Positions 1 through 64,000 of a DNA stretch of 64,000 nt are shown in pieces. The stretch is taken from assembly GCA_949751835.1 (NCBI GenBank), contig CATKHK010000125.1, forward strand, positions 42,227 through 106,226. The letters run 5' to 3'. This stretch comes from Blepharisma japonicum (lineage: Eukaryota; Ciliophora; Heterotrichea; Heterotrichida; Blepharismidae). Under the pieces are notes generated by a model. It was not told the origin of the DNA. It did not search any database and saw nothing but the letters and a program-made list of their open reading frames with translations. Both the position numbers and the translations under genes were made by a program. The stretch's first letter is position 1; the number at the start of each line of letters is the position of its first letter.

Positions 1-644
1 GTCCCTACCATGGTAGTCATTGTATTATTAGTAAATTTCACAGACATCCCAAAATCAATTATTTTAATTTCAGCGTCATAACCTGAATGGGTCAGCATAA
101 AATTTTCTGGTTTTAAATCCCTATGGCATATATTTAGCCTGTGAAGATGTTTAACTCCAAGCATTAATTTTTTCATAATTGCCGCAACTTCCATTTCAAC
201 TAGTGTTCCTTTGGTGAGTAAATAATCAAATAAATCACCTCCAGTGCAAAGTTCCATAACAATGTGAATGTATTTTTGATCTTCATAAATTTCATACATT
301 TTGATGATGTTCGGATGGTCAACTATCTGCAAAATTTCTAGCTCTCTTCTGAGTGACTCGCCTTTTTTATATACACGCTCTTTCAAAATTGACTTAACAG
401 CATAATGTTTTCCTTTAGAAACTCCACTTGGAAAAGTCAAAGATTTTGTACTATACCTCCTACAGGCTTCTCTAACTGTTCCAAATTGGCCATAACCTAA
501 TACTTTTACAAAATCATAGTAATCTCTTATGTCTGAATATTAATTACTATCAAGAATTGCGTGAGGTGATATATCAGAAATTTTGATTTGCTCTGCTGGC
601 AAAGGATATCTTGTTTTTATATCTCGCTGGCAACAAATTCCCAT
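1..644 (-). CDS. Protein kinase of calcium-dependent (CDPK-like) type, 5' part only
   Basis: Ser/Thr protein kinase whose 3' part lies outside the window. The protein starts MGICC, a classic N-myristoylation glycine followed by palmitoylatable cysteines, so it is probably membrane-tethered. After a short N-terminal extension come the glycine-rich loop (GYGQFG), the ATP-binding lysine (HYAVKSILK), the acidic hinge (MELCTGGDLFDYL), the catalytic loop HRDLKPENFML and the DFG triplet (IIDFGMS). The N-terminal acylation and loop style resemble calcium-dependent protein kinases, but the EF-hands that would prove this would lie downstream and cannot be seen. The reading frame is broken by TAA unless a 15-base intron at 533-547 is removed; removal joins ILD to NIRDYYDF cleanly. 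The kinase fold is certain and the CDPK subtype is inferred. Confidence 0.85.
533..547 (-). other. 15-base intron in the kinase gene
   Basis: On the minus strand this reads GTAATTAATATTCAG. It carries an in-frame TAA, starts with GTA and ends with CAG. Its removal restores the kinase frame exactly. The length matches the ultra-short introns known in heterotrich ciliates. Confidence 0.9.
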
Positions 645-1463
645 TGAAATTTCTTTATTTATACTTTTGATTAATTGGGTGATTTTGAATTAATTATAAA
701 TATACTTGTTCCGCTATATTATTAAAATCTTTATGCAAAGATAAATGATTTAATTATAGGTGTTTTCCTAGGTTGAACCGAGTAAATTTCGTATAAGTGA
801 AGGCATGTGCACTCATTTTTTATGGAGAGGCTAGCATATTCTCATCCTTTTGTCGGCATACATGATTAGATTCATTCCTTTCTTGTATTATAACCTAATC
901 TTTCTTTTTATGTCTCTCTTTTGGTTCGCTTTCCATGTGCTTCTTCAATTCCAAGATTATTTCTAAATTTAACATAAATACTCCTTGGGTCTGCTACTTA
1001 TCAAGGTTAATGTATCGAAGAAGTTCCCTTCTATTTGGGAGCGGACCTACGCTTTCTGTAACATAATTGCTATGCTGGCTGACTCTCTTAATTATTTGCC
1101 AATATCTTGACTCATAAAGTTTCCTTCTGATATTTCTCGTGCTCTTTTCAATAAGTCTAAAGACATATATTAATTATTGATAACGCTTAATTAAAACAAT
1201 TCACTTTTGAAAAAAATTTAATCATCCTTTAGAAGATCAAGGCTTTGAAGTATTCGGCAATTGAAAATTTATGGCTTGGAGTGTTAAAAGTTATAACTTC
1301 ATTGCTTACACCCGCTGACTAACGCTAAACTCAATCGCTTTTTTATTATATAATAAATTTAAATTTAAACGCTCATAATCTAGTTCCTCTGAATTCTTTG
1401 TTGAGAGTAGATCTTAAAACATAGTCTTGTTTAATAATTTTTAAAATATTGATAAAAGTTATT
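645..1463. other. AT-rich gap upstream of the kinase gene
   Basis: I see no intact gene. Short open stretches occur, for example a 15-codon frame from about 822 (MERLAYSHPFVGIHD), but none extends. The stretch next to 644 should hold the promoter and 5' leader of the kinase gene; no clear motif is visible. Confidence 0.5.
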
Positions 1464-1850
1464 CTATTTGATATCTTCTAATCCTTCTCCTGATACTGAT
1501 ATAAAGCTATCTACCATTTGATTATTTATATGAATTAGAATTTCATTTTCAGTTATAAATCATTATGTTCACCAAGAGGTAAATTTATTTCATAATTGCT
1601 TCCATCATAGAATTCATATATCATTTCATAAATCTTTTAAGCATTTTCTATATTTTTCAAATAAATAAGCACTCATTCTTAGTCATCCAAGGTGCAGCAC
1701 CCGATATGCTCCACTTTTAGGCTGCTCTAATGTTGATATCGTAGTGTTTTCATCATTGGATTGATCATATTTTATTTCTTTTTCATGAGTTCAAAAACTT
1801 TTATTCCATTTTATGGAGCACTCATTCTAGTTAATTTTCAAAATAAATGA
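1464..1850 (-). pseudogene. Decayed coding remnant, frames shifted
   Basis: Reading the minus strand with TGA as Trp gives three adjoining coding-like stretches in different frames: about 1830-1600 (contains KEIKYDQSNDENTTISTLEQ), about 1645-1563 (contains YEMIYEFYDGSNYEINLPLG) and 1556-1464 (contains ENEILIHINNQMVDSFISVS, ending in TAG). No 15- or 16-base GT..AG intron joins them, so I read this as a frameshifted pseudogene and not as a spliced gene. I do not recognise the family. The amino-acid composition looks protein-like, but the call rests on that alone. Confidence 0.35.
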
Positions 1851-2074
1851 AGCTCATGCTTTGCTAATAGATAGCTTTTCCAATCTTGATAAGCTAAGAT
1901 GGATAACTTGTAAATCTATTAATTCTATCTCATATTTATATTATAATAGTTTTAATATCAGCAAATTGAAGACTTCTTAGTTTGCTATAAAATAAATATT
2001 ATTTGCTGCTTACTTCTAGAATTATGCCAATTTTAATTAATATTCTATTTTTAAACATTCGCTATTAAATCAAA

Positions 2075-3637
2075 ATGACTGAATTTCCAAGAATTGAAGA
2101 AGTCGATGAAGTCAACACCTCATCTCGCTTTGAGACCTCTGAACGCCTACAAACTGAATATACAGTTGACAATACTGAAGAGCAGCTCGCCGCTATTGAA
2201 GGAGAATTAATGAACTGATTTGAACTTGGAATCGCAATTTTTGTTTTACTAATAGTTTTAATCGCTCGCTTATATATAAATTTCCCAATTGAAATTTGTC
2301 TGACGCCGCTAATACTTTTGGATTTAAGGATTACCCAGAAAAAAATATTCCAACTGAAATCATCTGATTTGTAAAAATTATATAGAAACTTTGAGAAAGA
2401 AATTATAATAAGAGACATCATAGAAACTATTTCGGTGCTTGTATGTAAAATTTTGATTATTTTATACATTGAACTTAACTGTATTGAGTTCATTTATGTC
2501 GGAATTCCTGTAGGAATCCCTATGATCTCGCGACTTATTATTCGAGGAGTTTCCTTGCACGAATGTCAATCTTTTTCAGAGATGGTAAAATACATATAGT
2601 TTTTGTTTTTCGGGAAAGTCCTGAGGTTCACCACAATAATCTGTATCGGGCTTAAACTTGATGGATATGTTCATTGGGATTGAATCGGCTCATTATGGCC
2701 TTTATGAGTAGCTCTCTGCTTTATGTCACTTATGAGTGTCGGCGTATTTCTCTTAATGTTTGGGTCTTTATTTTCCTATTGCTCAGGAGAATCCAATTTC
2801 AGAGAAGTTTTATCAACATTTTGGCTTTTTTATACAGTTGCAGGATTTTCAGCCAGTATGAGCTATTTTCTGTATAATTTTGCAAAGGAGTATAATGATG
2901 GAATAAAAGACTATGCATTATGTGTGCCAGCTGTCATATATTTAGGAATTTTTCTTGTAGCAACTTATTATTTAAAACCACACTTAGTGAAATGGTGGAG
3001 TATTTTCTTTGTGAATAATGATATTGAGTCACCTCAAACACCAATTATTATGTCAAGTGGAGGGACTTTACCATTGCCTCCATCACAAGCGAGAATGTCG
3101 AGAAGAAAGCCAAGCTTTTCTCAGAGGATTATCACTGCAGTTAAAAAGCCTCCAAAAGCGCTTGTGAGGCTTTCCAGCACTTATTTTAGACCTGCTGATC
3201 ATCAATTTAAGCTGCAAAAGTTGAGAAGTAGAACAAAAAGTGCAAAAATTGACAATAGTGATATAAATTTTCATAATTTAGATATTTCTAGTCACAAAAG
3301 AACTTTAAGTACATCTGCAGGTAATGCACAAAGGCAATCAATAACCTCAGAAACCCCACAATTAAGAAGAAACCAAAGTGACGCAAATTTTGCAAATAAA
3401 ACCTGCTCAATGTGCTGCGAAAATCCATGCAACGCGGTCATAATGGAATGTGGACATGGAGGGATTTGCTATGAATGCTCCCTTAGGCTTTGAAAATCTC
3501 AGGGATTTTGTCATATGTGCAGAGCAGAAATTTCCCAAGTTTTACAAATAAATGTGGAGCCTAGTAAAGTCCTTAAGGTGCTTTCCACCACTAGAGCAGT
3601 CTATGGAGACAATGAAGATGGTAACGTATCAATATAG
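2075..3637 (+). CDS. Multi-span membrane protein with C-terminal RING finger
   Basis: A 510-residue protein once two 15-base introns (2371-2385, 2585-2599) are removed. The acidic N-terminus is followed by several hydrophobic spans over roughly the first 300 residues (for example IAIFVLLIVLIA, LCFMSLMSVGVFLLMFG, VIYLGIFLVATYYL). Then comes a basic, Ser-rich cytosolic stretch and a C-terminal C3HC4-type RING (CSMCCENPCN..ECGHGGICYECS..CHMCRAEI). TGA is read as Trp at several sites, including inside the RING (LRLWKSQG). The layout suggests a membrane-anchored RING E3 ubiquitin ligase; substrate and membrane are unknown. The start is the first ATG after an AT-rich leader. A small gene follows 42 bases downstream on the same strand. 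Confidence 0.85.
2371..2385 (+). other. 15-base intron in the membrane RING gene
   Basis: Reads GTAAAAATTATATAG. It puts TAA in frame if retained; removal joins SSDL to NFEKEII in frame. Confidence 0.9.
2585..2599 (+). other. Second 15-base intron in the membrane RING gene
   Basis: Reads GTAAAATACATATAG. It carries an in-frame TAG at its 3' end; removal joins SEM to FLFFGKV in frame. Confidence 0.9.
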
Positions 3638-3679
3638 AATTAAAGTAATTAATTTCTAAATTTATAATTATAAAATAAT

Positions 3680-3841
3680 ATGGACGATGATAACCATGGG
3701 ATGGATGTTCCAACGCTTGTAGCTACGTGCGTTATTATAACTTTATTTGTGTTTGCTGCGTTTTATTATGCTTTTAAGGACCTCAGATTTGAGCATATCA
3801 TGACAGTAAAAGATGATCAATACAGAAAAAAGCGCCAATAA
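3680..3841 (+). CDS. Small single-span membrane protein, 53 residues
   Basis: An intact ATG-to-TAA frame with an acidic N-terminus (MDDDNHGMD), one hydrophobic span of about 20 residues (VATCVIITLFVFAAFYYAF) and a charged basic tail ending KKRQ. This is a typical N-out/C-in tail-type layout. It sits 42 bases after the RING gene and about 180 bases before the dikinase gene, both on the same strand. The composition and the clean membrane span argue for a real gene, although its length gives little statistical support. I do not recognise the family; small subunits of ER or mitochondrial membrane complexes look like this. Confidence 0.6.
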   Translation: MDDDNHGMDVPTLVATCVIITLFVFAAFYYAFKDLRFEHIMTVKDDQYRKKRQ

Positions 3842-4019
3842 AAATAGTAAAAAATTTAATATAAAAACAGCTAATTTTAACGAATTTGTGTATTAATTGC
3901 TTTTAAAAACTATTTTGATTTAAAGCAGAGTATTTAAATATAGCGAAAGGATTATTAAGCCATGATATTCTTTGAAGGTTATGGATGTTAGCAAATAATG
4001 ATTATTTATTTATAAATTA

Positions 4020-7000
4020 ATGGATTTTAATGCTTATCTTTCTCTTTTAGATCCTATAACTCTTAAAAGAGAATTTGAAATTCTAGCAGACCTTCATATA
4101 ATTGGCTGCATAAAAGAGGCTGAAGACTTATATGAAGTCTTCTTTTTAGCTGATCAAGACAACTTAATTCTTCATTGGGGCTTTAGCTATCCCAAGCAGT
4201 CGGGCTGGATTTGTCCAATAGGCAAAGAAGGAGTTTTTCCACCTCAAAACTCTGTGATTTTTGATGAAAAAGCAGCTCAAACTCATTTTATCCCTCAATC
4301 TCCGCATTTATTTTCAATTCAATTCCAAATTAGCAAGGCCTGTGCTCCAAAGCAGATTAATTTTGTTATAAAAAAAGAAAATGTTTGGTTCAATAACAAC
4401 TGCGCTGATTATTTTTTGCCTTTAAAAGAACCAGAAATGCCGAAAGGACTTCCCAAAGGTGCATTAGGAGAAATAATTATGCAAATAATAGATGTTGAGA
4501 TGTCAGGCCGCCCATGGACTCTTATGCATAGATTTGATCTTTGTCAGAATTTGATAAGGAGAATAGGAAATAGAGATAAAGAAGGATTAGCATGACTTTT
4601 TGTCTGGATGCGATATTCAGCTATAAGAGTGTTGGATTGACAAAGAAGTTACAATACAAAACCTAGAGAATTATCACATAGCCAAAAAATGCTTACTTTA
4701 GCAGTCACAGAACAAGCAGCAAATGCAAGTAAAGAAGGACTGATATCACCTATGATCTTAATTAGAGGGATTTTGAACACTTTTGGAAGAGGCGGAGACA
4801 ATGGCCAAAGAATAAGAGATGGCATTTTAGAAATCATGCACAGGCACAAAATTGCTAGACGAGGCAGCAATATGGAGCAATGGCATCAGAAATTACACAA
4901 CAACACCACTCCAGACGACATAGGAATCTGTGAAGCTTTAATTGCATTTAACCAAACAAATGATATTAATAAATACTGGGAAGTGCTTACACATCATGGA
5001 ATTTCTAGAGAAAGACTTGCCTCTTTTGAGAGACCTATCACAATGGATCCTATTTATATGCCTTATGTAGTCCCTGATCTCCAAGATTTTCTAAAAACGC
5101 TAAATTCTATTCATTCTGGGACTGATTTAATATCTAGTGTTGATGCTGCTCGGCCATTTTTGTCTAAAGAAATCAATATTTTGTTATCAGATATATTATC
5201 AAACCTTAATAACTGGGACAAAATATCTCAAATTGAAAGGGTCGTCAGAGCCCGAGCTTTGATTAACCAATCTGCAAATCGTGGAAATCTAGACCAATAT
5301 AGAGAATCGCTATATGTAGATATTGCTTTAGAAATGTATGTCAGACAGCTATGTGAGTCTATAATGCATTTAAATATCCCAACCAAACATTTAATGAGAG
5401 AGCTTTCTTCTTTGATGGAAAACACACTTATCACTTGTGAAGATGATGAATTTTCTATTGCGAGTCATGACTGGAATACTTTTGTCAATAGGTTTAGCAA
5501 TAGTTTTGAAAATGACCGAAATCAAGCTTTATTAATAAAATCAGCGGCGGATAGACTTGTAAGAAACTTAGGGAACTGTGTAGACTCTTATAATGAACTT
5601 ATAGATAGCAAAGCAAAAGTATTAGGGGAACAGTTTAACGCTGATAGAGATACAATAGAAATGTTTACTGAAGAAATTATTAGAGGGTCTTCCTTTTTTT
5701 CCTTGTCTATGATTTTGAAAAAAATTGATTCACAGCTGAGGGATATTGCAAAATTGAAGCCTTGGCAGATAATAAGCCCTGTGCCAAAAATTCAAGGAAA
5801 ATTAATAGGTGTTGCATCGTTAAATGAAGTAGCTTATGAGAATTATACTGAACCAACTATTTTAATAGTGAAAAAAGTAAATGGAGAAGAAGAAATACCA
5901 GGAGGCGTTGTTGGAGTTATAAGTGAGACTGAATTGGATGCGTTAGCCCATGTATGTGTAAGGGCTAGGAATTCTAAGGTGTTGCTAGCTGTCTGTTTTA
6001 ATGAAGAAGAAATAGAAAAAATATATGGGTTAGCCGATAATTTAGTTAAGGTAACTATGGCTGGCGGAGGAATTTCTTTACAAATTTTGCATGAAAATGT
6101 CGAAGTAATTGTAAAAAATTCTGAAGAGAAAAAGGAAATAAAAAAACCTTTGCCACTTGAAAAAATAGCGATTGAGTTTGAGGAGTTTGGGGAAGGAAAA
6201 ACTGGCGCAAAAGGAAATAATTGTTGGATTTTGAAGAGAGGGCTACCAGGCCATATAGGTGTCCCAAATTCAATTTCACTGCCTTATGGAGTCTGTGAAA
6301 GAGTGCTTAATCATGAAATAAATTCTGAGAAGCTACAAAGTCTCAATAATGAGTTAGAAAAGCTTGAGGGCATCGAAAATAAACAAGAAGCTACTGGTAT
6401 TTTAAACTCACTGAAAAGCATTATTATGAGCCTAGAAATCCCTCCAGAAGATCTTTCTATAATCCAAGAAAAATTAGAAACTATTCATCTTTCTAGAGAA
6501 AACTGAAACAAAGCTTATATTGCAATCAAAAAAGTCTGGGCCAGCAAATTCAACGAGCGAGTTTATTTATCAACTTTAAAATCCAATATTTCTTTAAGAG
6601 ACATTTCAATGTCAGTTCTATGCCAGGAAGTAATAGAAGGGGACTATGCGTTTGTTCTACACACAAAAGATCCATTCACAGACAATCCTCACCAAATCTA
6701 TGGAGAGATAGTCATTGGCCTTGGAGAGACTCTTGTTGGCGCTTATGAAGGGCGATCTTTTTCTTTTACTGCAAATAAAGAAAATGATTTTTTTGAAATC
6801 CAAAATTTCCCTAATAAATCTATAGAGCTTAGGGGTTCTGGGTTCATTTTCAGGTCAGATTCTAATAGTGAAGATTTGCCAGGCTTTGCAGGAGCTGGGC
6901 TATTTGATAGCGAAATTATGCAAGAACCTAGAGAAGTGAGAATTGCATACTCGGAAGAAAGACTGTGTGTGGACCAGGGTTTTTACGCAGAAGTGGTGAG

Positions 7001-7118
7001 GAAGCTAAAAGAGACAGGAATTATTGTGGAAAATATATTTAATGGGGTTCCACAAGATATTGAAGGAGTTATTAGCAATGGAAGAATTTATGTGGTGCAG
7101 TCAAGGCCGCAAGTTTAG
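4020..7118 (+). CDS. GWD: Alpha-glucan water dikinase
   Basis: A 1032-residue protein in one frame with two TGA codons read as Trp (at 4593 and 6504). It transfers the beta-phosphate of ATP to glucosyl residues of starch-like glucan, which opens the granule surface for degradation. The N-terminus resembles a CBM45 starch-binding module (LHWGFSYPKQSGWICP). The central part holds FVWMRYSA and NNTTPDDIGICEALI, diagnostic of dikinases. The phosphohistidine segment DALAHVCVRARNSKV places the catalytic histidine at residue 644. The C-terminal PPDK/PEP-synthase-like ATP-binding domain has RSDSNSEDLPGFAGAGLFDS and ends VVQSRPQV. Plant GWD is longer because it has a plastid transit peptide and two starch-binding modules; no organelle signal is visible here, so a cytosolic role is inferred. 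Ciliate storage glucan (amylopectin-like paraglycogen) is the likely substrate. Confidence 0.95.
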
Positions 7119-7129
7119 GAATAGTTAAT

Positions 7130-8188
7130 TTATTCGAATAGAAGGTCTTCTCCTGTGGATTTTTCTAATAAAATTGGCTCCAGATATAAGGCTTGGTTAA
7201 TATAGTCACCCATAAAAATTTTCAATGCTAATAAATTCTTAGGAATTCCTTCAACAAGGGCATCTTCTAATGCAAGCCAGCCATCATCAGTTTTTATATA
7301 TAAAACATTATCACATTTGGACACAAATTTTGATTTTTTCTTCCCTTGCCTTAGTCCTGGATAAATAACCCATACACTTCTAGGCACTGCTTGTGAGTAT
7401 CTTTGATTGACAATTTTTAATTCTTCTTCATTCAGCCTTCTCATTTGTAAAGGAATCCACCTTTTCTTTCTAAAGAAAAAGTGAGGATTAATCCCCGTGC
7501 CTCTAAGTGCCCTGAATCTTGCATAAACGTCTTCTGTTTTGTCATAAAAATCCAGCTTACTAAAAGGTGGATAAATTTTTGGAGCTTTTGTGACTAAGTC
7601 TTCGTCTTGAAATCAGGATTTATTTTCATAAGTGTCATAGTCATCTATAACTTTCACTAATAATTCTCCGCCAAGCTGTGCTAGAGCAGTAGATAAAGTT
7701 TCAAAAGTTGTGTTTGTCATGTCATGATTTTGTAATTCTTCTTGAGCAATAATTTTCCCTTTATCAAAAACATCAGGGTGGATATCTATTATAGACACCC
7801 CTGTTTTTGGTTCTCTATTAAAAATTGTGTATTGGATAGGAGATGCTCCACGATACTTCGGCAGTAAAGAAGGATGCATATTCAATGATCTGCGAGATAA
7901 GCTTAATAAGGTTTTCGGGATCAAATACCCAAAGCTTGCAACAATCATAAAATCAAAGTAAAAGTCATAAATGGGGCTTGGTCTCTGCAAAAGTTTCCAA
8001 TCAGCCATTTTGCCACCTGATTCGTGATAGACATTCATCTTGTTTTGATAGCCAAAATAAGCAGGTGGGGAATCTTGGCTTGTTGAGATTATATTGTATT
8101 GATATAAAGGATAGGCTTTATAGATGGTTTCTAGGCAAATTTTAGAAATATTGTCACTGCCAAGAAATAAGATTCTTTTTAAAGCCAT
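7130..8188 (-). CDS. MTFMT: Methionyl-tRNA formyltransferase
   Basis: A 352-residue protein with one TGA read as Trp at 7613-7615. It formylates initiator Met-tRNA with 10-formyl-THF, so it should act in mitochondria. The N-terminal formyltransferase fold carries NMHPSLLPKYRGASPIQY at residues 103-120. N103, H105 and D142 (in FDKGK) fit the catalytic Asn-His-Asp triad of the family. The C-terminal part, from about residue 240, corresponds to the tRNA-contacting OB-like domain. The first 25 residues are only weakly basic, so a mitochondrial presequence is possible but not obvious. It converges on the dikinase gene (11 bases between the stops) and diverges from the otubain-like gene with only 109 bases between the starts. 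Confidence 0.9.
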
Positions 8189-8297
8189 ATCAATTTTATT
8201 AAATAATATTTCTTACCTTTAATATTAAACTACAAGTATCTTGCTGGAGGATAATTATTTATTTTCCCTAATAAAATTTAAGAATCTATAAATTAAT

Positions 8298-10589
8298 ATG
8301 TTTAGCCCAGAATTTCATATAGAAGCTCCTATAGAGTCCAGAATTGTTGGAGAGCTTTCAGATTTTAACTTAAAAGGCACTATTGTCCCACCTATGCGGT
8401 CTTCATACCTTGGTCTTGGAATTGCGTACCTCCAATCTCTTTTCAGGCTAAAAGACCAAGATTTTTGTAAGCCAACCATAGCAGCTTTGAATGAATACAG
8501 AAACTTAGTAGGAGAACTTATCCCTAACTTTCCTCAGCATGTAGAATTTTGAAAGCGATTTGAAGGGCTTATTTCATATATGCTGAATGCTGAAAGAAAT
8601 GACCTATTTACCAAATGACCAAAATTCATAACCAGAAACGCTATGGGAGCCTGTGATGCAATTGACCTAGGGATGAGAATGCTAATGTGCAAGATTATTG
8701 ATAAAGACTATAAATACAATGACTTTCTGAGCCAACCCTTTAATATTCAGAATGATAGTGAATATTTGTGGCATTTTTGCAACAAATTAAGGGTAAATGT
8801 GCTTATTGTTTCTCAAAATGCCCATAATTATGTTGCAAGGAGCGATATGAATAAAAGTCCTTTAGTGGCTGTTTATCAGGAAAATGAGAATACGCTGAGT
8901 GTGCTTTATCATAGAGAATATATACAATATGAGCAAGGGAATCTTGTTAACAATGACTTAGATAGGTTCCCATTTGTATATGACCCAAGAGCAGCAGCAG
9001 CAAGACAAACACCATCAGGACCAGCCTCTGCAATTTTTCCGGGTTCCACAGGTGCACGCCCTATTAAAAAGATCCCAAACGTGGAAGAAAATAAACAAGA
9101 ACCCGTCTTCAGATCTTTAAAAAGAGTTCCTACTACAGAAGAAAACAAGCAAGAAGCTGACCCCTCAGGTACAAGATCTTTAAATACTGCCCAAAAAATA
9201 GAAGAAAATAAGCAGAATCCTCCAGCAACCAATGAAGTCTGTAAAAGGCTGATTTCAGGCATGGCTTCTATAATATTCCTGAATAACCTTGAAAATTACA
9301 ATGACGAGTTCATCAGAGATCTAAATGATTATACAGAGATGGATCCTTCAGCTAATATAGGAGATGTGAGAAGATTAAAAGATCTTATAAGCAAGCTGAG
9401 AATTCCTCCACCACAAAATTCAGCTCCTCAAGTCGTCAGTTGTGGCCATCCACTATTAAAATATACTTCTTTTTGTGGCAATGAGCATTGTGCTTATTGT
9501 TTGAAAGAGATTATTGATCGAGATAAGCTAAAAGCTATGTGTGAGCATAAGATGAAAATTCCTATTAAAAATGTAAATGAGATAAACAAGCTGATAGAAT
9601 CGTCTAAACAGACTGGTGGGGTGACAAATACCAATATTAAAAAGCCTGGGAATGCACAGGATTTTCGTTCTCCTAATCAGATGGATGAAATGCCACCAGA
9701 TCTTGGCGGAATACAAGGCCCACCTCCAAATGTCGGCCTACCACAAGAGCTTTTTAAAGTATCTCCGATGCAAATGCAATTTAAAGCTACCCCAATGCAA
9801 CAGCCTCCGAAGACTGAGCAAGAGCCTATAAATGATAGCCCATACCAAGAACCTCCAAAAGTCAATCCAATACCAGATCCTCCGAAAAAGGCTAAATTTA
9901 TGATGCCAACGACTAGGCCTGGGGAAGAGATGAGACAGGGGAATTTCCCTGGAACTGGAGGAGCTCAAGTACCTGGTAGACTAGGGCCTATCCAGAATAT
10001 TAGCCAGCCGCAGAATATAGGTGGAAATAGTCAGCCTCCAAATATCATGCAACTCTCATTTAAAACAGAAGATAACAAGCCATTTCCACGAAATTCGGCA
10101 GATAGTTTGCTAGCACAGCCAGGTATTCGAGCCCTACCTTCTCAGTTTAAGCCATTTAATGCTCAACAACCACCTGCCAATTTCCCTCCAACTAGTGCCC
10201 CCACTCAACCCCAGCAGTTCAACATTCCTACTAACCCTCCTCGCCCGATGTTTTCACAAGATGCCCAACAATTCAGAAATCCTGGCATTCCCTCTGGCCT
10301 TCCTCAGCAAATGTATCAGCAGCCCAACCCTCAGCCAAGGTACGAGCAAAATCAATCTCCCTACCAAGCGCAACCTCAGATTATAGCAAGCCCATCTCCT
10401 GCAAATGGGCGCGAATGCGCATTTTGCAAGCAAATAAAGACCTCTGATAATTTTTCATTTTCATGCACAGGCCACGAAGTCTGTAATGTATGTAGAATTC
10501 GAAATATGGAACAATGTGTAGTTTGTGAGCGATTCTACTCAGGAAACCAAAAGGAAGAACTCGGAGTCATAGCATTTTCACTCTCATAA
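8298..10589 (+). CDS. Otubain-like (OTU fold) protein with zinc motifs, probably catalytically dead
   Basis: A 763-residue protein; TGA is read as Trp at 8550 and 8616. Residues 1-215 resemble the peptidase C65 (otubain) fold: a YLGLGIAYLQSLF segment like the helix after the catalytic Cys, MGACDAIDLGMRML, LRVNVLIVSQ, and a late strand with VLYHREYI like the segment carrying the catalytic His. Where active otubains have Asp-Gly-Asn-Cys, this protein has Met-Arg-Ser-Ser (residues 33-36), so the nucleophile appears lost. A linker with three spaced EENKQ repeats follows, then a CxxC/CxxC zinc cluster (about 9439-9560), a long Pro/Gln-rich disordered region and a C-terminal RING-like cluster (CAFC..C..C..CNVC..CVVC). 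It may be a ubiquitin-binding scaffold. The OTU assignment rests on local motifs only. Confidence 0.55.
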
Positions 10590-10738
10590 AAATTTAAAAT
10601 TAGATTATCATTGATAATTATCTAAAATTTCTGCAAATTCATCCTAACTTGCAAGAAGCAATTTTGATATAATTTCCTATTAAAGAATATAGAAAATGCA
10701 GATTATTAAAGCTTAATTTAATATCAATTTATATTAGA

Positions 10739-11116
10739 ATGTCTGACAAATTATTTATCCCACTAGTAGAAGATGAAGAAAGCCCTCGTAGCAACATTGA
10801 GCATGAGCTTGAGCTGGTAAATTCACTAGCTTTTCCAACTACACCTTATTTCTCTGAAATGGTATTAGACTGAAGAAATACAGAACAGTCAGGAGACTGC
10901 CACTCCTGCAATTCAGCCCAAGATGTAATCGAAATTTACGAACCCGACACAAGAACCTGAAACATTTCAGGCAGCTTATGCATAGTAGGCTGCTGAATAG
11001 GGATCTGCTTGCTGCCACTTTTTTTTGACAAATTCAAGCAGCCTTTTCCGTATTGCAGGAAATGCAAAACTCGGGTGAATTTTGAAAATCTAAATCCTGA
11101 TGCCCACGACATATAA
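10739..11116 (+). CDS. LITAF-like zinc-ribbon membrane protein
   Basis: A 125-residue protein with three TGA codons read as Trp. It has CHSC, then a hydrophobic stretch (ISGSLCIVGCWIGICLLPLFF), then PYCRKC. This order, CxxC then a membrane-inserting hydrophobic segment then CxxC, is the layout of LITAF/SIMPLE-domain proteins, which sit on the cytosolic face of endosomal or lysosomal membranes. Here the domain occupies roughly residues 55-115 after an acidic N-terminus. Two Cys also lie within the hydrophobic part. The HxC of the consensus is replaced by Tyr-Cys, so the match is to the pattern and not to the full consensus. The stop lies 17 bases from the convergent DNAJ gene. Confidence 0.6.
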
Positions 11117-11133
11117 AATTTAAAATTTTAAAA

Positions 11134-11835
11134 TTATTTTTGCTTTTTCCTTTTCTTTTCTGGCTTCCCTGCATATTTCTGTTCCAAATATCCAAAGAAA
11201 TTTTCAGTGTTCCCTTGTTTTCCTTTTATTTTAGATACTAAATCATTCATATCGCTATATCCAATAGCTTTTTTAGGCATTGGGATATTTGATATGTTTT
11301 CTGCATCTTCATCTCTTAGCTCTCTTACCTTATTCCTGGACCTCTGATAAGCTTTCTTTTTTGGTAATTTTTTCGCTGCAATTAATTCATCAAAAAGATC
11401 AAAAAATCTTGGTATATCAGCTTGCTCTGATAGCGGGATAAAATACAAAATATCGCTGACGTCCCCATTTTGCTCCATATAAAAAGTGACTAAATCTTCT
11501 GTTTCCATGCTTGATCCTTTATAAGTTGCCGCGAAATCATCAATTTCTTGCTCAGTGACTCTATGGTACACTTCTCGATAATATTGGTAAGCTTCGAAAT
11601 ATTCGTCACTTTCCTCAAGTTCGCCTGTCTGATCATATAGTTTTCGCTTGACAGGATCATTAAGGATGGAATAGGCCTGATTTAATTTTTGAAAATTTTT
11701 TTGCGCATTTTCATAGTCATTAGGGTTTTTGTCAGGGTGGACTTTTAAAGCCATTATTCGATAAGCCTTGGTAATTTCGGCTGGGGCTGCATCTTTTTTG
11801 ACACCTAAAAGATCGTAGAGAGATACGTCTTCCAT
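11134..11835 (-). CDS. DNAJC9: J-domain co-chaperone of DNAJC9 type
   Basis: A 233-residue protein. The J domain spans residues 6-70 with the HPD triplet at 33-35, which stimulates Hsp70 ATPase activity. The region after it (YHRVTEQEIDDFAATYKGSS, then a glutamate-rich helix) and the basic C-terminal tail (KPEKKRKKQK) match the layout of DNAJC9, a nuclear Hsp70 co-chaperone that also binds histones H3-H4. The length is close to animal DNAJC9 (about 260). The lysine-rich tail could be a nuclear signal. The start codon lies six bases after the stop of the upstream membrane-protein gene at 11842 on the same strand, an extremely tight spacing. Confidence 0.85.
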   Translation of the reverse strand: MEDVSLYDLLGVKKDAAPAEITKAYRIMALKVHPDKNPNDYENAQKNFQKLNQAYSILNDPVKRKLYDQTGELEESDEYFEAYQYYREVYHRVTEQEIDDFAATYKGSSMETEDLVTFYMEQNGDVSDILYFIPLSEQADIPRFFDLFDELIAAKKLPKKKAYQRSRNKVRELRDEDAENISNIPMPKKAIGYSDMNDLVSKIKGKQGNTENFFGYLEQKYAGKPEKKRKKQK

Positions 11836-11841
11836 ATTATA

Positions 11842-12582
11842 TTAAGATAAGTTATTATCAGATCTTTGGAAAGATTGGAAGTAGTTTTTTAAGAACCATT
11901 TGGCGTCGTCTAAGCTCCCTCTTGCAAGTTTGATTAAATTGTGCCAGATTTCTTGTGGAAATGTGAATTTCATAGTGTAGTACCAGAATACAAGGAAACA
12001 GTCTAAACATAAGAAAATCCAGACAACAATAGCGTAAAGGATGTCTATGCTGCGCTCACTATCAATACTGGCAAATTGGATTGTAAGGGATATTAAGTCT
12101 AAAAGTGCTGTAAAAGTGGTAATTATAACGTAGATTGATATAGCTTTACTGCCACGCTTAAAGTGAGCAAATATAAGGGGCTGATAGGTAGAGACATCGG
12201 TCAAGCTTTCTGGGAGTTCTTCGTATATGATATGGGACTGTGGAAGCTTGTCCATCACTTTAAATGCAAAAAACGGCCTTGCGAAGTGAGGAATCTGCAT
12301 AAAAATGAGCAATAGGCCAGAAAGCATCATCAAAGCAAAAGTAATGACTATCAAGCCTAGCTCTAGAAGGCTTTGTCAGTATAAATGCTGCCGAAGATCA
12401 TATAAGACAATTTCTGTTTTAGTCGCATAAAGACCCCATCTCCCATACGCTTTAATTTTTTGTCCGCCTTCTGCAGGTTGGGTGCTTGCAACTCCGCTCA
12501 TAAGTCCATTTGACGAAATATCTAGCTGTATATCTCTTTCGTCTTGATGAATCATTTCAACTCCAAACGGGTCTTCAGCCAT
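11842..12582 (-). CDS. Three-span membrane protein of unknown function
   Basis: A 246-residue protein with one TGA read as Trp at 12376-12378. After about 70 hydrophilic residues come a hydrophobic span (LIVITFALMMLSGLLLIFM), a loop of about 60 residues, a second span (SIYVIITTFTALLDLISLTI) and a third (ILYAIVVWIFLCLDCFLVFWYY), then an amphipathic C-terminal tail. No catalytic motif is visible and I do not recognise the family. It shares a 168-base divergent intergenic region with the casein kinase gene. Confidence 0.75.
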
Positions 12583-12750
12583 CGTTAATAATTATTTTTA
12601 TATTCAGTTTTGAACTACCAACATTTCATTTTTCTTCTTTTTTCCTATATATAAAATTTTATTTAAAATTTATCTTTCTTATAATACAATATTCTCAACA
12701 ATTAAGCAATAAAAATCAAACTTTGAAAGTAAAAATTAATTAAAAATTAA

Positions 12751-13785
12751 ATGGAGTTACGAGTAGGCAGCAAGTTCAGGGTGGGAAGAAAAATCGGAAG
12801 CGGATCGTTTGGAGAGATTTATCTTGGGACAAACATTCAAACTAACGAAGAAGTCGCAATAAAACTTGAGAATATTCGAACGAGACATCCTCAGCTACTC
12901 TACGAATCGCGCTTGTACAGAATTCTTCAGGGTGGGACAGGGATTCCTTGTATTTATTGGTATGGAGTTGAAGGAGACTACAATGTGATGGTCATGGAAC
13001 TGCTTGGGCCTTCGTTAGAAGACTTGCATCAATTTTGTGGGCGATCTATGAGTGTGAAGACTGTGTTAATGCTAGCTGATCAAATGATTTCAAGGGTGGA
13101 GTATATGCATGCGAAGAATTTTTTGCATAGAGACATCAAGCCTGATAACTTCCTTATTGGTCTTGGCCGCAAGGCCAACCAAGTCTATGCCATCGATTTC
13201 GGACTTGCCAAAAAGTATAGAGATCCCAAGACCAACCAGCATATCCCATACCGTGAAGGCAAAAACTTGACAGGGACGGCCCGCTATGCTTCTATCAGCA
13301 CTCATATCGGTATTGAACAGTCACGCCGTGACGATCTTGAAGGTATTGGCTATGTTCTTCTCTATTTCTTAAGAGGCTCCCTCCCATGGCAAGGCTTGCA
13401 AGGTAACAACAAAAAGGAAAAATACGCTGCAATTATGGACAAAAAAATAAATACCAGCGTAGAAGTTTTGTGTGCGAATTTTCCTTCAGAGTTTGCGACT
13501 TATATAAACTACTGCAAAGCTCTGCGATTTGAGGACAGGCCAGATTACAGCTATTTAAAGAGGCTGTTTAAGGATTTATTTTTCAGAGAAAATTATCAGT
13601 ATGATTTTATGTTTGATTGGTGCTTGATAAGACAGCAGGCAGGGCAAAACTCTACTCCACAAGCAGTACAGCAAGAGAATAATCAAGAAGAGACCAAGCA
13701 GAATCGGCAAAGAATAAGCCAAAATCCACCTGCCCATACTCCTGGGCCGAAAATAATGACGATTGCTTCAAGAAATATGAGGTAA
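12751..13785 (+). CDS. CK1: Casein kinase 1 (delta/epsilon type)
   Basis: A 344-residue Ser/Thr kinase without introns or in-frame TGA. The kinase domain occupies residues 9-280: glycine loop [19 protein letters not shown] with the ATP-binding lysine, [24 protein letters not shown] and the CK1-specific segment [29 protein letters not shown] in place of the APE motif. The tail from about 295 is short and Gln/Asn-rich. CK1 prefers substrates primed by phosphate or acidic residues and acts in many pathways including ciliary and cell-cycle control. The central kinase part (about 13130-13400) has more C-ending codons than the flanks, suggesting strong expression or codon selection. Confidence 0.95.
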
Positions 13786-13834
13786 TTATATATATTAATA
13801 GAGTAGTTATTTTTATTAAAGATATAAAATCTAA

Positions 13835-14638
13835 ATGGTATCTGACAACGAAGAACAGCTAATATCCCAAGTTTGGTCCGGCTCAGTCCCTATAAGTATC
13901 ACTTTATCAATCCACGATATCACCGCGCTTGAGCCTCCCCCTCAATATTTCTCAATTCTCCCACGAGTATCATATCTCCCCTTAATCCTTGACAAGGTGA
14001 TAGAGCATTTTGCTCCATTTACCCATACAAGTATCAGCACGTCCTCTATGTGATTTTCTTATAATGGAATCCCTCTCAAATGGCAGTATCCTATAGGAGT
14101 TCTCTGTGACCTTCTAACTGGTAATAGTCCTATGCTTCCATGGCCTTTAGAGTTTAATTTTGATAGATACCCAACTGATGTTCTGCTGCCTTATCAAGGC
14201 TTGAAATCAATAAGAGCTTTATATCAAAATTCGTTAAAAGAAAGCACCTCCCTTCTATTAGGGACTTCTACGGTTCTTATGAATTTATCAAGAAGTGATG
14301 AAGAAATTCTGTGAAAATGCGCTACTGAAGGAAATCCAAAGAGATATAGAGAAATTGCGAGCGGATTTGTAGGGATCGATCATAGTGAAATCAGGTATCT
14401 GCCTGTGAGATTTTTATACCCAAAAATTCTGGGTGGATTTGTAGTCCAGCCTATTCGCCCTATGAAGGAAAACGGTGAGCCATGGAGGGTTGGAGAAATT
14501 GCGAGCCAAATGTTCAATGGGTTTGACGGGAAATTAATTGCACAAGGTATCGAAATTCCTAAAGAAACTCCAATATATTGGCTGTGGAAATATTTATCCC
14601 ACGCTGATAATTTTCTTTACATAATACTAATAGACTAA
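13835..14638 (+). CDS. ATG5: Autophagy protein 5
   Basis: A 267-residue protein with TGA read as Trp at 14051 and 14312. ATG5 is joined to ATG12; the ATG12-ATG5-ATG16 complex acts as the E3 for lipidation of ATG8 on autophagosomal membranes. The N-terminus VWSGSVPISITLSIHD and LPRVSYLPLILDKVIEHF match the first ubiquitin-like domain. PLKWQYPIGVLCDLL and LPWPLEFNF lead into the helical part. The segment SLKES puts Lys135 where the ATG12 acceptor lysine lies in animal ATG5. RFLYPKILGGFVVQPIRP begins the second ubiquitin-like domain. The length fits the family (about 270-290). It lies 49 bases after the casein kinase stop on the same strand. Confidence 0.92.
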
Positions 14639-14682
14639 TAACCCTATCTTTCTTATTTTGAAGCAAAAATGTCAATAAATAA

Positions 14683-15999
14683 ATGATTCATCCATCTGTT
14701 CCAGCCTATACTATAGGTTTAAAAACAGTCGCAGAACCTCCTACTACAAATAAACTGGGTCCAGGCCCTGGCACTTATACCGTCCGTCAAGAAGAAATCA
14801 AAGTTCCAGCCCCTGTGATCGGTACAGGCAATCGACCTGGATTATTTCAAAAAACTAACTTCCCAGGGCCAGGAAATTACAACATCCCTAGCTTTGTAGA
14901 CCCCATAACTGACCCGAACTCCGAGAAAAAACGTGAAAAATTGCTAAAAGGCAGCCAGCGTGACAAATCAGACAAAGTTCGAATTGATGCGCCCGGCCCT
15001 GGGTCTTATAACCCTCAAAAGCACTCTACGTCTTTTTGCTATTCTATGGGGAATAAAACATTCAGTCTAATAGAAGAAAAGGCAATTAATGTAGGCCCAG
15101 GACAGTATGACCCAAATTTTAATTCAGTTATGAAAGAAACTGGCATGAAAATTGGGACCGGGCAAAGAAGTGTGTCGGTTGGAAAAAAGAGAGTCCCTGG
15201 GCCTGGAACTTATGAAGTTGATAGCGGAGAAGATGGGCCGAAATATAGCTTTGGACTTGACAAAAAAACAAAAAATAATAATAATGTGGAAGTTCCAGCG
15301 CCATGGACTTATGATATCCCAGGACTTGTAGAGGAGCTGAAAAACAAGCCAGGAAAAACTATTGGGCCAAAATGTTGGGTACCAATTAAAGATTCCTGTG
15401 CTCCAGGCCCTGGAGCTTATGAGCCAAAACCTGATGAAAATGCGCCGAAATATTCAGTTGGGACTGGGAAAAGAACGAATTTTACAAAAGTACAGAAAAT
15501 GCCTGGGCCTGGAGAATATACGCCAAGAAACCCTGCTCATACTTTGAAAGCGTCAAAAATTGGTACAGGTAAGAGACCACCATTATCAGCCCCTAACCAA
15601 ACTCCAGGACCAGGGGCTTATAACTTAGACATTTCATTCGGTGGACCAAGCCATGGGATGAGTGGAAGGCGTGACCAAGCAAAAAACCAAGACTTTGTTC
15701 CTGGGCCTGGACAATATGACCCTATACCTACTCATAGCTTATCCCCACATCATATTATAGGCACTGGGCAGCGCTCTAATATAGAAAAAGGATCCAGACT
15801 TAAATCTCTCCCAGGACCTGGACATTATAAAATAAAGAAAATTGAAGATACCCCTAAATGGAGCTTTGGGAAAGATCCAAAGCTTAAAGAAAATTATGAA
15901 GACGACCCTGGACCTGGCCAATATGACCTCCCAACGAGTGTTCCAGACGTCGCAAAGTATCTTTTAACAGCCCCTAAAATGTATCCAGTTAAATCTTAA
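14683..15999 (+). CDS. Sperm-tail PG-rich repeat (STPGR/SHIPPO) protein
   Basis: A 438-residue protein made almost wholly of about 12 repeats of the PGPGxY type, each 25-45 residues apart (PGPGTYTV, PGPGNYNI, PGPGSYNP and so on; one degenerate unit reads PAPWTYDI). Such proteins (ODF3/SHIPPO, CIMAP families) bind along or inside axonemal and cortical microtubules. The short basic segments between repeats (IGTGQRS, IGTGKRP, SFGLDKK) are also typical. No transmembrane span and no catalytic site. It is very likely a structural microtubule-associated protein of cilia or cortical fibres. It begins 44 bases after ATG5. Confidence 0.9.
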   Translation: MIHPSVPAYTIGLKTVAEPPTTNKLGPGPGTYTVRQEEIKVPAPVIGTGNRPGLFQKTNFPGPGNYNIPSFVDPITDPNSEKKREKLLKGSQRDKSDKVRIDAPGPGSYNPQKHSTSFCYSMGNKTFSLIEEKAINVGPGQYDPNFNSVMKETGMKIGTGQRSVSVGKKRVPGPGTYEVDSGEDGPKYSFGLDKKTKNNNNVEVPAPWTYDIPGLVEELKNKPGKTIGPKCWVPIKDSCAPGPGAYEPKPDENAPKYSVGTGKRTNFTKVQKMPGPGEYTPRNPAHTLKASKIGTGKRPPLSAPNQTPGPGAYNLDISFGGPSHGMSGRRDQAKNQDFVPGPGQYDPIPTHSLSPHHIIGTGQRSNIEKGSRLKSLPGPGHYKIKKIEDTPKWSFGKDPKLKENYEDDPGPGQYDLPTSVPDVAKYLLTAPKMYPVKS

Positions 16000-16016
16000 T
16001 TTTTTATTACAAAATA

Positions 16017-16448
16017 ATTGGCTTATATTTATTAGAGCATCTTGTTAAGGTTTCTGCTAAATTTTTAACTATTGAAAATCCTAGATATCCTGTGATGCAA
16101 AAGGTCAAAAATAGCATTAAAATAAGCTTGTTAAATGATAAATACTCTCAGGATGATTTGCAGGAATCGCTTTCTGTGAGGCTACAGCATCTGGTAAATG
16201 AAGAGAAATAATAAATTCCAAATATAGTCCAGGTCAAGTATGCTGGAGAGGTCAGATAATAAAATTTGAGTGCTTGGGATTGGATTGAAGGAAAAGTTGT
16301 GATGAGAAAGGCTAAAACAGAGGAAAATAAACAAAAAATGTTCCAAGAGATATATCAATTCTTGATAAAGAAAAGTTGAGGGCAGGATGTTTGGGCTTTT
16401 ATTTCAGAAAAAGCAAGCCAGGTTTTGAAAGAGTGGTTTGTTGAGTAA
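16017..16448 (+). pseudogene. Decayed gene, one frame with four internal stops
   Basis: One frame reads about 140 coding-like residues interrupted by two adjacent pairs of stops (TAA TAA, at about 16210 and 16256). It begins IIGLYLLEHLVKVSAKFLTI, contains DDLQESLSVRLQHLVNEEK and WDWIEGKVVMRKAKTEENKQ, and ends VLKEWFVE. TGA is Trp at one site, as in live genes. No 15-16-base intron removes the stops. The frame is preserved across the stops, so decay is probably recent. I do not recognise the family; the helical composition suggests an alpha-solenoid or coiled protein. Confidence 0.6.
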
Positions 16449-17227
16449 AGGAAATAAATTATTGCGGTAAATGAAGCTATTTTGAGAATCGTCCTGAGAT
16501 GCTTATAGTTTTCAATAGCTTTCATATTTTGATAAAGATATCAAATTATAAAAATAAAATATTAAGTTGAAGAATGCTATAAATAGGTACTCTCTATAGA
16601 AAAGATATGATATTTGAGCCAGGTTAGTCTAAAAAGATAATAATTGTTTTATAAAGACGCTAAAAATATTTATTGAAGTTAAGTTAAATCAATAATCCTG
16701 AATATTCTAAAGATTTTTGGGCACAACTTATCAGCAAAAATAATTTTTAATTTTTTATCTATAATCTTCATGTCAAATAAAAGCCTAGGGTTATAATTTC
16801 AAGTTTAAATTCTCTTCTTCCTCTCCATAATCTGAAAAATCAATATCTTATTATTCTTATATTAACCATTCAAATTTTTGATCAGCTTCTATATATAAGC
16901 ACATTTTAGAGTTTTGAATCTTAAATATTAGCAATTTTATACGTCTTAAAATCGTCAGCATCTAAAAGCAATTCCAAAAAAATCTAAAAGTCCTTCATCC
17001 TATGACATCATAATATGGTGGAAAATACATTCCTAATTTCTTCCCCACCATGCACTTTATCATTAAAATTTCGAATTTTTACTCCAAAAATTAACTTTCT
17101 CTCTATTGATTCCCTAAAAATAATTTCTCTTCTTTTTTCCTTCAATTTTCCTCTAATCTACGAATTTCCAAAAATCCACTTTATTTTCCAAACTCATAAA
17201 AAATCGTTGGCTATATTTCATATAAAT
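16449..17227. other. Gap between the decayed gene and the CBS gene
   Basis: AT-rich with no intact gene. From 17015 a frame is open into the CBS gene, but its composition (pyrimidine- and Phe-rich) does not look coding, so I treat it as leader and promoter. Confidence 0.5.
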
Positions 17228-18724
17228 ATGTCTCAGAAGACTTTCGATTTCAGGTACACTCCAACTCCTTGCAGATGGGCTTTGAATGCATCAGGGCCAG
17301 ACCCTCACCCTCATATTCCATATCGTCAACAACCAAAAATCTGCAACACGGTCTTGGACGCTGTTGGGAATACTCCTCTGGTCAGGATCAACAATCTTAC
17401 TAAAAAAGACGGGATCCAAGCTGAAATTTTGGTAAAATGTGAGTTTTTCAATCCTGGTGGGTCCATAAAAGACAGAATTGCGCTCAGGATGATTGAGGAT
17501 GCAGAAAGGGCTGGAAAAATTGAGCCAGGATGGACCTTGATAGAGCCAACCTCTGGAAATACAGGAATTGGAGTCGCATTGGTGGCAGCTGCCAAAGGTT
17601 ACCCTTGCATTATCACTTTACCTGAAAAAATGAGTCAAGAAAAAAGTGACACTTTGCAAGCATTAGGAGCTCAAGTCATCAGAACTCCTTCAGGAGTAGG
17701 ATCTAACGACCCAGAAGGCCACATCGGTCTTGCAAATCGTCTTGTAAATGAGCTTCCTAAAGCAGCAACCCCAGCTCAGTATCAAAATGCGTCTAACCCC
17801 TTAACCCATTATGATCAAACCGCAGAAGAACTGTTATACCAAACTGACGGTCATATTGATTATATTGTAGCTACTGTAGGAACTGGTGGCCACATAACAG
17901 GCCTCTCAAGAAAACTTAAAGAAAGACTTCCAGATATAAAGGTAATTGCTGTAGATCCTGAAGGCTCAATTTTAGCAGACCCAGATGGTGTATGGAGACC
18001 ATATAAAGTAGAAGGAATAGGCCAAGATTTTGTCCCAAGAGTTTGCAACACTAACTTAGTTGACCAATGGATCAGAGTAAGTGACAGAAATTCTTTTGAA
18101 ACAGCCAGAAGACTTATAAAAGAAGAAGGTTTACTTGTAGGTGGATCCGCAGGCTCAGCATTCTGGGGCGCTTTAGAAGTCGCTAAAACTCTTCCTGCTG
18201 GCAAAAGAGTAGTAGTCATGCTTCCTGATGGGATCAGAAATTATATGTCAAGGTTCATCAGCGACCGCTGGATGATCCAGAACGACTATATTGAGGCTCC
18301 AGAGCTAAGCATTTTGAGTGGGAGAACTATAAGAGATCTGACACAGGGTCCTTCTCAGACCTTGAGAGATCCTTCTTTAGGTCCCTCTCAAATTGTTTCG
18401 CCTACAACCCCAATATCAGAAGTCCTGGAAAGACTCCAGGCCCTGTCCCTTCATCAATTGCCTATTGTGGACGGAAGTAATGTGTTGGGTGTGGTCACTA
18501 TTAAAAATATCACCTCGAAATTAGCTAATGGAAAACTGACGACTGCTGATCCTGTGATTAAAACACTGACGAAAGTCGCTAAAACGTTGAATCTTGATAC
18601 TTCGCTGGCTTATTTGAGCGTTGTATTTGAAGATGATAACTTTGCAGTAGTGAAAGATGGAGATTATGTTACTGTGGTGACGCAGCTGGATCTTGCGAAG
18701 TTTATTGCTCAGCTTCAAGCTTAA
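17228..18724 (+). CDS. CBS: Cystathionine beta-synthase
   Basis: A 498-residue PLP enzyme that condenses serine and homocysteine into cystathionine (transsulfuration, H2S production). The PLP lysine lies in FFNPGGSIKDRIALRM. The phosphate-binding loop is EPTSGNTGIGVAL, and VGTGGHITG and GGSAGS close the active site. The C-terminal 130 residues form a tandem CBS (Bateman) regulatory domain, as in animals. The N-terminus TPCRWALN..DPHPHI (Cys15, His27/His29) aligns with the Cys-His heme ligands of human CBS, so a heme-containing enzyme is likely. I chose ATG 17228 because similarity begins there; an upstream in-frame ATG at 17015 would add an unconserved low-complexity segment. Confidence 0.95.
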   Translation: MSQKTFDFRYTPTPCRWALNASGPDPHPHIPYRQQPKICNTVLDAVGNTPLVRINNLTKKDGIQAEILVKCEFFNPGGSIKDRIALRMIEDAERAGKIEPGWTLIEPTSGNTGIGVALVAAAKGYPCIITLPEKMSQEKSDTLQALGAQVIRTPSGVGSNDPEGHIGLANRLVNELPKAATPAQYQNASNPLTHYDQTAEELLYQTDGHIDYIVATVGTGGHITGLSRKLKERLPDIKVIAVDPEGSILADPDGVWRPYKVEGIGQDFVPRVCNTNLVDQWIRVSDRNSFETARRLIKEEGLLVGGSAGSAFWGALEVAKTLPAGKRVVVMLPDGIRNYMSRFISDRWMIQNDYIEAPELSILSGRTIRDLTQGPSQTLRDPSLGPSQIVSPTTPISEVLERLQALSLHQLPIVDGSNVLGVVTIKNITSKLANGKLTTADPVIKTLTKVAKTLNLDTSLAYLSVVFEDDNFAVVKDGDYVTVVTQLDLAKFIAQLQA

Positions 18725-20536
18725 GATAACGAAAATTTATCAAATGAGGGTAGATGAAACTAAAAATTTACCTTTATTTTAAGTTTTAGGTTGATTTCTT
18801 CTGTTGTTGAGCTTTTCTATCTTCTTTGTTAGATTTATTAGAAGTTTTGACGTAAATTTAATGCAGTGTGTTGTGTTTAATTTATTATAATCAATTGGAA
18901 ATTTTGCTTTAATCTTCTTGAAAGTTAGAATTTTTTTATATTTAGATTAGAGAAAAATAGGCTTATAAATAATCAAATATTTTAATTTGCATTAATCGGC
19001 TCAATTTGCTATAAAATCATAATTCGAGAAGTTTATAAACTACATGTCAATATTATTTGAAATGTAACACACAATTTAAATAATTAATTAGACATAAGAT
19101 TTGGCAAATGCAATTATTTTAGTGTTGATAGGAAATTGTGAACTATAATATTTCTAGCTCTCCCCAGTTTCATAGATTTAATGCTTAAATTCATGATGAT
19201 GAAGAGTCCTTATCAAATCTGCTAATATCCCCAAAATATACAGGATACTTTGACACAAAAGCCATTATGTGTGGGAAATTATTATAAAATTTTTATAAAG
19301 AGTAATATTTTGATTGATTGATGAAAAATTCAATCATAAGAGGAATTAGAATAAAATTAATGCTAAATCTATGAAATTTTATTATATAATTTAGATAGTG
19401 ATGATTTGCTATTTAAAAATAGTAAATTCTAGTCTCAATTTAAATTTCTATTTTAAACTTGTTTAAGATAGTTTAAATAAATTTATTTATGTCGAATTTT
19501 CTCTCTTATTGCAATAGTAGTTAACTTCTCAATATTAGATTCCTTACCTTTTATATATAGTAGCTTTCATTTAGTTTAAAATAAGCCAAAAGCAATAAAT
19601 CTTGAAATTCTTCATTAAAAATAGCCAAAATTATAGCCATGCAATTTTATATAATTTAATTAATATTTTAGTTATTAATCGCACGAATTATGAAAATTAA
19701 GCTATCTAGCTTGAAAGAAATTTCAATAGCTTTATCTTCTGCATGGACTCCAAGGCATACTTATAAATATCTTATATGTAGATATAAAATTTTAAAAGAT
19801 GATAATATTTCTGTAAAGAATTGGTAATAATTCTTGCGTGAAGTGTTACAATGAAGATATAGTCAAGCTTATCTTTTGGCACGTAAAGGCTTTATGCTTT
19901 CTTTTAATTTATCAGTTTTAGATATTATTAATAAGAGTAGACAAGGAAAAAATAATTTTGATAAGAAAATATTATTATATTTATATAATAGATAAAATTA
20001 TGTTTTATCCATAATAATTTCTTAAGTGAGCACCTTCTATAAATCTTAACATCTCCAATGAGTAAACATTCTATTTGTCGTCTATGCATCTAAATTAGCA
20101 TAATCTGTTGCTAATTAATGCAAAAATAGTGTTGGCTTGACGAGAAATATTCTCTATGATTTTGAAGATTAAGAAATAAGATGAAATGAATCCATAAATT
20201 ATTTCTTGTGTAGATCAAAATATATCTTAGTAAATCTTTCTTCATCCATATATTTCAAGTTTGCCTATCAATTTCTGCAGCGGCGATTATCTCATTGCGT
20301 AAAATAAGCATAAAGATTCATATGACATATGCATTGTAACTCAAGATGGTGAATTTTGTAAATATATTTCTAATTGATATAGTTTATACACTAATTTGGC
20401 TTTTCCATACTAATGATTTTTGGTGTGTGATAATAAGAACGCTTTGATCTCAAAGTATAAAAATCTTATTTGGTATGTAGAGCAAAATCGAATTAATGCA
20501 TAATAGTATAATATATTGGCTTTTTAATGATCCTCA

Positions 20537-20618
20537 ATCTTAACTGTCTACTGGGTTCCCTTTACTAAAGGCAAAAATGGGATAACCAGTATCTAGGGTT
20601 TTTTATGAAGATTAAGAT
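20537..20618. repeat. Imperfect nested inverted repeat
   Basis: Outer arms ATCTTAA / TTAAGAT, middle arms TACTGG / CCAGTA and inner CCC / GGG enclose a perfect five-pair hairpin CCTTT-ACT-AAAGG. The arms nest in order, so the transcript could fold as one long interrupted stem. It could be a structured ncRNA or the remnant of a small palindromic element. Confidence 0.4.
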
Positions 20619-21110
20619 AAGCCTTTGTTGAAGCTGTTTAAATAATATTAAAACCACAAATATGCCATTCTTATAATATAATTTGTTTTATAGTAGCACA
20701 ATTAAAATATATAACAGACTTCTTAAACCAGAGGACTGTTCTCTGCTGAATTAATTAATAAAAAAACTTGAATTTATTTTAATTTTTATATCTAATATTT
20801 TACTCTACTATAACTTACAACAATACATCTGAGAAAAATGTTGTTACAATGGGATCAGCAAGATTATAGAATATTTTATATTAAACCTGCTATACATGCA
20901 ATGTGGATAGGTATGGAGTCCCTTAGCTAACTGATTAGTGTCAGAGAAGTATGATTGCGAAGCATGCCTTGAGAATTCGAATATAACATTATCCATATTT
21001 AATGCGTGAATTGAAAGACATTATATAAAATTTAGCCTCAATTACTCTTGAAGCTGAATAAAAAATAACAATAATGGAAGAAATTGATAATGCAAATGTT
21101 TATAACTAAA

Positions 21111-21410
21111 GAAAACAGAGATTCTGAATTTAAATCAATTGCAGAAGATGCTTATTTTTTCTTTAGAGAAGGAATTTGTTGATTTTAATCAATATATTTA
21201 TTGAAGAGTTGAGAGAATAAAAGATATTTTACAATTAAAGGTGAAAATGATAGCCTTATTTTGAACGAATTTTTTAAAAAATAAATTTGAAAGAAGAATT
21301 TTGAAAATTTGATGAATTTATTTATATGGCTACAATGGAGGCTTGCACTACAAAAATTTAAACGCAGACTAGAGAGCATTATGGAGAAAATGTTTTGAAT
21401 GATTAATAGT
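21111..21410 (+). pseudogene. Decayed coding remnant in the long gap
   Basis: A coding-like stretch in one frame (contains SEFKSIAEDAYFFFREGICW) passes into another frame (contains VERIKDILQLKVKMIALFW and YLYGYNGGLHYKNLN) and then hits TAG. No short intron explains the change of frame. The family is not recognised. Confidence 0.35.
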
Positions 21411-21678
21411 TTTAATTATTTAATTTTAACTCTGTATAAGGAAATGTAATATGGCTTAGCTTTCACATCACATGATTATTTTTATTAATTCTGCCTAAAA
21501 CCAAACTAAATGGCAGCTGGGGAGTGTCACAAAATCTTAAAATCCTTCAATACTTTGATTATCAAATAATTGCTCCTAATGGCAACACTTAAAATTTCCT
21601 TATTGTCAGGAAACATTTTTATCGATATTCATACTGATCAAATTTTTGCTAATTATGATCCATATTATAATAACAACA

Positions 21679-24104
21679 ATGGCAGAATCAAGATCTAAAC
21701 TGCGGACTCTGGAACATGCCCTGACATCTTTAAGCCCATTGGAGCGTGGAAAAGTAATTTTTGACTTAGTTTATCGATATTTTGCATAATAACAATACCC
21801 AAGGGTTCGATATGTCTTCCTTGCTCTTAAATCTTCAATCTTCCGATGAATCGAAAAAAGATTCCAATAGCCCTTGGGAGTCAATATTTTCTGAATGCAA
21901 ATGAACTATTCAAAAAGCTCTCGGTAAAGATTATATTAGTTGGGGGTAGAAAACTTTCTCGCTGGGGTTGTGCGGCAGCTGAATATGATGGCAAACTTTA
22001 TATATTTGGCGGTCGAGGCTGTGACTCATATACACGTAATTCATTTCATGCTATGGATTTAACAACCTATCATTTCAGTATCTTAAAAACTGCTGGTTTG
22101 CCAAAACCACGAGAAGGGCACTCTATGGTTGTTTATAAAAATAGTTTGATCATTTTTGGCGGCTGTGAGGGTGGAGACCAAGAGCCTTTTAAGGACGCTT
22201 GGGTTTACGACATCTCAACCAAATCTTGGACCAACCCTCCGACCAAAGGTAAAAAGCCAAGAGGGAGAGACGGTCATGCTGCCTGTCTTATTAAGTCACT
22301 TATGGTTATTTATGGAGGAAGTGGCTTGAATACTCTTTTTGACGACATGTATGCCTTAAATTTAACAAATTTCGAATGAAAAGAGCTGGACCAAGAAGGA
22401 GAACCTCCAGGACCCAGAGAGAGCATGGGCTCGGCAATTGTGTATAATAAGTTTTATATTTTTGGAGGAAACATAAATGGCCCTGATAAAGAAAAAGACG
22501 AGTATACCAATGATTTTTTTGAACTAGAACTGAAAAATTTTACTATGGTTTGTAAGAGATTGGTTCCTGAAAGCCCAATGCCTTGCAAAAGGCTTAATCA
22601 TTCTATGGTGAACTTATATAATAAATATTTGGTGTTATTTGGAGGAGAATTAAATGAAGAAGTTCTTAACGATACATGGGCTTATAGCATTTCACTTAAT
22701 ACTTGGTATGAAATACAGACAGCTGGAGGAGTCACTGGAAGAATGGCTTATACAGCTTGTGCTTATAAAAACCAGTTGATTATATATGGAGGAATGAATG
22801 ATAGAAAATTAGCAACTAGCGATTTACTCTATATGACTTTTGGAGAGATTAATGAAAATAATGGAAAAAGACCAAAGAGGAATGCATCAAGAAATATATC
22901 TGCAAATTCAATTGAGCAGGCACAAAATATCACTTCTGAATATATGTGCGGGAGATGTGGGCATATGCAAGAAGCCTGTCCTTTATTAGAGAGATTTCCA
23001 GAAATTGGGTGTCCAGTTCATCGTAGTTTTATGCAAACTCAGATCCCTACAGCCGCACTAATACATCAAGCCAAAGAATTTTTCAACCCATTTGCAGCCA
23101 TATTGAGAGTGTCAGAAATTATTGGTCGAGAAACATTTGGGATTAGAACTGTAGGAGTCGGGCATATGAGAGACCTTGAATACGTAAAAACAGTCCCTCC
23201 AGTTGAAAAAATCGATTTCAGCTTTCTTGATGGCAATGAGCCTGATCATCAAGATGATGAATTTGAGCTTAGACAAACCATGATCAAAAAATGGAGCACC
23301 AAAGGTCTCGATACCAAAGTCAATATCATTGCTTTAGAGTCTCCTCTTCAGCTTTCCCCTGTTGATGTTGCTTCCTTCTGTAGTGGATACAGCTCAGAAA
23401 ATTTAATTTCTGCATTATTTGCAATATCTGATATAGCAGTCATCGTTTCCCGCAACCAGGAGTTCCTCACAGTTGCCCTAATCCAAAAGAAAAGTCAGCA
23501 TCCTCCTTGTTTTTTTGTTGTTTTTGACCTTTCTGGAAATTTAATTTATCCTATCAGGGAATCTTCATATGGCAACCTTTCGAATATTTTTTCTAAAAGC
23601 CATCTTGACACGGGCATCATCAATTCTCAGCCTTTGGGTACTACCATTTACGTGTATTCTTCAGAATTAAACCAAGAAGAAAATGACTTTGTTTACGATT
23701 CTCAACGCCTAAGTGAAATATTTAAAGTTGCCTTTTTTAAGGCGCCGTTTCATATAAAATACTCAATAAATAATGTGAAAATTCAAGAAGAAAATATTAA
23801 AGGGAAGCAAGTTAAAGGAATTGTGACAAACCACATGTGCAAGTATTGGAAAACTGACTATGACCCTTTTTCTCTTCTTTTATATGTAGGTAATAGGCTG
23901 GTGCACTGGGAAATAAAAAAATTAACAGGGAGACGCCAAAGAGATGAAAAATCAATGGTGATTAAAATGGCTGATGGATCAAGCGTATCCAGTATAACTA
24001 ATCAGATTAAGTGGGGGAAAAATATGACATGACTTTTTGCAGAAGTTTTTGACTGTGGCACGAAGAAAAAGAAGTATGAGTACTGGGACCCTAATTTCAA
24101 ATAA
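21679..24104 (+). CDS. Kelch-repeat protein with zinc-type cysteine cluster
   Basis: A 797-residue protein after removal of two 16-base introns (21754-21769, 21924-21939), with TGA as Trp at several sites including 22377 and 24030. A short helical N-terminus precedes about six kelch repeats (GGRKLSRWGCAAAEYDGKLY, IFGGRGCDSY, IFGGCEGGDQ, IYGGSGLNTL, IFGGNINGPD, LFGGELNEEV, IYGGMNDRK), which would form a beta-propeller for protein binding. A Cys/His cluster follows (CGRCGHMQEACPLLERFPEIGCPVH), then about 330 residues of unrecognised globular sequence rich in EIxGRETFG-type motifs. No BTB or F-box domain is visible. The first ATG after the AT-rich gap is used; the introns are required to join it to the propeller. 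Confidence 0.88.
21754..21769 (+). other. 16-base intron in the kelch gene
   Basis: Reads GTAATTTTTGACTTAG. Without its removal the frame hits TAA TAA shortly after; with removal LERGK joins FIDILHNN. Confidence 0.88.
21924..21939 (+). other. Second 16-base intron in the kelch gene
   Basis: Reads GTAAAGATTATATTAG. Removal joins the N-terminal part (TIQKAL) to the first kelch blade (VGGRKLS) in frame. Confidence 0.88.
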
Positions 24105-25163
24105 TGAGTTTTTTAGAATCTTCAGATAATTAATTTGAAAGGAATAATATTAAAATTGTGTAAAATTTAACTGAAAGACAGATTTAGGTAACGAAATTAT
24201 TGATAATAGTCTTTTAATCTTTTTATATATAATGATTTTTATGAAAAATATTTTGGAATACAAAATATTGTACACAAGTGCAATGTGCAGAGAGTTAATA
24301 TTAGTAGATATGCTAGTTTAATTAATGGATGGTAAAATTATTAATTATGCGATGAATTTTAAGCATTACGGGCGAACTATCTATCTACAATATATAGTAT
24401 CGTTGAAGCCGTTAAGGAGTCTTAACTAGTAAGTTGGAGTTTTTCCCATTTTAGATAAATCATTTTCTATAAAAAAGCATAATTTGGACATGGTTAATAA
24501 ACTGTACAAATTAATTTACAAAATAGCAGTTAAGTATAAGATTACTATTTGGTGGTAATATAATTTGATTTCTTGATATTGGATTGATAAAGAATTTATA
24601 TGGAGTATTAACTTTGATATTTCCTCTTTATTTAATAAAGAAAATACCTCCAGTTAGAAGTTTCATCAATAAATTGAATCGAATCAATATGAATTATACT
24701 AATTAATAAAAATGTTTTTTTATGTAAAATTTTATAATTTTATCAGCATAAAATATTATGTTCTCTCTTATTTAAGCTACATAAAAATTGCAAAGCCAAA
24801 ATGAGAAATATCAATTTATTTTGCTTATAGCGAATATATAACTGACTTGTGTTCAATTTTTATTAAATTAATTATGTATCTTTTTGAAAACTCTTTAAAT
24901 TTTGTTTTTTAAATAATTTAAAGCAAACAAGGAAATTATTTATCATATTTGCTTTAAATATTAGGCTTGGCTTTAGTTTTAATTGAGATTAATATTACTT
25001 TTATTTTTAAGAACTAAGAACTTTTGATTATATTTAAATCTCTAAACAATAGAGAAAGTATGTATATACAAAGCATTGAGTTCCTGAAAGATCCATAAGG
25101 TGACCTTACTATTAGGTCCCAAAATCTTCTATAGTATCATTTTTCTCTTGTATAATTATAAAT
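24105..25163. other. AT-rich gap, no gene seen
   Basis: About 1 kb of very AT-rich sequence with stops in all frames. I see no gene, repeat or clear RNA. The right end must hold the promoter of the small gene at 25164. Confidence 0.5.
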
Positions 25164-25478
25164 ATGAGTACAGCTCACAAATTTCATGAGCAAGCTACTA
25201 ATATTACAAAAGATTTGTTTTTATGACTAAAAAGATTAATTGACAGTCTTGAGCTTGGAAATGTATGCGAAGAAGGAGAGAATTACATGATTCAGACCTC
25301 AATAAGAACCATAATCCAAACAACTGAAAATTTGCTTGAATTAATCAAAGAAATCAAATTGCATGCAATAATTTCAGCTCCATCTACTGAAATCGAAGAA
25401 AAGATAATTCATGAGCAGAACAATGCTCAGCAAATAATCAAAAATCTATCAAATTTCTTATCTGATAATATGAATTAG
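25164..25478 (+). CDS. Small helical protein, possibly Mediator subunit 22-like
   Basis: A 104-residue, wholly helical and mostly acidic protein with one TGA read as Trp (LFLWLKRL). The central segment EGENYMIQTSIRTIIQTTEN, followed by LLELIKEIKLHAII, resembles the conserved core of MED22 (Surf5), where a DNY motif is followed by a helix ending in LMKLVSDLKQ. The length is shorter than animal MED22 (about 140 or 200) but covers the core helices. If correct, it would belong to the Mediator head module. The match comes from one helix, so it is tentative; another small coiled-coil protein is possible. Confidence 0.4.
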
Positions 25479-25674
25479 AAATATTCTTTAATGTTTTTGC
25501 CTATTTTTTACAAAATTAACGAATTTAAACTAATATTTAATCTATTAAAAATTAATCCTACACTATTTCTCATAAAAAATTGAGATTTATATAAATAAAT
25601 CAATACTTGTTTGCAATATATAAATAAAATATTTTTTATTCATTTAAAACACTAATCTCTATCATTAATCTAAA

Positions 25675-26337
25675 TTATAATAAGTATAACCCAGCCAAAC
25701 CCAATAAAACTTCTTTAGCTCCGCTTCCGACATAATCTAAATTATCAATATCTGAAAGCTGTGAAAAAATCTTCGTGCAGCTATACCCACTAATATATTC
25801 CACGTAATAATTATATTTCAGATACCAAAACAAGTAATGCTTAAAAGTGTCTAGCACTCCACATCCGATGTCACAGCATTGGTTCCAATACTCATCAAAA
25901 GTATCAGAATTTAAATCAGGGACGCAATACATTTGTCCATTAAGTCCACATTTGCATTCAGAATAAGTCCCGTCTTCAAGCTTACAGTCTGTCAGGTCTG
26001 TACATGTTTTTGGATGGGAACCTGATTGAAGATTTCTTCAGCTGAGACGAGACCCACAGACAAGGTAATTTATGTCACTTGGTACGGTCCAGTAGGTGGT
26101 ATCATTAGTAGAGCTACAGGAGAAGGTGTACCCAATTCCGGCAGTGCCAGCCCAGGTTTTAACATCGTCAAGATTGCAGTAGGGCGATGCTGTAGGGCAT
26201 CCATTGGGGTTTACACTGACCACGTTGTTGTCTGTGTATTTTGCGCATATTCCTGTGTCAAGGGTGGTGCTACAACTGTATAAGTTGCATGTGCCTTGGA
26301 CTTGACCTGTCATTATGAGAAAAAGTAACGCCAACAT
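25675..26337 (-). CDS. Cysteine-rich secreted or GPI-anchored surface protein
   Basis: A 220-residue protein with TGA read as Trp at 26038-26040. The N-terminus MLALLFLIMTGQVQG is a signal peptide. The mature part has about 20 cysteines in short spacings (CNLYSC, CPTASPYC, CKCGLNGQMYC, QCCDIGCG), suggesting many disulfides. The C-terminus is a small-residue site (GSGAKE) followed by a short hydrophobic tail (VLLGLAGLYLL), the usual form of a GPI-attachment signal. Together these predict an externally displayed protein, like ciliate surface (immobilisation-type) antigens but much shorter. No family name can be given from sequence alone. Confidence 0.7.
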
Positions 26338-27326
26338 AATTAAAAAATGATTTATAAATTAAGTTAAAGAATTTGATAAGAAAAGGCCCAATTATTTTAT
26401 TATGGGAGTTATTTTTTAAGAAAATTAATTTTAATTGATATTTTAAACTTCTCACTCCTGAATCCTTAGCAGGAAAATTACCCCAATCCTCGATTGAGAA
26501 ATTTTCATTGATCAAAACTGAAACCCACTCTATCGACCTATAGCGATCGGCTTTAATCAAGAACAGAGGAGCTAGTAATAAACTTGCCTTATTTATTTGC
26601 AAAATATTATTTAATCAAAAATTTATTAGCGACAGAAGATGAGGAGGGCTAGAAAGACACCAGTATTTAAAAAGGAAAAAACATCAGTCATTTTACAGCA
26701 AAATAAGTAATCTAGAGAAAAGTATTAAAAGCTAAGACACTAAAGACTTAATATATATATATGACCGAATAAAATATAAAATGATAAAATGTTTTAAATT
26801 TGCATATAAAATTAATTATGAGTATATATCAACTACTGTATAGGTATAGGAATTGAACACCTGATAGTTTTAAAAAATTTATCTGAAGTGCACTATTATA
26901 CTAAAAATAACTTCACATTAATTTAACAGCAATAACAAAGAATAGGCACAAAACTATAAATTTTAGGCAACATGCAATCCTTTCATGATTTTTTTAAAGT
27001 ATTTCACATACTATGCTACAATTCTATTAGAAGATTTTGATAACTATAACATCGTAAGTAAAAACTCCAAATGTCTAATAAAACAAAATCGATTGTTTTT
27101 TGTGTAAGTTCATCAAAATTTCATTTGTTTCAAAATAGCTAAATAAAATATATTTATTTGTATTATTTTTTAAACTTCTAAAATAAATTATATATTTACT
27201 CCTTATTGAATATGAAAACGGGAATCTTAATTAGAAAAGCGAATTCTGTTTCAATATTTTGATATGTTGCTTTCAGACAAAACCATACAGAAATTAAATA
27301 AAGGTAAGCTTAAGGATAAATATTGA
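26338..27326. other. Gap with 3' flank of the methyltransferase duplication
   Basis: No clear gene. From about 26590 rightwards it resembles 28250-29035, the matching flank of the next methyltransferase copy, with many small differences; the last 110 bases before 27327 are nearly identical to 28925-29035. A minus-strand frame starting at 26602 stays open for 110 codons but overlaps the surface-protein start and has no support. Confidence 0.55.
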
Positions 27327-28163
27327 CTAAATTTTAACTCCTTTATAAAAATAAGATCCACTAATTTCGTCAGTCAAGCAATAAAAGTCACTTTCTTGGT
27401 AGCCTAAATCTCTGTGCTTGGGATCTAACTCTAAAGGTCCACAGCTTTCAAGAACTAGCCCTGCTGATTCTATAGCTGCTTGGCATTGCTCTTTAGTAAA
27501 CACATTAAGTTTTTCTGTAAAGCTCGGCTCATGAGTCTGAGGATTTAGATAAGTGTTATCAATTTGCCAATGGTCGCCAAATTGAGTAGGATTAGAGTCA
27601 TACCAAGTTCCAAATACACTTTTCTTATTTATCTCCTCAGTATGAGTAATTAAAGCAAAATTGCACTCCATAATCATCAAAGTTCCTCCAGGTTTTAAAT
27701 AAGATGACCCAAGCTCGACAAGTCTTCTGTATTCTTCACAGCTTTGTGAATATTCTAAAATTCATACTAAATAAACTACATCAAACGTGCCTCCATGTAT
27801 ACTTATCGGCAATGCTTCATAAACGCTTTCTGGTTGAAAAACATTAGCTTTTAAGAAAGAAAATTTCTCTTCTGGAAACCCTGCTTCTCTGGCAATTTCT
27901 GAGGCTCTGTTTACTTGATTTTCAGCAAAATCAATACCTACAACGTAGTCAGCACCTCTTTTGAGTGATTCAATACTGATATCACCATTTCCACAGCCTA
28001 GATCTAAAAGCCTCATGCCAGACAAGGATCCAGGGATACTACTTTTAGCTGTTAAGACTTTAAAGATAGTGTAATATTCGCATAAATATCTTTCAGGGTT
28101 CGTTGCATACAATTCCCAGTGGTTAACATTGGCATTGTAGAGATTTTCTGTATTGCTTGACAT
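27327..28163 (-). CDS. SAM-dependent methyltransferase, copy 1
   Basis: A 278-residue class I methyltransferase. Motif I is LLDLGCGNGD (residues 53-62), followed by an acidic residue at the end of beta-2 (VVGIDFAENQV). The post-motif segments FSFLKANVFQ and FDVVYLVWILEYS complete the SAM pocket. Substrate is unknown; small-molecule methyltransferases of the ubiquinone/biotin type look like this. A TGA at 27762-27764 is read as Trp, and the sister copy has TGG at the same codon. It differs from copy 2 by 21 residues by my count, about half of them in the first 45. The neighbours are its two paralogues, so this is a small tandem family. Confidence 0.9.
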
Positions 28164-29035
28164 CTTGCTAATAAGTATGAGTGATAGTGTTAAATATGTA
28201 ACAAAAAAAATAAAAGCTGTTATAAAATATTACGTTTTATATTTATTAGCAAAACTATTATTTGATCAAAAATTTATTACTCAGAAAGATGCAATTATTT
28301 AAAAAGTAAAAAAAACATTAGTCAATTTTACAAGAAAATAAGCAATCTAGAGAAGTATAAAAAAACTAAATCACTAATGATCTAAAAATATGTATGGCTT
28401 AATAAAATATAAAATGAAAGGAATGTTTAAGAATTTGCATATAAAAATACCTATGTCGCATATATCTATTTTTATAAAGGGATAGCGATTAAAACTTGAT
28501 AGTTTTAAAAGCAAAAATTATCAGAAGTTCACTATTATAATGAATAATTCCACATAACTTTTAGCATAATACCAAAGAATGGGCAAGTATCTATAATTTT
28601 ATGCCACATACCATGCTCTCCGGATATTGGCAGCACTGCATATATTTGGACAATTTTATCAAAAATTGTTGATAGCAGACATTGAATTAAAAAATCCAAA
28701 GAAAAATTTGATAGTTTTTCCTAGCAAGAATCAGACCATAAAAAAACTCATAGCAAAAATTGGCATTAAATTGTCTTTATTTCAAAAGAGCTATATTTAG
28801 AATAAAAATTACGATTACATTTATTCAGTAATATTTTAGAAATTATAAATTATTTGTATTATTTTTAAATTTACTAAATAAAAGTATATATTTATTAATA
28901 ACTTTTTAGTTGATTAAAAAATGAAAATGGAAATCTTAATTAGAAAAGCGAATTCTGTTTCAATATTTTGATATGTTGCTTTCAGACAAAACCATAGAGA
29001 AATTAAATAAAGGTAAGCTTAAGGATAAATATTGA
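28164..29035. other. Gap between methyltransferase copies 1 and 2
   Basis: Non-coding. The left 80 bases are the upstream region of copy 1 and the rest is the downstream flank of copy 2. Both are homologous to the equivalent parts around the other copy. No separate gene seen. Confidence 0.6.
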
Positions 29036-29872
29036 CTAAATTTTAACTCCTTTATAAAAATAAGATCCACCAATTTCGTCAGTCAAGCAATAAAAGTCAC
29101 TTTCTTGGTACCCCAAATCTCTGTGCTTGGGATCTAACTCTAAAGGTCCACAACTTTCAAGAACTAGCCCTGCTGATTCTATAGCTGCTTGGCATTGCTC
29201 TTTAGTAAACACATTAAGTTTTTCAGTATATGTCGGCTCATGAGTCTGAGGGTTTAGATAAGTGTTATCAATTTGCCAATGGTCGCCAAATTGAGTAGGA
29301 TTAGAGTCATACCAAGTTCCAAATACACTTTTCTTATTTACCTCCTCAGTATGAGTAATTAAAGCAAAACTGCACTCCATAATCATCAAAGTTCCTCCAG
29401 GTTTTAAATAAGATGACCCAAGCTCAACAAGCCTTCTGTAGTCTTCACAGCTTTGGGAATAGTCTAAAATCCATACTAAATAAACTACATCAAACGTGCC
29501 TCCATGTATACTTATCGGCAATACTTCATGGACACTTTCTGGTTGAAAAACATTAGCTTTTAAGAAAGAAAATTTCTCTTCTGGAAACCCTTCTTCCCTA
29601 GCAATTTCTGTAGCTCTGTTTACTTGATTTTCAGCAAAATCAATACCTACAACGTAGTCAGCACCTCTTTTTAGCGACTCAATACTGATATCACCATTCC
29701 CACAGCCAAGATCTAAAAGCCTCATGCCAGACAAGGATCCAGGATTACTACTTTTAGCTGTTAAGGTTTTAAAGATAGTGTAATGCTCGCAGAAATATCT
29801 TTCAGGTTGCCTCGCATACAACTCCCAGTAACTAGCATTGGCATTGTAGAGATGTTCTGTATTGCTTGACAT
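29036..29872 (-). CDS. SAM-dependent methyltransferase, copy 2
   Basis: A 278-residue intact paralogue of the gene at 27327 with the same LLDLGCGNGD motif I and GIDFAENQV beta-2 end. The C-terminal half (from about residue 160) is nearly identical to copy 1, while the N-terminal 45 residues have changed most (WELYARQPERYFCEHYTIF against WELYATNPERYLCEYYTIF). That region usually forms the substrate lid in this fold, so the two copies may have different substrates; this is inference. No in-frame TGA: the Trp at the codon that is TGA in copy 1 is TGG here. Confidence 0.92.
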   Translation of the reverse strand: MSSNTEHLYNANASYWELYARQPERYFCEHYTIFKTLTAKSSNPGSLSGMRLLDLGCGNGDISIESLKRGADYVVGIDFAENQVNRATEIAREEGFPEEKFSFLKANVFQPESVHEVLPISIHGGTFDVVYLVWILDYSQSCEDYRRLVELGSSYLKPGGTLMIMECSFALITHTEEVNKKSVFGTWYDSNPTQFGDHWQIDNTYLNPQTHEPTYTEKLNVFTKEQCQAAIESAGLVLESCGPLELDPKHRDLGYQESDFYCLTDEIGGSYFYKGVKI

Positions 29873-30216
29873 CTTGCTAATAAGTATGAGTGATAGTGAT
29901 AAAAATGTAAAAAAATAAAAGCTGCTATAAAATTCTACGTTTTTATTAAGATTTATTGATAAATATCCTATAACTAATCTAAAAATATAAATAAATTGGT
30001 TTTTTTTAAATTATAATCTTAAATTTTGTATGAAATTATTTTGTCATTAAAATTTAGATATTAAATTAAAACCTTGAATGAATCGACTTTCTAATACTTT
30101 AAGTAAGAGTAGAATTGACTAAATGGAAACAATACTTTTTATTAATAATAATTCAAAACTTATATAGAAAACTTTTTTTTGATAGGTAATTACCTAAGAT
30201 AAATTATTAAGACTAA
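29873..30216. other. Gap between methyltransferase copies 2 and 3
   Basis: AT-rich and non-coding. The right end of the 1.7 kb duplicated unit stops at about 29935; the rest resembles nothing else in the window. Confidence 0.5.
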
Positions 30217-31101
30217 TTATTGTAAGTCTATTTCTTTATTTTTTATCCCTTTATAATAGTAATAAGCCCCTATTTCTTGGGTTAAGCAAGAAAAATCACT
30301 CTCATTATATCCTAAGTCTCTATACTTTGAATCCAATCTTAAAGGCCCAGACTCGACCGCCGACAATCCAACCCTTCTCAAAGCTTGCTCGCACTGCTCC
30401 TTTGAATAAACTTCAAGCGTTTCTTTTCATATTTCTTCTCTTGTTTCACTATTAAAAAAAGTACAATCAATTTGCCAGTGGTCTCCATAGGCTTGTTGAT
30501 TTGACACATCCCATGTATTAAATTTATTTTTACTTCTGACTTCTTCAGTATGCATTGCAACTGCATGATTATTTTGCATAATATATAAAGTCCCACCAGG
30601 TTTTAAGTAAGAAGTGGCAAGCCTAAGAAGCCTAGTATAATCATCAAGGCTTCTTGCATAGTCCAATATTCATGCCAACAAAGCAACGTCCACTTTTTCT
30701 CCATATTCATCTAATGGTAAAACATCATATACCGTTTCTGATTGGTAAACATTCCCCTTTAGAAATAAATAATGATCTTCAGAGAAGCCAGCATCTCTTG
30801 CAATTTGCCTAGCTCTGATAACTTGATTTTCAGCTAAGTCAACACCAATAACATACTCGGCGCCGAATCTTAAACATTCTATACTCAAGTCGCCATTTCC
30901 ACAGCCTAGGTCAAGAATTTTCATTCCGGTAAGACAGCCTGGAGAGTATTTTCCTATTGGGCTTATTGTCTCAAAAGTTGTATAATATTCACATAGAAAG
31001 CGTTCAGGCTTTCTTGCATATTCTTCCCAATTAACAAAATGCGTATTATATGTCTCTTCAGTTTTGAGATAAAGAGGATTATTTATTCGCTCAATATTCA
31101 T
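30217..31101 (-). CDS. SAM-dependent methyltransferase, diverged copy 3
   Basis: A 294-residue protein once two TGA codons (30670-30672 and 30427-30429) are read as Trp. Motif I is ILDLGCGNGD, and the domain order and the C-terminal YRDLGYNESDFSCLTQEIG match copies 1 and 2, but overall it is clearly older. It has a longer N-terminus (MNIERINNPLYLKTEETY) and a short extra tail (KEIDLQ). Both Trp positions are conserved as Trp in the paralogues (WILDY; EKLNVF aligns just after the second), supporting the reading. It is the outermost member of the cluster. Confidence 0.88.
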
Positions 31102-31610
31102 TAACTATTAATCAACTCTAATCATAATGGAGAAATGCTATAGAGATCAATAGAGAAAAATTAAAACAGAAAAGTAAAGGTCGAAGAAATTAAATTTATA
31201 ATTGTCTCGAAGCATTCAATTGAGAAAGATGGAGATAAATGGGTTTTCAAGAGTAAAATCTAAATATAAAGCATATACAATACGCTTTATGCTGGTTGTT
31301 GCACTATTCAGCATTTGATATGCGATAAAATGGAAAGTCGAATTAAATAGAATTATTTATAATTATTAATATGCACTCTAAAATTTACGTTAATTTTGTG
31401 ATAGAGCTAGTATTACATAGCCAATGCAAACAAATAATAATAAATGGATTTAAATAAATTGATGATGAAGTCGAAATATTTTTCAAAAATTTTATGAGTA
31501 ATAATAGAGTAAACAAGAGATAAAGCAACTTTAAAATAATAATCAATAAAAAATATTAAGAAAAATCAAAATTAATTAATTTTTCTACTCATAAAATTTC
31601 TTATACAAAA
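31102..31610. other. Divergent gap before the RCC1-TBC gene
   Basis: AT-rich, between the start of methyltransferase copy 3 (minus) and that of the RCC1-TBC gene (plus), so it should hold two promoters. No gene and no clear motif seen. Confidence 0.5.
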
Positions 31611-33794
31611 ATGACTGAAAATATCACTTTATGGGCATGGGGCAAACTCTCACAATCATTTAGTTCTGACAGTCCTATTCAGATCAGCACAAATCTGCTT
31701 TTATGTGGAATATATACAGGTAAATCACACAGTTTTATATGAACAGCTAACGACATCTACTCTTGAGGCACCGAAATATATTCGAATTATGAAACTCATC
31801 CTCTTTCCTTATTACATCAATCTGAAAAACCTATCCAAAAATCCCTTATTTGCAACACCAATTTATATATACTCTCCAAAGAAGGAAAATTAATAAAAAA
31901 AGATTTAAACTCAGACGAATTACCTCAAGAAATATTTTTTTCTTACCAAATCAAAGCATTTTCATGTGGAAGTGAGCATTGTTTAGCTTTAGATGTACAA
32001 GGACACATTTATTCGTGAGGAAATGGAAGCAAAGGAAGGCTAGGGCAGGGAGAAATAGGAGGTATTGGAAACTCACCGAGATTAGTCCATAATATTATAG
32101 GAACAAAAATAATTGATATTTGTTGTGGATATAGTCACAATTTAGCACTTGACGAGTTTGGAAAAGTTTACTCATGAGGCTCAGGAGCTGATGGAAGACT
32201 AGGACTAGGCAATTTTACAGATCAATGGGAGCCTAGAGAAATTATTGGACTAAGTAACAAATTTATAAGCAAAATCTGTTGCGGGTATTTACATTCCGCT
32301 GTGGTCTCAAATACAGGAGAAGTTTTAACATTTGGGTTTAATGGGTATGGGCAGCTTGGCTTAGGAAATTTGGAAACCTGCTCAACACCTCAATTGTGCT
32401 ATGCCTTGCTTGGACAAAGAGTTTTAGATATCGCATGTGGAGCTTTTCATACTGTTTGTATATGTGAAAACGGAGAAATTTACTCAGCAGGGCTCGGGAG
32501 AAGAGGACAGTTAGGCAATGGAGGTTTTGAAAACTCTTCAACTCCTGCAACTACAAATTTAAGGATTATTGATTTGCCTCATGAAATGGCACAAATTTAT
32601 TGTGGGACAAATATTACATTTTTGCTGACATCAGGAAAATGTGAAGTTGGCCAACAAGCTTCTCCAACGATGTCGACTTATGATGCAAGTGAATTTATGG
32701 AAAAATTTTATGAAAACATGGAAAGTGCTTACAGGCCTACAAATTTGCCTCCAAAAGATGCTCAGGAAGCAGATTCACATAAAAAACTAGTCGCAGAGCA
32801 GGCCAAGCTTTATCTTTACCGCATAAAAGAAAAAGAAAGGCTCCAAAGGCGCCAAAAAGAAAAACAGTTAGAAAGAGAAGCTGAAATTAGGCAGCTGATG
32901 AAAACATGAGAAGATGAAATAATTCCATTTTGGGACAAAAAGAAACGAACCAAACAAGTTGAAAGGCTAATCAAGCGAGGAATTCCTCCAAAAGTCCGTG
33001 GAGATATTTGAATGAGATTATTAGGTAACCCTTTGAGTATATCTCAGGAATATTATGCAATCAATGTTGCTAAAGCCCGAAAATTACGTGAGGCACTAGA
33101 AATAGGTGAAGGTGAAGCTATGGGGCGTGAAAGCTCATTAAAACTTATAAACCTAGACATAGCACGCACCTTTAACCAGCTTGGGTATTTTCGAGAGGGT
33201 TCTCCTTTCAACCAGCAGCTTCGAGATTTACTAGAAGCTTACACCCTGTGTCGCCCTGACATAGGCTATGTTCAAGGAATGAGCTACGTGGCTGGCATGC
33301 TTCTCCTAAATTTAGAGCCATATCGCGCTTTTATAATGTTCAATAACATTGTAGGGTCCCATGTCTTAATCCCTTTCTATCGAGTTGATCAAATCGGAAT
33401 TTCTAAAAGGTCTCAGCTATTTCGAGTCTTATTTAAGCATAATTTACCTGAACTTTGTGACCATTTTGAAATGGAAGGTGTCAGCCCTCAAATGTTCTTA
33501 ATTGAATGATTTTTAACACTTTATACACGAGTTCTAAGCCAAGATGTAGCTAGCCGCATATGGGATTTATATTGTGAATTAGGCTCGATTATATTATTCC
33601 AAACTGGGGTTGCAATCTTAAAAATCTTGCAAGAAACTTTGATTGAAGAAGATATAGGAGGAATTATGGCGCTTTTATCACATTTACAGGACAAAATTGC
33701 GGATCCTGAAGAATTAATATTAGAGATTGATGAAATAAGAATGCCAGAGTGGATAGAAGATGAAATTAATTTATTAAGCGACGAAAATTTATAA
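31611..33794 (+). CDS. RCC1 propeller fused to a TBC Rab-GAP domain
   Basis: A 727-residue protein in one frame, with TGA read as Trp at several positions (31740s, 31770s, 32016, 32175, 32907, 33009, 33507). Residues 1-345 hold five to six RCC1-type repeats (YSWGNGSKGRLGQG, YSWGSGADGRLGLGN, LTFGFNGYGQLGLGN, YSAGLGRRGQLGNG). A charged coiled coil follows (EAQ..KEKERLQRRQKEKQLER, about 390-430). The TBC domain starts at GIPPKVRGDIWMRLLG. Its arginine finger (LDIARTF, Arg519) and glutamine finger (GYVQGMSY, Gln555) are present, so Rab-GAP activity is expected. The propeller may target the GAP or act on a GTPase itself. It converges on the LRRC49-like gene with 22 bases between stops. Confidence 0.93.
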
Positions 33795-33816
33795 TTTTAA
33801 AATTAAAAATAATTGA

Positions 33817-35796
33817 TTATTCTTGGAAATTATTATTTGCAATAAAAACACCTTTTAAGGTGTCTTCAGAAATGGAGCTGGGGATTGAGAGTTCTCTGGT
33901 GGTTTTCTTGATAATTTCAGTTACAAGACCATCCCAGTTATTATTTAAGGTTTTTAGCTTGGTTTCTGTAGAGATTGCGTAGGAGAGCAAATTTTTGATA
34001 TAGCCTTGAGCAAATTCTGTGTGCTTTTTGGAAGCGAGTCTGTAGGCCTTTTGAGCTTCTCGATCTTCTAGGTCATTAGGCGGTTTCTAAATAAAAAATA
34101 CCATTAAATTCGGGCTGCACAAAATTTTATCGAAATTTTGAAACTGCTGCCTTGCTTTCGATCTATCAGTATCTGTAACTTCTGATCCATTAATAAGGTT
34201 AACATTTGGGAACCTATACACAATAAAGCTTCTACAAAGTACTGTTTGAGACACATCATTATTTTCTATTGTAATTGAATTTACTGTTGGCAGACATTCC
34301 AGCTTACTTAGTTGTATAAAAGAATGCAAATTATTTTCATTAAAAATCAATTTTTGCAATTTTCCGAATTTTTTAAGTTTGTGTATCACAGAATGCTGGA
34401 CAATATATTCAAACCTAATATATTGGCAAAAAATTTGGTCAACTGTATCTTGAAACTCTTGTTTTCCTAGCACTTCTAGCGCATTTCCATATATAAAAAG
34501 CATAGAGTCCCCTTCTATTTCTGCATGCCCCGACTGCACTAAGCTGTCAGCAGGGGTTTCTTTTCTGTTTTTTTGAACAATGCTGCCTTGTGATTTAATT
34601 CTTTCGATTTCAGCTTTCCATTCTTGTAAAATCACCGAAATTAAATTTTCAGGTGGAATATCAGTGTCCTCAGTCTGTGCTGGCTCTGAAGGTGTCGATT
34701 TAGCTTGATCATTTTTCATATCTGACGTAATTTTTTTTAAATCCAAATGCTTTAGGTTCGGGCATAAATTTAATATAAAATTTGTATATTGAGGGTTTAG
34801 CTGAATTCCATTGTTATCAAGAGCTAGTTCTGTTAATTGGCTGCATCCAGCTAAACAATTGACATTTTCAAATCTGTCGATTTTATTGTTGGAAAGGAAA
34901 ACTCTTTGGAGTTTCGATAAATTTTCAAGCCCTTTAATTATGCTTATAAAATTTCTTCGTAAATTAATTTCAGTCAGCGAAACTAAGCCATCTAAGTTTT
35001 CGACAGTTTCAATATGATTATTTGCTAAATTCAAAACTCTTAGCTCAGTTAAATGAGAAATATTTTCAATTTTCGAGATTTTGTTGCTATGCAAATCAAG
35101 AACATCTAATTTAGTAAGAGCTTGTAAATTTTTTATTTTGTCGATTAAATTTTTCCCAAGCATCAAAACTCTTAATGTTGGCACGGTATGCAACGAGGAA
35201 ATTTCTTTAATTTGGTTATTGTAGAGGTCTAAAAAAATCAAGTTTGGTAATGATAAAAGATTTTCTATTTTCGTGATAAAATTGTGCTGGAAATTTAGAA
35301 GACGAAGCCTTTCTTCTCCTTCTAGCAAAGGCATTTGTGTTAATTCTCGTTTGTCAAGGTTTAATCGTTCAGGATTCAGATTGCGTTCGCTTGGTTTTCT
35401 GTATACAACGAGAACCCCAGGCAGGCCTGGGAGTTCTGCGTAAATTATTTTATCGTCATCTTCAACCCGCCTTATAATCGCTCTTTTTAATAAATATTGA
35501 TATCTTTCATCTGTTTCGTTGGCAGCTAATTTAGCGATGTCATATTTTACATTTCCAGTTGCTGGCTGAGGCTTACCTTTAACACCTACATTGATGGCTT
35601 TTCCTTGTGGCATCAAATCTGGTGGTTTGATTGGATTTTGGCTAAATAAAAATTACGCTCGCCTTATAGAACTTGGACCTCCTGGCTCTGACTGAGATCG
35701 CAATGAAGGCTTACCAAAAAATGATGCTAATCGATGAGCTGGCTTTATTTGATCTTTTCTGGCGCCTGCTGGAAGATTTGGGCTGAAGTTTGACAT
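33817..35796 (-). CDS. LRRC49: LRRC49-like leucine-rich repeat protein of the tubulin polyglutamylase complex
   Basis: A 649-residue protein after removal of two 15-base introns (35642-35656, 34087-34101). A disordered basic N-terminus (about 45 residues) and a short beta segment precede about eight SDS22-type 22-residue LRRs starting at LRLLNFQHNFITKIENLL and running through LDLYNNQIKEIS, VLMLGKNLIDKI, VLDLHSNKISKI, VLNLANNHIETV and INLRRNFISII. The order and wording of these repeats closely match vertebrate LRRC49, a subunit of the TTLL1 tubulin polyglutamylase complex. The part after residue 330 is helical and less conserved. In a ciliate such a complex would modify axonemal and cortical tubulin. 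The final exon (33817-34086) encodes a helical tail. Confidence 0.88.
34087..34101 (-). other. 15-base intron near the 3' end of the LRR gene
   Basis: On the minus strand reads GTATTTTTTATTTAG, with an in-frame TAG at its end. Removal joins SPNLM to KPPNDLED and adds 89 residues. Confidence 0.88.
35642..35656 (-). other. 15-base intron near the 5' end of the LRR gene
   Basis: On the minus strand reads GTAATTTTTATTTAG and carries an in-frame TAA. Removal joins SSIRRA to QNPIKPPD and links the first ATG to the LRR body. Confidence 0.88.
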
Positions 35797-36166
35797 TTTT
35801 GAAAAGGATTATTTTATTGGATTTTTTCTAAATAATTAAATTCACGCATAGTTCTTAATATTAAACTATCAGAATGGAACTATGATTAGTTAATAAAGAA
35901 AATTAATTTTTCATGTTTTAACTTATTAAAACCTTGTTAAAATATACCTAAGAAATTCATATTTATTAATCTATAAAATTTTAATATTGCACGTGATGTA
36001 ATTTTGACAGATTGAAGTGTCTAATTAAAAAGTGCAGTCCATAATATTGATAATAATTTTTGCAAGTTCATATTAAATTTTGTTTTTTGATACTCCATCA
36101 TTATATATGCGTAGTTAAAACTGTTAAAATAGCATTTAAATTATTTGGCTTCAAAAAAAATAATTA
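35797..36166. other. Gap upstream of the LRR gene
   Basis: AT-rich and non-coding, between two minus-strand genes. It should contain the LRR gene promoter; no motif stands out. Confidence 0.5.
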
Positions 36167-36934
36167 TTAACTTGCAAAATTTGTGTCGTAAATATACATT
36201 TTTGATTCTTTAATTTCATATTTACCTGGGCTATAATTAGTTGGGTCATAAGAGCCTAGAAATTTCCAGACTCCATTTCTTGAGTTATTGTCCCTAATAT
36301 ATCATCTTCCATTTTCTCTTCCAAGCATGGCATGATATTTTGAGATCCTTAGGTCATTTTTAAATCGAAAATTAGCATCTCGATTTCTACCAATTTTCAG
36401 CTCTTTCCCATTGTCAGTTATCTCTTGTGGGGAGGTGCTTTCTCTGGTTATTCACTGCACAGAAAGCACTTCGTTACGCCTAATATCTACAACTTTCATG
36501 CTTGTGTCTCCAAATGAATAAATGTCACCTTTCTCAAGAAAGGACGTTCCAATACGACTTAATATGCAAGTGCTATCATAGGCAGCAATTTTGCTGTTAT
36601 TTCTTATATGAGTTATATGGTTCGTGCTTTTATTCATGCTACATCTCAAAAAGTCTTCAAAATGAGGCGCAATTAGGTTAAAGGAGCTACAAAAAAAATA
36701 ATCAAGCAGCAGGGAGATACACTCAAGTAGCTTTATTTTTGCAGAATTCTCCTTGAGGTCGTCCTGAGAAAGGACTAGAATGGCTTTGTAAAATTTTCTT
36801 ACATCATCTGGAATAGGGTTATTTATCATAACTTCACATGTATCTTTAATCATGACTTGGCATTCAGATACATGTGAAGAATCTTCTTCTGATAAGTTTA
36901 TCATCCAATTTGAAAGGGTTTTCTGAACATTCAT
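36167..36934 (-). CDS. FHA-domain protein
   Basis: A 255-residue protein with TGA read as Trp at 36452-36454 and 36302-36304. The N-terminal 115 residues are helical and unrecognised. The C-terminal part is a forkhead-associated domain: GDIYSFG start, LKIGRNRDANFRF with the phosphothreonine-binding Gly-Arg, DLRISKYHAML with the Ser-x-x-His motif, and NSRNGVW. FHA domains bind phosphothreonine peptides and work in DNA damage and signalling complexes; here no partner domain is visible, so it is probably an adaptor. Arg, Ser and His needed for phosphate binding are all present. Confidence 0.82.
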
Positions 36935-37461
36935 TTTAAGTTAGGTAGTCTTTATTTGTGTAAATGATTAAGTCTTAATTTTTATTATATTTGAAGTCAT
37001 GCCTAACTTACTGACACAAAAAAATAACCACTTTTGGTTATGTGACTAGGTTTTTATCATAAATAATATGGCTTGCATAATGACTCTGGAACAGCTGTAA
37101 GATCGATAATTGATCATAGATTTCAGTTTGTAGGAAATATGATTTCCATCATTATTTTAAGTTTTCAATAAGAAAATAGGAGAGGAAGTGCTTGAAATTC
37201 TTGAGTTTTAAATTTCAAATATTATTTTTGATATTTTGAATTGATGAAAATAAAAAGCAAAAGATAAATGATGAAAAAGAAATTTTTACTTAAAGATTAA
37301 AGACAGATTAGATTAATTAGCTTATACTGAGATTTTTGAAAGGAAATTTGATCATTTAGTAATTAAAATCCCAAAACTCCTCAAAAATTAATATTTCTAT
37401 TTCCTTCGCCATTATTTATCTCATTTTCATTGATATTAAGATGATAATTAAGATATAAAAA
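36935..37461. other. Gap with inverted repeat upstream of the FHA gene
   Basis: Non-coding. Arms TAAGTTAGG (36937-36945) and CCTAACTTA (37002-37010) form a nine-pair inverted repeat with a 56-base loop directly upstream of the FHA start, and ATAACC/GGTTAT at 37024-37041 forms a small hairpin. Function unknown. Confidence 0.45.
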
Positions 37462-38067
37462 TTAAAAACTCATCCTTGGATGTTTAACCATAGCTTCAAA
37501 ATAGGTTCTCAGATCTTTATGCTTCACTACATTAAACTCTGACATAGGCAGATATGCAGGATTCCAAGTCTTTTCTCTTAATTTTTTCCTTCCAGTAGGA
37601 TCATAGCTTTCTCGGAGTTCTAATGAAGAATTCCTTTCTCCTTGGAAACTCATAGAGAGTGTTCTTAATCCACTTGATCGTCTCTGAAAAGTTGACGAAA
37701 AAGTACTTCCATTTTCCATCCTCGATGCTGAAGGCGACTCTTCTCCTTGGGGAGTATCAAAATATTCCCTTTGAGTCGCATAAATAAAATTGTTGTCTTT
37801 GGAGTATGTTACATTTGCACGGTTATTCCAGCTGTTTTCATAGTGCCGTGTACCTACTGGACGAGCAGAGGAATATTCAGGGATCCTATTTAAGGATTTT
37901 TCGAGGGAAGCTCTCAGATTGGGAGGCTCAAGAATAGGAGATTTTTTTGGGGAAACTACTTTAAGTGCTCGCTTGCCGTACGGCTTGTCGAAGTATTGTC
38001 TGTAGAAGTGATGATTTCGGCCGTTATCTTTGCTAGGACTGATATGATGGCGTTCATCCCAAGGCAT
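37462..38067 (-). CDS. Basic, low-complexity protein of unknown function
   Basis: A 201-residue protein without TGA codons, rich in Arg, Ser, Asn and Tyr and apparently disordered. It contains repeated short aromatic-basic motifs (HFYRQYFDKPYGKRA, TQREYFDTPQGEE, both with a YFD.P.G core) about 85 residues apart. It ends with a more ordered segment (HKDLRTYFEAMVKHPRMSF). The YFDxPxG duplication and composition resemble ciliary or cortical microtubule-associated proteins, but I do not recognise a family. Clean codon composition and an intact frame support it as a gene. Confidence 0.7.
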   Translation of the reverse strand: MPWDERHHISPSKDNGRNHHFYRQYFDKPYGKRALKVVSPKKSPILEPPNLRASLEKSLNRIPEYSSARPVGTRHYENSWNNRANVTYSKDNNFIYATQREYFDTPQGEESPSASRMENGSTFSSTFQRRSSGLRTLSMSFQGERNSSLELRESYDPTGRKKLREKTWNPAYLPMSEFNVVKHKDLRTYFEAMVKHPRMSF

Positions 38068-38911
38068 TTTATCAAAATTATTATAATTAGAATTAAAAGG
38101 CAGTGATAATTATTAGTGCTTTATTATCATAAGCTATTTTAAGGAATTCAGGGAATTTGCTTACGAGGCAAGATGGCCTTGATGTACTTCAATAATAATT
38201 TCGGCTTAGATAAATGGCTCTTCTATTTAAAAGAATGCTTATAACTTTATATAAAAGATCGGTATGGAAGCGAAGATAAATTTTTTCTGATTATACCTAC
38301 TTAAATTTATTAAATATTACAAATATCGTCTATTTAATAAAATTTCCCAAGAATATTTGAAGCAATTGCCAATCCCCAATATTTAAAATAAATTATCACC
38401 CGAAATCTTTATCAAAATTCTTACCAATTATGCATATTTTATATGCTGAATTAATTAAGAAATACTTGCATATAATGTTAAAATAACGAACTCACAAAGC
38501 TTCTCATCTAAAAGAGTAAAACAAGTCTTCTAATGCTGTTTAAAAATTTCTTTTGGTCTAATCATATGATTATTATTGTTTTCGTCTTAATCTGTGAAAA
38601 ATAATCCAAAAAAGATTACTTCAAAATTTGTATAGACTTTATTTCTTAAAAAGTCTGTCAATTTTAAGCTTAGTTTAATTTGATATTTATATTTTAACAT
38701 CATCTTATGGGACTGTCATTCCAGGCTTACACTGCTTTTACATATTTCAAGCCGTCATACTTGCTTCGTTACACCAAAGCACGCTTAGAAATGATGTTTT
38801 TAGTTTCAAAAACTGTAAATTTTACACAGACAATTGACAAATAAAAATTAAATAAATAAATTCCAAAAACTCCCAAACAAGAGCTACAGAAAACAATAAT
38901 AATTATCATAA
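38068..38911. other. Divergent gap upstream of TERT
   Basis: Mostly AT-rich. The only notable part is 38707-38844, which is less AT-rich and holds a 45-codon frame described separately. Otherwise no gene seen. Confidence 0.5.
38707..38844 (+). CDS. Possible 45-residue small ORF upstream of TERT
   Basis: An ATG-to-TAA frame (starts MGLSFQAYTAFTYFKPSYLL) within an island less AT-rich than its surroundings, 67 bases before the TERT start. It could be a small protein gene, an upstream ORF in the TERT leader or a short non-coding RNA. There is no family match to separate these. Confidence 0.25.
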   Translation: MGLSFQAYTAFTYFKPSYLLRYTKARLEMMFLVSKTVNFTQTIDK

Positions 38912-41692
38912 ATGGCGGGAATTGTCGAGATCCTTAAGCTTTCAGAAGAATTTTTGTCTGTTCTAACCTTCAGCGAATATCTTACCCAACTAAGAGTTCT
39001 TTATAATATTTCCCCAATCCCCAATTCGCAAGAATTTTTAGATTTCCTAAACTCAACAATAATTTGTTTGGGAATAAAATACAATTATCCAAGCTCACTT
39101 GGGACTGTTGTGAAGTACCCTCATAGCACCTTGGTTGACAGCATTATATCAAGTATGCTAGGGAAAAAGTCATCGGGAAATGGGCTGAGACTTGAAGAGC
39201 CTGTCCAAACTTTAGGATATTCTAGCTATACCCAGACTGGTGCTTTAAGAAAAAATCCAAATTTGACTGTTGTATTAAAAAGCCCAAATTGGGAAACTTT
39301 GCATCAAATTATAGGAAGCGACTTAATGGCTCATATAATTTCAGGGGAACAAATGTGTGTCCTTTCTAGATGTGGGGATTCTTATATCCAAATAATAGGA
39401 GAATCAATGGCAAAGTTCGTTAAAAGAAGAGCTCATTATCCGACTTTTAAAAAAGAAAAGTCTCATAAGTTCAAGGACTTTAAAAAGCTGAAAAAAGATT
39501 TCAAAGAAATTTTGCAAGCAAATCACACTAAGAAACAAGATATTTTGGCAAAGTTGCCTGTGATAAATAGAACTAAAATGTTTTATAATCCACTTATTCG
39601 TAGAAGAAAATGGCTTTCTTCGAAGCATCCTTTGAGTTTCCCACCAGCTGAGGCAGGGATAAAAATTGCTAAACAAATCCTAGGCCAAAAAAGTAAAGAA
39701 AAATATTTACCTCAGCTTTCTCAATTTTTTGCTAAATTTTCTAAGCAATACCAAAGAATTAATCTTGGAGCTCACCTGAATAAGCATTGTCCCCTCCCAA
39801 AAGACTGAAAAGAAAAATTCGAAAAGAATCTCCAAGATGACCATGGCTTCGACTATCTTTTCTCAAATCATTGCAAATGACAGCAAGCCTGCACATTTTT
39901 AGTAACTTTAATTACTAAAACAATTCCTTTGCAACTTTTAGGCTCCAAATCCAACTTAAAAACTCTTCAAAGATCAATTATCCAATTCTTGAAACTCGGC
40001 ACATGGGAAAGAATTTCCTGTGCTGCTTTATGCTCAGGCTACAAATTTGGTGATATTAAATGGATAAAAGAGTTTACAGATTCCCCAAGAAGGCTGCTTT
40101 TTGGTAAAATTATTCATTGGATTTTCAATGATTTTGTAGTCCCTATCATGCAAAGCACCTTCTATATAACTGAAAAACAGCATGACAATTCTGTGCTTTA
40201 TTTTTATAGAAAACCACTATGGTCCTTAATCCTTCATAAATCAAAACAAAAATTAGAAGAAAATAGCTTTTTCTCACAAATAGCATCAAGACAGGCTAAA
40301 GCATGCCAAGATTACACCCAATTCCCACCTGCAAAGCTACGAGTTCAGCCTAAGCCAGCTGATTTTAGACCAATCATGCATTTTAAGTCAAGAATTGCGG
40401 TAACACCTAATATGAAACTTTCTGGGAATAACTTATTAGCTGGCTTACCTCAAATTTTAAGAAATTCATTGGAATCCCAAAGCGAAATTTTGGCCTTAGA
40501 CTACCCTTCAATTGTGTCAAGAATAAATAATTTTTCAAAAATCTGGGCTGAAAAAGGAAGCCCACAGCTATATTTTTTGACTATGGACATTACTAAAGCC
40601 TTTGATTCTGTAAAGCTTCCAGAACTGCGAGAATTTATGAAGAAATTAAAGCTTCCTCCTATATCTTCTTATTATAAATACATCCAGCTAAGTCCCCGTG
40701 TGTCTCACCCACCACAAGGCCCAGTTGCAAGCTTGCTTAAAATGAAATTTAAAAAGCAAGCTGTAAATGAAGGTGAATTTCCTTTATTCCAAGACATGCC
40801 GCTACAGCCAAATTCTATTAATATTTTGACCTCTAAGACACTTATAAATACAACAACCAAGATTAGGGTAATAGAAAAAGTTTTGCAAGCTAATGTAATA
40901 AAGTTTAATAGGCAATATTTTAAAGGTGAGAGAGGAGTTCCACAAGGACTTTCATGCTCTCCCTTATTGTCAAATCTTTATTTTTCTGAGCTAGAAAATC
41001 AAGTAGATACGAAAATAAGAGCAGAATTTCCTCATGATTTACTATTTATGGTCAGACTTCATGATGACTATTTAATGTTGAGTGACAATCAGTCTGTGCT
41101 AGAAGCCTTATTAACCGAAATGCTTGAACTAGCTAAAAAAGAAAAATTCAGCTTCGGAAAAGACAAAATCACAAGCAATATTGATGCACCATGGATAAAA
41201 AATAAAGCTGAAAATATTGAAGGATGGATAGGGCTCGATATTTCTCAAGGATTAAGTGTAGTCCCTCATGTAAGTGAAAAAGCTTCACAAATAATTTCAA
41301 GCGATTTTTTAAGTGGAAAAGAAACTCTTGCGGATTTGAAAAATAAATTGGTAAAAATGACAAATGTTACTATAAATTTATTAAGAAATAGAGCTTCTGC
41401 TAGTGAGGATGAGTTAGAAACAGCATTAGAAAAATTAATGAGATTGCAAGCTCATAGATATTTATATTTTTTGAAATTTTACCAGAAATTTTATAAAAAA
41501 ATCCACTCAGTTAAGCGGATTGGAAAAATTATCGTTAGGGTTCTGAAATATTCAGCGCAATTAGCACCTAAAATTTCAAACTTTTTGGTTGTGTCGCTAC
41601 AGCAGTTTGAAGATGTTTTTAGAAAGTCTTCATTGCATCCAGTTTCAAGAATGCTAGAGAAATACCTTAAAAATCTCCAAATTAGTGAATAA
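38912..41692 (+). CDS. TERT: Telomerase reverse transcriptase
   Basis: A complete 926-residue TERT in one frame, with TGA read as Trp at 39806-39808 and about 39878. It copies the telomerase RNA template onto chromosome ends, a heavy task in a macronucleus with many small chromosomes. The N-terminal part has TEN-like and RNA-binding regions (LGTWERISCAALC, IKWIKEF). Motif T reads WIFNDFVVPIMQSTFYITEK, motif 1 YFYRKPLWSLI and motif 2 KLRVQPKPADFRPIMHF. Motif A is FLTMDITKAFDSV (Asp559), B' GVPQGLSCSPLLSNLYFSEL and motif C MVRLHDDYLML (Asp718, Asp719). Motif E is WIGLDIS. All three catalytic aspartates are present. The telomerase-specific T motif and the lack of endonuclease or RNase H distinguish it from retroelements. 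The C-terminal thumb ends near the stop. No intron is needed. Confidence 0.95.
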
Positions 41693-42169
41693 TATGCTAG
41701 GTAATTTCTTTAACATTAATATTAAAATTTAAGAAGAATTCTAAGCATTTTTAATCAAATTAATAAAATTACTACACTTTTTACTTCTAAAATAGATTCA
41801 AAGTTACAAATTTTAATTTATGATTTAAAATAATTTGACTTATTTTCGAAAGATATTTCAGGTGTATCTACATTTTTTTATAAAATATATATAACAAAAT
41901 TCTATATATGAAAGAAATCAAGATATTTATGAATTTTTATTATGGATGCTTAATGTTGACCTTAAGATAGTTACTTTATATTTAATTATTTCACAGAACT
42001 TTACAATATAAACGAAAAATATTCGAATTTTAATCCTATTTTTTAAAATGAAACTTTCAAGATTAAAGAAGATATTAGCGGTTATAAAATGGCTGGATAA
42101 ATCTCATTATAAAATTTCACCTTTTATACTACAAATATTTTGCTCTTTAAACAAATTTTAAAGCTATAT
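41693..42169. other. Gap between TERT and the RBR array
   Basis: AT-rich and non-coding; no array sequence is recognisable before about 42170. Confidence 0.5.
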
Positions 42170-42315
42170 AGACATTACCTCAAAATCTCTAAGTGCTTCT
42201 AATTCATTAAACACAAGATAAATAGTCAAAACTTCTTTAAAAGTAATTTCTCAAATATCTCAATGAGCAAAAAATGGATATTTATTAAATATGGATTTTT
42301 GAATATGTCAGCCAT
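42170..42315 (-). pseudogene. RBR relic A, N-terminal piece only
   Basis: Begins MADIFK and retains the YLVFNELEAL segment in a shifted frame, then ends; RING, IBR and membrane parts are gone. It closes the array on the TERT side. Confidence 0.7.
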
Positions 42316-42403
42316 TTTAAATACTAAATAAATCATGAAAATTGAAAAAATATTTCTAAAATGCAGCATTATATAAAATCGAATTAAATCGTAATTTTAA
42401 AGT

Positions 42404-43582
42404 CTAAAAAGTCACATATTCAACAGGTCTCATATAATCTGGATTTTGGCTTCTCTTTATAATAAAAATTATTTTTATAATAATCATACAGAATCCTGCT
42501 ATAGTGCATATGATAAGACACATTAAAGCCACGCAAGCTGTGATAGGGAATAATGGGATCGCTATAAACCCATTAATAATTTTTACAATAATATTTTCTG
42601 TAAAATTTTCAATCATTTTATTAAGACAAACAATTGTAAAAACATACGTACATCCAATATAAACAAAAGGAGTTAAAACAAAAGTAAAAATAAAAATGCA
42701 TAAATTGATAAATATTTGTCCAATTGTGCATTTTCTTCTTGGAGTTCCATCTTGTGAATGTACAATGCAAAAAACTGCAAAAAAGAAAGGGGTAATTGGT
42801 ATACAAAATATCAGCAAAAAAATCATAGATCACTTTGGATTTCTTTTTTGCATCATTCTTACTTTACAAATTTCATAATGTGTAGGATTATACTTTTCCC
42901 CACAAAGCCAGCATCATTCATACTTGCAAACTGTGCAGGTCATATGATCACATCCTTCATTTTTCTGTACTCTTCTGGTACAGTTCGGACAAAATTTTAC
43001 CCCATTTTCCTTTGATCATTTATCTAAAATATAATCCGTTTGTCCTTTGCAAGCAAGACCATCATGTCAAGCTTCAGAGCAATAATAGCAATAATTATAC
43101 TCACATTTATTGCAAACCAGTCTTTGCTTTTTCATTGAGCCAGTATCATACCCTCCACAATCGGCTACAGGGCATCATCTCAAATTAGGATTTCTATTTA
43201 ACTCTTCTATTGCTTTGAATTTTTTATATTTTTCAAAAAATTCAGGTGTCAAATAAGCTTGAACAATATCTATTGGAATTTCTGCTTTGCATGTGTGCTG
43301 TGGACAAGGCATTTTACTAACCTGTAAGTCTTGGATGCGTAAGGTAATATAAGTTGTTATACATGAATTGCAAAATTTATGAGAACACTCAGGGATAAAA
43401 ACTTGATTGACTTCGTTTAGGGCTGCATCACAGATAGGGCAGAGCTCTTTTTGATCATTTTCAAATGCAATCGAAACTGGAAAATCTGCAATATTTAATC
43501 TTAGTGTGCGAACATAACCGAAGTCATGATCTAAAGAGTGCGCTTCTTCGTCTTCCTGAGGTGCTTGAGAAACCTTAGACAT
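42404..43582 (-). CDS. RBR E3 ubiquitin ligase with C-terminal membrane domain, copy A
   Basis: A 392-residue protein with five or more TGA codons read as Trp. A variable N-terminus (1-45) precedes RING1 from Cys48 (CPIC..CSHKFCNSC..CPQHTC), the IBR (about 136-175, WCPVADCGGYD..CNKCEYNYCYYC) and RING2 (KFCPNCTRRVQKNEGCDHMTC..CWLCG). Cys211 in EGCDHM sits at the position of the catalytic thioester cysteine of parkin-type ligases. Then come three or so hydrophobic spans (about 253-275, 287-318, 330-372) and a charged tail ending YVTF. Such tail-anchored RBR proteins (like RNF144/RNF19) ubiquitinate partners at membranes. It is the array member nearest TERT; its N-terminus is of the HDFGYVRTL type. 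Confidence 0.92.
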
Positions 43583-43604
43583 TTTGAAACTAATAAAAGT
43601 TAGG

Positions 43605-43632
43605 AAATTATAATACCCTTCAGTTTTTATAT
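43605..43632 (-). promoter_or_regulatory. Conserved upstream block of the RBR genes
   Basis: Starting about 23 bases upstream of the start codon lies a block of about 28 bases with core ACCCTTCAG (plus strand) flanked by TTATAAT and TTTTTATAT. It recurs upstream of all ten copies (for example 53587-53614, 63621-63648) while nearby sequence differs. On the coding strand it has TATAAAAA-like and TATTATAA elements, so it is a plausible core promoter or transcription start region. Confidence 0.5.
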
Positions 43633-43838
43633 CGAAAAATATAGAAAGAATAAGAATTTAGCATTAAAAAGAAATTAAAACTTATGAATAAGTGGAAGAA
43701 GAATGAAAATTAAAAAATAAAATAAAAAATCAATGCCTGCTTTGACTTCCAATTTTATTGAATTATTATAATCAATTGCTGTTTTGATTTTTATTTAATT
43801 TAATGTTTATAAAGCTATTAATTAGTGTTTATAAGGTC

Positions 43839-45034
43839 CTAAAATTTTGCATAATCATCCGCTGGTTTCATATAATCTGAATTGTAACATTTTTTAATAA
43901 TGAACGAAATCTTTATAAAAGCTCTATAAAATTCTTTAAATGCCATTCATATAACCGTAATTCCTATCGAATAAGCAAAGATAGGGATAATATAATTAAT
44001 AAAAGTCTATTAATCATTTTTATTAGGAATTTGGTAGTTTTAAAAGTCCCGGAAACATAATTTGTTTAGCCATGTATACCCACAGCAGCATATAAGCCCA
44101 ACGTATACAAATGAAGTCAAGCATAACGCTAAAATCAAAGTAGCTGAACAAATACATACTTTTAATAAATTATTTTTTTCTTGGGGAGCTATAAACATAT
44201 CGTAGGCAAAGTAAAATATAAAAAATAAAACAATTAGGATGCAAAAATGATCAACAATTCTTGCACTTATATTTTCATGATTCTTACTTTACAAAATCAT
44301 AATGTATAGCATGATACTTTTTCCACATATCCAGCATCACACATACTTTCAAACTGTACATATAATATAGTTGCATCCTTCAGCTTTTTTCACTCTTCGA
44401 GTACAAAATGGACAAATTTGATCCCATTTTCTTTTAACCAATTATCAAAAAATAATCTGTTTACATTTTGTAAGCAATACTCCCATGCCATGCTTCAGAG
44501 CAATAATAAAAAATTGTATCCACATTTATTGCAAATTAACTGTATTTTTTTGTGGAGCCAGTATCATGACCCTTGCATTCTGACAAATGGCACAATATCA
44601 AAATTAGGATTTCTTCTTTTATTTTAAATTTTTGGTATTTTTCAAAGAATTCAGGAATTAAAACTTTCAATTAGAACTTTAAACTTGCATGTATGCTGTG
44701 GACAAGGTATTTTACTAACTTGTGAATCCTTAATAAGTAAAATAATATATGCTTTTATCCAAGAATTGCAAAATTTGTGAAAGTAGGCAGGAGTAATGAG
44801 TTGGTCGATTTCATTGAGTTTTGCATCACAGATTGGGCATATCTTACAAAGCTTTTCTTCAAAAATGATTAGCGGCAAACTTAGTAGAAACTCAGCAATA
44901 AATCCAACAATAAGTGCTTCTAATTCATTAAACACAAGATAAATAGCCAAAGTTCCTTCAAAAGTCAATTCTCAAATATTACAATGAGTAAAAATGGATA
45001 TTTATTAAATATGGATTTTGAATATGTCAGCCAT
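43839..45034 (-). pseudogene. RBR relic B, near full length
   Basis: A second, diverged RBR gene that matches the family from the start (MADI, about 45034) to a C-terminal DDYAKF stop at 43839, but with many stops and frameshifts. The RING1 segment (CPICDAKLNEIDQLI..CPQHTCKF) stays open at 44651-44968. IBR cysteines are partly lost. The length still equals a full gene, so decay was by point changes and small indels. Confidence 0.85.
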
Positions 45035-45120
45035 TTTAAATACTAAATAAATCATGAAAATTAAAAAATTTCTAAATATAGCATTATATATAAAATCGAA
45101 TTAAATTTCAATTTTAAAGT

Positions 45121-46296
45121 CTAAAAAGTCACATAATCAATATATCCCATATAATTTGGATTTCTGTTTTTCTTAATAATAAAATAAATTTTTATAATAA
45201 GAAAATAGAATCCTCCTATAGTATATATAATGGGTAAAATCACAGCTACGCATGCCATAATAGGGTATAGTGGAATCGCTATAAATCCATTAATAACTTT
45301 TACGATAAATTTGTCTGTAAACCTTTCACTTATTTCATTAAGACACAATACTGTAAAAACATATATTCCTCCAATATAAATTAAAGGAGTTAAAACAAAA
45401 GTAAAAATAAAAATACCGAAAAGTATAAAAATTTTTCAAATTGCGCGTAATCTTCTTGGAATTCTATCATACAAACGAATACAGCAAAAGCCTGCCATAT
45501 AGAAAGGAGTAATTGGTATAAAAAATATATGACCTAAAATAAGCCATCATTCTGGATTCTTTTCTTCTATGGCTCTGGCTTTACAAATATTATTATGAGT
45601 AGGATTATACTTTTCCCCACAAAGCCAGCATCATTCATACTTGCAAACTATGCAGGTCATATGATCACATCCTTCATTTTTCTGTACTCTTCTGATACAG
45701 TTCGGACAAAATTTTACCCCATTTTCCTTTGATCATTTATCTAAAATATAATCCGTTTGTCCTTTACAAGCAAGACCATCATGTCAAGCTTCAGAGCAAT
45801 AGTAGCAATAATTATACTTACATTTATTGCAAACCAGTCTTTGTTTTTTCATTGAGCCAGTATCATACCCTCCACAATCTGCTACAGGGCATCATCTCAA
45901 ATTAGGATTTCTATTTAACTCTTCTATTGCTTTGAATTTTTTATATTTTTCAAAAAATTCAGGTGTCAAATTAGCTTGAACAATATCTATTGGAATTTCT
46001 GCTTTGCATGTGTGCTGTGGACAAGGCATTTTACTAACCTGTAAGTCTTGGATGCGTAAGGTAATATAAGTTGTTATACATAAATTGCAAAATTTATGAG
46101 AACATTCAGGGATAAAAACTTGATTGACTTCGTTTAGGACTGCATCACAGATAGGACAGAGCTCTTTTTGTGCATTTTCAAATGCAATAGAAACTGAATT
46201 ACCTGGAAAATCTGGTGTTAATGCACGGATAGTAGCCTCAAGATCGAAAGAAAACGCTTCATCGTATTCTTGCGGATTTGGTAAAACCTTAGCCAT
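45121..46296 (-). CDS. RBR E3 ligase with membrane domain, copy B
   Basis: A 391-residue intact paralogue. RING1, IBR and RING2 cysteines including the catalytic Cys in EGCDHMTC are kept. The N-terminus is of the second type (FSFDLEATIRALTPDFPGNS). The tail ends GYIDYVTF. The Trp opening the IBR is TGA, as in copy A, whereas copies C to J have TGG there. The membrane part contains VLTPLIYIGGIYVFTVLCLN. An upstream in-frame ATG at 46332 exists, but the MAKVLP start agrees with the other copies and with the conserved upstream block. Confidence 0.92.
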
Positions 46297-46555
46297 TTTG
46301 AAACTAATAAAAGTTAGGAAATTATAATACACTTCAGTTTTTATATCGAAAAATATCGAAAGAATAAGAATTTAGCATTAAAAAGAAATTAAAACTTATG
46401 AGTAAGTGGAATAAGAATGAAAATTAAAAAATAAAATAAAAAATCAATGCCTGCTTTGACTTCCAATTTTATTGAATTACTATTATTATCAATTGTTGTT
46501 TTGATTTTTATTTAATTTAATGTTTATAACGCTATTAATTAGTGTTTATAAGGTC

Positions 46556-47772
46556 CTAAAATTTTGCATAATCATCCGCTGGTTTCATATAATCTGGATT
46601 GTAACATTTTTTAATAATGAACGAAATCTTTATAAAAGCTCTATAAAATTCTTTAAATGCCATTCATATAACCATAATTCCTATCGAATAAGCAAAGATA
46701 GGAATAATATAATTGATAAAAGTCAATTAATCATTTTTATTAGGAAATTTGGTAGTTTTAAAAGTCCTGTAAACATAATTTGTTTAGCCATGTATACCCA
46801 CAGCAGCATATAAGCCCAACATATACAAATGGAGTCAAGCATAATGCAAAAAAACAAAATAGCTGAATAAATACATACTTCTAATAAATTATTTTTTTCT
46901 TGGAGAGCGATAAACAGCACATAGGCAAATGAAAATGTAAAAAATGAAACAATTAGGATGCAAAAATGATCAACAATTCTTGCATTATATTTTGCATGAT
47001 TCTAACTTTACAAAATCATAAATGTATAGGATGATACTTTTTCTACATATCAGCATCACTTATAATCATAATGTATAGCATGATACTTTTTCCACATATC
47101 CAGCGTCACTCATACTTGCAAACTGTACATGTCATATGGTCGCATCCTTCAGCTTTTTTCATTCTTCGAGTACAAAATTGACAAAATTGATCCCATTTTC
47201 TTTTAACCAATTATCAAAAAATAATCTGTTTGCGTTTTGCAAGCAATACTCCCATGCCATATTTCAGAGCAATAGTAAAAAATTGTATCCACATTTATTG
47301 CAAATTAATTGTCATTTTTTTATGGAGCCAGTATCATGACCCTTGCATTCTGGCAAAGGGCACAATATCAAAATTAGGATTTCTGTTTAGTTCTTCTATT
47401 ATTTTAAATTTTGGTATTTTTCAAAGAATTCAGGAGTTAAAACTTTCAATTAGAACTTTAAACTTGCATGTATGCTGTGGACAAGGTATTTTACTAACTT
47501 GTGAATCCTTAACGAGTAAAGTAATACATGCGTTTATACAAGAATTGAGAAATTTGTGAAAGTAGGCAGGAGCAATGAATTGATTGACTTCATTGAGTTT
47601 TGCATCACAGATTGGGCACATCTAGCAAGGCTTTTCTTCAAAAATGATTAAGTGCTTCTAATTCATTAAACACAAGATAAATAGCCAAAGTTCCTTCAAA
47701 AGTCATTTCTCAAATATTTCAATGAGTAAAAATGGATATTTATTAAATATGGATTTTGAATATGTCAGTCAT
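46556..47772 (-). pseudogene. RBR relic C, near full length
   Basis: Same second gene as relic B, with start region at 47772 (MTD instead of MAD) and a C-terminal stop at 46556. A RING1 fragment (CPICDAKLNEVNQFIAPAYF) is open at 47430-47621. Frameshifts and stops elsewhere. A segment near 47000-47090 is locally duplicated (two versions of the TCATAATGTATAG motif). Confidence 0.85.
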
Positions 47773-47856
47773 TTTAAATACTAAATAAATCATGAAAATT
47801 AAAAAATTTCTAAATATAGCATTATATAAAATCGAATTAAATGTCAATTTTAATGT

Positions 47857-49032
47857 CTAAAAAGTTACATAATCAATATATCCCATATAATTTGGATTTC
47901 TGTTTCTCTTAATAATAAAATAAATTTTTACAATAAGAAAATAGAATCCTACTATAGTAAATAGAATGGGTAATATCGCAGCTACACATGCCATAATAGG
48001 GTATAGTGGAATCGCTATAAATCCATTAATAACTTTTACGATAGATTTTTCTGTAAACCTTTCACTTATATTATTAAGACACAATACTGTAAAAACATAT
48101 ATTCCTCCAATATAAATTAAAGGAGTTAAAACAAAAGTAAAAATAAAAATGCATAAATTGATAAATATTTGTCCAATTGTGCATTTTCTTCTTGGAGTTC
48201 TATCATACAAACGAATACAGCAAAAGCATGCAAAATAGAAAGGAGTAATTGGTATAAAAAATAACAGTAATAAAACAAGCCATCACTCTGGATTATTTTC
48301 TTTCATTCCTCTTGCTTTACAAATATTATTATGAGTCGGATGATACTTTTCCCCACAAAGTCAGCATCATTCATACTTGCAAACTATGCATGTCATATGA
48401 TCACATCCTTCATTTTTCTGTACTCTTCTGGTACAGTTCGGACAAAATTTTACCCCGTTTTCCTTTGATCATTTATCTAAAATATAATCCGTTTGTCCTT
48501 TACAAGCAAGACCATCATGTCAAGCTTCAGAACAATAATAGCAATAATTATACTTACATTTATTGCAAATTAGTTTTTGCTTTTTCATTGAGCCAGTATC
48601 ATACCCTCCACAATCTGCTACAGGGCACCATCTCAAATGAGGATTTCTATTTAACTCTTCTATTGTTTTGAATTTTTTATATTTTTCAAAAAATTCAGGC
48701 GTTAAATTAGCTTGAACAATATCTATTGGAATTTCAGATTTGCATGTGTGCTGTGGACAGGGCATTTTACTAACCTGTAAGTCTTGGATACGTAATGTAA
48801 TATAAGTTGTTATACATAAATTGCAAAATTTGTGAGAACACTCAGGGATAAAAACTTGATTAACTTCGTTTAGGGCTGCATCACAGATAGGGCAGAGCTC
48901 TTTTGGATTAATTTCAAATGCAATCGCAACTGAATTACCTGAAAAATCTGGTGTTAATGCACGGATAGTAGCGTCAAGATCTAAAGAATGAGCTTCTTCG
49001 TCTTCTTGCAGATCTGGTCAAGCATAAGCCAT
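47857..49032 (-). CDS. RBR E3 ligase with membrane domain, copy C
   Basis: A 391-residue intact copy beginning MAYAWPDLQEDEEAHS, where a TGA codes Trp at residue 5; other copies have a leucine or serine there. N-terminus of the DLDATIRALTPDF type. All zinc ligands of RING1, IBR and RING2 are present, with the catalytic Cys in EGCDHMTC. RING2 has two adjacent TGA-encoded Trp (YEWCWLC). The tail ends GYIDYVTF, and the membrane part is nearly the same as in copies B and D. Confidence 0.92.
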
Positions 49033-49286
49033 TTTGAAACTCATAAAAGTTAGTAAATTATAATACCCTTCAGTTTTTATACAGAATAATATCGAAGAAT
49101 TAGAATTTAGCATTAAAAAGAAATTAGGACATATGAATAAGTTAAAGAAGAATGAAAATTAAAAAATAAAATAAAAAATCAATGTCTGCTTTGAATTCCA
49201 ATATTATTGAATTTTTATAATCAATTGTTGTTTTGATTTTTATTTAATTAAAGTTTATAAAGCTATTAATTAGTATTTATAAGGTC

Positions 49287-50140
49287 CTAAAATTTTGCAT
49301 AATCATCTACAGGTTTCATATAATCTGAATTGTAACATTTTTTAATAATGAACGAAATCTTTATAAAAGCTCTATAAAATTCCTTAAATTCATATAACCA
49401 TACTTTCTATCGAATAAGCAAAGATAGGGATAATATAATTGATAAACATCCATTTATCATTTTTATTAGGAAATTTGGTAGTTTTAACAGTCCCGAAAAC
49501 ATATACCCACAGCAGCATATAAGCCCAACATATACAAATGGAGTCAAGCATAATGTGAAAATCAAAGTAGCTGAATAAATACATACTTCTAATAAATTAT
49601 TTTTTTCTTGGAGAGCGATAAACAGCATGTAGGCAAAGGAAAATATAAAAAATAAAACAATTAGGATGCAAAAATGATCAACAATTCTTGCACTTATATT
49701 TTGCATGATTTTTACTTTACAAAATCATAATGTATATGATGATACTTTTTCCATACATCAGCATCACTTATAATCATAATGTATAGGATGATACTTTTTC
49801 AACATATCCAAAATCACTTATACTTTGAAACTGTACATGTCATATGGTCGCATCCTTCAGCTTTTTTCACTCTTCGAGTGCAAAATTGGCAAAATTTGAT
49901 CCCATTTTCTTTTACCCAATTATCAAAAAATACTTCAGAGCAATAGTAAAAAATTGTATCCACATTTATTGCAAATTAATTGTCTTTTTTTTGTGGAGCT
50001 AGTATCATAGCTCTTGTATTCTGGCAAAGGGCATCATATCTATTTAGGATTTCTGTTTAGTTCTTCTATTATTTTAAATTTTTGGTATTTTTAAAAGAAT
50101 TCAAAAGTTGAAACTGTCAATTGGAACTTCAAACTTGGAT
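49287..50140 (-). pseudogene. RBR relic D, lost its N-terminal half
   Basis: Retains the C-terminal membrane part (open at 49407-49706, with LDSICICWAYMLLWVYVFG) and a broken RING2 and IBR, but everything upstream of the RING1 end was removed by the deletion that also cut copy D. A direct repeat of the TCATAATGTATA segment (49725-49800) resembles that in relic C. Confidence 0.8.
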
Positions 50141-51172
50141 GTATAGTGGAATCGCTATAAATCCATTAATAACTTTTACGATAGATTTTTCTGTAAACCT
50201 TTCACTTATATTATTAAGACACAATACTGTAAAAACATATATTCCTCCAATATAAATTAAAGGAGTTAAAACAAAAGTAAAAATAAAAATGCATAAATTG
50301 ATAAATATTTGCCCAATTGTGCATTTTCTTCTTGGAGTTCTATCATACAAACGATAACAGCAAAAGCATGCCATATAGAAAGGAGTAATTTGTATAAAAA
50401 ATAACAGTAATAAAATAAGCCATCACTCTGGATTATTTTCTTTCATTCCTCTTGCTTTACAAATATTATTATGAGTCGGATGATACTTTTCCCCACAAAG
50501 TCAGCATCATTCATACTTGCAAACTATGCAGGTCATATGATCACATCCTTCATTTTTCTGTACTCTTCTGGTACAGTTCGGACAAAATTTTACCCCGTTT
50601 TCCTTTGATCATTTATCTACAATATAATCCGTTTGTCCTTTACAAGCAAGACCATCATGTCAAGCTTCAGAGCAATAGTAGCAATAATTATACTTACATT
50701 TATTGCAAATTAGTCTTTGCTTTTTCATTGAGCCAGTATCATACCCTCCACAATCTGCTACAGGGCACCATCTCAAATGAGGATTTCTATTTAACTCTTC
50801 TATTGCTTTAAATTTTTTATATTTTTCAAAAAATTCAGGCGTTAAATAAGCTTGAACAATATCTATTGGAATTTCAGCTTTGCATGTGTGCTGTGGACAA
50901 GGCATTTTACTAACCTGTAAGTCTTGGATTCGTAAGGTAATATAAGTTTTTATACATGAATTGCAAAATTTGTGAGAACACTCAGGGATAAAAACTTGAT
51001 TAACTTCGTTTAGAACTGTATCACAGATAGGGCAGAGCTCTTTTGGATTAATTTCAAATGCAATAGAAACTAAATTACCCGGAAAATCTGGTGTTAATGC
51101 ACGGATAGTAGCGTCAAGATCTAAAGAATGCGCTTCTTCGCCTTCTTGCGGATTTGGTAAAACCTTAGCCAT
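50069..51172 (-). CDS. RBR E3 ligase, copy D, 3' end replaced by relic sequence
   Basis: A 367-residue chimeric reading frame. RING1, IBR, RING2 (catalytic Cys in EGCDHMTC) and the first two membrane spans are intact. After NGFIAIPLY the sequence jumps, at about 50140, into relic D and continues as IQVWSSNWQFQLLNSFKNTK.. to a TAA at 50069. The last membrane span and the conserved YVTF tail are therefore missing. The protein may still be a ligase but with changed topology. N-terminus of the DLDATIRALTPDF type. Start at the MAKVLP codon; an in-frame ATG 24 bases upstream is less likely. Confidence 0.75.
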
Positions 51173-51374
51173 TTTGAAACTAATAAAATTTGGCAAATTA
51201 TAATATCCTTCAGCTTATATATAGAATAATATAGAAAGATTAAGAATTTTAGCATTAAAAAGAAATCAAATAATTATCTTATGAATAAGTCCAACTTTTA
51301 GTTCTAATACTTATGGATTATATAACCAATTGTTGCTTTCATTTTTTATTTAATTTAATATTTATCAAAACTAC

Positions 51375-52300
51375 GGTTTTTAATAATGAACGAAATCTTT
51401 ATAAAAGCTCTAGAAAATCCTTTAAATGTCATTCATAGAAGCATAATTACTACCGCACAAGCAAAGACAGGGGATAATACGATTGATAAAAGCCCATTAA
51501 TCATTTTATTAGAAATCTCTTAGTTTTAAAAGCTCGGAGACAGAATTTGTTTATTCATATATATCCACAGCAACATATAAACCCAACATATACGAATGGA
51601 GTCAAGCATAGCTCAAAAATCAATGTAGCTGGATAAATACATACTTTTGATACCTTATTCTTACTTGGAGAGCGATAGACAGCACGCATGCAAAGGAAAA
51701 TATAAAAAAATGGAGCAATTAGGATGAAAAATAAAATTAACTAATTATTTATAGTTTTAACATTTTTTTATAATATATATTATTTTAACAAAATTTAAGA
51801 ATAAGGATTGCTGATCATTGTGGATTCAATTTTTCCATGATTCTTATTTTACAAATATCATAATGTACAGAATGGTACATTTCCCCACATAGCCAGAATC
51901 ATTCATATTTGCAAACTGGGCATGTCATATGGTTACATCCTTCGGCTTTTTGGACTCTTCGAGTATAAAATGGGCTAATTTGATCCCATTTTCTTTTGAC
52001 CAACTATCAAAAACATAATCTGTTTGCGCTTTGCAATGAAGACCCTCATGCCATGCTTCAGAGCAATAGTAGCAATAATTGTATCCACAATTATTGCAAA
52101 TTAATTGTCTTTTTTTTGTGGAGCCAGTACCCTCACTGTCAGTAAAGGGCACCATCAAATTAGGATTCCTATTTACTTTAAGTGATTCTAATTCATTAGA
52201 CATAAATAGCCAAAGTTTCTTCAAAAGTCAATTCTCAAATATTACAATGAGCAAAAATGAATATTTATTAAATATGGAATTTTGAATATGTTATCTATTT
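51375..52300 (-). pseudogene. RBR relic E, RING1 deleted
   Basis: Retains IBR and RING2-like parts in an open stretch (51925-52224, with LICNNCGYNYCYYCSEAWHE) but lacks RING1. The C-terminal DDY..F end is missing. The start codon seen in other relics has changed (CAT to TAT on the plus strand at about 52295). Confidence 0.8.
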
Positions 52301-52382
52301 TAAATACTAAATAAATCATGAAAATTAAAAAATTTCTAAAATATAACATTAATAAAATCGAATTAAATCGTAATTTTAAAGT

Positions 52383-53561
52383 CTAAAAATTCGCATAATC
52401 AAGATATCTCATATAATCTGGATTTCTGTTTCTCTTAATAATAAAATCAATTCTTAGAATAAGCCAATAGAATCCTATTATAGTAGCGAAAATGGGAAAA
52501 ATCACAGCTACACATGCCATGATAGGGTATAGTGGAATCGCTATAAATCCATTAATAACTTTTACGATAAATTTTTCTGTAAACCTTTTACTTATATTAT
52601 TAAGACATTCAACTGTAAAAACATATATTCCTCCAATATAAATTAAAGGAGTAAAAACAAAAGTAAAAATAAAAATACCGAAAAGTATAAAAATTTTTCA
52701 AATTGTCCGTATTCTTCTTGGAATTCTATCATACAAACGAATACAGCAAAAGCCTGCCATATAGAAAGGAGTAATTGGTATAAAAAATGTCAGCAATAAA
52801 ATCCTAGATCACTCTGGATACTTTTCTTGCATGGCTATTGCTTTACAAATATCATAATGATCAGGATGATACTTTTCCCCACAAAGTCAGCATCATTCAT
52901 ATTTGCAAACTGGGCATGTCATATGATCACATCCTTCAATTTTCTGTACTCTTCTGGTACAGTTCGGACAAAATTTTACCCCGTTTTCCTTTGATCATTT
53001 ATCTAAAATATAATCCGTTTGTCCTTTACAAGCAAGACCATCATGCCAAGCTTCAGAACAATAGTAGCAATAATTATACTCACATTTATTGCAAACAAGT
53101 CTTTGTTTTTTCATTGATCCAGTATCATACCCTCCACAATCTGCTACAGGGCACCATCTCAAATTAGGATTTCTATTTAGCTCTTCTATTATTTTGAATT
53201 TTTTATATTTTTCAAAAAATTCAGGTGTTAAATAAGCTTGAACAATATCTATTGGAATTTCATCTTTGCATGTGTGCTGTGGACAAGGCATTTTACTAAC
53301 TTGTAAGTCTTGGATGCGTAAGGTAATATAAGTTTTTATACATAAATTGCAAAATTTGTGATAGCATTCAGGGATTAAAACTTGATTGACTTCGTTTAGG
53401 ACTGCATCACAGATTGGACAGAGCTCTTTTTGATTATTTTCAAATGCAATCGAAACTGGAAAATCTGGAAATTTTAATTTTAATGTGGGGACATAACCGA
53501 AGTCATAATCTAAAGAATGCGCTTCTTCGTCTTCTTGCTGATCTGGTAAAACCTTAGCCAT
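52383..53561 (-). CDS. RBR E3 ligase with membrane domain, copy E
   Basis: A 392-residue intact copy with the HDFGYV-type N-terminus (LDYDFGYVPTLKLKFPDFP). RING1 has CYHKFCNLC in place of the usual CSHKFCNSC, and a Lys to Asp change in the link to the IBR (TCKDEIPID). RING2 reads KIEGCDHMTCPVC with the catalytic Cys kept. The codon for Trp in SEAWHD is TGG here but TGA in copies A to D. Tail RYLDYANF. Confidence 0.92.
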
Positions 53562-53815
53562 TTTGAAACTAATAAAAGTTAGGAAATTATAATACCCTTC
53601 AGTTTTTATATAGAAAAATATAGAAAGAATAAGAATTTAGCATTAAAAAGAAATTAAAACTTATGAATAAGTGGAATAAGAATGAAAATTAAAATAAAAA
53701 TAAAAAATCAATGCCTGCTTTGAATTTCAATATTATTGAATTAATATAATCAATTGTTGTTTTGATTTTTATTTAATTTAATGTTTATAAACTATTAATT
53801 AGTGTTGATAAGGTC

Positions 53816-54159
53816 CTAAAAATTTGCATAATCATCCATAGGTTCCATAGATTGTTACGTTTTTTAATGATGAACGAAATCTTTATAAAAGCTCTTTAAA
53901 TGTCATTCATATAACCATAATTACTACCGAACAAGCAAAGATAGGGATATAATAATTAATAAAAGTCTATTAATCATTTTTATTAGAAAATTTGGTTGTT
54001 TTAAAAGCCTGGAAGCATAAGTATGACATGAGGATTAAGTGCTTCTAATTCTTTAAACACAAGATAAATAGTCAAAGTTTCTTCAAAGTCAATTCTCAAG
54101 TATTGCAATGAGCAAAAATAGATATTTATTAAATATTGATTTTTGATTATATCAGCCAT
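53816..54159 (-). pseudogene. RBR relic F, core deleted
   Basis: Only the start region (MADI..YLVFKELEAL) and the C-terminal membrane end remain, joined by a deletion of about 850 bases relative to relic B. Confidence 0.8.
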
Positions 54160-54241
54160 TTTAAATTCTAAATAAATCATGAAAATTAAAATTCTAAAAT
54201 ATAGCATTATATAAAATCGAATTAAATCGTAACTTTAAAGT

Positions 54242-55420
54242 CTAAAAATTCACATAATCAAGATAGCTCATATAATCTGGATTTCTGTATTTCTTAATAA
54301 TAAAATAAATTTTTAAAATAAGCCCATAGAATCCTACTATGGTAGCGAAAATGGGTAAAATCACAGCTACGCATGCCATGATAGGATATAGTGGAATCGC
54401 TATAAATCCATTAATAACTTTTACGATAAATTTTTTTGTAAACCTTTCACTTATTTTATTAAGTCAAAATACTGTAAAAACATATATTCCTAAAATATAT
54501 GCTAAAGGAGTTAAAACAAAAGTAAAAATAGAAATACCTAAAAGTATAAAAATTTTTCAAATTGTGCGTATTCTGTTTGGAATTCTATAATACAAACTAA
54601 AACAGCAAAAACCTGCAAAATAGAATGGAGTAATTGGTATAAAAAATATCAGCAATAAAATTTCCCATCATTCTGGAATATCTTCTTGCATGGCTCTTAC
54701 TTTACAAATATCATAATGAGAAGGATGGTACTTTTCCCCACAAAGTCAGCATCATTCATACTTGCAAACTAGGCATGTCATATGATCACATCCTGCATTT
54801 TTCTGTACTCTTCTGGTACAGTTCGGACAAAATTTTACCCCGTTTTCCTTTGATCATTTATCTAAAATATAATCCATTTGTCCTTTACAAGCAAGACCAT
54901 CATGCCAAGCTTCAGAGCAATAGTAGCAATAATTATACTTGCATTTATTGCAAACAAGTCTTTGTTTTTTCATTGAGCCAGTATCATACCCTCCACAATC
55001 TGCTACAGGGCACCATCTCAAATTAGGATTTCTATTTAGCTCTTCTATTATTTTGAATTTTTTATATTTTTCAAAAAATTCAGGCGTTAAATAAGCTTGA
55101 ACAATATCTATTGGAATTTCTGCTTTGCATGTGTGCTGTGGACAAGGCATTTTACTAACCTGTAAGTCTTGGATGCGTAAGGTCATATAAGTGTTTATAC
55201 ATGAATTGCAAAATTTGTGAGAGCATTCTGGAATAAAAACTTGATTGACTTCGTTTAGAACTGCATCACAGATAGGACAGAGCTCTTTTGGATCATTTTC
55301 AAATGCTATCGAAACTGGAACATCTGGAAATTTTAATTTTAGTGGGCGAACATAACCGAAATCATGATCTAAAGAATGCACTTCTTCGACTTCCTGAGGT
55401 GCTGGAGAAACCTTAGCCAT
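54242..55420 (-). CDS. RBR E3 ligase with membrane domain, copy F
   Basis: A 392-residue intact copy beginning MAKVSPAPQEVEEVHSLDHD. RING1 CSHKFCNSC, IBR and RING2 complete; the segment before the catalytic Cys reads NAGCDHMTC, as in copies G to J, instead of NEGCDHMTC. The membrane part has AYILGIYVFTVFW with a TGA-encoded Trp at the end of the second span. Tail SYLDYVNF. A promoter block is present just upstream. Confidence 0.92.
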
Positions 55421-55676
55421 TTTGAAACTAATAAAATATGCAAATTATAATACCCTTCAGTTTTCATATAGAAAAATATAGAAAAAATAAGAATTTAGCA
55501 TTAAAAAGAAATTAAAACTTATGAATAAGTGGAATAAGAATGAAAATTAAAAAATAAAATAAAAAATCAATGCCTATTTTGAATTCCAATATTATTGAAT
55601 TATTATAATCAATTGTTGTTTTTATTTTTTATTTAATTTAATGCTTATAAAGCTATTAATTAATGTTTATAAGGTC

Positions 55677-55897
55677 CTAAATATTTGCATAATCATTCAT
55701 AGGTTTCATATAATTAGGATTGTTACGTTTTTAACAATGAACGAAATCTCTATAAAAGCTCTTTTAATGTCGTTCATATAACTATAATTCTTTAAACACA
55801 AGATAAATAGCCAAAGTTTTTTCAAAGTCAATTCTCAAGTATTGCAATGAGCAAAAATAGATATTTATTAAATATTGATTTTTGATTATGTCACCAT
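55677..55897 (-). pseudogene. RBR relic G, shortest internal relic
   Basis: About 220 bases: a start region fused to the last part of the membrane end. The deletion is larger than in relics F and H but has similar borders, suggesting stepwise shrinkage. Confidence 0.75.
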
Positions 55898-55985
55898 TTT
55901 AAAATATTAAATAAATCATGTAAATTAAAAAAAAATATTTCTACAATTCAGGGTTATATAAAATCGAAATAAATCTTATTTAAGT

Positions 55986-57164
55986 CTAAAAATTCGCATA
56001 ATCAAGATAGCTCATATAATCTGGATTTCTGTATTTCTTAATAATAAAATGAATTTTTATAATAAGCCCATAGAATCCTATTATAGTAACGAAAATGGGT
56101 GAAATCACAGCTACGCATGCCATGATAGGGTATAGTGGAATCGCTATAAATCCATTGATAACTTTTACGATAAATTTTTTTGTAAACCTTTCACTTATTT
56201 TATTAAGTCAAAATACTGTAAAAACATATATTCCTACAATATATGCTAAAGGAGTTAAAACAAAAGTAAAAATAGAAATACCTAAAAGTATAAAAATTTT
56301 TCAAATTGTGCGATTTCTTCTTGGAATTCTATAATACAAACTAAAAAAGCATAAACCTGCAAAATAGAATGGAGTGATTGGTATAAAAAATAGCAGCAAT
56401 AAAATTTTCCATCATTCTGGATTCTCCTCTTGCATGATTCTTGCTTTACAAATATCATAATGAGTAGGATGATACTTTTCCCCACAAAGCCAGCATCATT
56501 CATACTTGCAAACTGGGCATGTCATATGATCGCATCCTGCATTTTTCTGTACTCTTCTGGTACAATTCGGACAAAATTTTACCCCATTTTCCTTTGATCA
56601 TTTATCTAAAATATAATCCGTTTGTCCTTTACAAGCAAGACCATCATGCCAGGCTTCAGAACAATAGTAGCAATAATTATACTCACATTTATTGCAAACC
56701 AGTCTTTGTTTTTTCATTGAGCCAGTATCATACCCTCCACAATCTGCTACAGGGCACCATCTCAAATTAGGATTTCTATTTAACTCTTCTATTATTTTGA
56801 ATTTTTTATATTTTTCAAAAAATTCAGGTGTCAAATAAGCTTGAACAATATCTATTGGAATTTCAGCTTTGCATGTATGCTGCGGGCAAGGCATTTTACT
56901 AACCTGTAAGTCTTGGATTCGTAAGATCATATAAGTTGTTATACATGAATTGCAAAATTTGTGAGAACATTCTGGAATAAAAACTTGATTGACTTCGTTT
57001 AGGACTGCATCACAGATAGGACAGAGCTCTTTTGGATTATTTTCAAATGCAATCGAAACTGGAACATCTTGAATTTTTAAACTTAGTGGGCGAACATAGC
57101 CGAAGTCATGATCTAAAGAATGCACTTCTTCGTCTTCCTGAAGTGCTGAAGAAACTTGGGCCAT
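55986..57164 (-). CDS. RBR E3 ligase with membrane domain, copy G
   Basis: A 392-residue intact copy (MAQVSSALQEDEEVHSLDHD). All three zinc modules complete; NAGCDHMTCPVC holds the catalytic Cys. RING1 is followed by YMILRIQ where most copies have YITLRIQ. The loop after the first membrane span carries RRNRTIWKI. Tail SYLDYANF. Closest by eye to copy F, including its shared membrane part (SLYYRIP). Confidence 0.92.
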
Positions 57165-57420
57165 TTTGAAACTAATAAAAGTTAGGAAAATATAATACCC
57201 TTCAGTTTTTATATAGAATAATATAGAAAGAATAAGAATTTTAGCATTAAAAAAAAATTAAAACTTATGAATAAGCGGAATAAGAATGAAAATTAAAAAT
57301 TAAAATATAAAATCAATGCCTACTTTGAATTCCAATATTAATGAATTATTATAATCAATATTGTTTTGATTTTTATTTAATTTAATGTTTATAAAGCTAT
57401 TAATTAATGTTGAAAAGGTC

Positions 57421-57751
57421 CTAAAAATTTGCATAATCATCCATAGGTGTCACATAATCTCGATTGTTACTTTTTTAATAATAAACGAAATCTTTATAAA
57501 AGCTCTTTAAATGTCGTTCATATAACTATAATTCCTACCGAACAAGCAAGGATAGGGATAATATAATTGATGAAAGTCTATAAATCATTTTTATTAGGAA
57601 ATTTGGTAGTTTTAAAAGCCCGGAAACATAAGTGCTTCTAATTCTTTAAACACAAGATAAATAGCCAAAGTTTCTTCCTAGTCAATTCTCAAGTATTGCA
57701 ATGAGCAAAAATAGATATTTATTAAATATTGATTTTCGATTATGTCACCAT
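57421..57751 (-). pseudogene. RBR relic H, core deleted
   Basis: Start region and C-terminal membrane end only, like relic F. The DDY..F stop is still recognisable at 57421. Confidence 0.78.
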
Positions 57752-57836
57752 TTTAAAATATTAAATAAATCATGAAAATTAAAAAATATTTCTATAATTC
57801 AGGGTTATATAAAATCGAAATAAATCTTATTTAAGT

Positions 57837-59015
57837 CTAAAAATTCGCATAATCAAGATAGCTCATATAATCTGGATTTCTGTATTTCTTAATAATAAAA
57901 TAAATTCTTACAATAAGCGCACAGAATCCTCCTATGGTAGCAAAAATGGGTGAAATCACAGCTACGCATGCCATGATAGGGTATAGTGGAATCGCAATAA
58001 ATCCATTAATAACTTTTATGATAAATTTTTTGGTAAACCTTTTACTTATTTCATTAAGACCAAATACTGTAAAAACATATATTCCTACAATATATGCTAA
58101 AGGAGTTAAAACAAAAGTAAAAATAAAAGCACCTAAAAGTATAAAAATTTTTCAAATTGTGCGTATTCTTCTTGGAATTCTATCATACAAACGAATACAG
58201 CAAAAACCTGCAAAATAGAAAGGAGTAATTGGTATAAAAAATATCAGCAATAAAATTATTGATCACTCTAGGTTCATTTCTTGCATGATTCTAGCTTTGC
58301 AAATATTATAATGAGAAGGATGATACTTTTTCCCACAAAGCCAACATCATTCATACTTGCAAACTGGGCATGTCATATGGTCACATCCTGCATTTTTCTG
58401 TACTCTTCTGGTACAGTTCGGACAAAATTTTACCCCGTTTTCCTTTGATCATTTATCTAAAATATAATCCGTTTGTCCTTTACAAGCAAGTCCATCATGT
58501 CAAGCTTCAGAGCAATAGTAGCAATAATTATACTCACATTTATTGCAAACCAGTCTTTGTTTTTTCATTGAGCCAGTATCATACCCTCCACAATCTGCTA
58601 CAGGGCACCATCTCAAATTAGGATTTCTATTTAACTCTTCTATTGCTTTAAATTTTTTATATTTTTCAAAAAATTCAGGTGTCAAATAAGCTTGAACAAT
58701 ATCTATTGGAATTTCAGCTTTGCATGTGTGCTGTGGACAAGACATTTTACTAACTTGTAAGTCTTGGATTCGTAAGGTGGTATAAGTTTTTATACATGAA
58801 TTGCAAAATTTGTGAGAGCATTCAGGGATTAAAACTTGATTGACCTCGTTTAGGACTACATCACAGATAGGACAGAACTCTTTTGGATCATTTTCAAATG
58901 AAATCGAAACTTGAAAATTGTGAATTTTTAATTTTAGTGGGCGAACATAATAGTAGTCAGGATCTAAAGAATGTACTTCTTCGTCTTCTTTCGGATCTCG
59001 TAAAACCCTAGACAT
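57837..59015 (-). CDS. RBR E3 ligase with membrane domain, copy H
   Basis: A 392-residue intact copy with the most altered N-terminus (MSRVLRDPKEDEEVHSLDPDYYYVRPLKLKIHNFQV) and several changes near RING1 (EFCPICDVVL). RING2 has NAGCDHMTCPVC and CWLCGKKY. The membrane part includes GAFIFTFVLTPLAYIVGIYVF. Tail SYLDYANF. Upstream of the start the spacer to the next relic is shorter than in other units because a block ending in AAAAATAAAAAATCAATG is joined closer. Confidence 0.92.
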
Positions 59016-59186
59016 TTTGAACCTTATAAAATATGGAAATTATAATACCCTTCAGTTTTTATATAGAAAAATAAAAAATCAATGCCTGCTTTGAATTCCA
59101 ATATTATTGAAATATTATAATCAATTCTTGTTTTGATTTTTATTTAATTTAATGTTTATAAAGCTATTAATTAATGTTTATAAGGT

Positions 59187-60305
59187 CCCAAAAATTTGCA
59201 TAATCATCCATAGGTGTAATATAATCCGGATTGTTACTTTTTAATAATAAACGAAATATTTATAAATCCTCTATAAATCTCTTTAAATGCCATTCATATA
59301 ATTACTACCGAAGAAGCAAAGATAGGGATCATATAATTGATGAAAGTCCATAAATCATTTTTATTAGGAAATTTTGTAATTTTAAAAGCCCCGGAAACAT
59401 AATTTGTTTAGCCATATATACCCACAGCAGCATATAAGCCTAGGGGTCAAGCATAACGCGAAAATCAAAGTAGCTGGATAAATACATACTTTTAATAAAT
59501 TATTTTTACTTGAAAGCGATAAACAGAACGTAGGCAAAGGAAAATATAAAATCCCTGCAAAATGATCGACAATTCTTGCACTTATATTTTGCATGATTCT
59601 TACTTTACAAAATCATAACGTATAGGATGATATTTTTCCCACATATCCAGCATCACTCATACATGCAAACTGTGCATATCATATGGTCGCATCCTTCAGC
59701 TTTTTTCCTCTTCAAGTACAAAATGGACAAAATTTGATCCCATTTTCTTTTAAATAATTATCAAAAAATAATCTGTTTGTGTTTTGTAAGCAATTCTCCC
59801 ATGCCATAATTCAGAGCAATAGTAGAAATTCTATCTACATTTATTGCAAATTAATTGTCTTTTTTTATGAAGCAAGTATCATGACCCTTGCATTATGGCA
59901 AAGGGTACCATATCAAATTAGGATTTCTGCTTAGTTATTATTTTAAATTTTTGGTATTTTCAAAGTATTCAGGAGTTAAAATTGTTAATTGGAACTTCAA
60001 ACTTACATGTATGCTGTGGACAAGGTATTTTAATAACTTGTATTTTTAACGAGTAAAGTAATATATGCTTTATCCAAGAATTGCAAAATTTGTGAAAGTA
60101 GGCAGGAGCAATGAGTTGATTGACTTCATTGAATTTGCATCACAGATCGGGCACATCTCATAAGGCTTTTCTTCAAAAATGATTAAGTGCTTCTAATACA
60201 TTAAAAACAAGATAAATAGTCAAAGTTTCTTCAAAAGTCAATTCTCAAATATTGATTTGAGCAAATGGATATTTATTAAATATGGATTCTTGAATATTTA
60301 GCCAT
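59187..60305 (-). pseudogene. RBR relic I, near full length
   Basis: Long relic with recognisable start, RING1 (ending CPQHT.K), IBR, RING2 and membrane end, all with scattered stops and frameshifts. The usual terminal stop codon is changed (CCTAAA to CCCAAA on the plus strand at about 59187). Confidence 0.82.
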
Positions 60306-60388
60306 TTTAAATACTAAATGAATCATGAAAATTAAAAAATTTCTAAAATATAGCATTATGTAAAATCGAATTAAATAGTAATTTAAGT

Positions 60389-61567
60389 CTAAATAGTCAC
60401 ATAATCAGCAGGTCTCATATAATATGGATTTCTGTTTCTCATAATAATAATAAAATAAATTTTTATCATAAGCCCATAGAATCCTTCTATAGTAGCCCAA
60501 AAGGGGAAAATCACAGCTACGCATGCCATGATAGGGTATAGTGGAATCGCAATAAATCCATTAATAACTTTTACGATAAATTTTTTGGTAAACCTTTTAC
60601 TTATTGTATTAAGACCAAATACTGTAAAAACATATATTCCTACAATATAAACTAAAGGAGTTAAAACAAAAGTAAAAATAAAAACAACTAAAAGTATAAA
60701 AATTTTTCAAATTGTGCGTATTCTTCTTGGAATTCTATCATACATACATAAACAGCAAAAACCTGCAACAAAGAAAGGGGTAATTGGTATAGCAAAAATA
60801 CCGAATAAAATCACTAATCACTCTGGATTCTTTTCTTGCATGATTCTTACTTTACAAATATTATAATGAGAAGGATGATACTTTTCTCCACAAAGCCAGC
60901 ATCATTCATACTTGCAAACTGGGCATGCCATATGGTCACATCCTGCATTTTTCTGCACTCTTCTGATACAGTTCGGACAAAATTTTACCCCGTTTTCCTT
61001 TGATCATTTATCTAAAATATAATCCATTTGTCCTTTACAAGCAAGACCATCATGCCAAGCTTCAGAGCAATAGTAGCAATAATTATACTCACATTTATTG
61101 CAAATCAGTCTTTGTTTTTTCATTGAGCCAGTATCATACCCTCCACAATCTGCTACAGGGCACCATCTCAAATTAGGATTTCTATTTAGCTTTTCTATTA
61201 TTTTGAATTTTTTATATTTTTCAAAAAATTCAGGCGTTAAATTAGCTCGAACAATATCTATTGGAATTTCAGCTTTGCATGTATGCTGTGGACAAGGTAT
61301 TTTACTAACCTGTAAGTCTTGGATTCGTGAGGTAATATAATTTGTTATACATAAATTGCAAAATTTGTGAGAACATTCAGGGATTAAAACTTGATTAACT
61401 TCGTTCAAGACTATATCGCAGATAGGACAGAGCTCTTTTTGATAATTTTCAAATGCAATAGAATGTGGAACAATTGGAAAATCTGGTGTTAATGGACGGA
61501 TAGTAGCATCAAGATCTAAAGAATGCGCTTCTTCGTCTTCTTGCGGATCTGGTAAAACCTTAGCCAT
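60389..61567 (-). CDS. RBR E3 ligase with membrane domain, copy I
   Basis: A 392-residue intact copy with the DLDATIRPLTPDFPIVPH N-terminus shared only with copy J. RING2 reads NAGCDHMACPVC, so Thr becomes Ala next to a zinc Cys while the catalytic Cys is kept. The last membrane segment has an extra Ile (YFIIIMRNRNPYYM), and the tail is RPADYVTI, different from all others. Confidence 0.92.
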
Positions 61568-61786
61568 TTTGAAACTAATAAAATATGCAAATTATAATAC
61601 CCTTCAGTTTTTATAAAGTTAATAGAGAAAGAATAAGAATTTTAGCATTAAAAAGAAATAAAATAATTAGCTTATGAATAAGTCCATTAAATTCTAATAC
61701 TTATGGAGTATTATAATTAATTGTTGTTTTCATTTTTTATTTAATTTAATATTTATAAAAACTATTAATTAGTGTTTATAAGAGTC

Positions 61787-62338
61787 CTAAAATTCTACAT
61801 AGTCATCCATAGGCTTCATATAATCTGGATTACTACGATTTTTAATAATGAACGAAATCTTTATAAAGCTCTAGAAAATCCTTTAAATGTCATTCATATC
61901 AGCATAATTACTACAGCACAAGCAAAGACAGGGGATAATACAATTGATAAAAGCCCATTAATCATTCTTATTAGAAATCTCTTAGTTTTAAAAGCTGGAG
62001 ACAGAATTTGTTTAGTCATATATATCCACAGCAACATATAAACCCAACATATACGAATGGAGTCAAGCATAGTGCGAAAATCAATGTAGCTGGATAAATA
62101 CATACTTTTGATACCTTATTTTTACTTGGAGAGCGATAAGCAGCACGCATGCGAAGGAAAATATAAAAAAATGGAGCAATTAGGATTCAAAATAAAATTA
62201 AGTATCGCAAAATATTAGGTGCTTATAATTCATTAAACACAAGATAAATAGTCAAGGTTCTTTCAAAAGTCAATTCTCAAGTATTGCAATGAGCAAAAAT
62301 GGATATTTATTAAATATGGATTTTGAATATTCAGCCAT
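61787..62338 (-). pseudogene. RBR relic J, membrane end plus start
   Basis: Retains the membrane end (open at 61894-62103, with LDSIRICWVYMLLWIYM) and the start region, with the RING-IBR core deleted. Shares sequence details with relics E and K (for example TAGAAAATCCTTTAAATGTC), so these three form a subgroup. Confidence 0.8.
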
Positions 62339-62421
62339 TTAAATATTAAATAAATCATGAAAATTAAAAATTTCTAAAATATAGCATTATATAAAATCGA
62401 ATTAAATCGCAATTTTAAAGT

Positions 62422-63597
62422 CTAAAAAGTCACATAATCCATATATCTCATATAATTTGGATTTCTGTTTCTCTTAATATTAAAATCAATTTTTACAATA
62501 AGAAAATAAAATCCTGCTATAGTAAATAGAATTGGTGAAATCACAGCTACGCATGCCATGATAGGGTATAGTGGAATCGCTATAAATCAATTAATAACTT
62601 TTACAATAATTTTTTTGGTAAACCTTTTACTTATTTCATTAAGACAAAATACTGTAAAAACATATATTCCTCCAATATAAACTAAAGGAGTTAAAACAAA
62701 AGTAAAAATAAAAGCAGTTAAAAATATAAAAATTTTTCAAATTGAGCGTATTCTTCTTGGAATTGTATCATACAAATATCAACAGCACAAAAATGCAACA
62801 AAGAAAGGAATAATTGGTATAATAAATATAAAAAACAAAATCATAGATCACTCTGGATTCTTTTCTTGCATGATTCTTGCTTTACAAATATCATAATGAG
62901 TAGGATGATACTTTTTCCCACAAAGCCAGCATCATTCATACTTACAAACTGGGCATGTCATATGATCGCATCCTGCATTTTTCTGTACTCTTCTGGTACA
63001 GTTCGGACAAAATTTTACCCCATTTTCCTTTGATCATTTATCTAAAATATAATCCATTTGTCCTTTACAAGCAAGACCATCATGTCAAGCTTCAGAACAA
63101 TAGTAGCAATAATTATACTCACATTTATTGCAAATCAGTCTTTGTTTTTTCATTGAGCCAGTATCATACCCTCCACAATCTGCTACAGGGCACCATCTCA
63201 AATTAGGATTTCTATTTAACCTTTCTATTATTTTGAATTTTTTATATTTTTCAAAAAATTCAGGTGTTAAATTAGCTTGAACAATATCTATTGGAATTTC
63301 AGCTTTGCATGTATGCTGTGGACAAGGCATTTTACTAATCTGTAAGTCTTGGATGCGTGAGGTAATATAATTTGTTATACATGAATTGCAAAATTTGTGA
63401 GAACATTCAGGGATTAAAACTTGATTAACTTCGTTCAAGACTAAATCGCAGATAGGGCAGAGCTCTTTTGGATTAATTTCAAATGCGATAGAATGTGGAA
63501 CAATTGGAAAATCTGGTGTTAATGGACGGATAGTAGCATCAAGATCTAAAGAATGCGCTTCTTCGTCTTCTTGCGGATCTGGTAAAACCTTAGCCAT
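62422..63597 (-). CDS. RBR E3 ligase with membrane domain, copy J
   Basis: A 391-residue intact copy, almost identical to copy I over the first 60 residues. RING1, IBR and RING2 complete with the catalytic Cys in NAGCDHMTCPVC. The first membrane span differs from others (ILFFIFIIPIIPFFVAFLCCW). A TGA-encoded Trp replaces Gly in VINWFIAIPLY. Tail RYMDYVTF. Confidence 0.92.
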
Positions 63598-63821
63598 TTT
63601 GAACCTTATAAAATATGAGCAAATTATAATACCCTTCAGTTTTTATATAGAATAATATAGAAAGAATAAGAACCTTAGCATTAAAAAGAAATCAAATAAT
63701 TAGCTTATGAATAAGTCACCTTTGAATCTTAATAATTATGAATTATTATAATTTATTGTTGTTTTCATTTTTAATTTAGTTTAATATTTATAAAAACTAT
63801 TAATTAGTGTTTATAAGAGTC

Positions 63822-64000
63822 CTAAAAATCTACATAGTCATCCATAGGCTTCATATAATCTGGATTACTACGATTTTTAATAATGAACGAAATCTTTATA
63901 AAAGCTCTAGAAAATCCTTTAAATGTCATTCATATCAGCATAATTACTACCGCACAAGCAAAGACAGGGGATAATACAATTGATAAAAGCCCATTAATCA
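63822..64000 (-). pseudogene. RBR relic K, cut by the window edge
   Basis: C-terminal membrane end of the next relic, nearly identical to relic J, showing that the array continues beyond the window. Confidence 0.75.

What the first reader, a model, noticed from the sequence alone, without database searches (positions are those of the whole stretch)
42170..64000. Tandem array of membrane-anchored RBR ubiquitin ligases
Ten intact or near-intact genes in 21 kb encode RING1-IBR-RING2 plus a multi-span membrane end, all with the catalytic cysteine kept. RBR ligases are usually few and dispersed in a genome. Here the catalytic core is nearly constant while the N-terminal 60 residues and the membrane tails vary, as expected if the copies differ in partner or membrane and not in chemistry. 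Seen: array, domains, variation. Inferred: functional diversification.
Basis: partly seen in the sequence, partly recalled or inferred. Interest (0 to 1): 0.8.

Follow-up and report, generated by a model that had tools for sequence, protein, structure and literature searches.

The report
Tandem array of membrane ubiquitin ligases
A single-celled ciliate, probably Blepharisma, carries a row of about a dozen closely related ubiquitin-tagging enzymes whose working core is kept constant while their membrane-embedded tails change fast, as if each copy were being tuned to a different partner in the membrane.

Summary
Ten RBR genes lie on the minus strand at 42404-63597, read with TGA=W; all ten keep the RING2 cysteine. 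(1) The unit is a gene pair, B then A: A is open in 12 of 12 units (g4 lacks its tail end), B is intact in 1 of 12. (2) The window ends at its contig's end; the array appears to continue, across a break of about 126 bases, into contig C73. (3) The genome has about 85 IBR places, some in other clusters, and plants have tandem RBR genes, so "few and dispersed" fails. (4) Omega is 0.21 for the core; N-terminus and tail average near 1, yet about 20% of tail sites sit near 4.6. That class survives a coarse recombination null (80 of 80 simulations below observed) and site-rate variation (p=3e-5), but no contiguous tail segment averages significantly above 1. Best reading: functional membrane-anchored RBR ligases with diversifying tail helices. 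Expression, activity and targets are untested.

The parts
42404..43582 (-). A copy g1, 392 aa RBR + membrane tail
45121..46296 (-). A copy g2, 391 aa
47857..49032 (-). A copy g3, 391 aa from the start shared with the other copies (the ORF runs on upstream to 49113)
50069..51172 (-). A copy g4, 367 aa; departs from the others after about residue 345 and ends in out-of-frame B-type DNA
52383..53561 (-). A copy g5, 392 aa
54242..55420 (-). A copy g6, 392 aa (numbering reference; RING1 from 48, IBR 117-178, RING2 from 198, Cys211, tail 246-392)
55986..57164 (-). A copy g7, 392 aa
57837..59015 (-). A copy g8, 392 aa
60389..61567 (-). A copy g9, 392 aa
62422..63597 (-). A copy g10, 391 aa
43842..44959 (-). 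B relic b1 (matches residues 12-397 of intact B; stops and frame changes)
46559..47657 (-). B relic b2 (residues 39-397; stops and frame changes)
49290..50117 (-). B relic b3 (from residue 113 on; stops)
51319..52179 (-). B relic b4 (from residue 131 on; stops and frame changes)
53851..54035 (-). B relic b5, short C-terminal remnant
55683..55762 (-). B relic b6, short C-terminal remnant
57424..57628 (-). B relic b7, short C-terminal remnant
59191..60199 (-). B relic b8 (residues 37-397; 7-14 stops depending on the alignment)
61790..62201 (-). B relic b9, only residues 260-397 in three frames, 82-100% identical to intact B
63825..64000 (-). B copy b10, last 58 residues, 100% identical to intact B; cut by the contig end, rest probably on contig C73
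42182..42403 (-). 3' flank of g1, 86-89% identical to the flanks of other units; outer edge of the array
38912..41692 (+). Convergent neighbour, telomerase reverse transcriptase; marks the array's outer border

Best explanation
A head-to-tail array of at least 12 B-A units in a Blepharisma-like somatic genome. The A genes encode membrane-anchored RBR E3 ubiquitin ligases of a family with a multi-span C-terminal tail. Mechanism: RING1 takes ubiquitin-loaded E2; ubiquitin passes to Cys211 of RING2 and then to a target; the tail holds the enzyme in a membrane and its helices help to choose partner or target there. Duplication by unequal exchange plus gene conversion spreads the unit; selection removes changes in the core and favours change at a subset of tail sites, most of them in the first and last hydrophobic helices, while the B partner was lost in all but one unit. 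Shown: array, domains, kept cysteine, open A frames, broken B frames, region-specific constraint, a class of fast tail sites under codon models. Inferred: ubiquitin transfer, membrane insertion, intramembrane partner choice, function of the diversity, 12 as the count (rests on the C125-C73 link).
For: Domains and RING2 Cys. A open in 12 of 12 units, full length in 11; B intact in 1 of 12; Fisher p=1e-4, units not independent. Core omega 0.21, 2dlnL 115 against 1. No stops among 157 single-base tail variants where 5.0 are expected (P=0.007; the copies were chosen as open frames and g4 was masked after 345), with hydropathy kept better than chance (P=0.005). Tail M2a vs M1a 2dlnL 67.8, 20% of sites at omega 4.6; M8 vs M8a 76.4; holds with separate trees for 240-287 (p=1.4e-4) and 341-392 (p=1.3e-8), not for 288-340 (p=0.08). 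11 of the 15 sites called at 0.9 lie in 250-276 or 347-374. Null with three recombining segments: 80 of 80 simulations at or below 10.7, observed 58.3 in the same pipeline; first batch 8 of 8 finished at or below 12.4. Still significant with gamma site rates, 2dlnL 20.6, p=3.3e-5. In 354-371 variability follows a helical period (diversity p<0.001, site omega p=0.002). Precedents: MARCH1 needs a surface on one face of its substrate's transmembrane helix (PMC8319528, abstract and passages); the RNF144A TM domain regulates activity (PMC12317654, passages).
Against: Mean omega of the tail is 0.86 and no contiguous tail segment is significantly above 1 (TM3 1.27, p=0.36; end 3.0, p=0.11; loop 3.3, p=0.17), so the positive-selection claim rests on site models. 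Paralogs with gene conversion (10 of 66 pairs with long shared tracts at p<0.01) and many multi-base codon differences (29% of differing tail codon pairs against 12% in the core) can inflate such models; the null covered only three segments. Site-rate variation cuts 2dlnL from 67.8 to 20.6. Helical periodicity is weaker over whole helices (350-376: diversity p=0.027, site omega p=0.07; 250-276: p=0.002 and 0.07), the best window is one of 46, and clustering of the called sites alone is borderline in TM3 (p=0.05-0.06) and absent in TM1 (p=0.37). The C41 trio shows no tail ratio above 1 (0.74). The structure prediction failed (mean pLDDT 43). For MARCH the authors leave open whether the contact is direct, and MIR2 needs no specific TM sequence. 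No expression data.
Confidence: 0.6

Rival explanations
1. Dosage or stress-response expansion: the copies are functionally equivalent. Tails and N-termini only need to be hydrophobic or flexible, drift near neutrality and are shuffled by gene conversion; the fast sites are a by-product of relaxed constraint, mutation hot spots, multi-base changes and conversion.
For: Mean omega of tail 0.86 and N-terminus 0.77, neither different from 1; no contiguous tail segment significantly above 1; hydropathy of tail changes conserved; conversion tracts in 10 of 66 pairs; C41 trio tail ratio 0.74; tandem RBR copies in plants are mostly weakly expressed (PMC2904391, passages); long tandem arrays are known in ciliates, e.g. 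17 strict LRR inparalogs in Tetrahymena (PMC6564038, passages).
Against: On the whole tail, a mixture of constrained and neutral sites fits worse than one with a class above 1 with the whole tree, its own tree, M8 against M8a, and gamma site rates; two of three tail segments with their own trees agree, the third does not (p=0.08). About half the tail sites have omega near 0.15-0.2, so an average near 1 needs sites above 1.
Confidence: 0.25
2. Self-association insulation: as reported for RNF144A, the tail helices self-associate to activate the ligase, and the variable face diverges so that paralogs pair only with themselves.
For: One glycine (363 in g6) is the only fully conserved tail column in the alignment of 19 tail-aligned ORFs and three array copies; TM self-association regulates RNF144A (a passage and a title in the reference list of PMC12317654; the original paper PMC4645615 is not held).
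Against: No test of oligomerisation was possible. The aligned tails have three or four predicted helices, unlike RNF144A (single helix recalled).
Confidence: 0.1
3. Assembly artefact or dead array: copies are collapsed or expanded by the assembler, or none is expressed.
For: The window ends at a contig break inside the repeat; expression could not be tested.
Against: Copies differ by 6-16% in coding DNA; the tree largely follows physical order (g2+g3+g4, g6+g7+g8, g9-g12); frames are open and core synonymous changes are in excess (58 seen, 27 expected), while the neighbouring B copies decayed.
Confidence: 0.05

Closest known systems
Ariadne-type RBR ligases (ARIH1/ARIH2)
   Same: RING1-IBR-RING2 of g6 aligns through with ARIH2 and ARIH1 (E 2e-19 and 1e-18), including the RING2 cysteine region
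   Different: No Ariadne-domain row among the Pfam matches; a hydrophobic multi-span tail stands in its place
RNF144A/B, RNF19A/B and RNF217 (human RBRs with hydrophobic regions)
   Same: RBR with hydrophobic region; listed together in a review, which adds that membrane insertion sites were not determined (PMC4021871, passages)
   Different: Tail here is about 147 residues with three hydrophobic stretches; no sequence relation to those tails was tested; RNF144's single and RNF19's double TM are recalled
Tandem RBR clusters of plants (Arabidopsis, rice)
   Same: Recent tandem duplication of RBR genes (PMC2904391, abstract and passages)
   Different: 'transmembrane' occurs 0 times in that paper's held text; a constant core with a fast membrane tail is not described in the passages seen
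Tandem gene clusters of ciliates (Tetrahymena LRR genes)
   Same: Lineage-specific tandem expansion of similar or larger size: 17 strict inparalogs, 65 with gaps allowed (PMC6564038, passages)
   Different: LRR genes, not ubiquitin ligases ('ubiquitin' 0 times in that held text)
MARCH / MIR membrane E3s
   Same: Works-like comparison: a membrane E3 whose target is recognised through a transmembrane helix face (MARCH1-CD86, PMC8319528, abstract and passages)
   Different: RING-CH chemistry, not RBR; different family; direct contact not proven there

Membership tests
RBR E3 ubiquitin ligases | RING1, IBR and RING2 in this order | tested here: met
   IBR over cut-off in 10 of 10; RING-type matches at about 46-100 in 10 of 10, zf-C3HC4 over its own cut-off in 2 of 10; alignment of g6 through all three with ARIH1/ARIH2
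RBR E3 ubiquitin ligases | Catalytic cysteine in RING2 (GC-x-x-M-x-C context) | tested here: met
   C211 invariant in 10 of 10 window copies and present in g11, g12 and intact B; aligned to the ARIH2 RING2. That this is the catalytic one is recalled from ARIH1/parkin work
RBR E3 ubiquitin ligases | Ubiquitin thioester and transfer in vitro | not testable with these tools
   needs bench work
Ariadne subfamily | C-terminal Ariadne domain | tested here: not met
   no such row among Pfam matches up to E=1 in 10 of 10 proteins (that Pfam holds an Ariadne model is recalled); a hydrophobic tail is in its place
RNF144 subfamily | Single C-terminal transmembrane helix (recalled) | tested here: not met
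   three separated hydrophobic stretches in the nine full-length window copies and in g11, g12 and intact B; hydropathy only
MARCH family | RING-CH (RINGv) domain | tested here: not met
   no RINGv row among Pfam matches up to E=1 in 10 of 10
Blepharisma-like heterotrich somatic genome | UGA=Trp, CCCTAACA telomeres, compact AT-rich genome | tested here: met
   4-7 in-frame TGA per A gene; telomere pattern 77+91 times, reversed control 0+0, listed plus-strand places within the first 425 bases of their contigs and those of C17 within about 110 of its end (ends of C4-C7 and C38 not checked); features as in PMC9942806 passages. Species not identified; 45.2 Mb here against 41 Mb for B. stoltei

The most novel reading that the evidence does not exclude
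A eukaryotic repertoire of membrane ubiquitin ligases in which specificity is carried by transmembrane helix faces under diversifying selection: one nearly invariant catalytic engine copied at least 12 times, each copy with a different intramembrane recognition surface. It would be an arms-race or self/non-self recognition family built on E3 tails instead of extracellular domains.
Probability: 0.22. Interest if true: 0.78.

Novelty: new variant of a known kind. Interest (0 to 1): 0.52.

Why it matters
How membrane E3 ligases select membrane substrates is called less well understood even for MARCH (PMC8319528, passage). Here is a natural mutagenesis series: 11 full-length copies with an almost fixed catalytic core and a tail in which invariant and hypervariable positions alternate. 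If the fast sites are recognition sites, comparing copies would map an intramembrane specificity code. The paired B gene, broken in 11 of 12 units, gives an internal control for selection on A.

Tried and rejected
Structure prediction of g6 from the ten window proteins: mean pLDDT 43, pTM 0.20, too poor to search; no fold search was run. The prediction tool's list of allowed sources does not name loci from the fetch from genomes, so only window proteins were used. A scan of viral contigs for relatives found none by tblastn (96 pattern matches, 0 confirmed). A first regular expression for RING2 caught only 14 ORFs and was replaced by BLAST of ORFs. The first recombination-null batch finished only 8 of 40 planned replicates in time; the second ran 80 of 80. 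Considered and rejected: an N-terminus under positive selection; ten as the full count; an array of identical assembler copies. A clean age gradient of B relics along the array: not borne out, b4 is also close to intact B.

Paper searches that showed nothing on this array or on RBR expansion in ciliates in their listings: 'RBR + ubiquitin ligase + ciliate' (14 papers, all listed, judged by title and start of abstract); 'Blepharisma + ubiquitin ligase' (1 paper, on stop codons and Q-rich motifs); 'Stentor / ubiquitin ligase / gene family expansion / Tetrahymena', at least 3 terms (18 papers, 10 listed); 'IBR domain / ciliate / expansion / Tetrahymena', at least 3 terms (632 papers, 10 listed, 'IBR domain' 0 times in each of the ten). 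In the Blepharisma somatic genome paper 'ubiquitin' and 'tandem' occur 0 times in the held main text. These searches cover only the open library and main texts.
Full report
SETTING. The window is bases 42227-106226 of contig C125 in an unnamed 45.2 Mb genome of 224 contigs. TGA must be read as an amino acid, tryptophan by position (4-7 TGA per A gene). The telomere repeat CCCTAACA (three in a row) occurs 77+91 times, 0 in the reversed control; the listed plus-strand places lie at contig starts. The genome paper of Blepharisma stoltei reports UGA=Trp, 15-16 bp introns, CCCTAACA telomeres and 41 Mb (PMC9942806, passages). A Blepharisma-like heterotrich somatic genome is therefore likely; the species is not established.

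OBSERVATION. Ten in-register repeats were found and ten open frames on the minus strand. IBR passes its cut-off in 10 of 10; RING-type families match at the N end in 10 of 10, with zf-C3HC4 over its own cut-off in 2 of 10. With g6 as the query, the nearest solved structures are ARIH2 and ARIH1. The RING2 cysteine C211 is invariant in 10 of 10. Hydropathy shows three separated hydrophobic tail stretches in the nine full-length copies; g4 lacks the last. Coding DNA identity between copies is 84-94%.

UNIT STRUCTURE. tblastn with the intact B protein (C73:228987-230180, 397 aa) shows B-derived DNA between every two neighbouring A genes, on the same strand. In transcription order the array reads B0-g12-b11-g11-b10-g10-b9-...-b1-g1, and ends convergently against a telomerase reverse transcriptase gene (Telomerase_RBD E 8e-24). 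A is open in 12 of 12 units. g4 lost its last roughly 47 residues and ends in out-of-frame B-type DNA. B is intact in 1 of 12; the other 11 have stops, frame changes or large deletions, three of them (b5-b7) reduced to short C-terminal remnants. This count takes the two contig-end pieces as one copy, b10. Fisher's test on full-length A (11 of 12) against intact B (1 of 12) gives p=1e-4. The units are related by duplication, so this is an indication and not an exact probability.

ARRAY END. C125 ends at the window's last base. Its last B piece matches intact B residues 340-397 at 100%. Contig C73 ends in a B piece covering residues 130-297 at 95%, with one in-frame TAA and with flank DNA of an A gene in place of the N-terminal part. 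Read in the opposite direction, C73 continues the array in the same orientation with g11 and g12, then intact B0, then unrelated genes. If both ends are the same B copy, 42 codons (about 126 bases) are missing between them. Extra units in the gap cannot be excluded.

GENOME CONTEXT. PF01485 gives 119 matches, a lower bound by the tool's own note. They merge to 85 places, 15 in the array (13 intact genes plus relics) and 70 outside. In the 36 loci searched, 48 ORFs of 150 aa or more are RBR-like by BLAST, some of them fragments; 19 align into the tail of g6 or B0, three of which are g11, g12 and B0. The ORF on C34 is the nearest relative outside the array (97% support with A+B; 43% identity). 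Other clusters: three tail-bearing copies on C41 and eight tail-less ORFs, perhaps seven genes, on C11. 32 further planned stretches could not be fetched, so the tail family is a lower bound. The claim that RBR genes are few and dispersed does not hold here, nor in plants (PMC2904391, abstract and passages). Tandem arrays of this size are known in ciliates for other genes: 17 strict LRR inparalogs in Tetrahymena pyriformis (PMC6564038, passages).

SELECTION. Counting method over 66 pairs: dN/dS is core 0.24, N-terminus 0.98, tail 1.07; against intact B the tail is 0.33, with synonymous sites near saturation (dS 1.6). Codon ML with TGA=W: core 0.21 (2dlnL 115 against 1), N-terminus 0.77 (p=0.28), tail 0.86 (p=0.29). 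Frame integrity, on copies that were chosen as open frames and with g4 masked after 345: 0 stops among 157 single-base tail variants, 5.0 expected, P=0.007; core 0 against 5.1, P=0.005; N-terminus 0 against 2.3, P=0.08. Tail changes conserve hydropathy (P=0.005). Site models on the tail: M2a over M1a 2dlnL 78.8 with the whole tree, 67.8 with its own tree and g4 left out, M8 over M8a 76.4. Separate trees: 240-287 p=1.4e-4, 288-340 p=0.08, 341-392 p=1.3e-8. N-terminus p=0.83. Null simulations with three recombining segments: 8 replicates, maximum 12.4, and 80 replicates, maximum 10.7, observed 58.3 in the same pipeline. With gamma-distributed overall site rates the gain falls to 20.6, p=3.3e-5. 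Against this: no contiguous segment has mean omega significantly above 1; multi-base codon differences are frequent (29% of differing tail codon pairs, 12% in the core); conversion is present (10 of 66 pairs at p<0.01); the C41 trio gives tail 0.74, core 0.34.

HELIX PATTERN. In 353-373 the residues at 355, 358, 359, 362, 366, 369 and 372 vary widely, while 360, 361, 363, 364, 371 and 373 are invariant in the 11 full-length copies. Variability has a helical period in 354-371 (diversity p<0.001, site omega p=0.002; best of 46 windows). For 350-376 the two values are 0.027 and 0.07, for 250-276 they are 0.002 and 0.07. Clustering of the called sites alone is borderline in TM3 (p=0.05-0.06) and absent in TM1 (p=0.37). 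Segment 328-346 is conserved (omega 0.26, p=0.002). Gly363 is the only tail column marked fully conserved in the alignment of 19 ORFs plus three array copies.

MECHANISM. Standard RBR chemistry is inferred from the domains and the kept cysteine. Membrane anchoring is inferred from hydropathy. Choice of partner through tail helices is the best inference from the fast sites, with MARCH1 as a works-like precedent (PMC8319528, abstract and passages; the authors leave direct contact open, and MIR2 needs no specific TM sequence) and RNF144A TM regulation as the rival precedent (PMC12317654, passages).

VERDICT. The array is real and its A genes are very probably under selection as working genes. The diversification claim is upgraded for the tail and not supported for the N-terminus. 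It is a new variant of a known kind: membrane RBR ligases with tandem expansion, here with an unusual contrast between a fixed engine and a fast membrane tail. Interest 0.52.

Noticed in passing
38912-41692: Telomerase reverse transcriptase gene (Telomerase_RBD, RVT_1, TEN below its cut-off) convergent with the array; 926 aa with 2 TGA codons.
   Followed up: partly
L015, L016 (C11:555000-574000): A second tandem cluster of eight RBR-like ORFs (perhaps seven genes) without hydrophobic tail; the RING2 motif found in five of the eight reads NCTHM.
   Followed up: no
L013 (C41:289000-298999): Three closely similar tail-bearing RBR genes in tandem; counting ratio tail 0.74, core 0.34, N-terminus 0.43.
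   Followed up: partly
31611-33794: RCC1 repeats and a Rab-GAP TBC domain in one 727 aa frame.
   Followed up: no
29036-31101: Two neighbouring methyltransferase-domain genes in the same orientation.
   Followed up: no
just upstream of each A start, e.g. 43583-43640: The block TGAAGGGTATTATAATTT lies upstream of 8 of 12 A genes exactly and of the other four with one mismatch, and is not seen before intact B; possible promoter or only shared descent.
   Followed up: no
51319-52179, 61790-64000 and the C73 end: B remnants b9-b11 near intact B are 82-100% identical to it, b4 63-85%, while b1-b3 and b8 give 30-50% in alignments that run through frame changes: hints at recent growth or conversion at one end, without a clean gradient.
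   Followed up: partly
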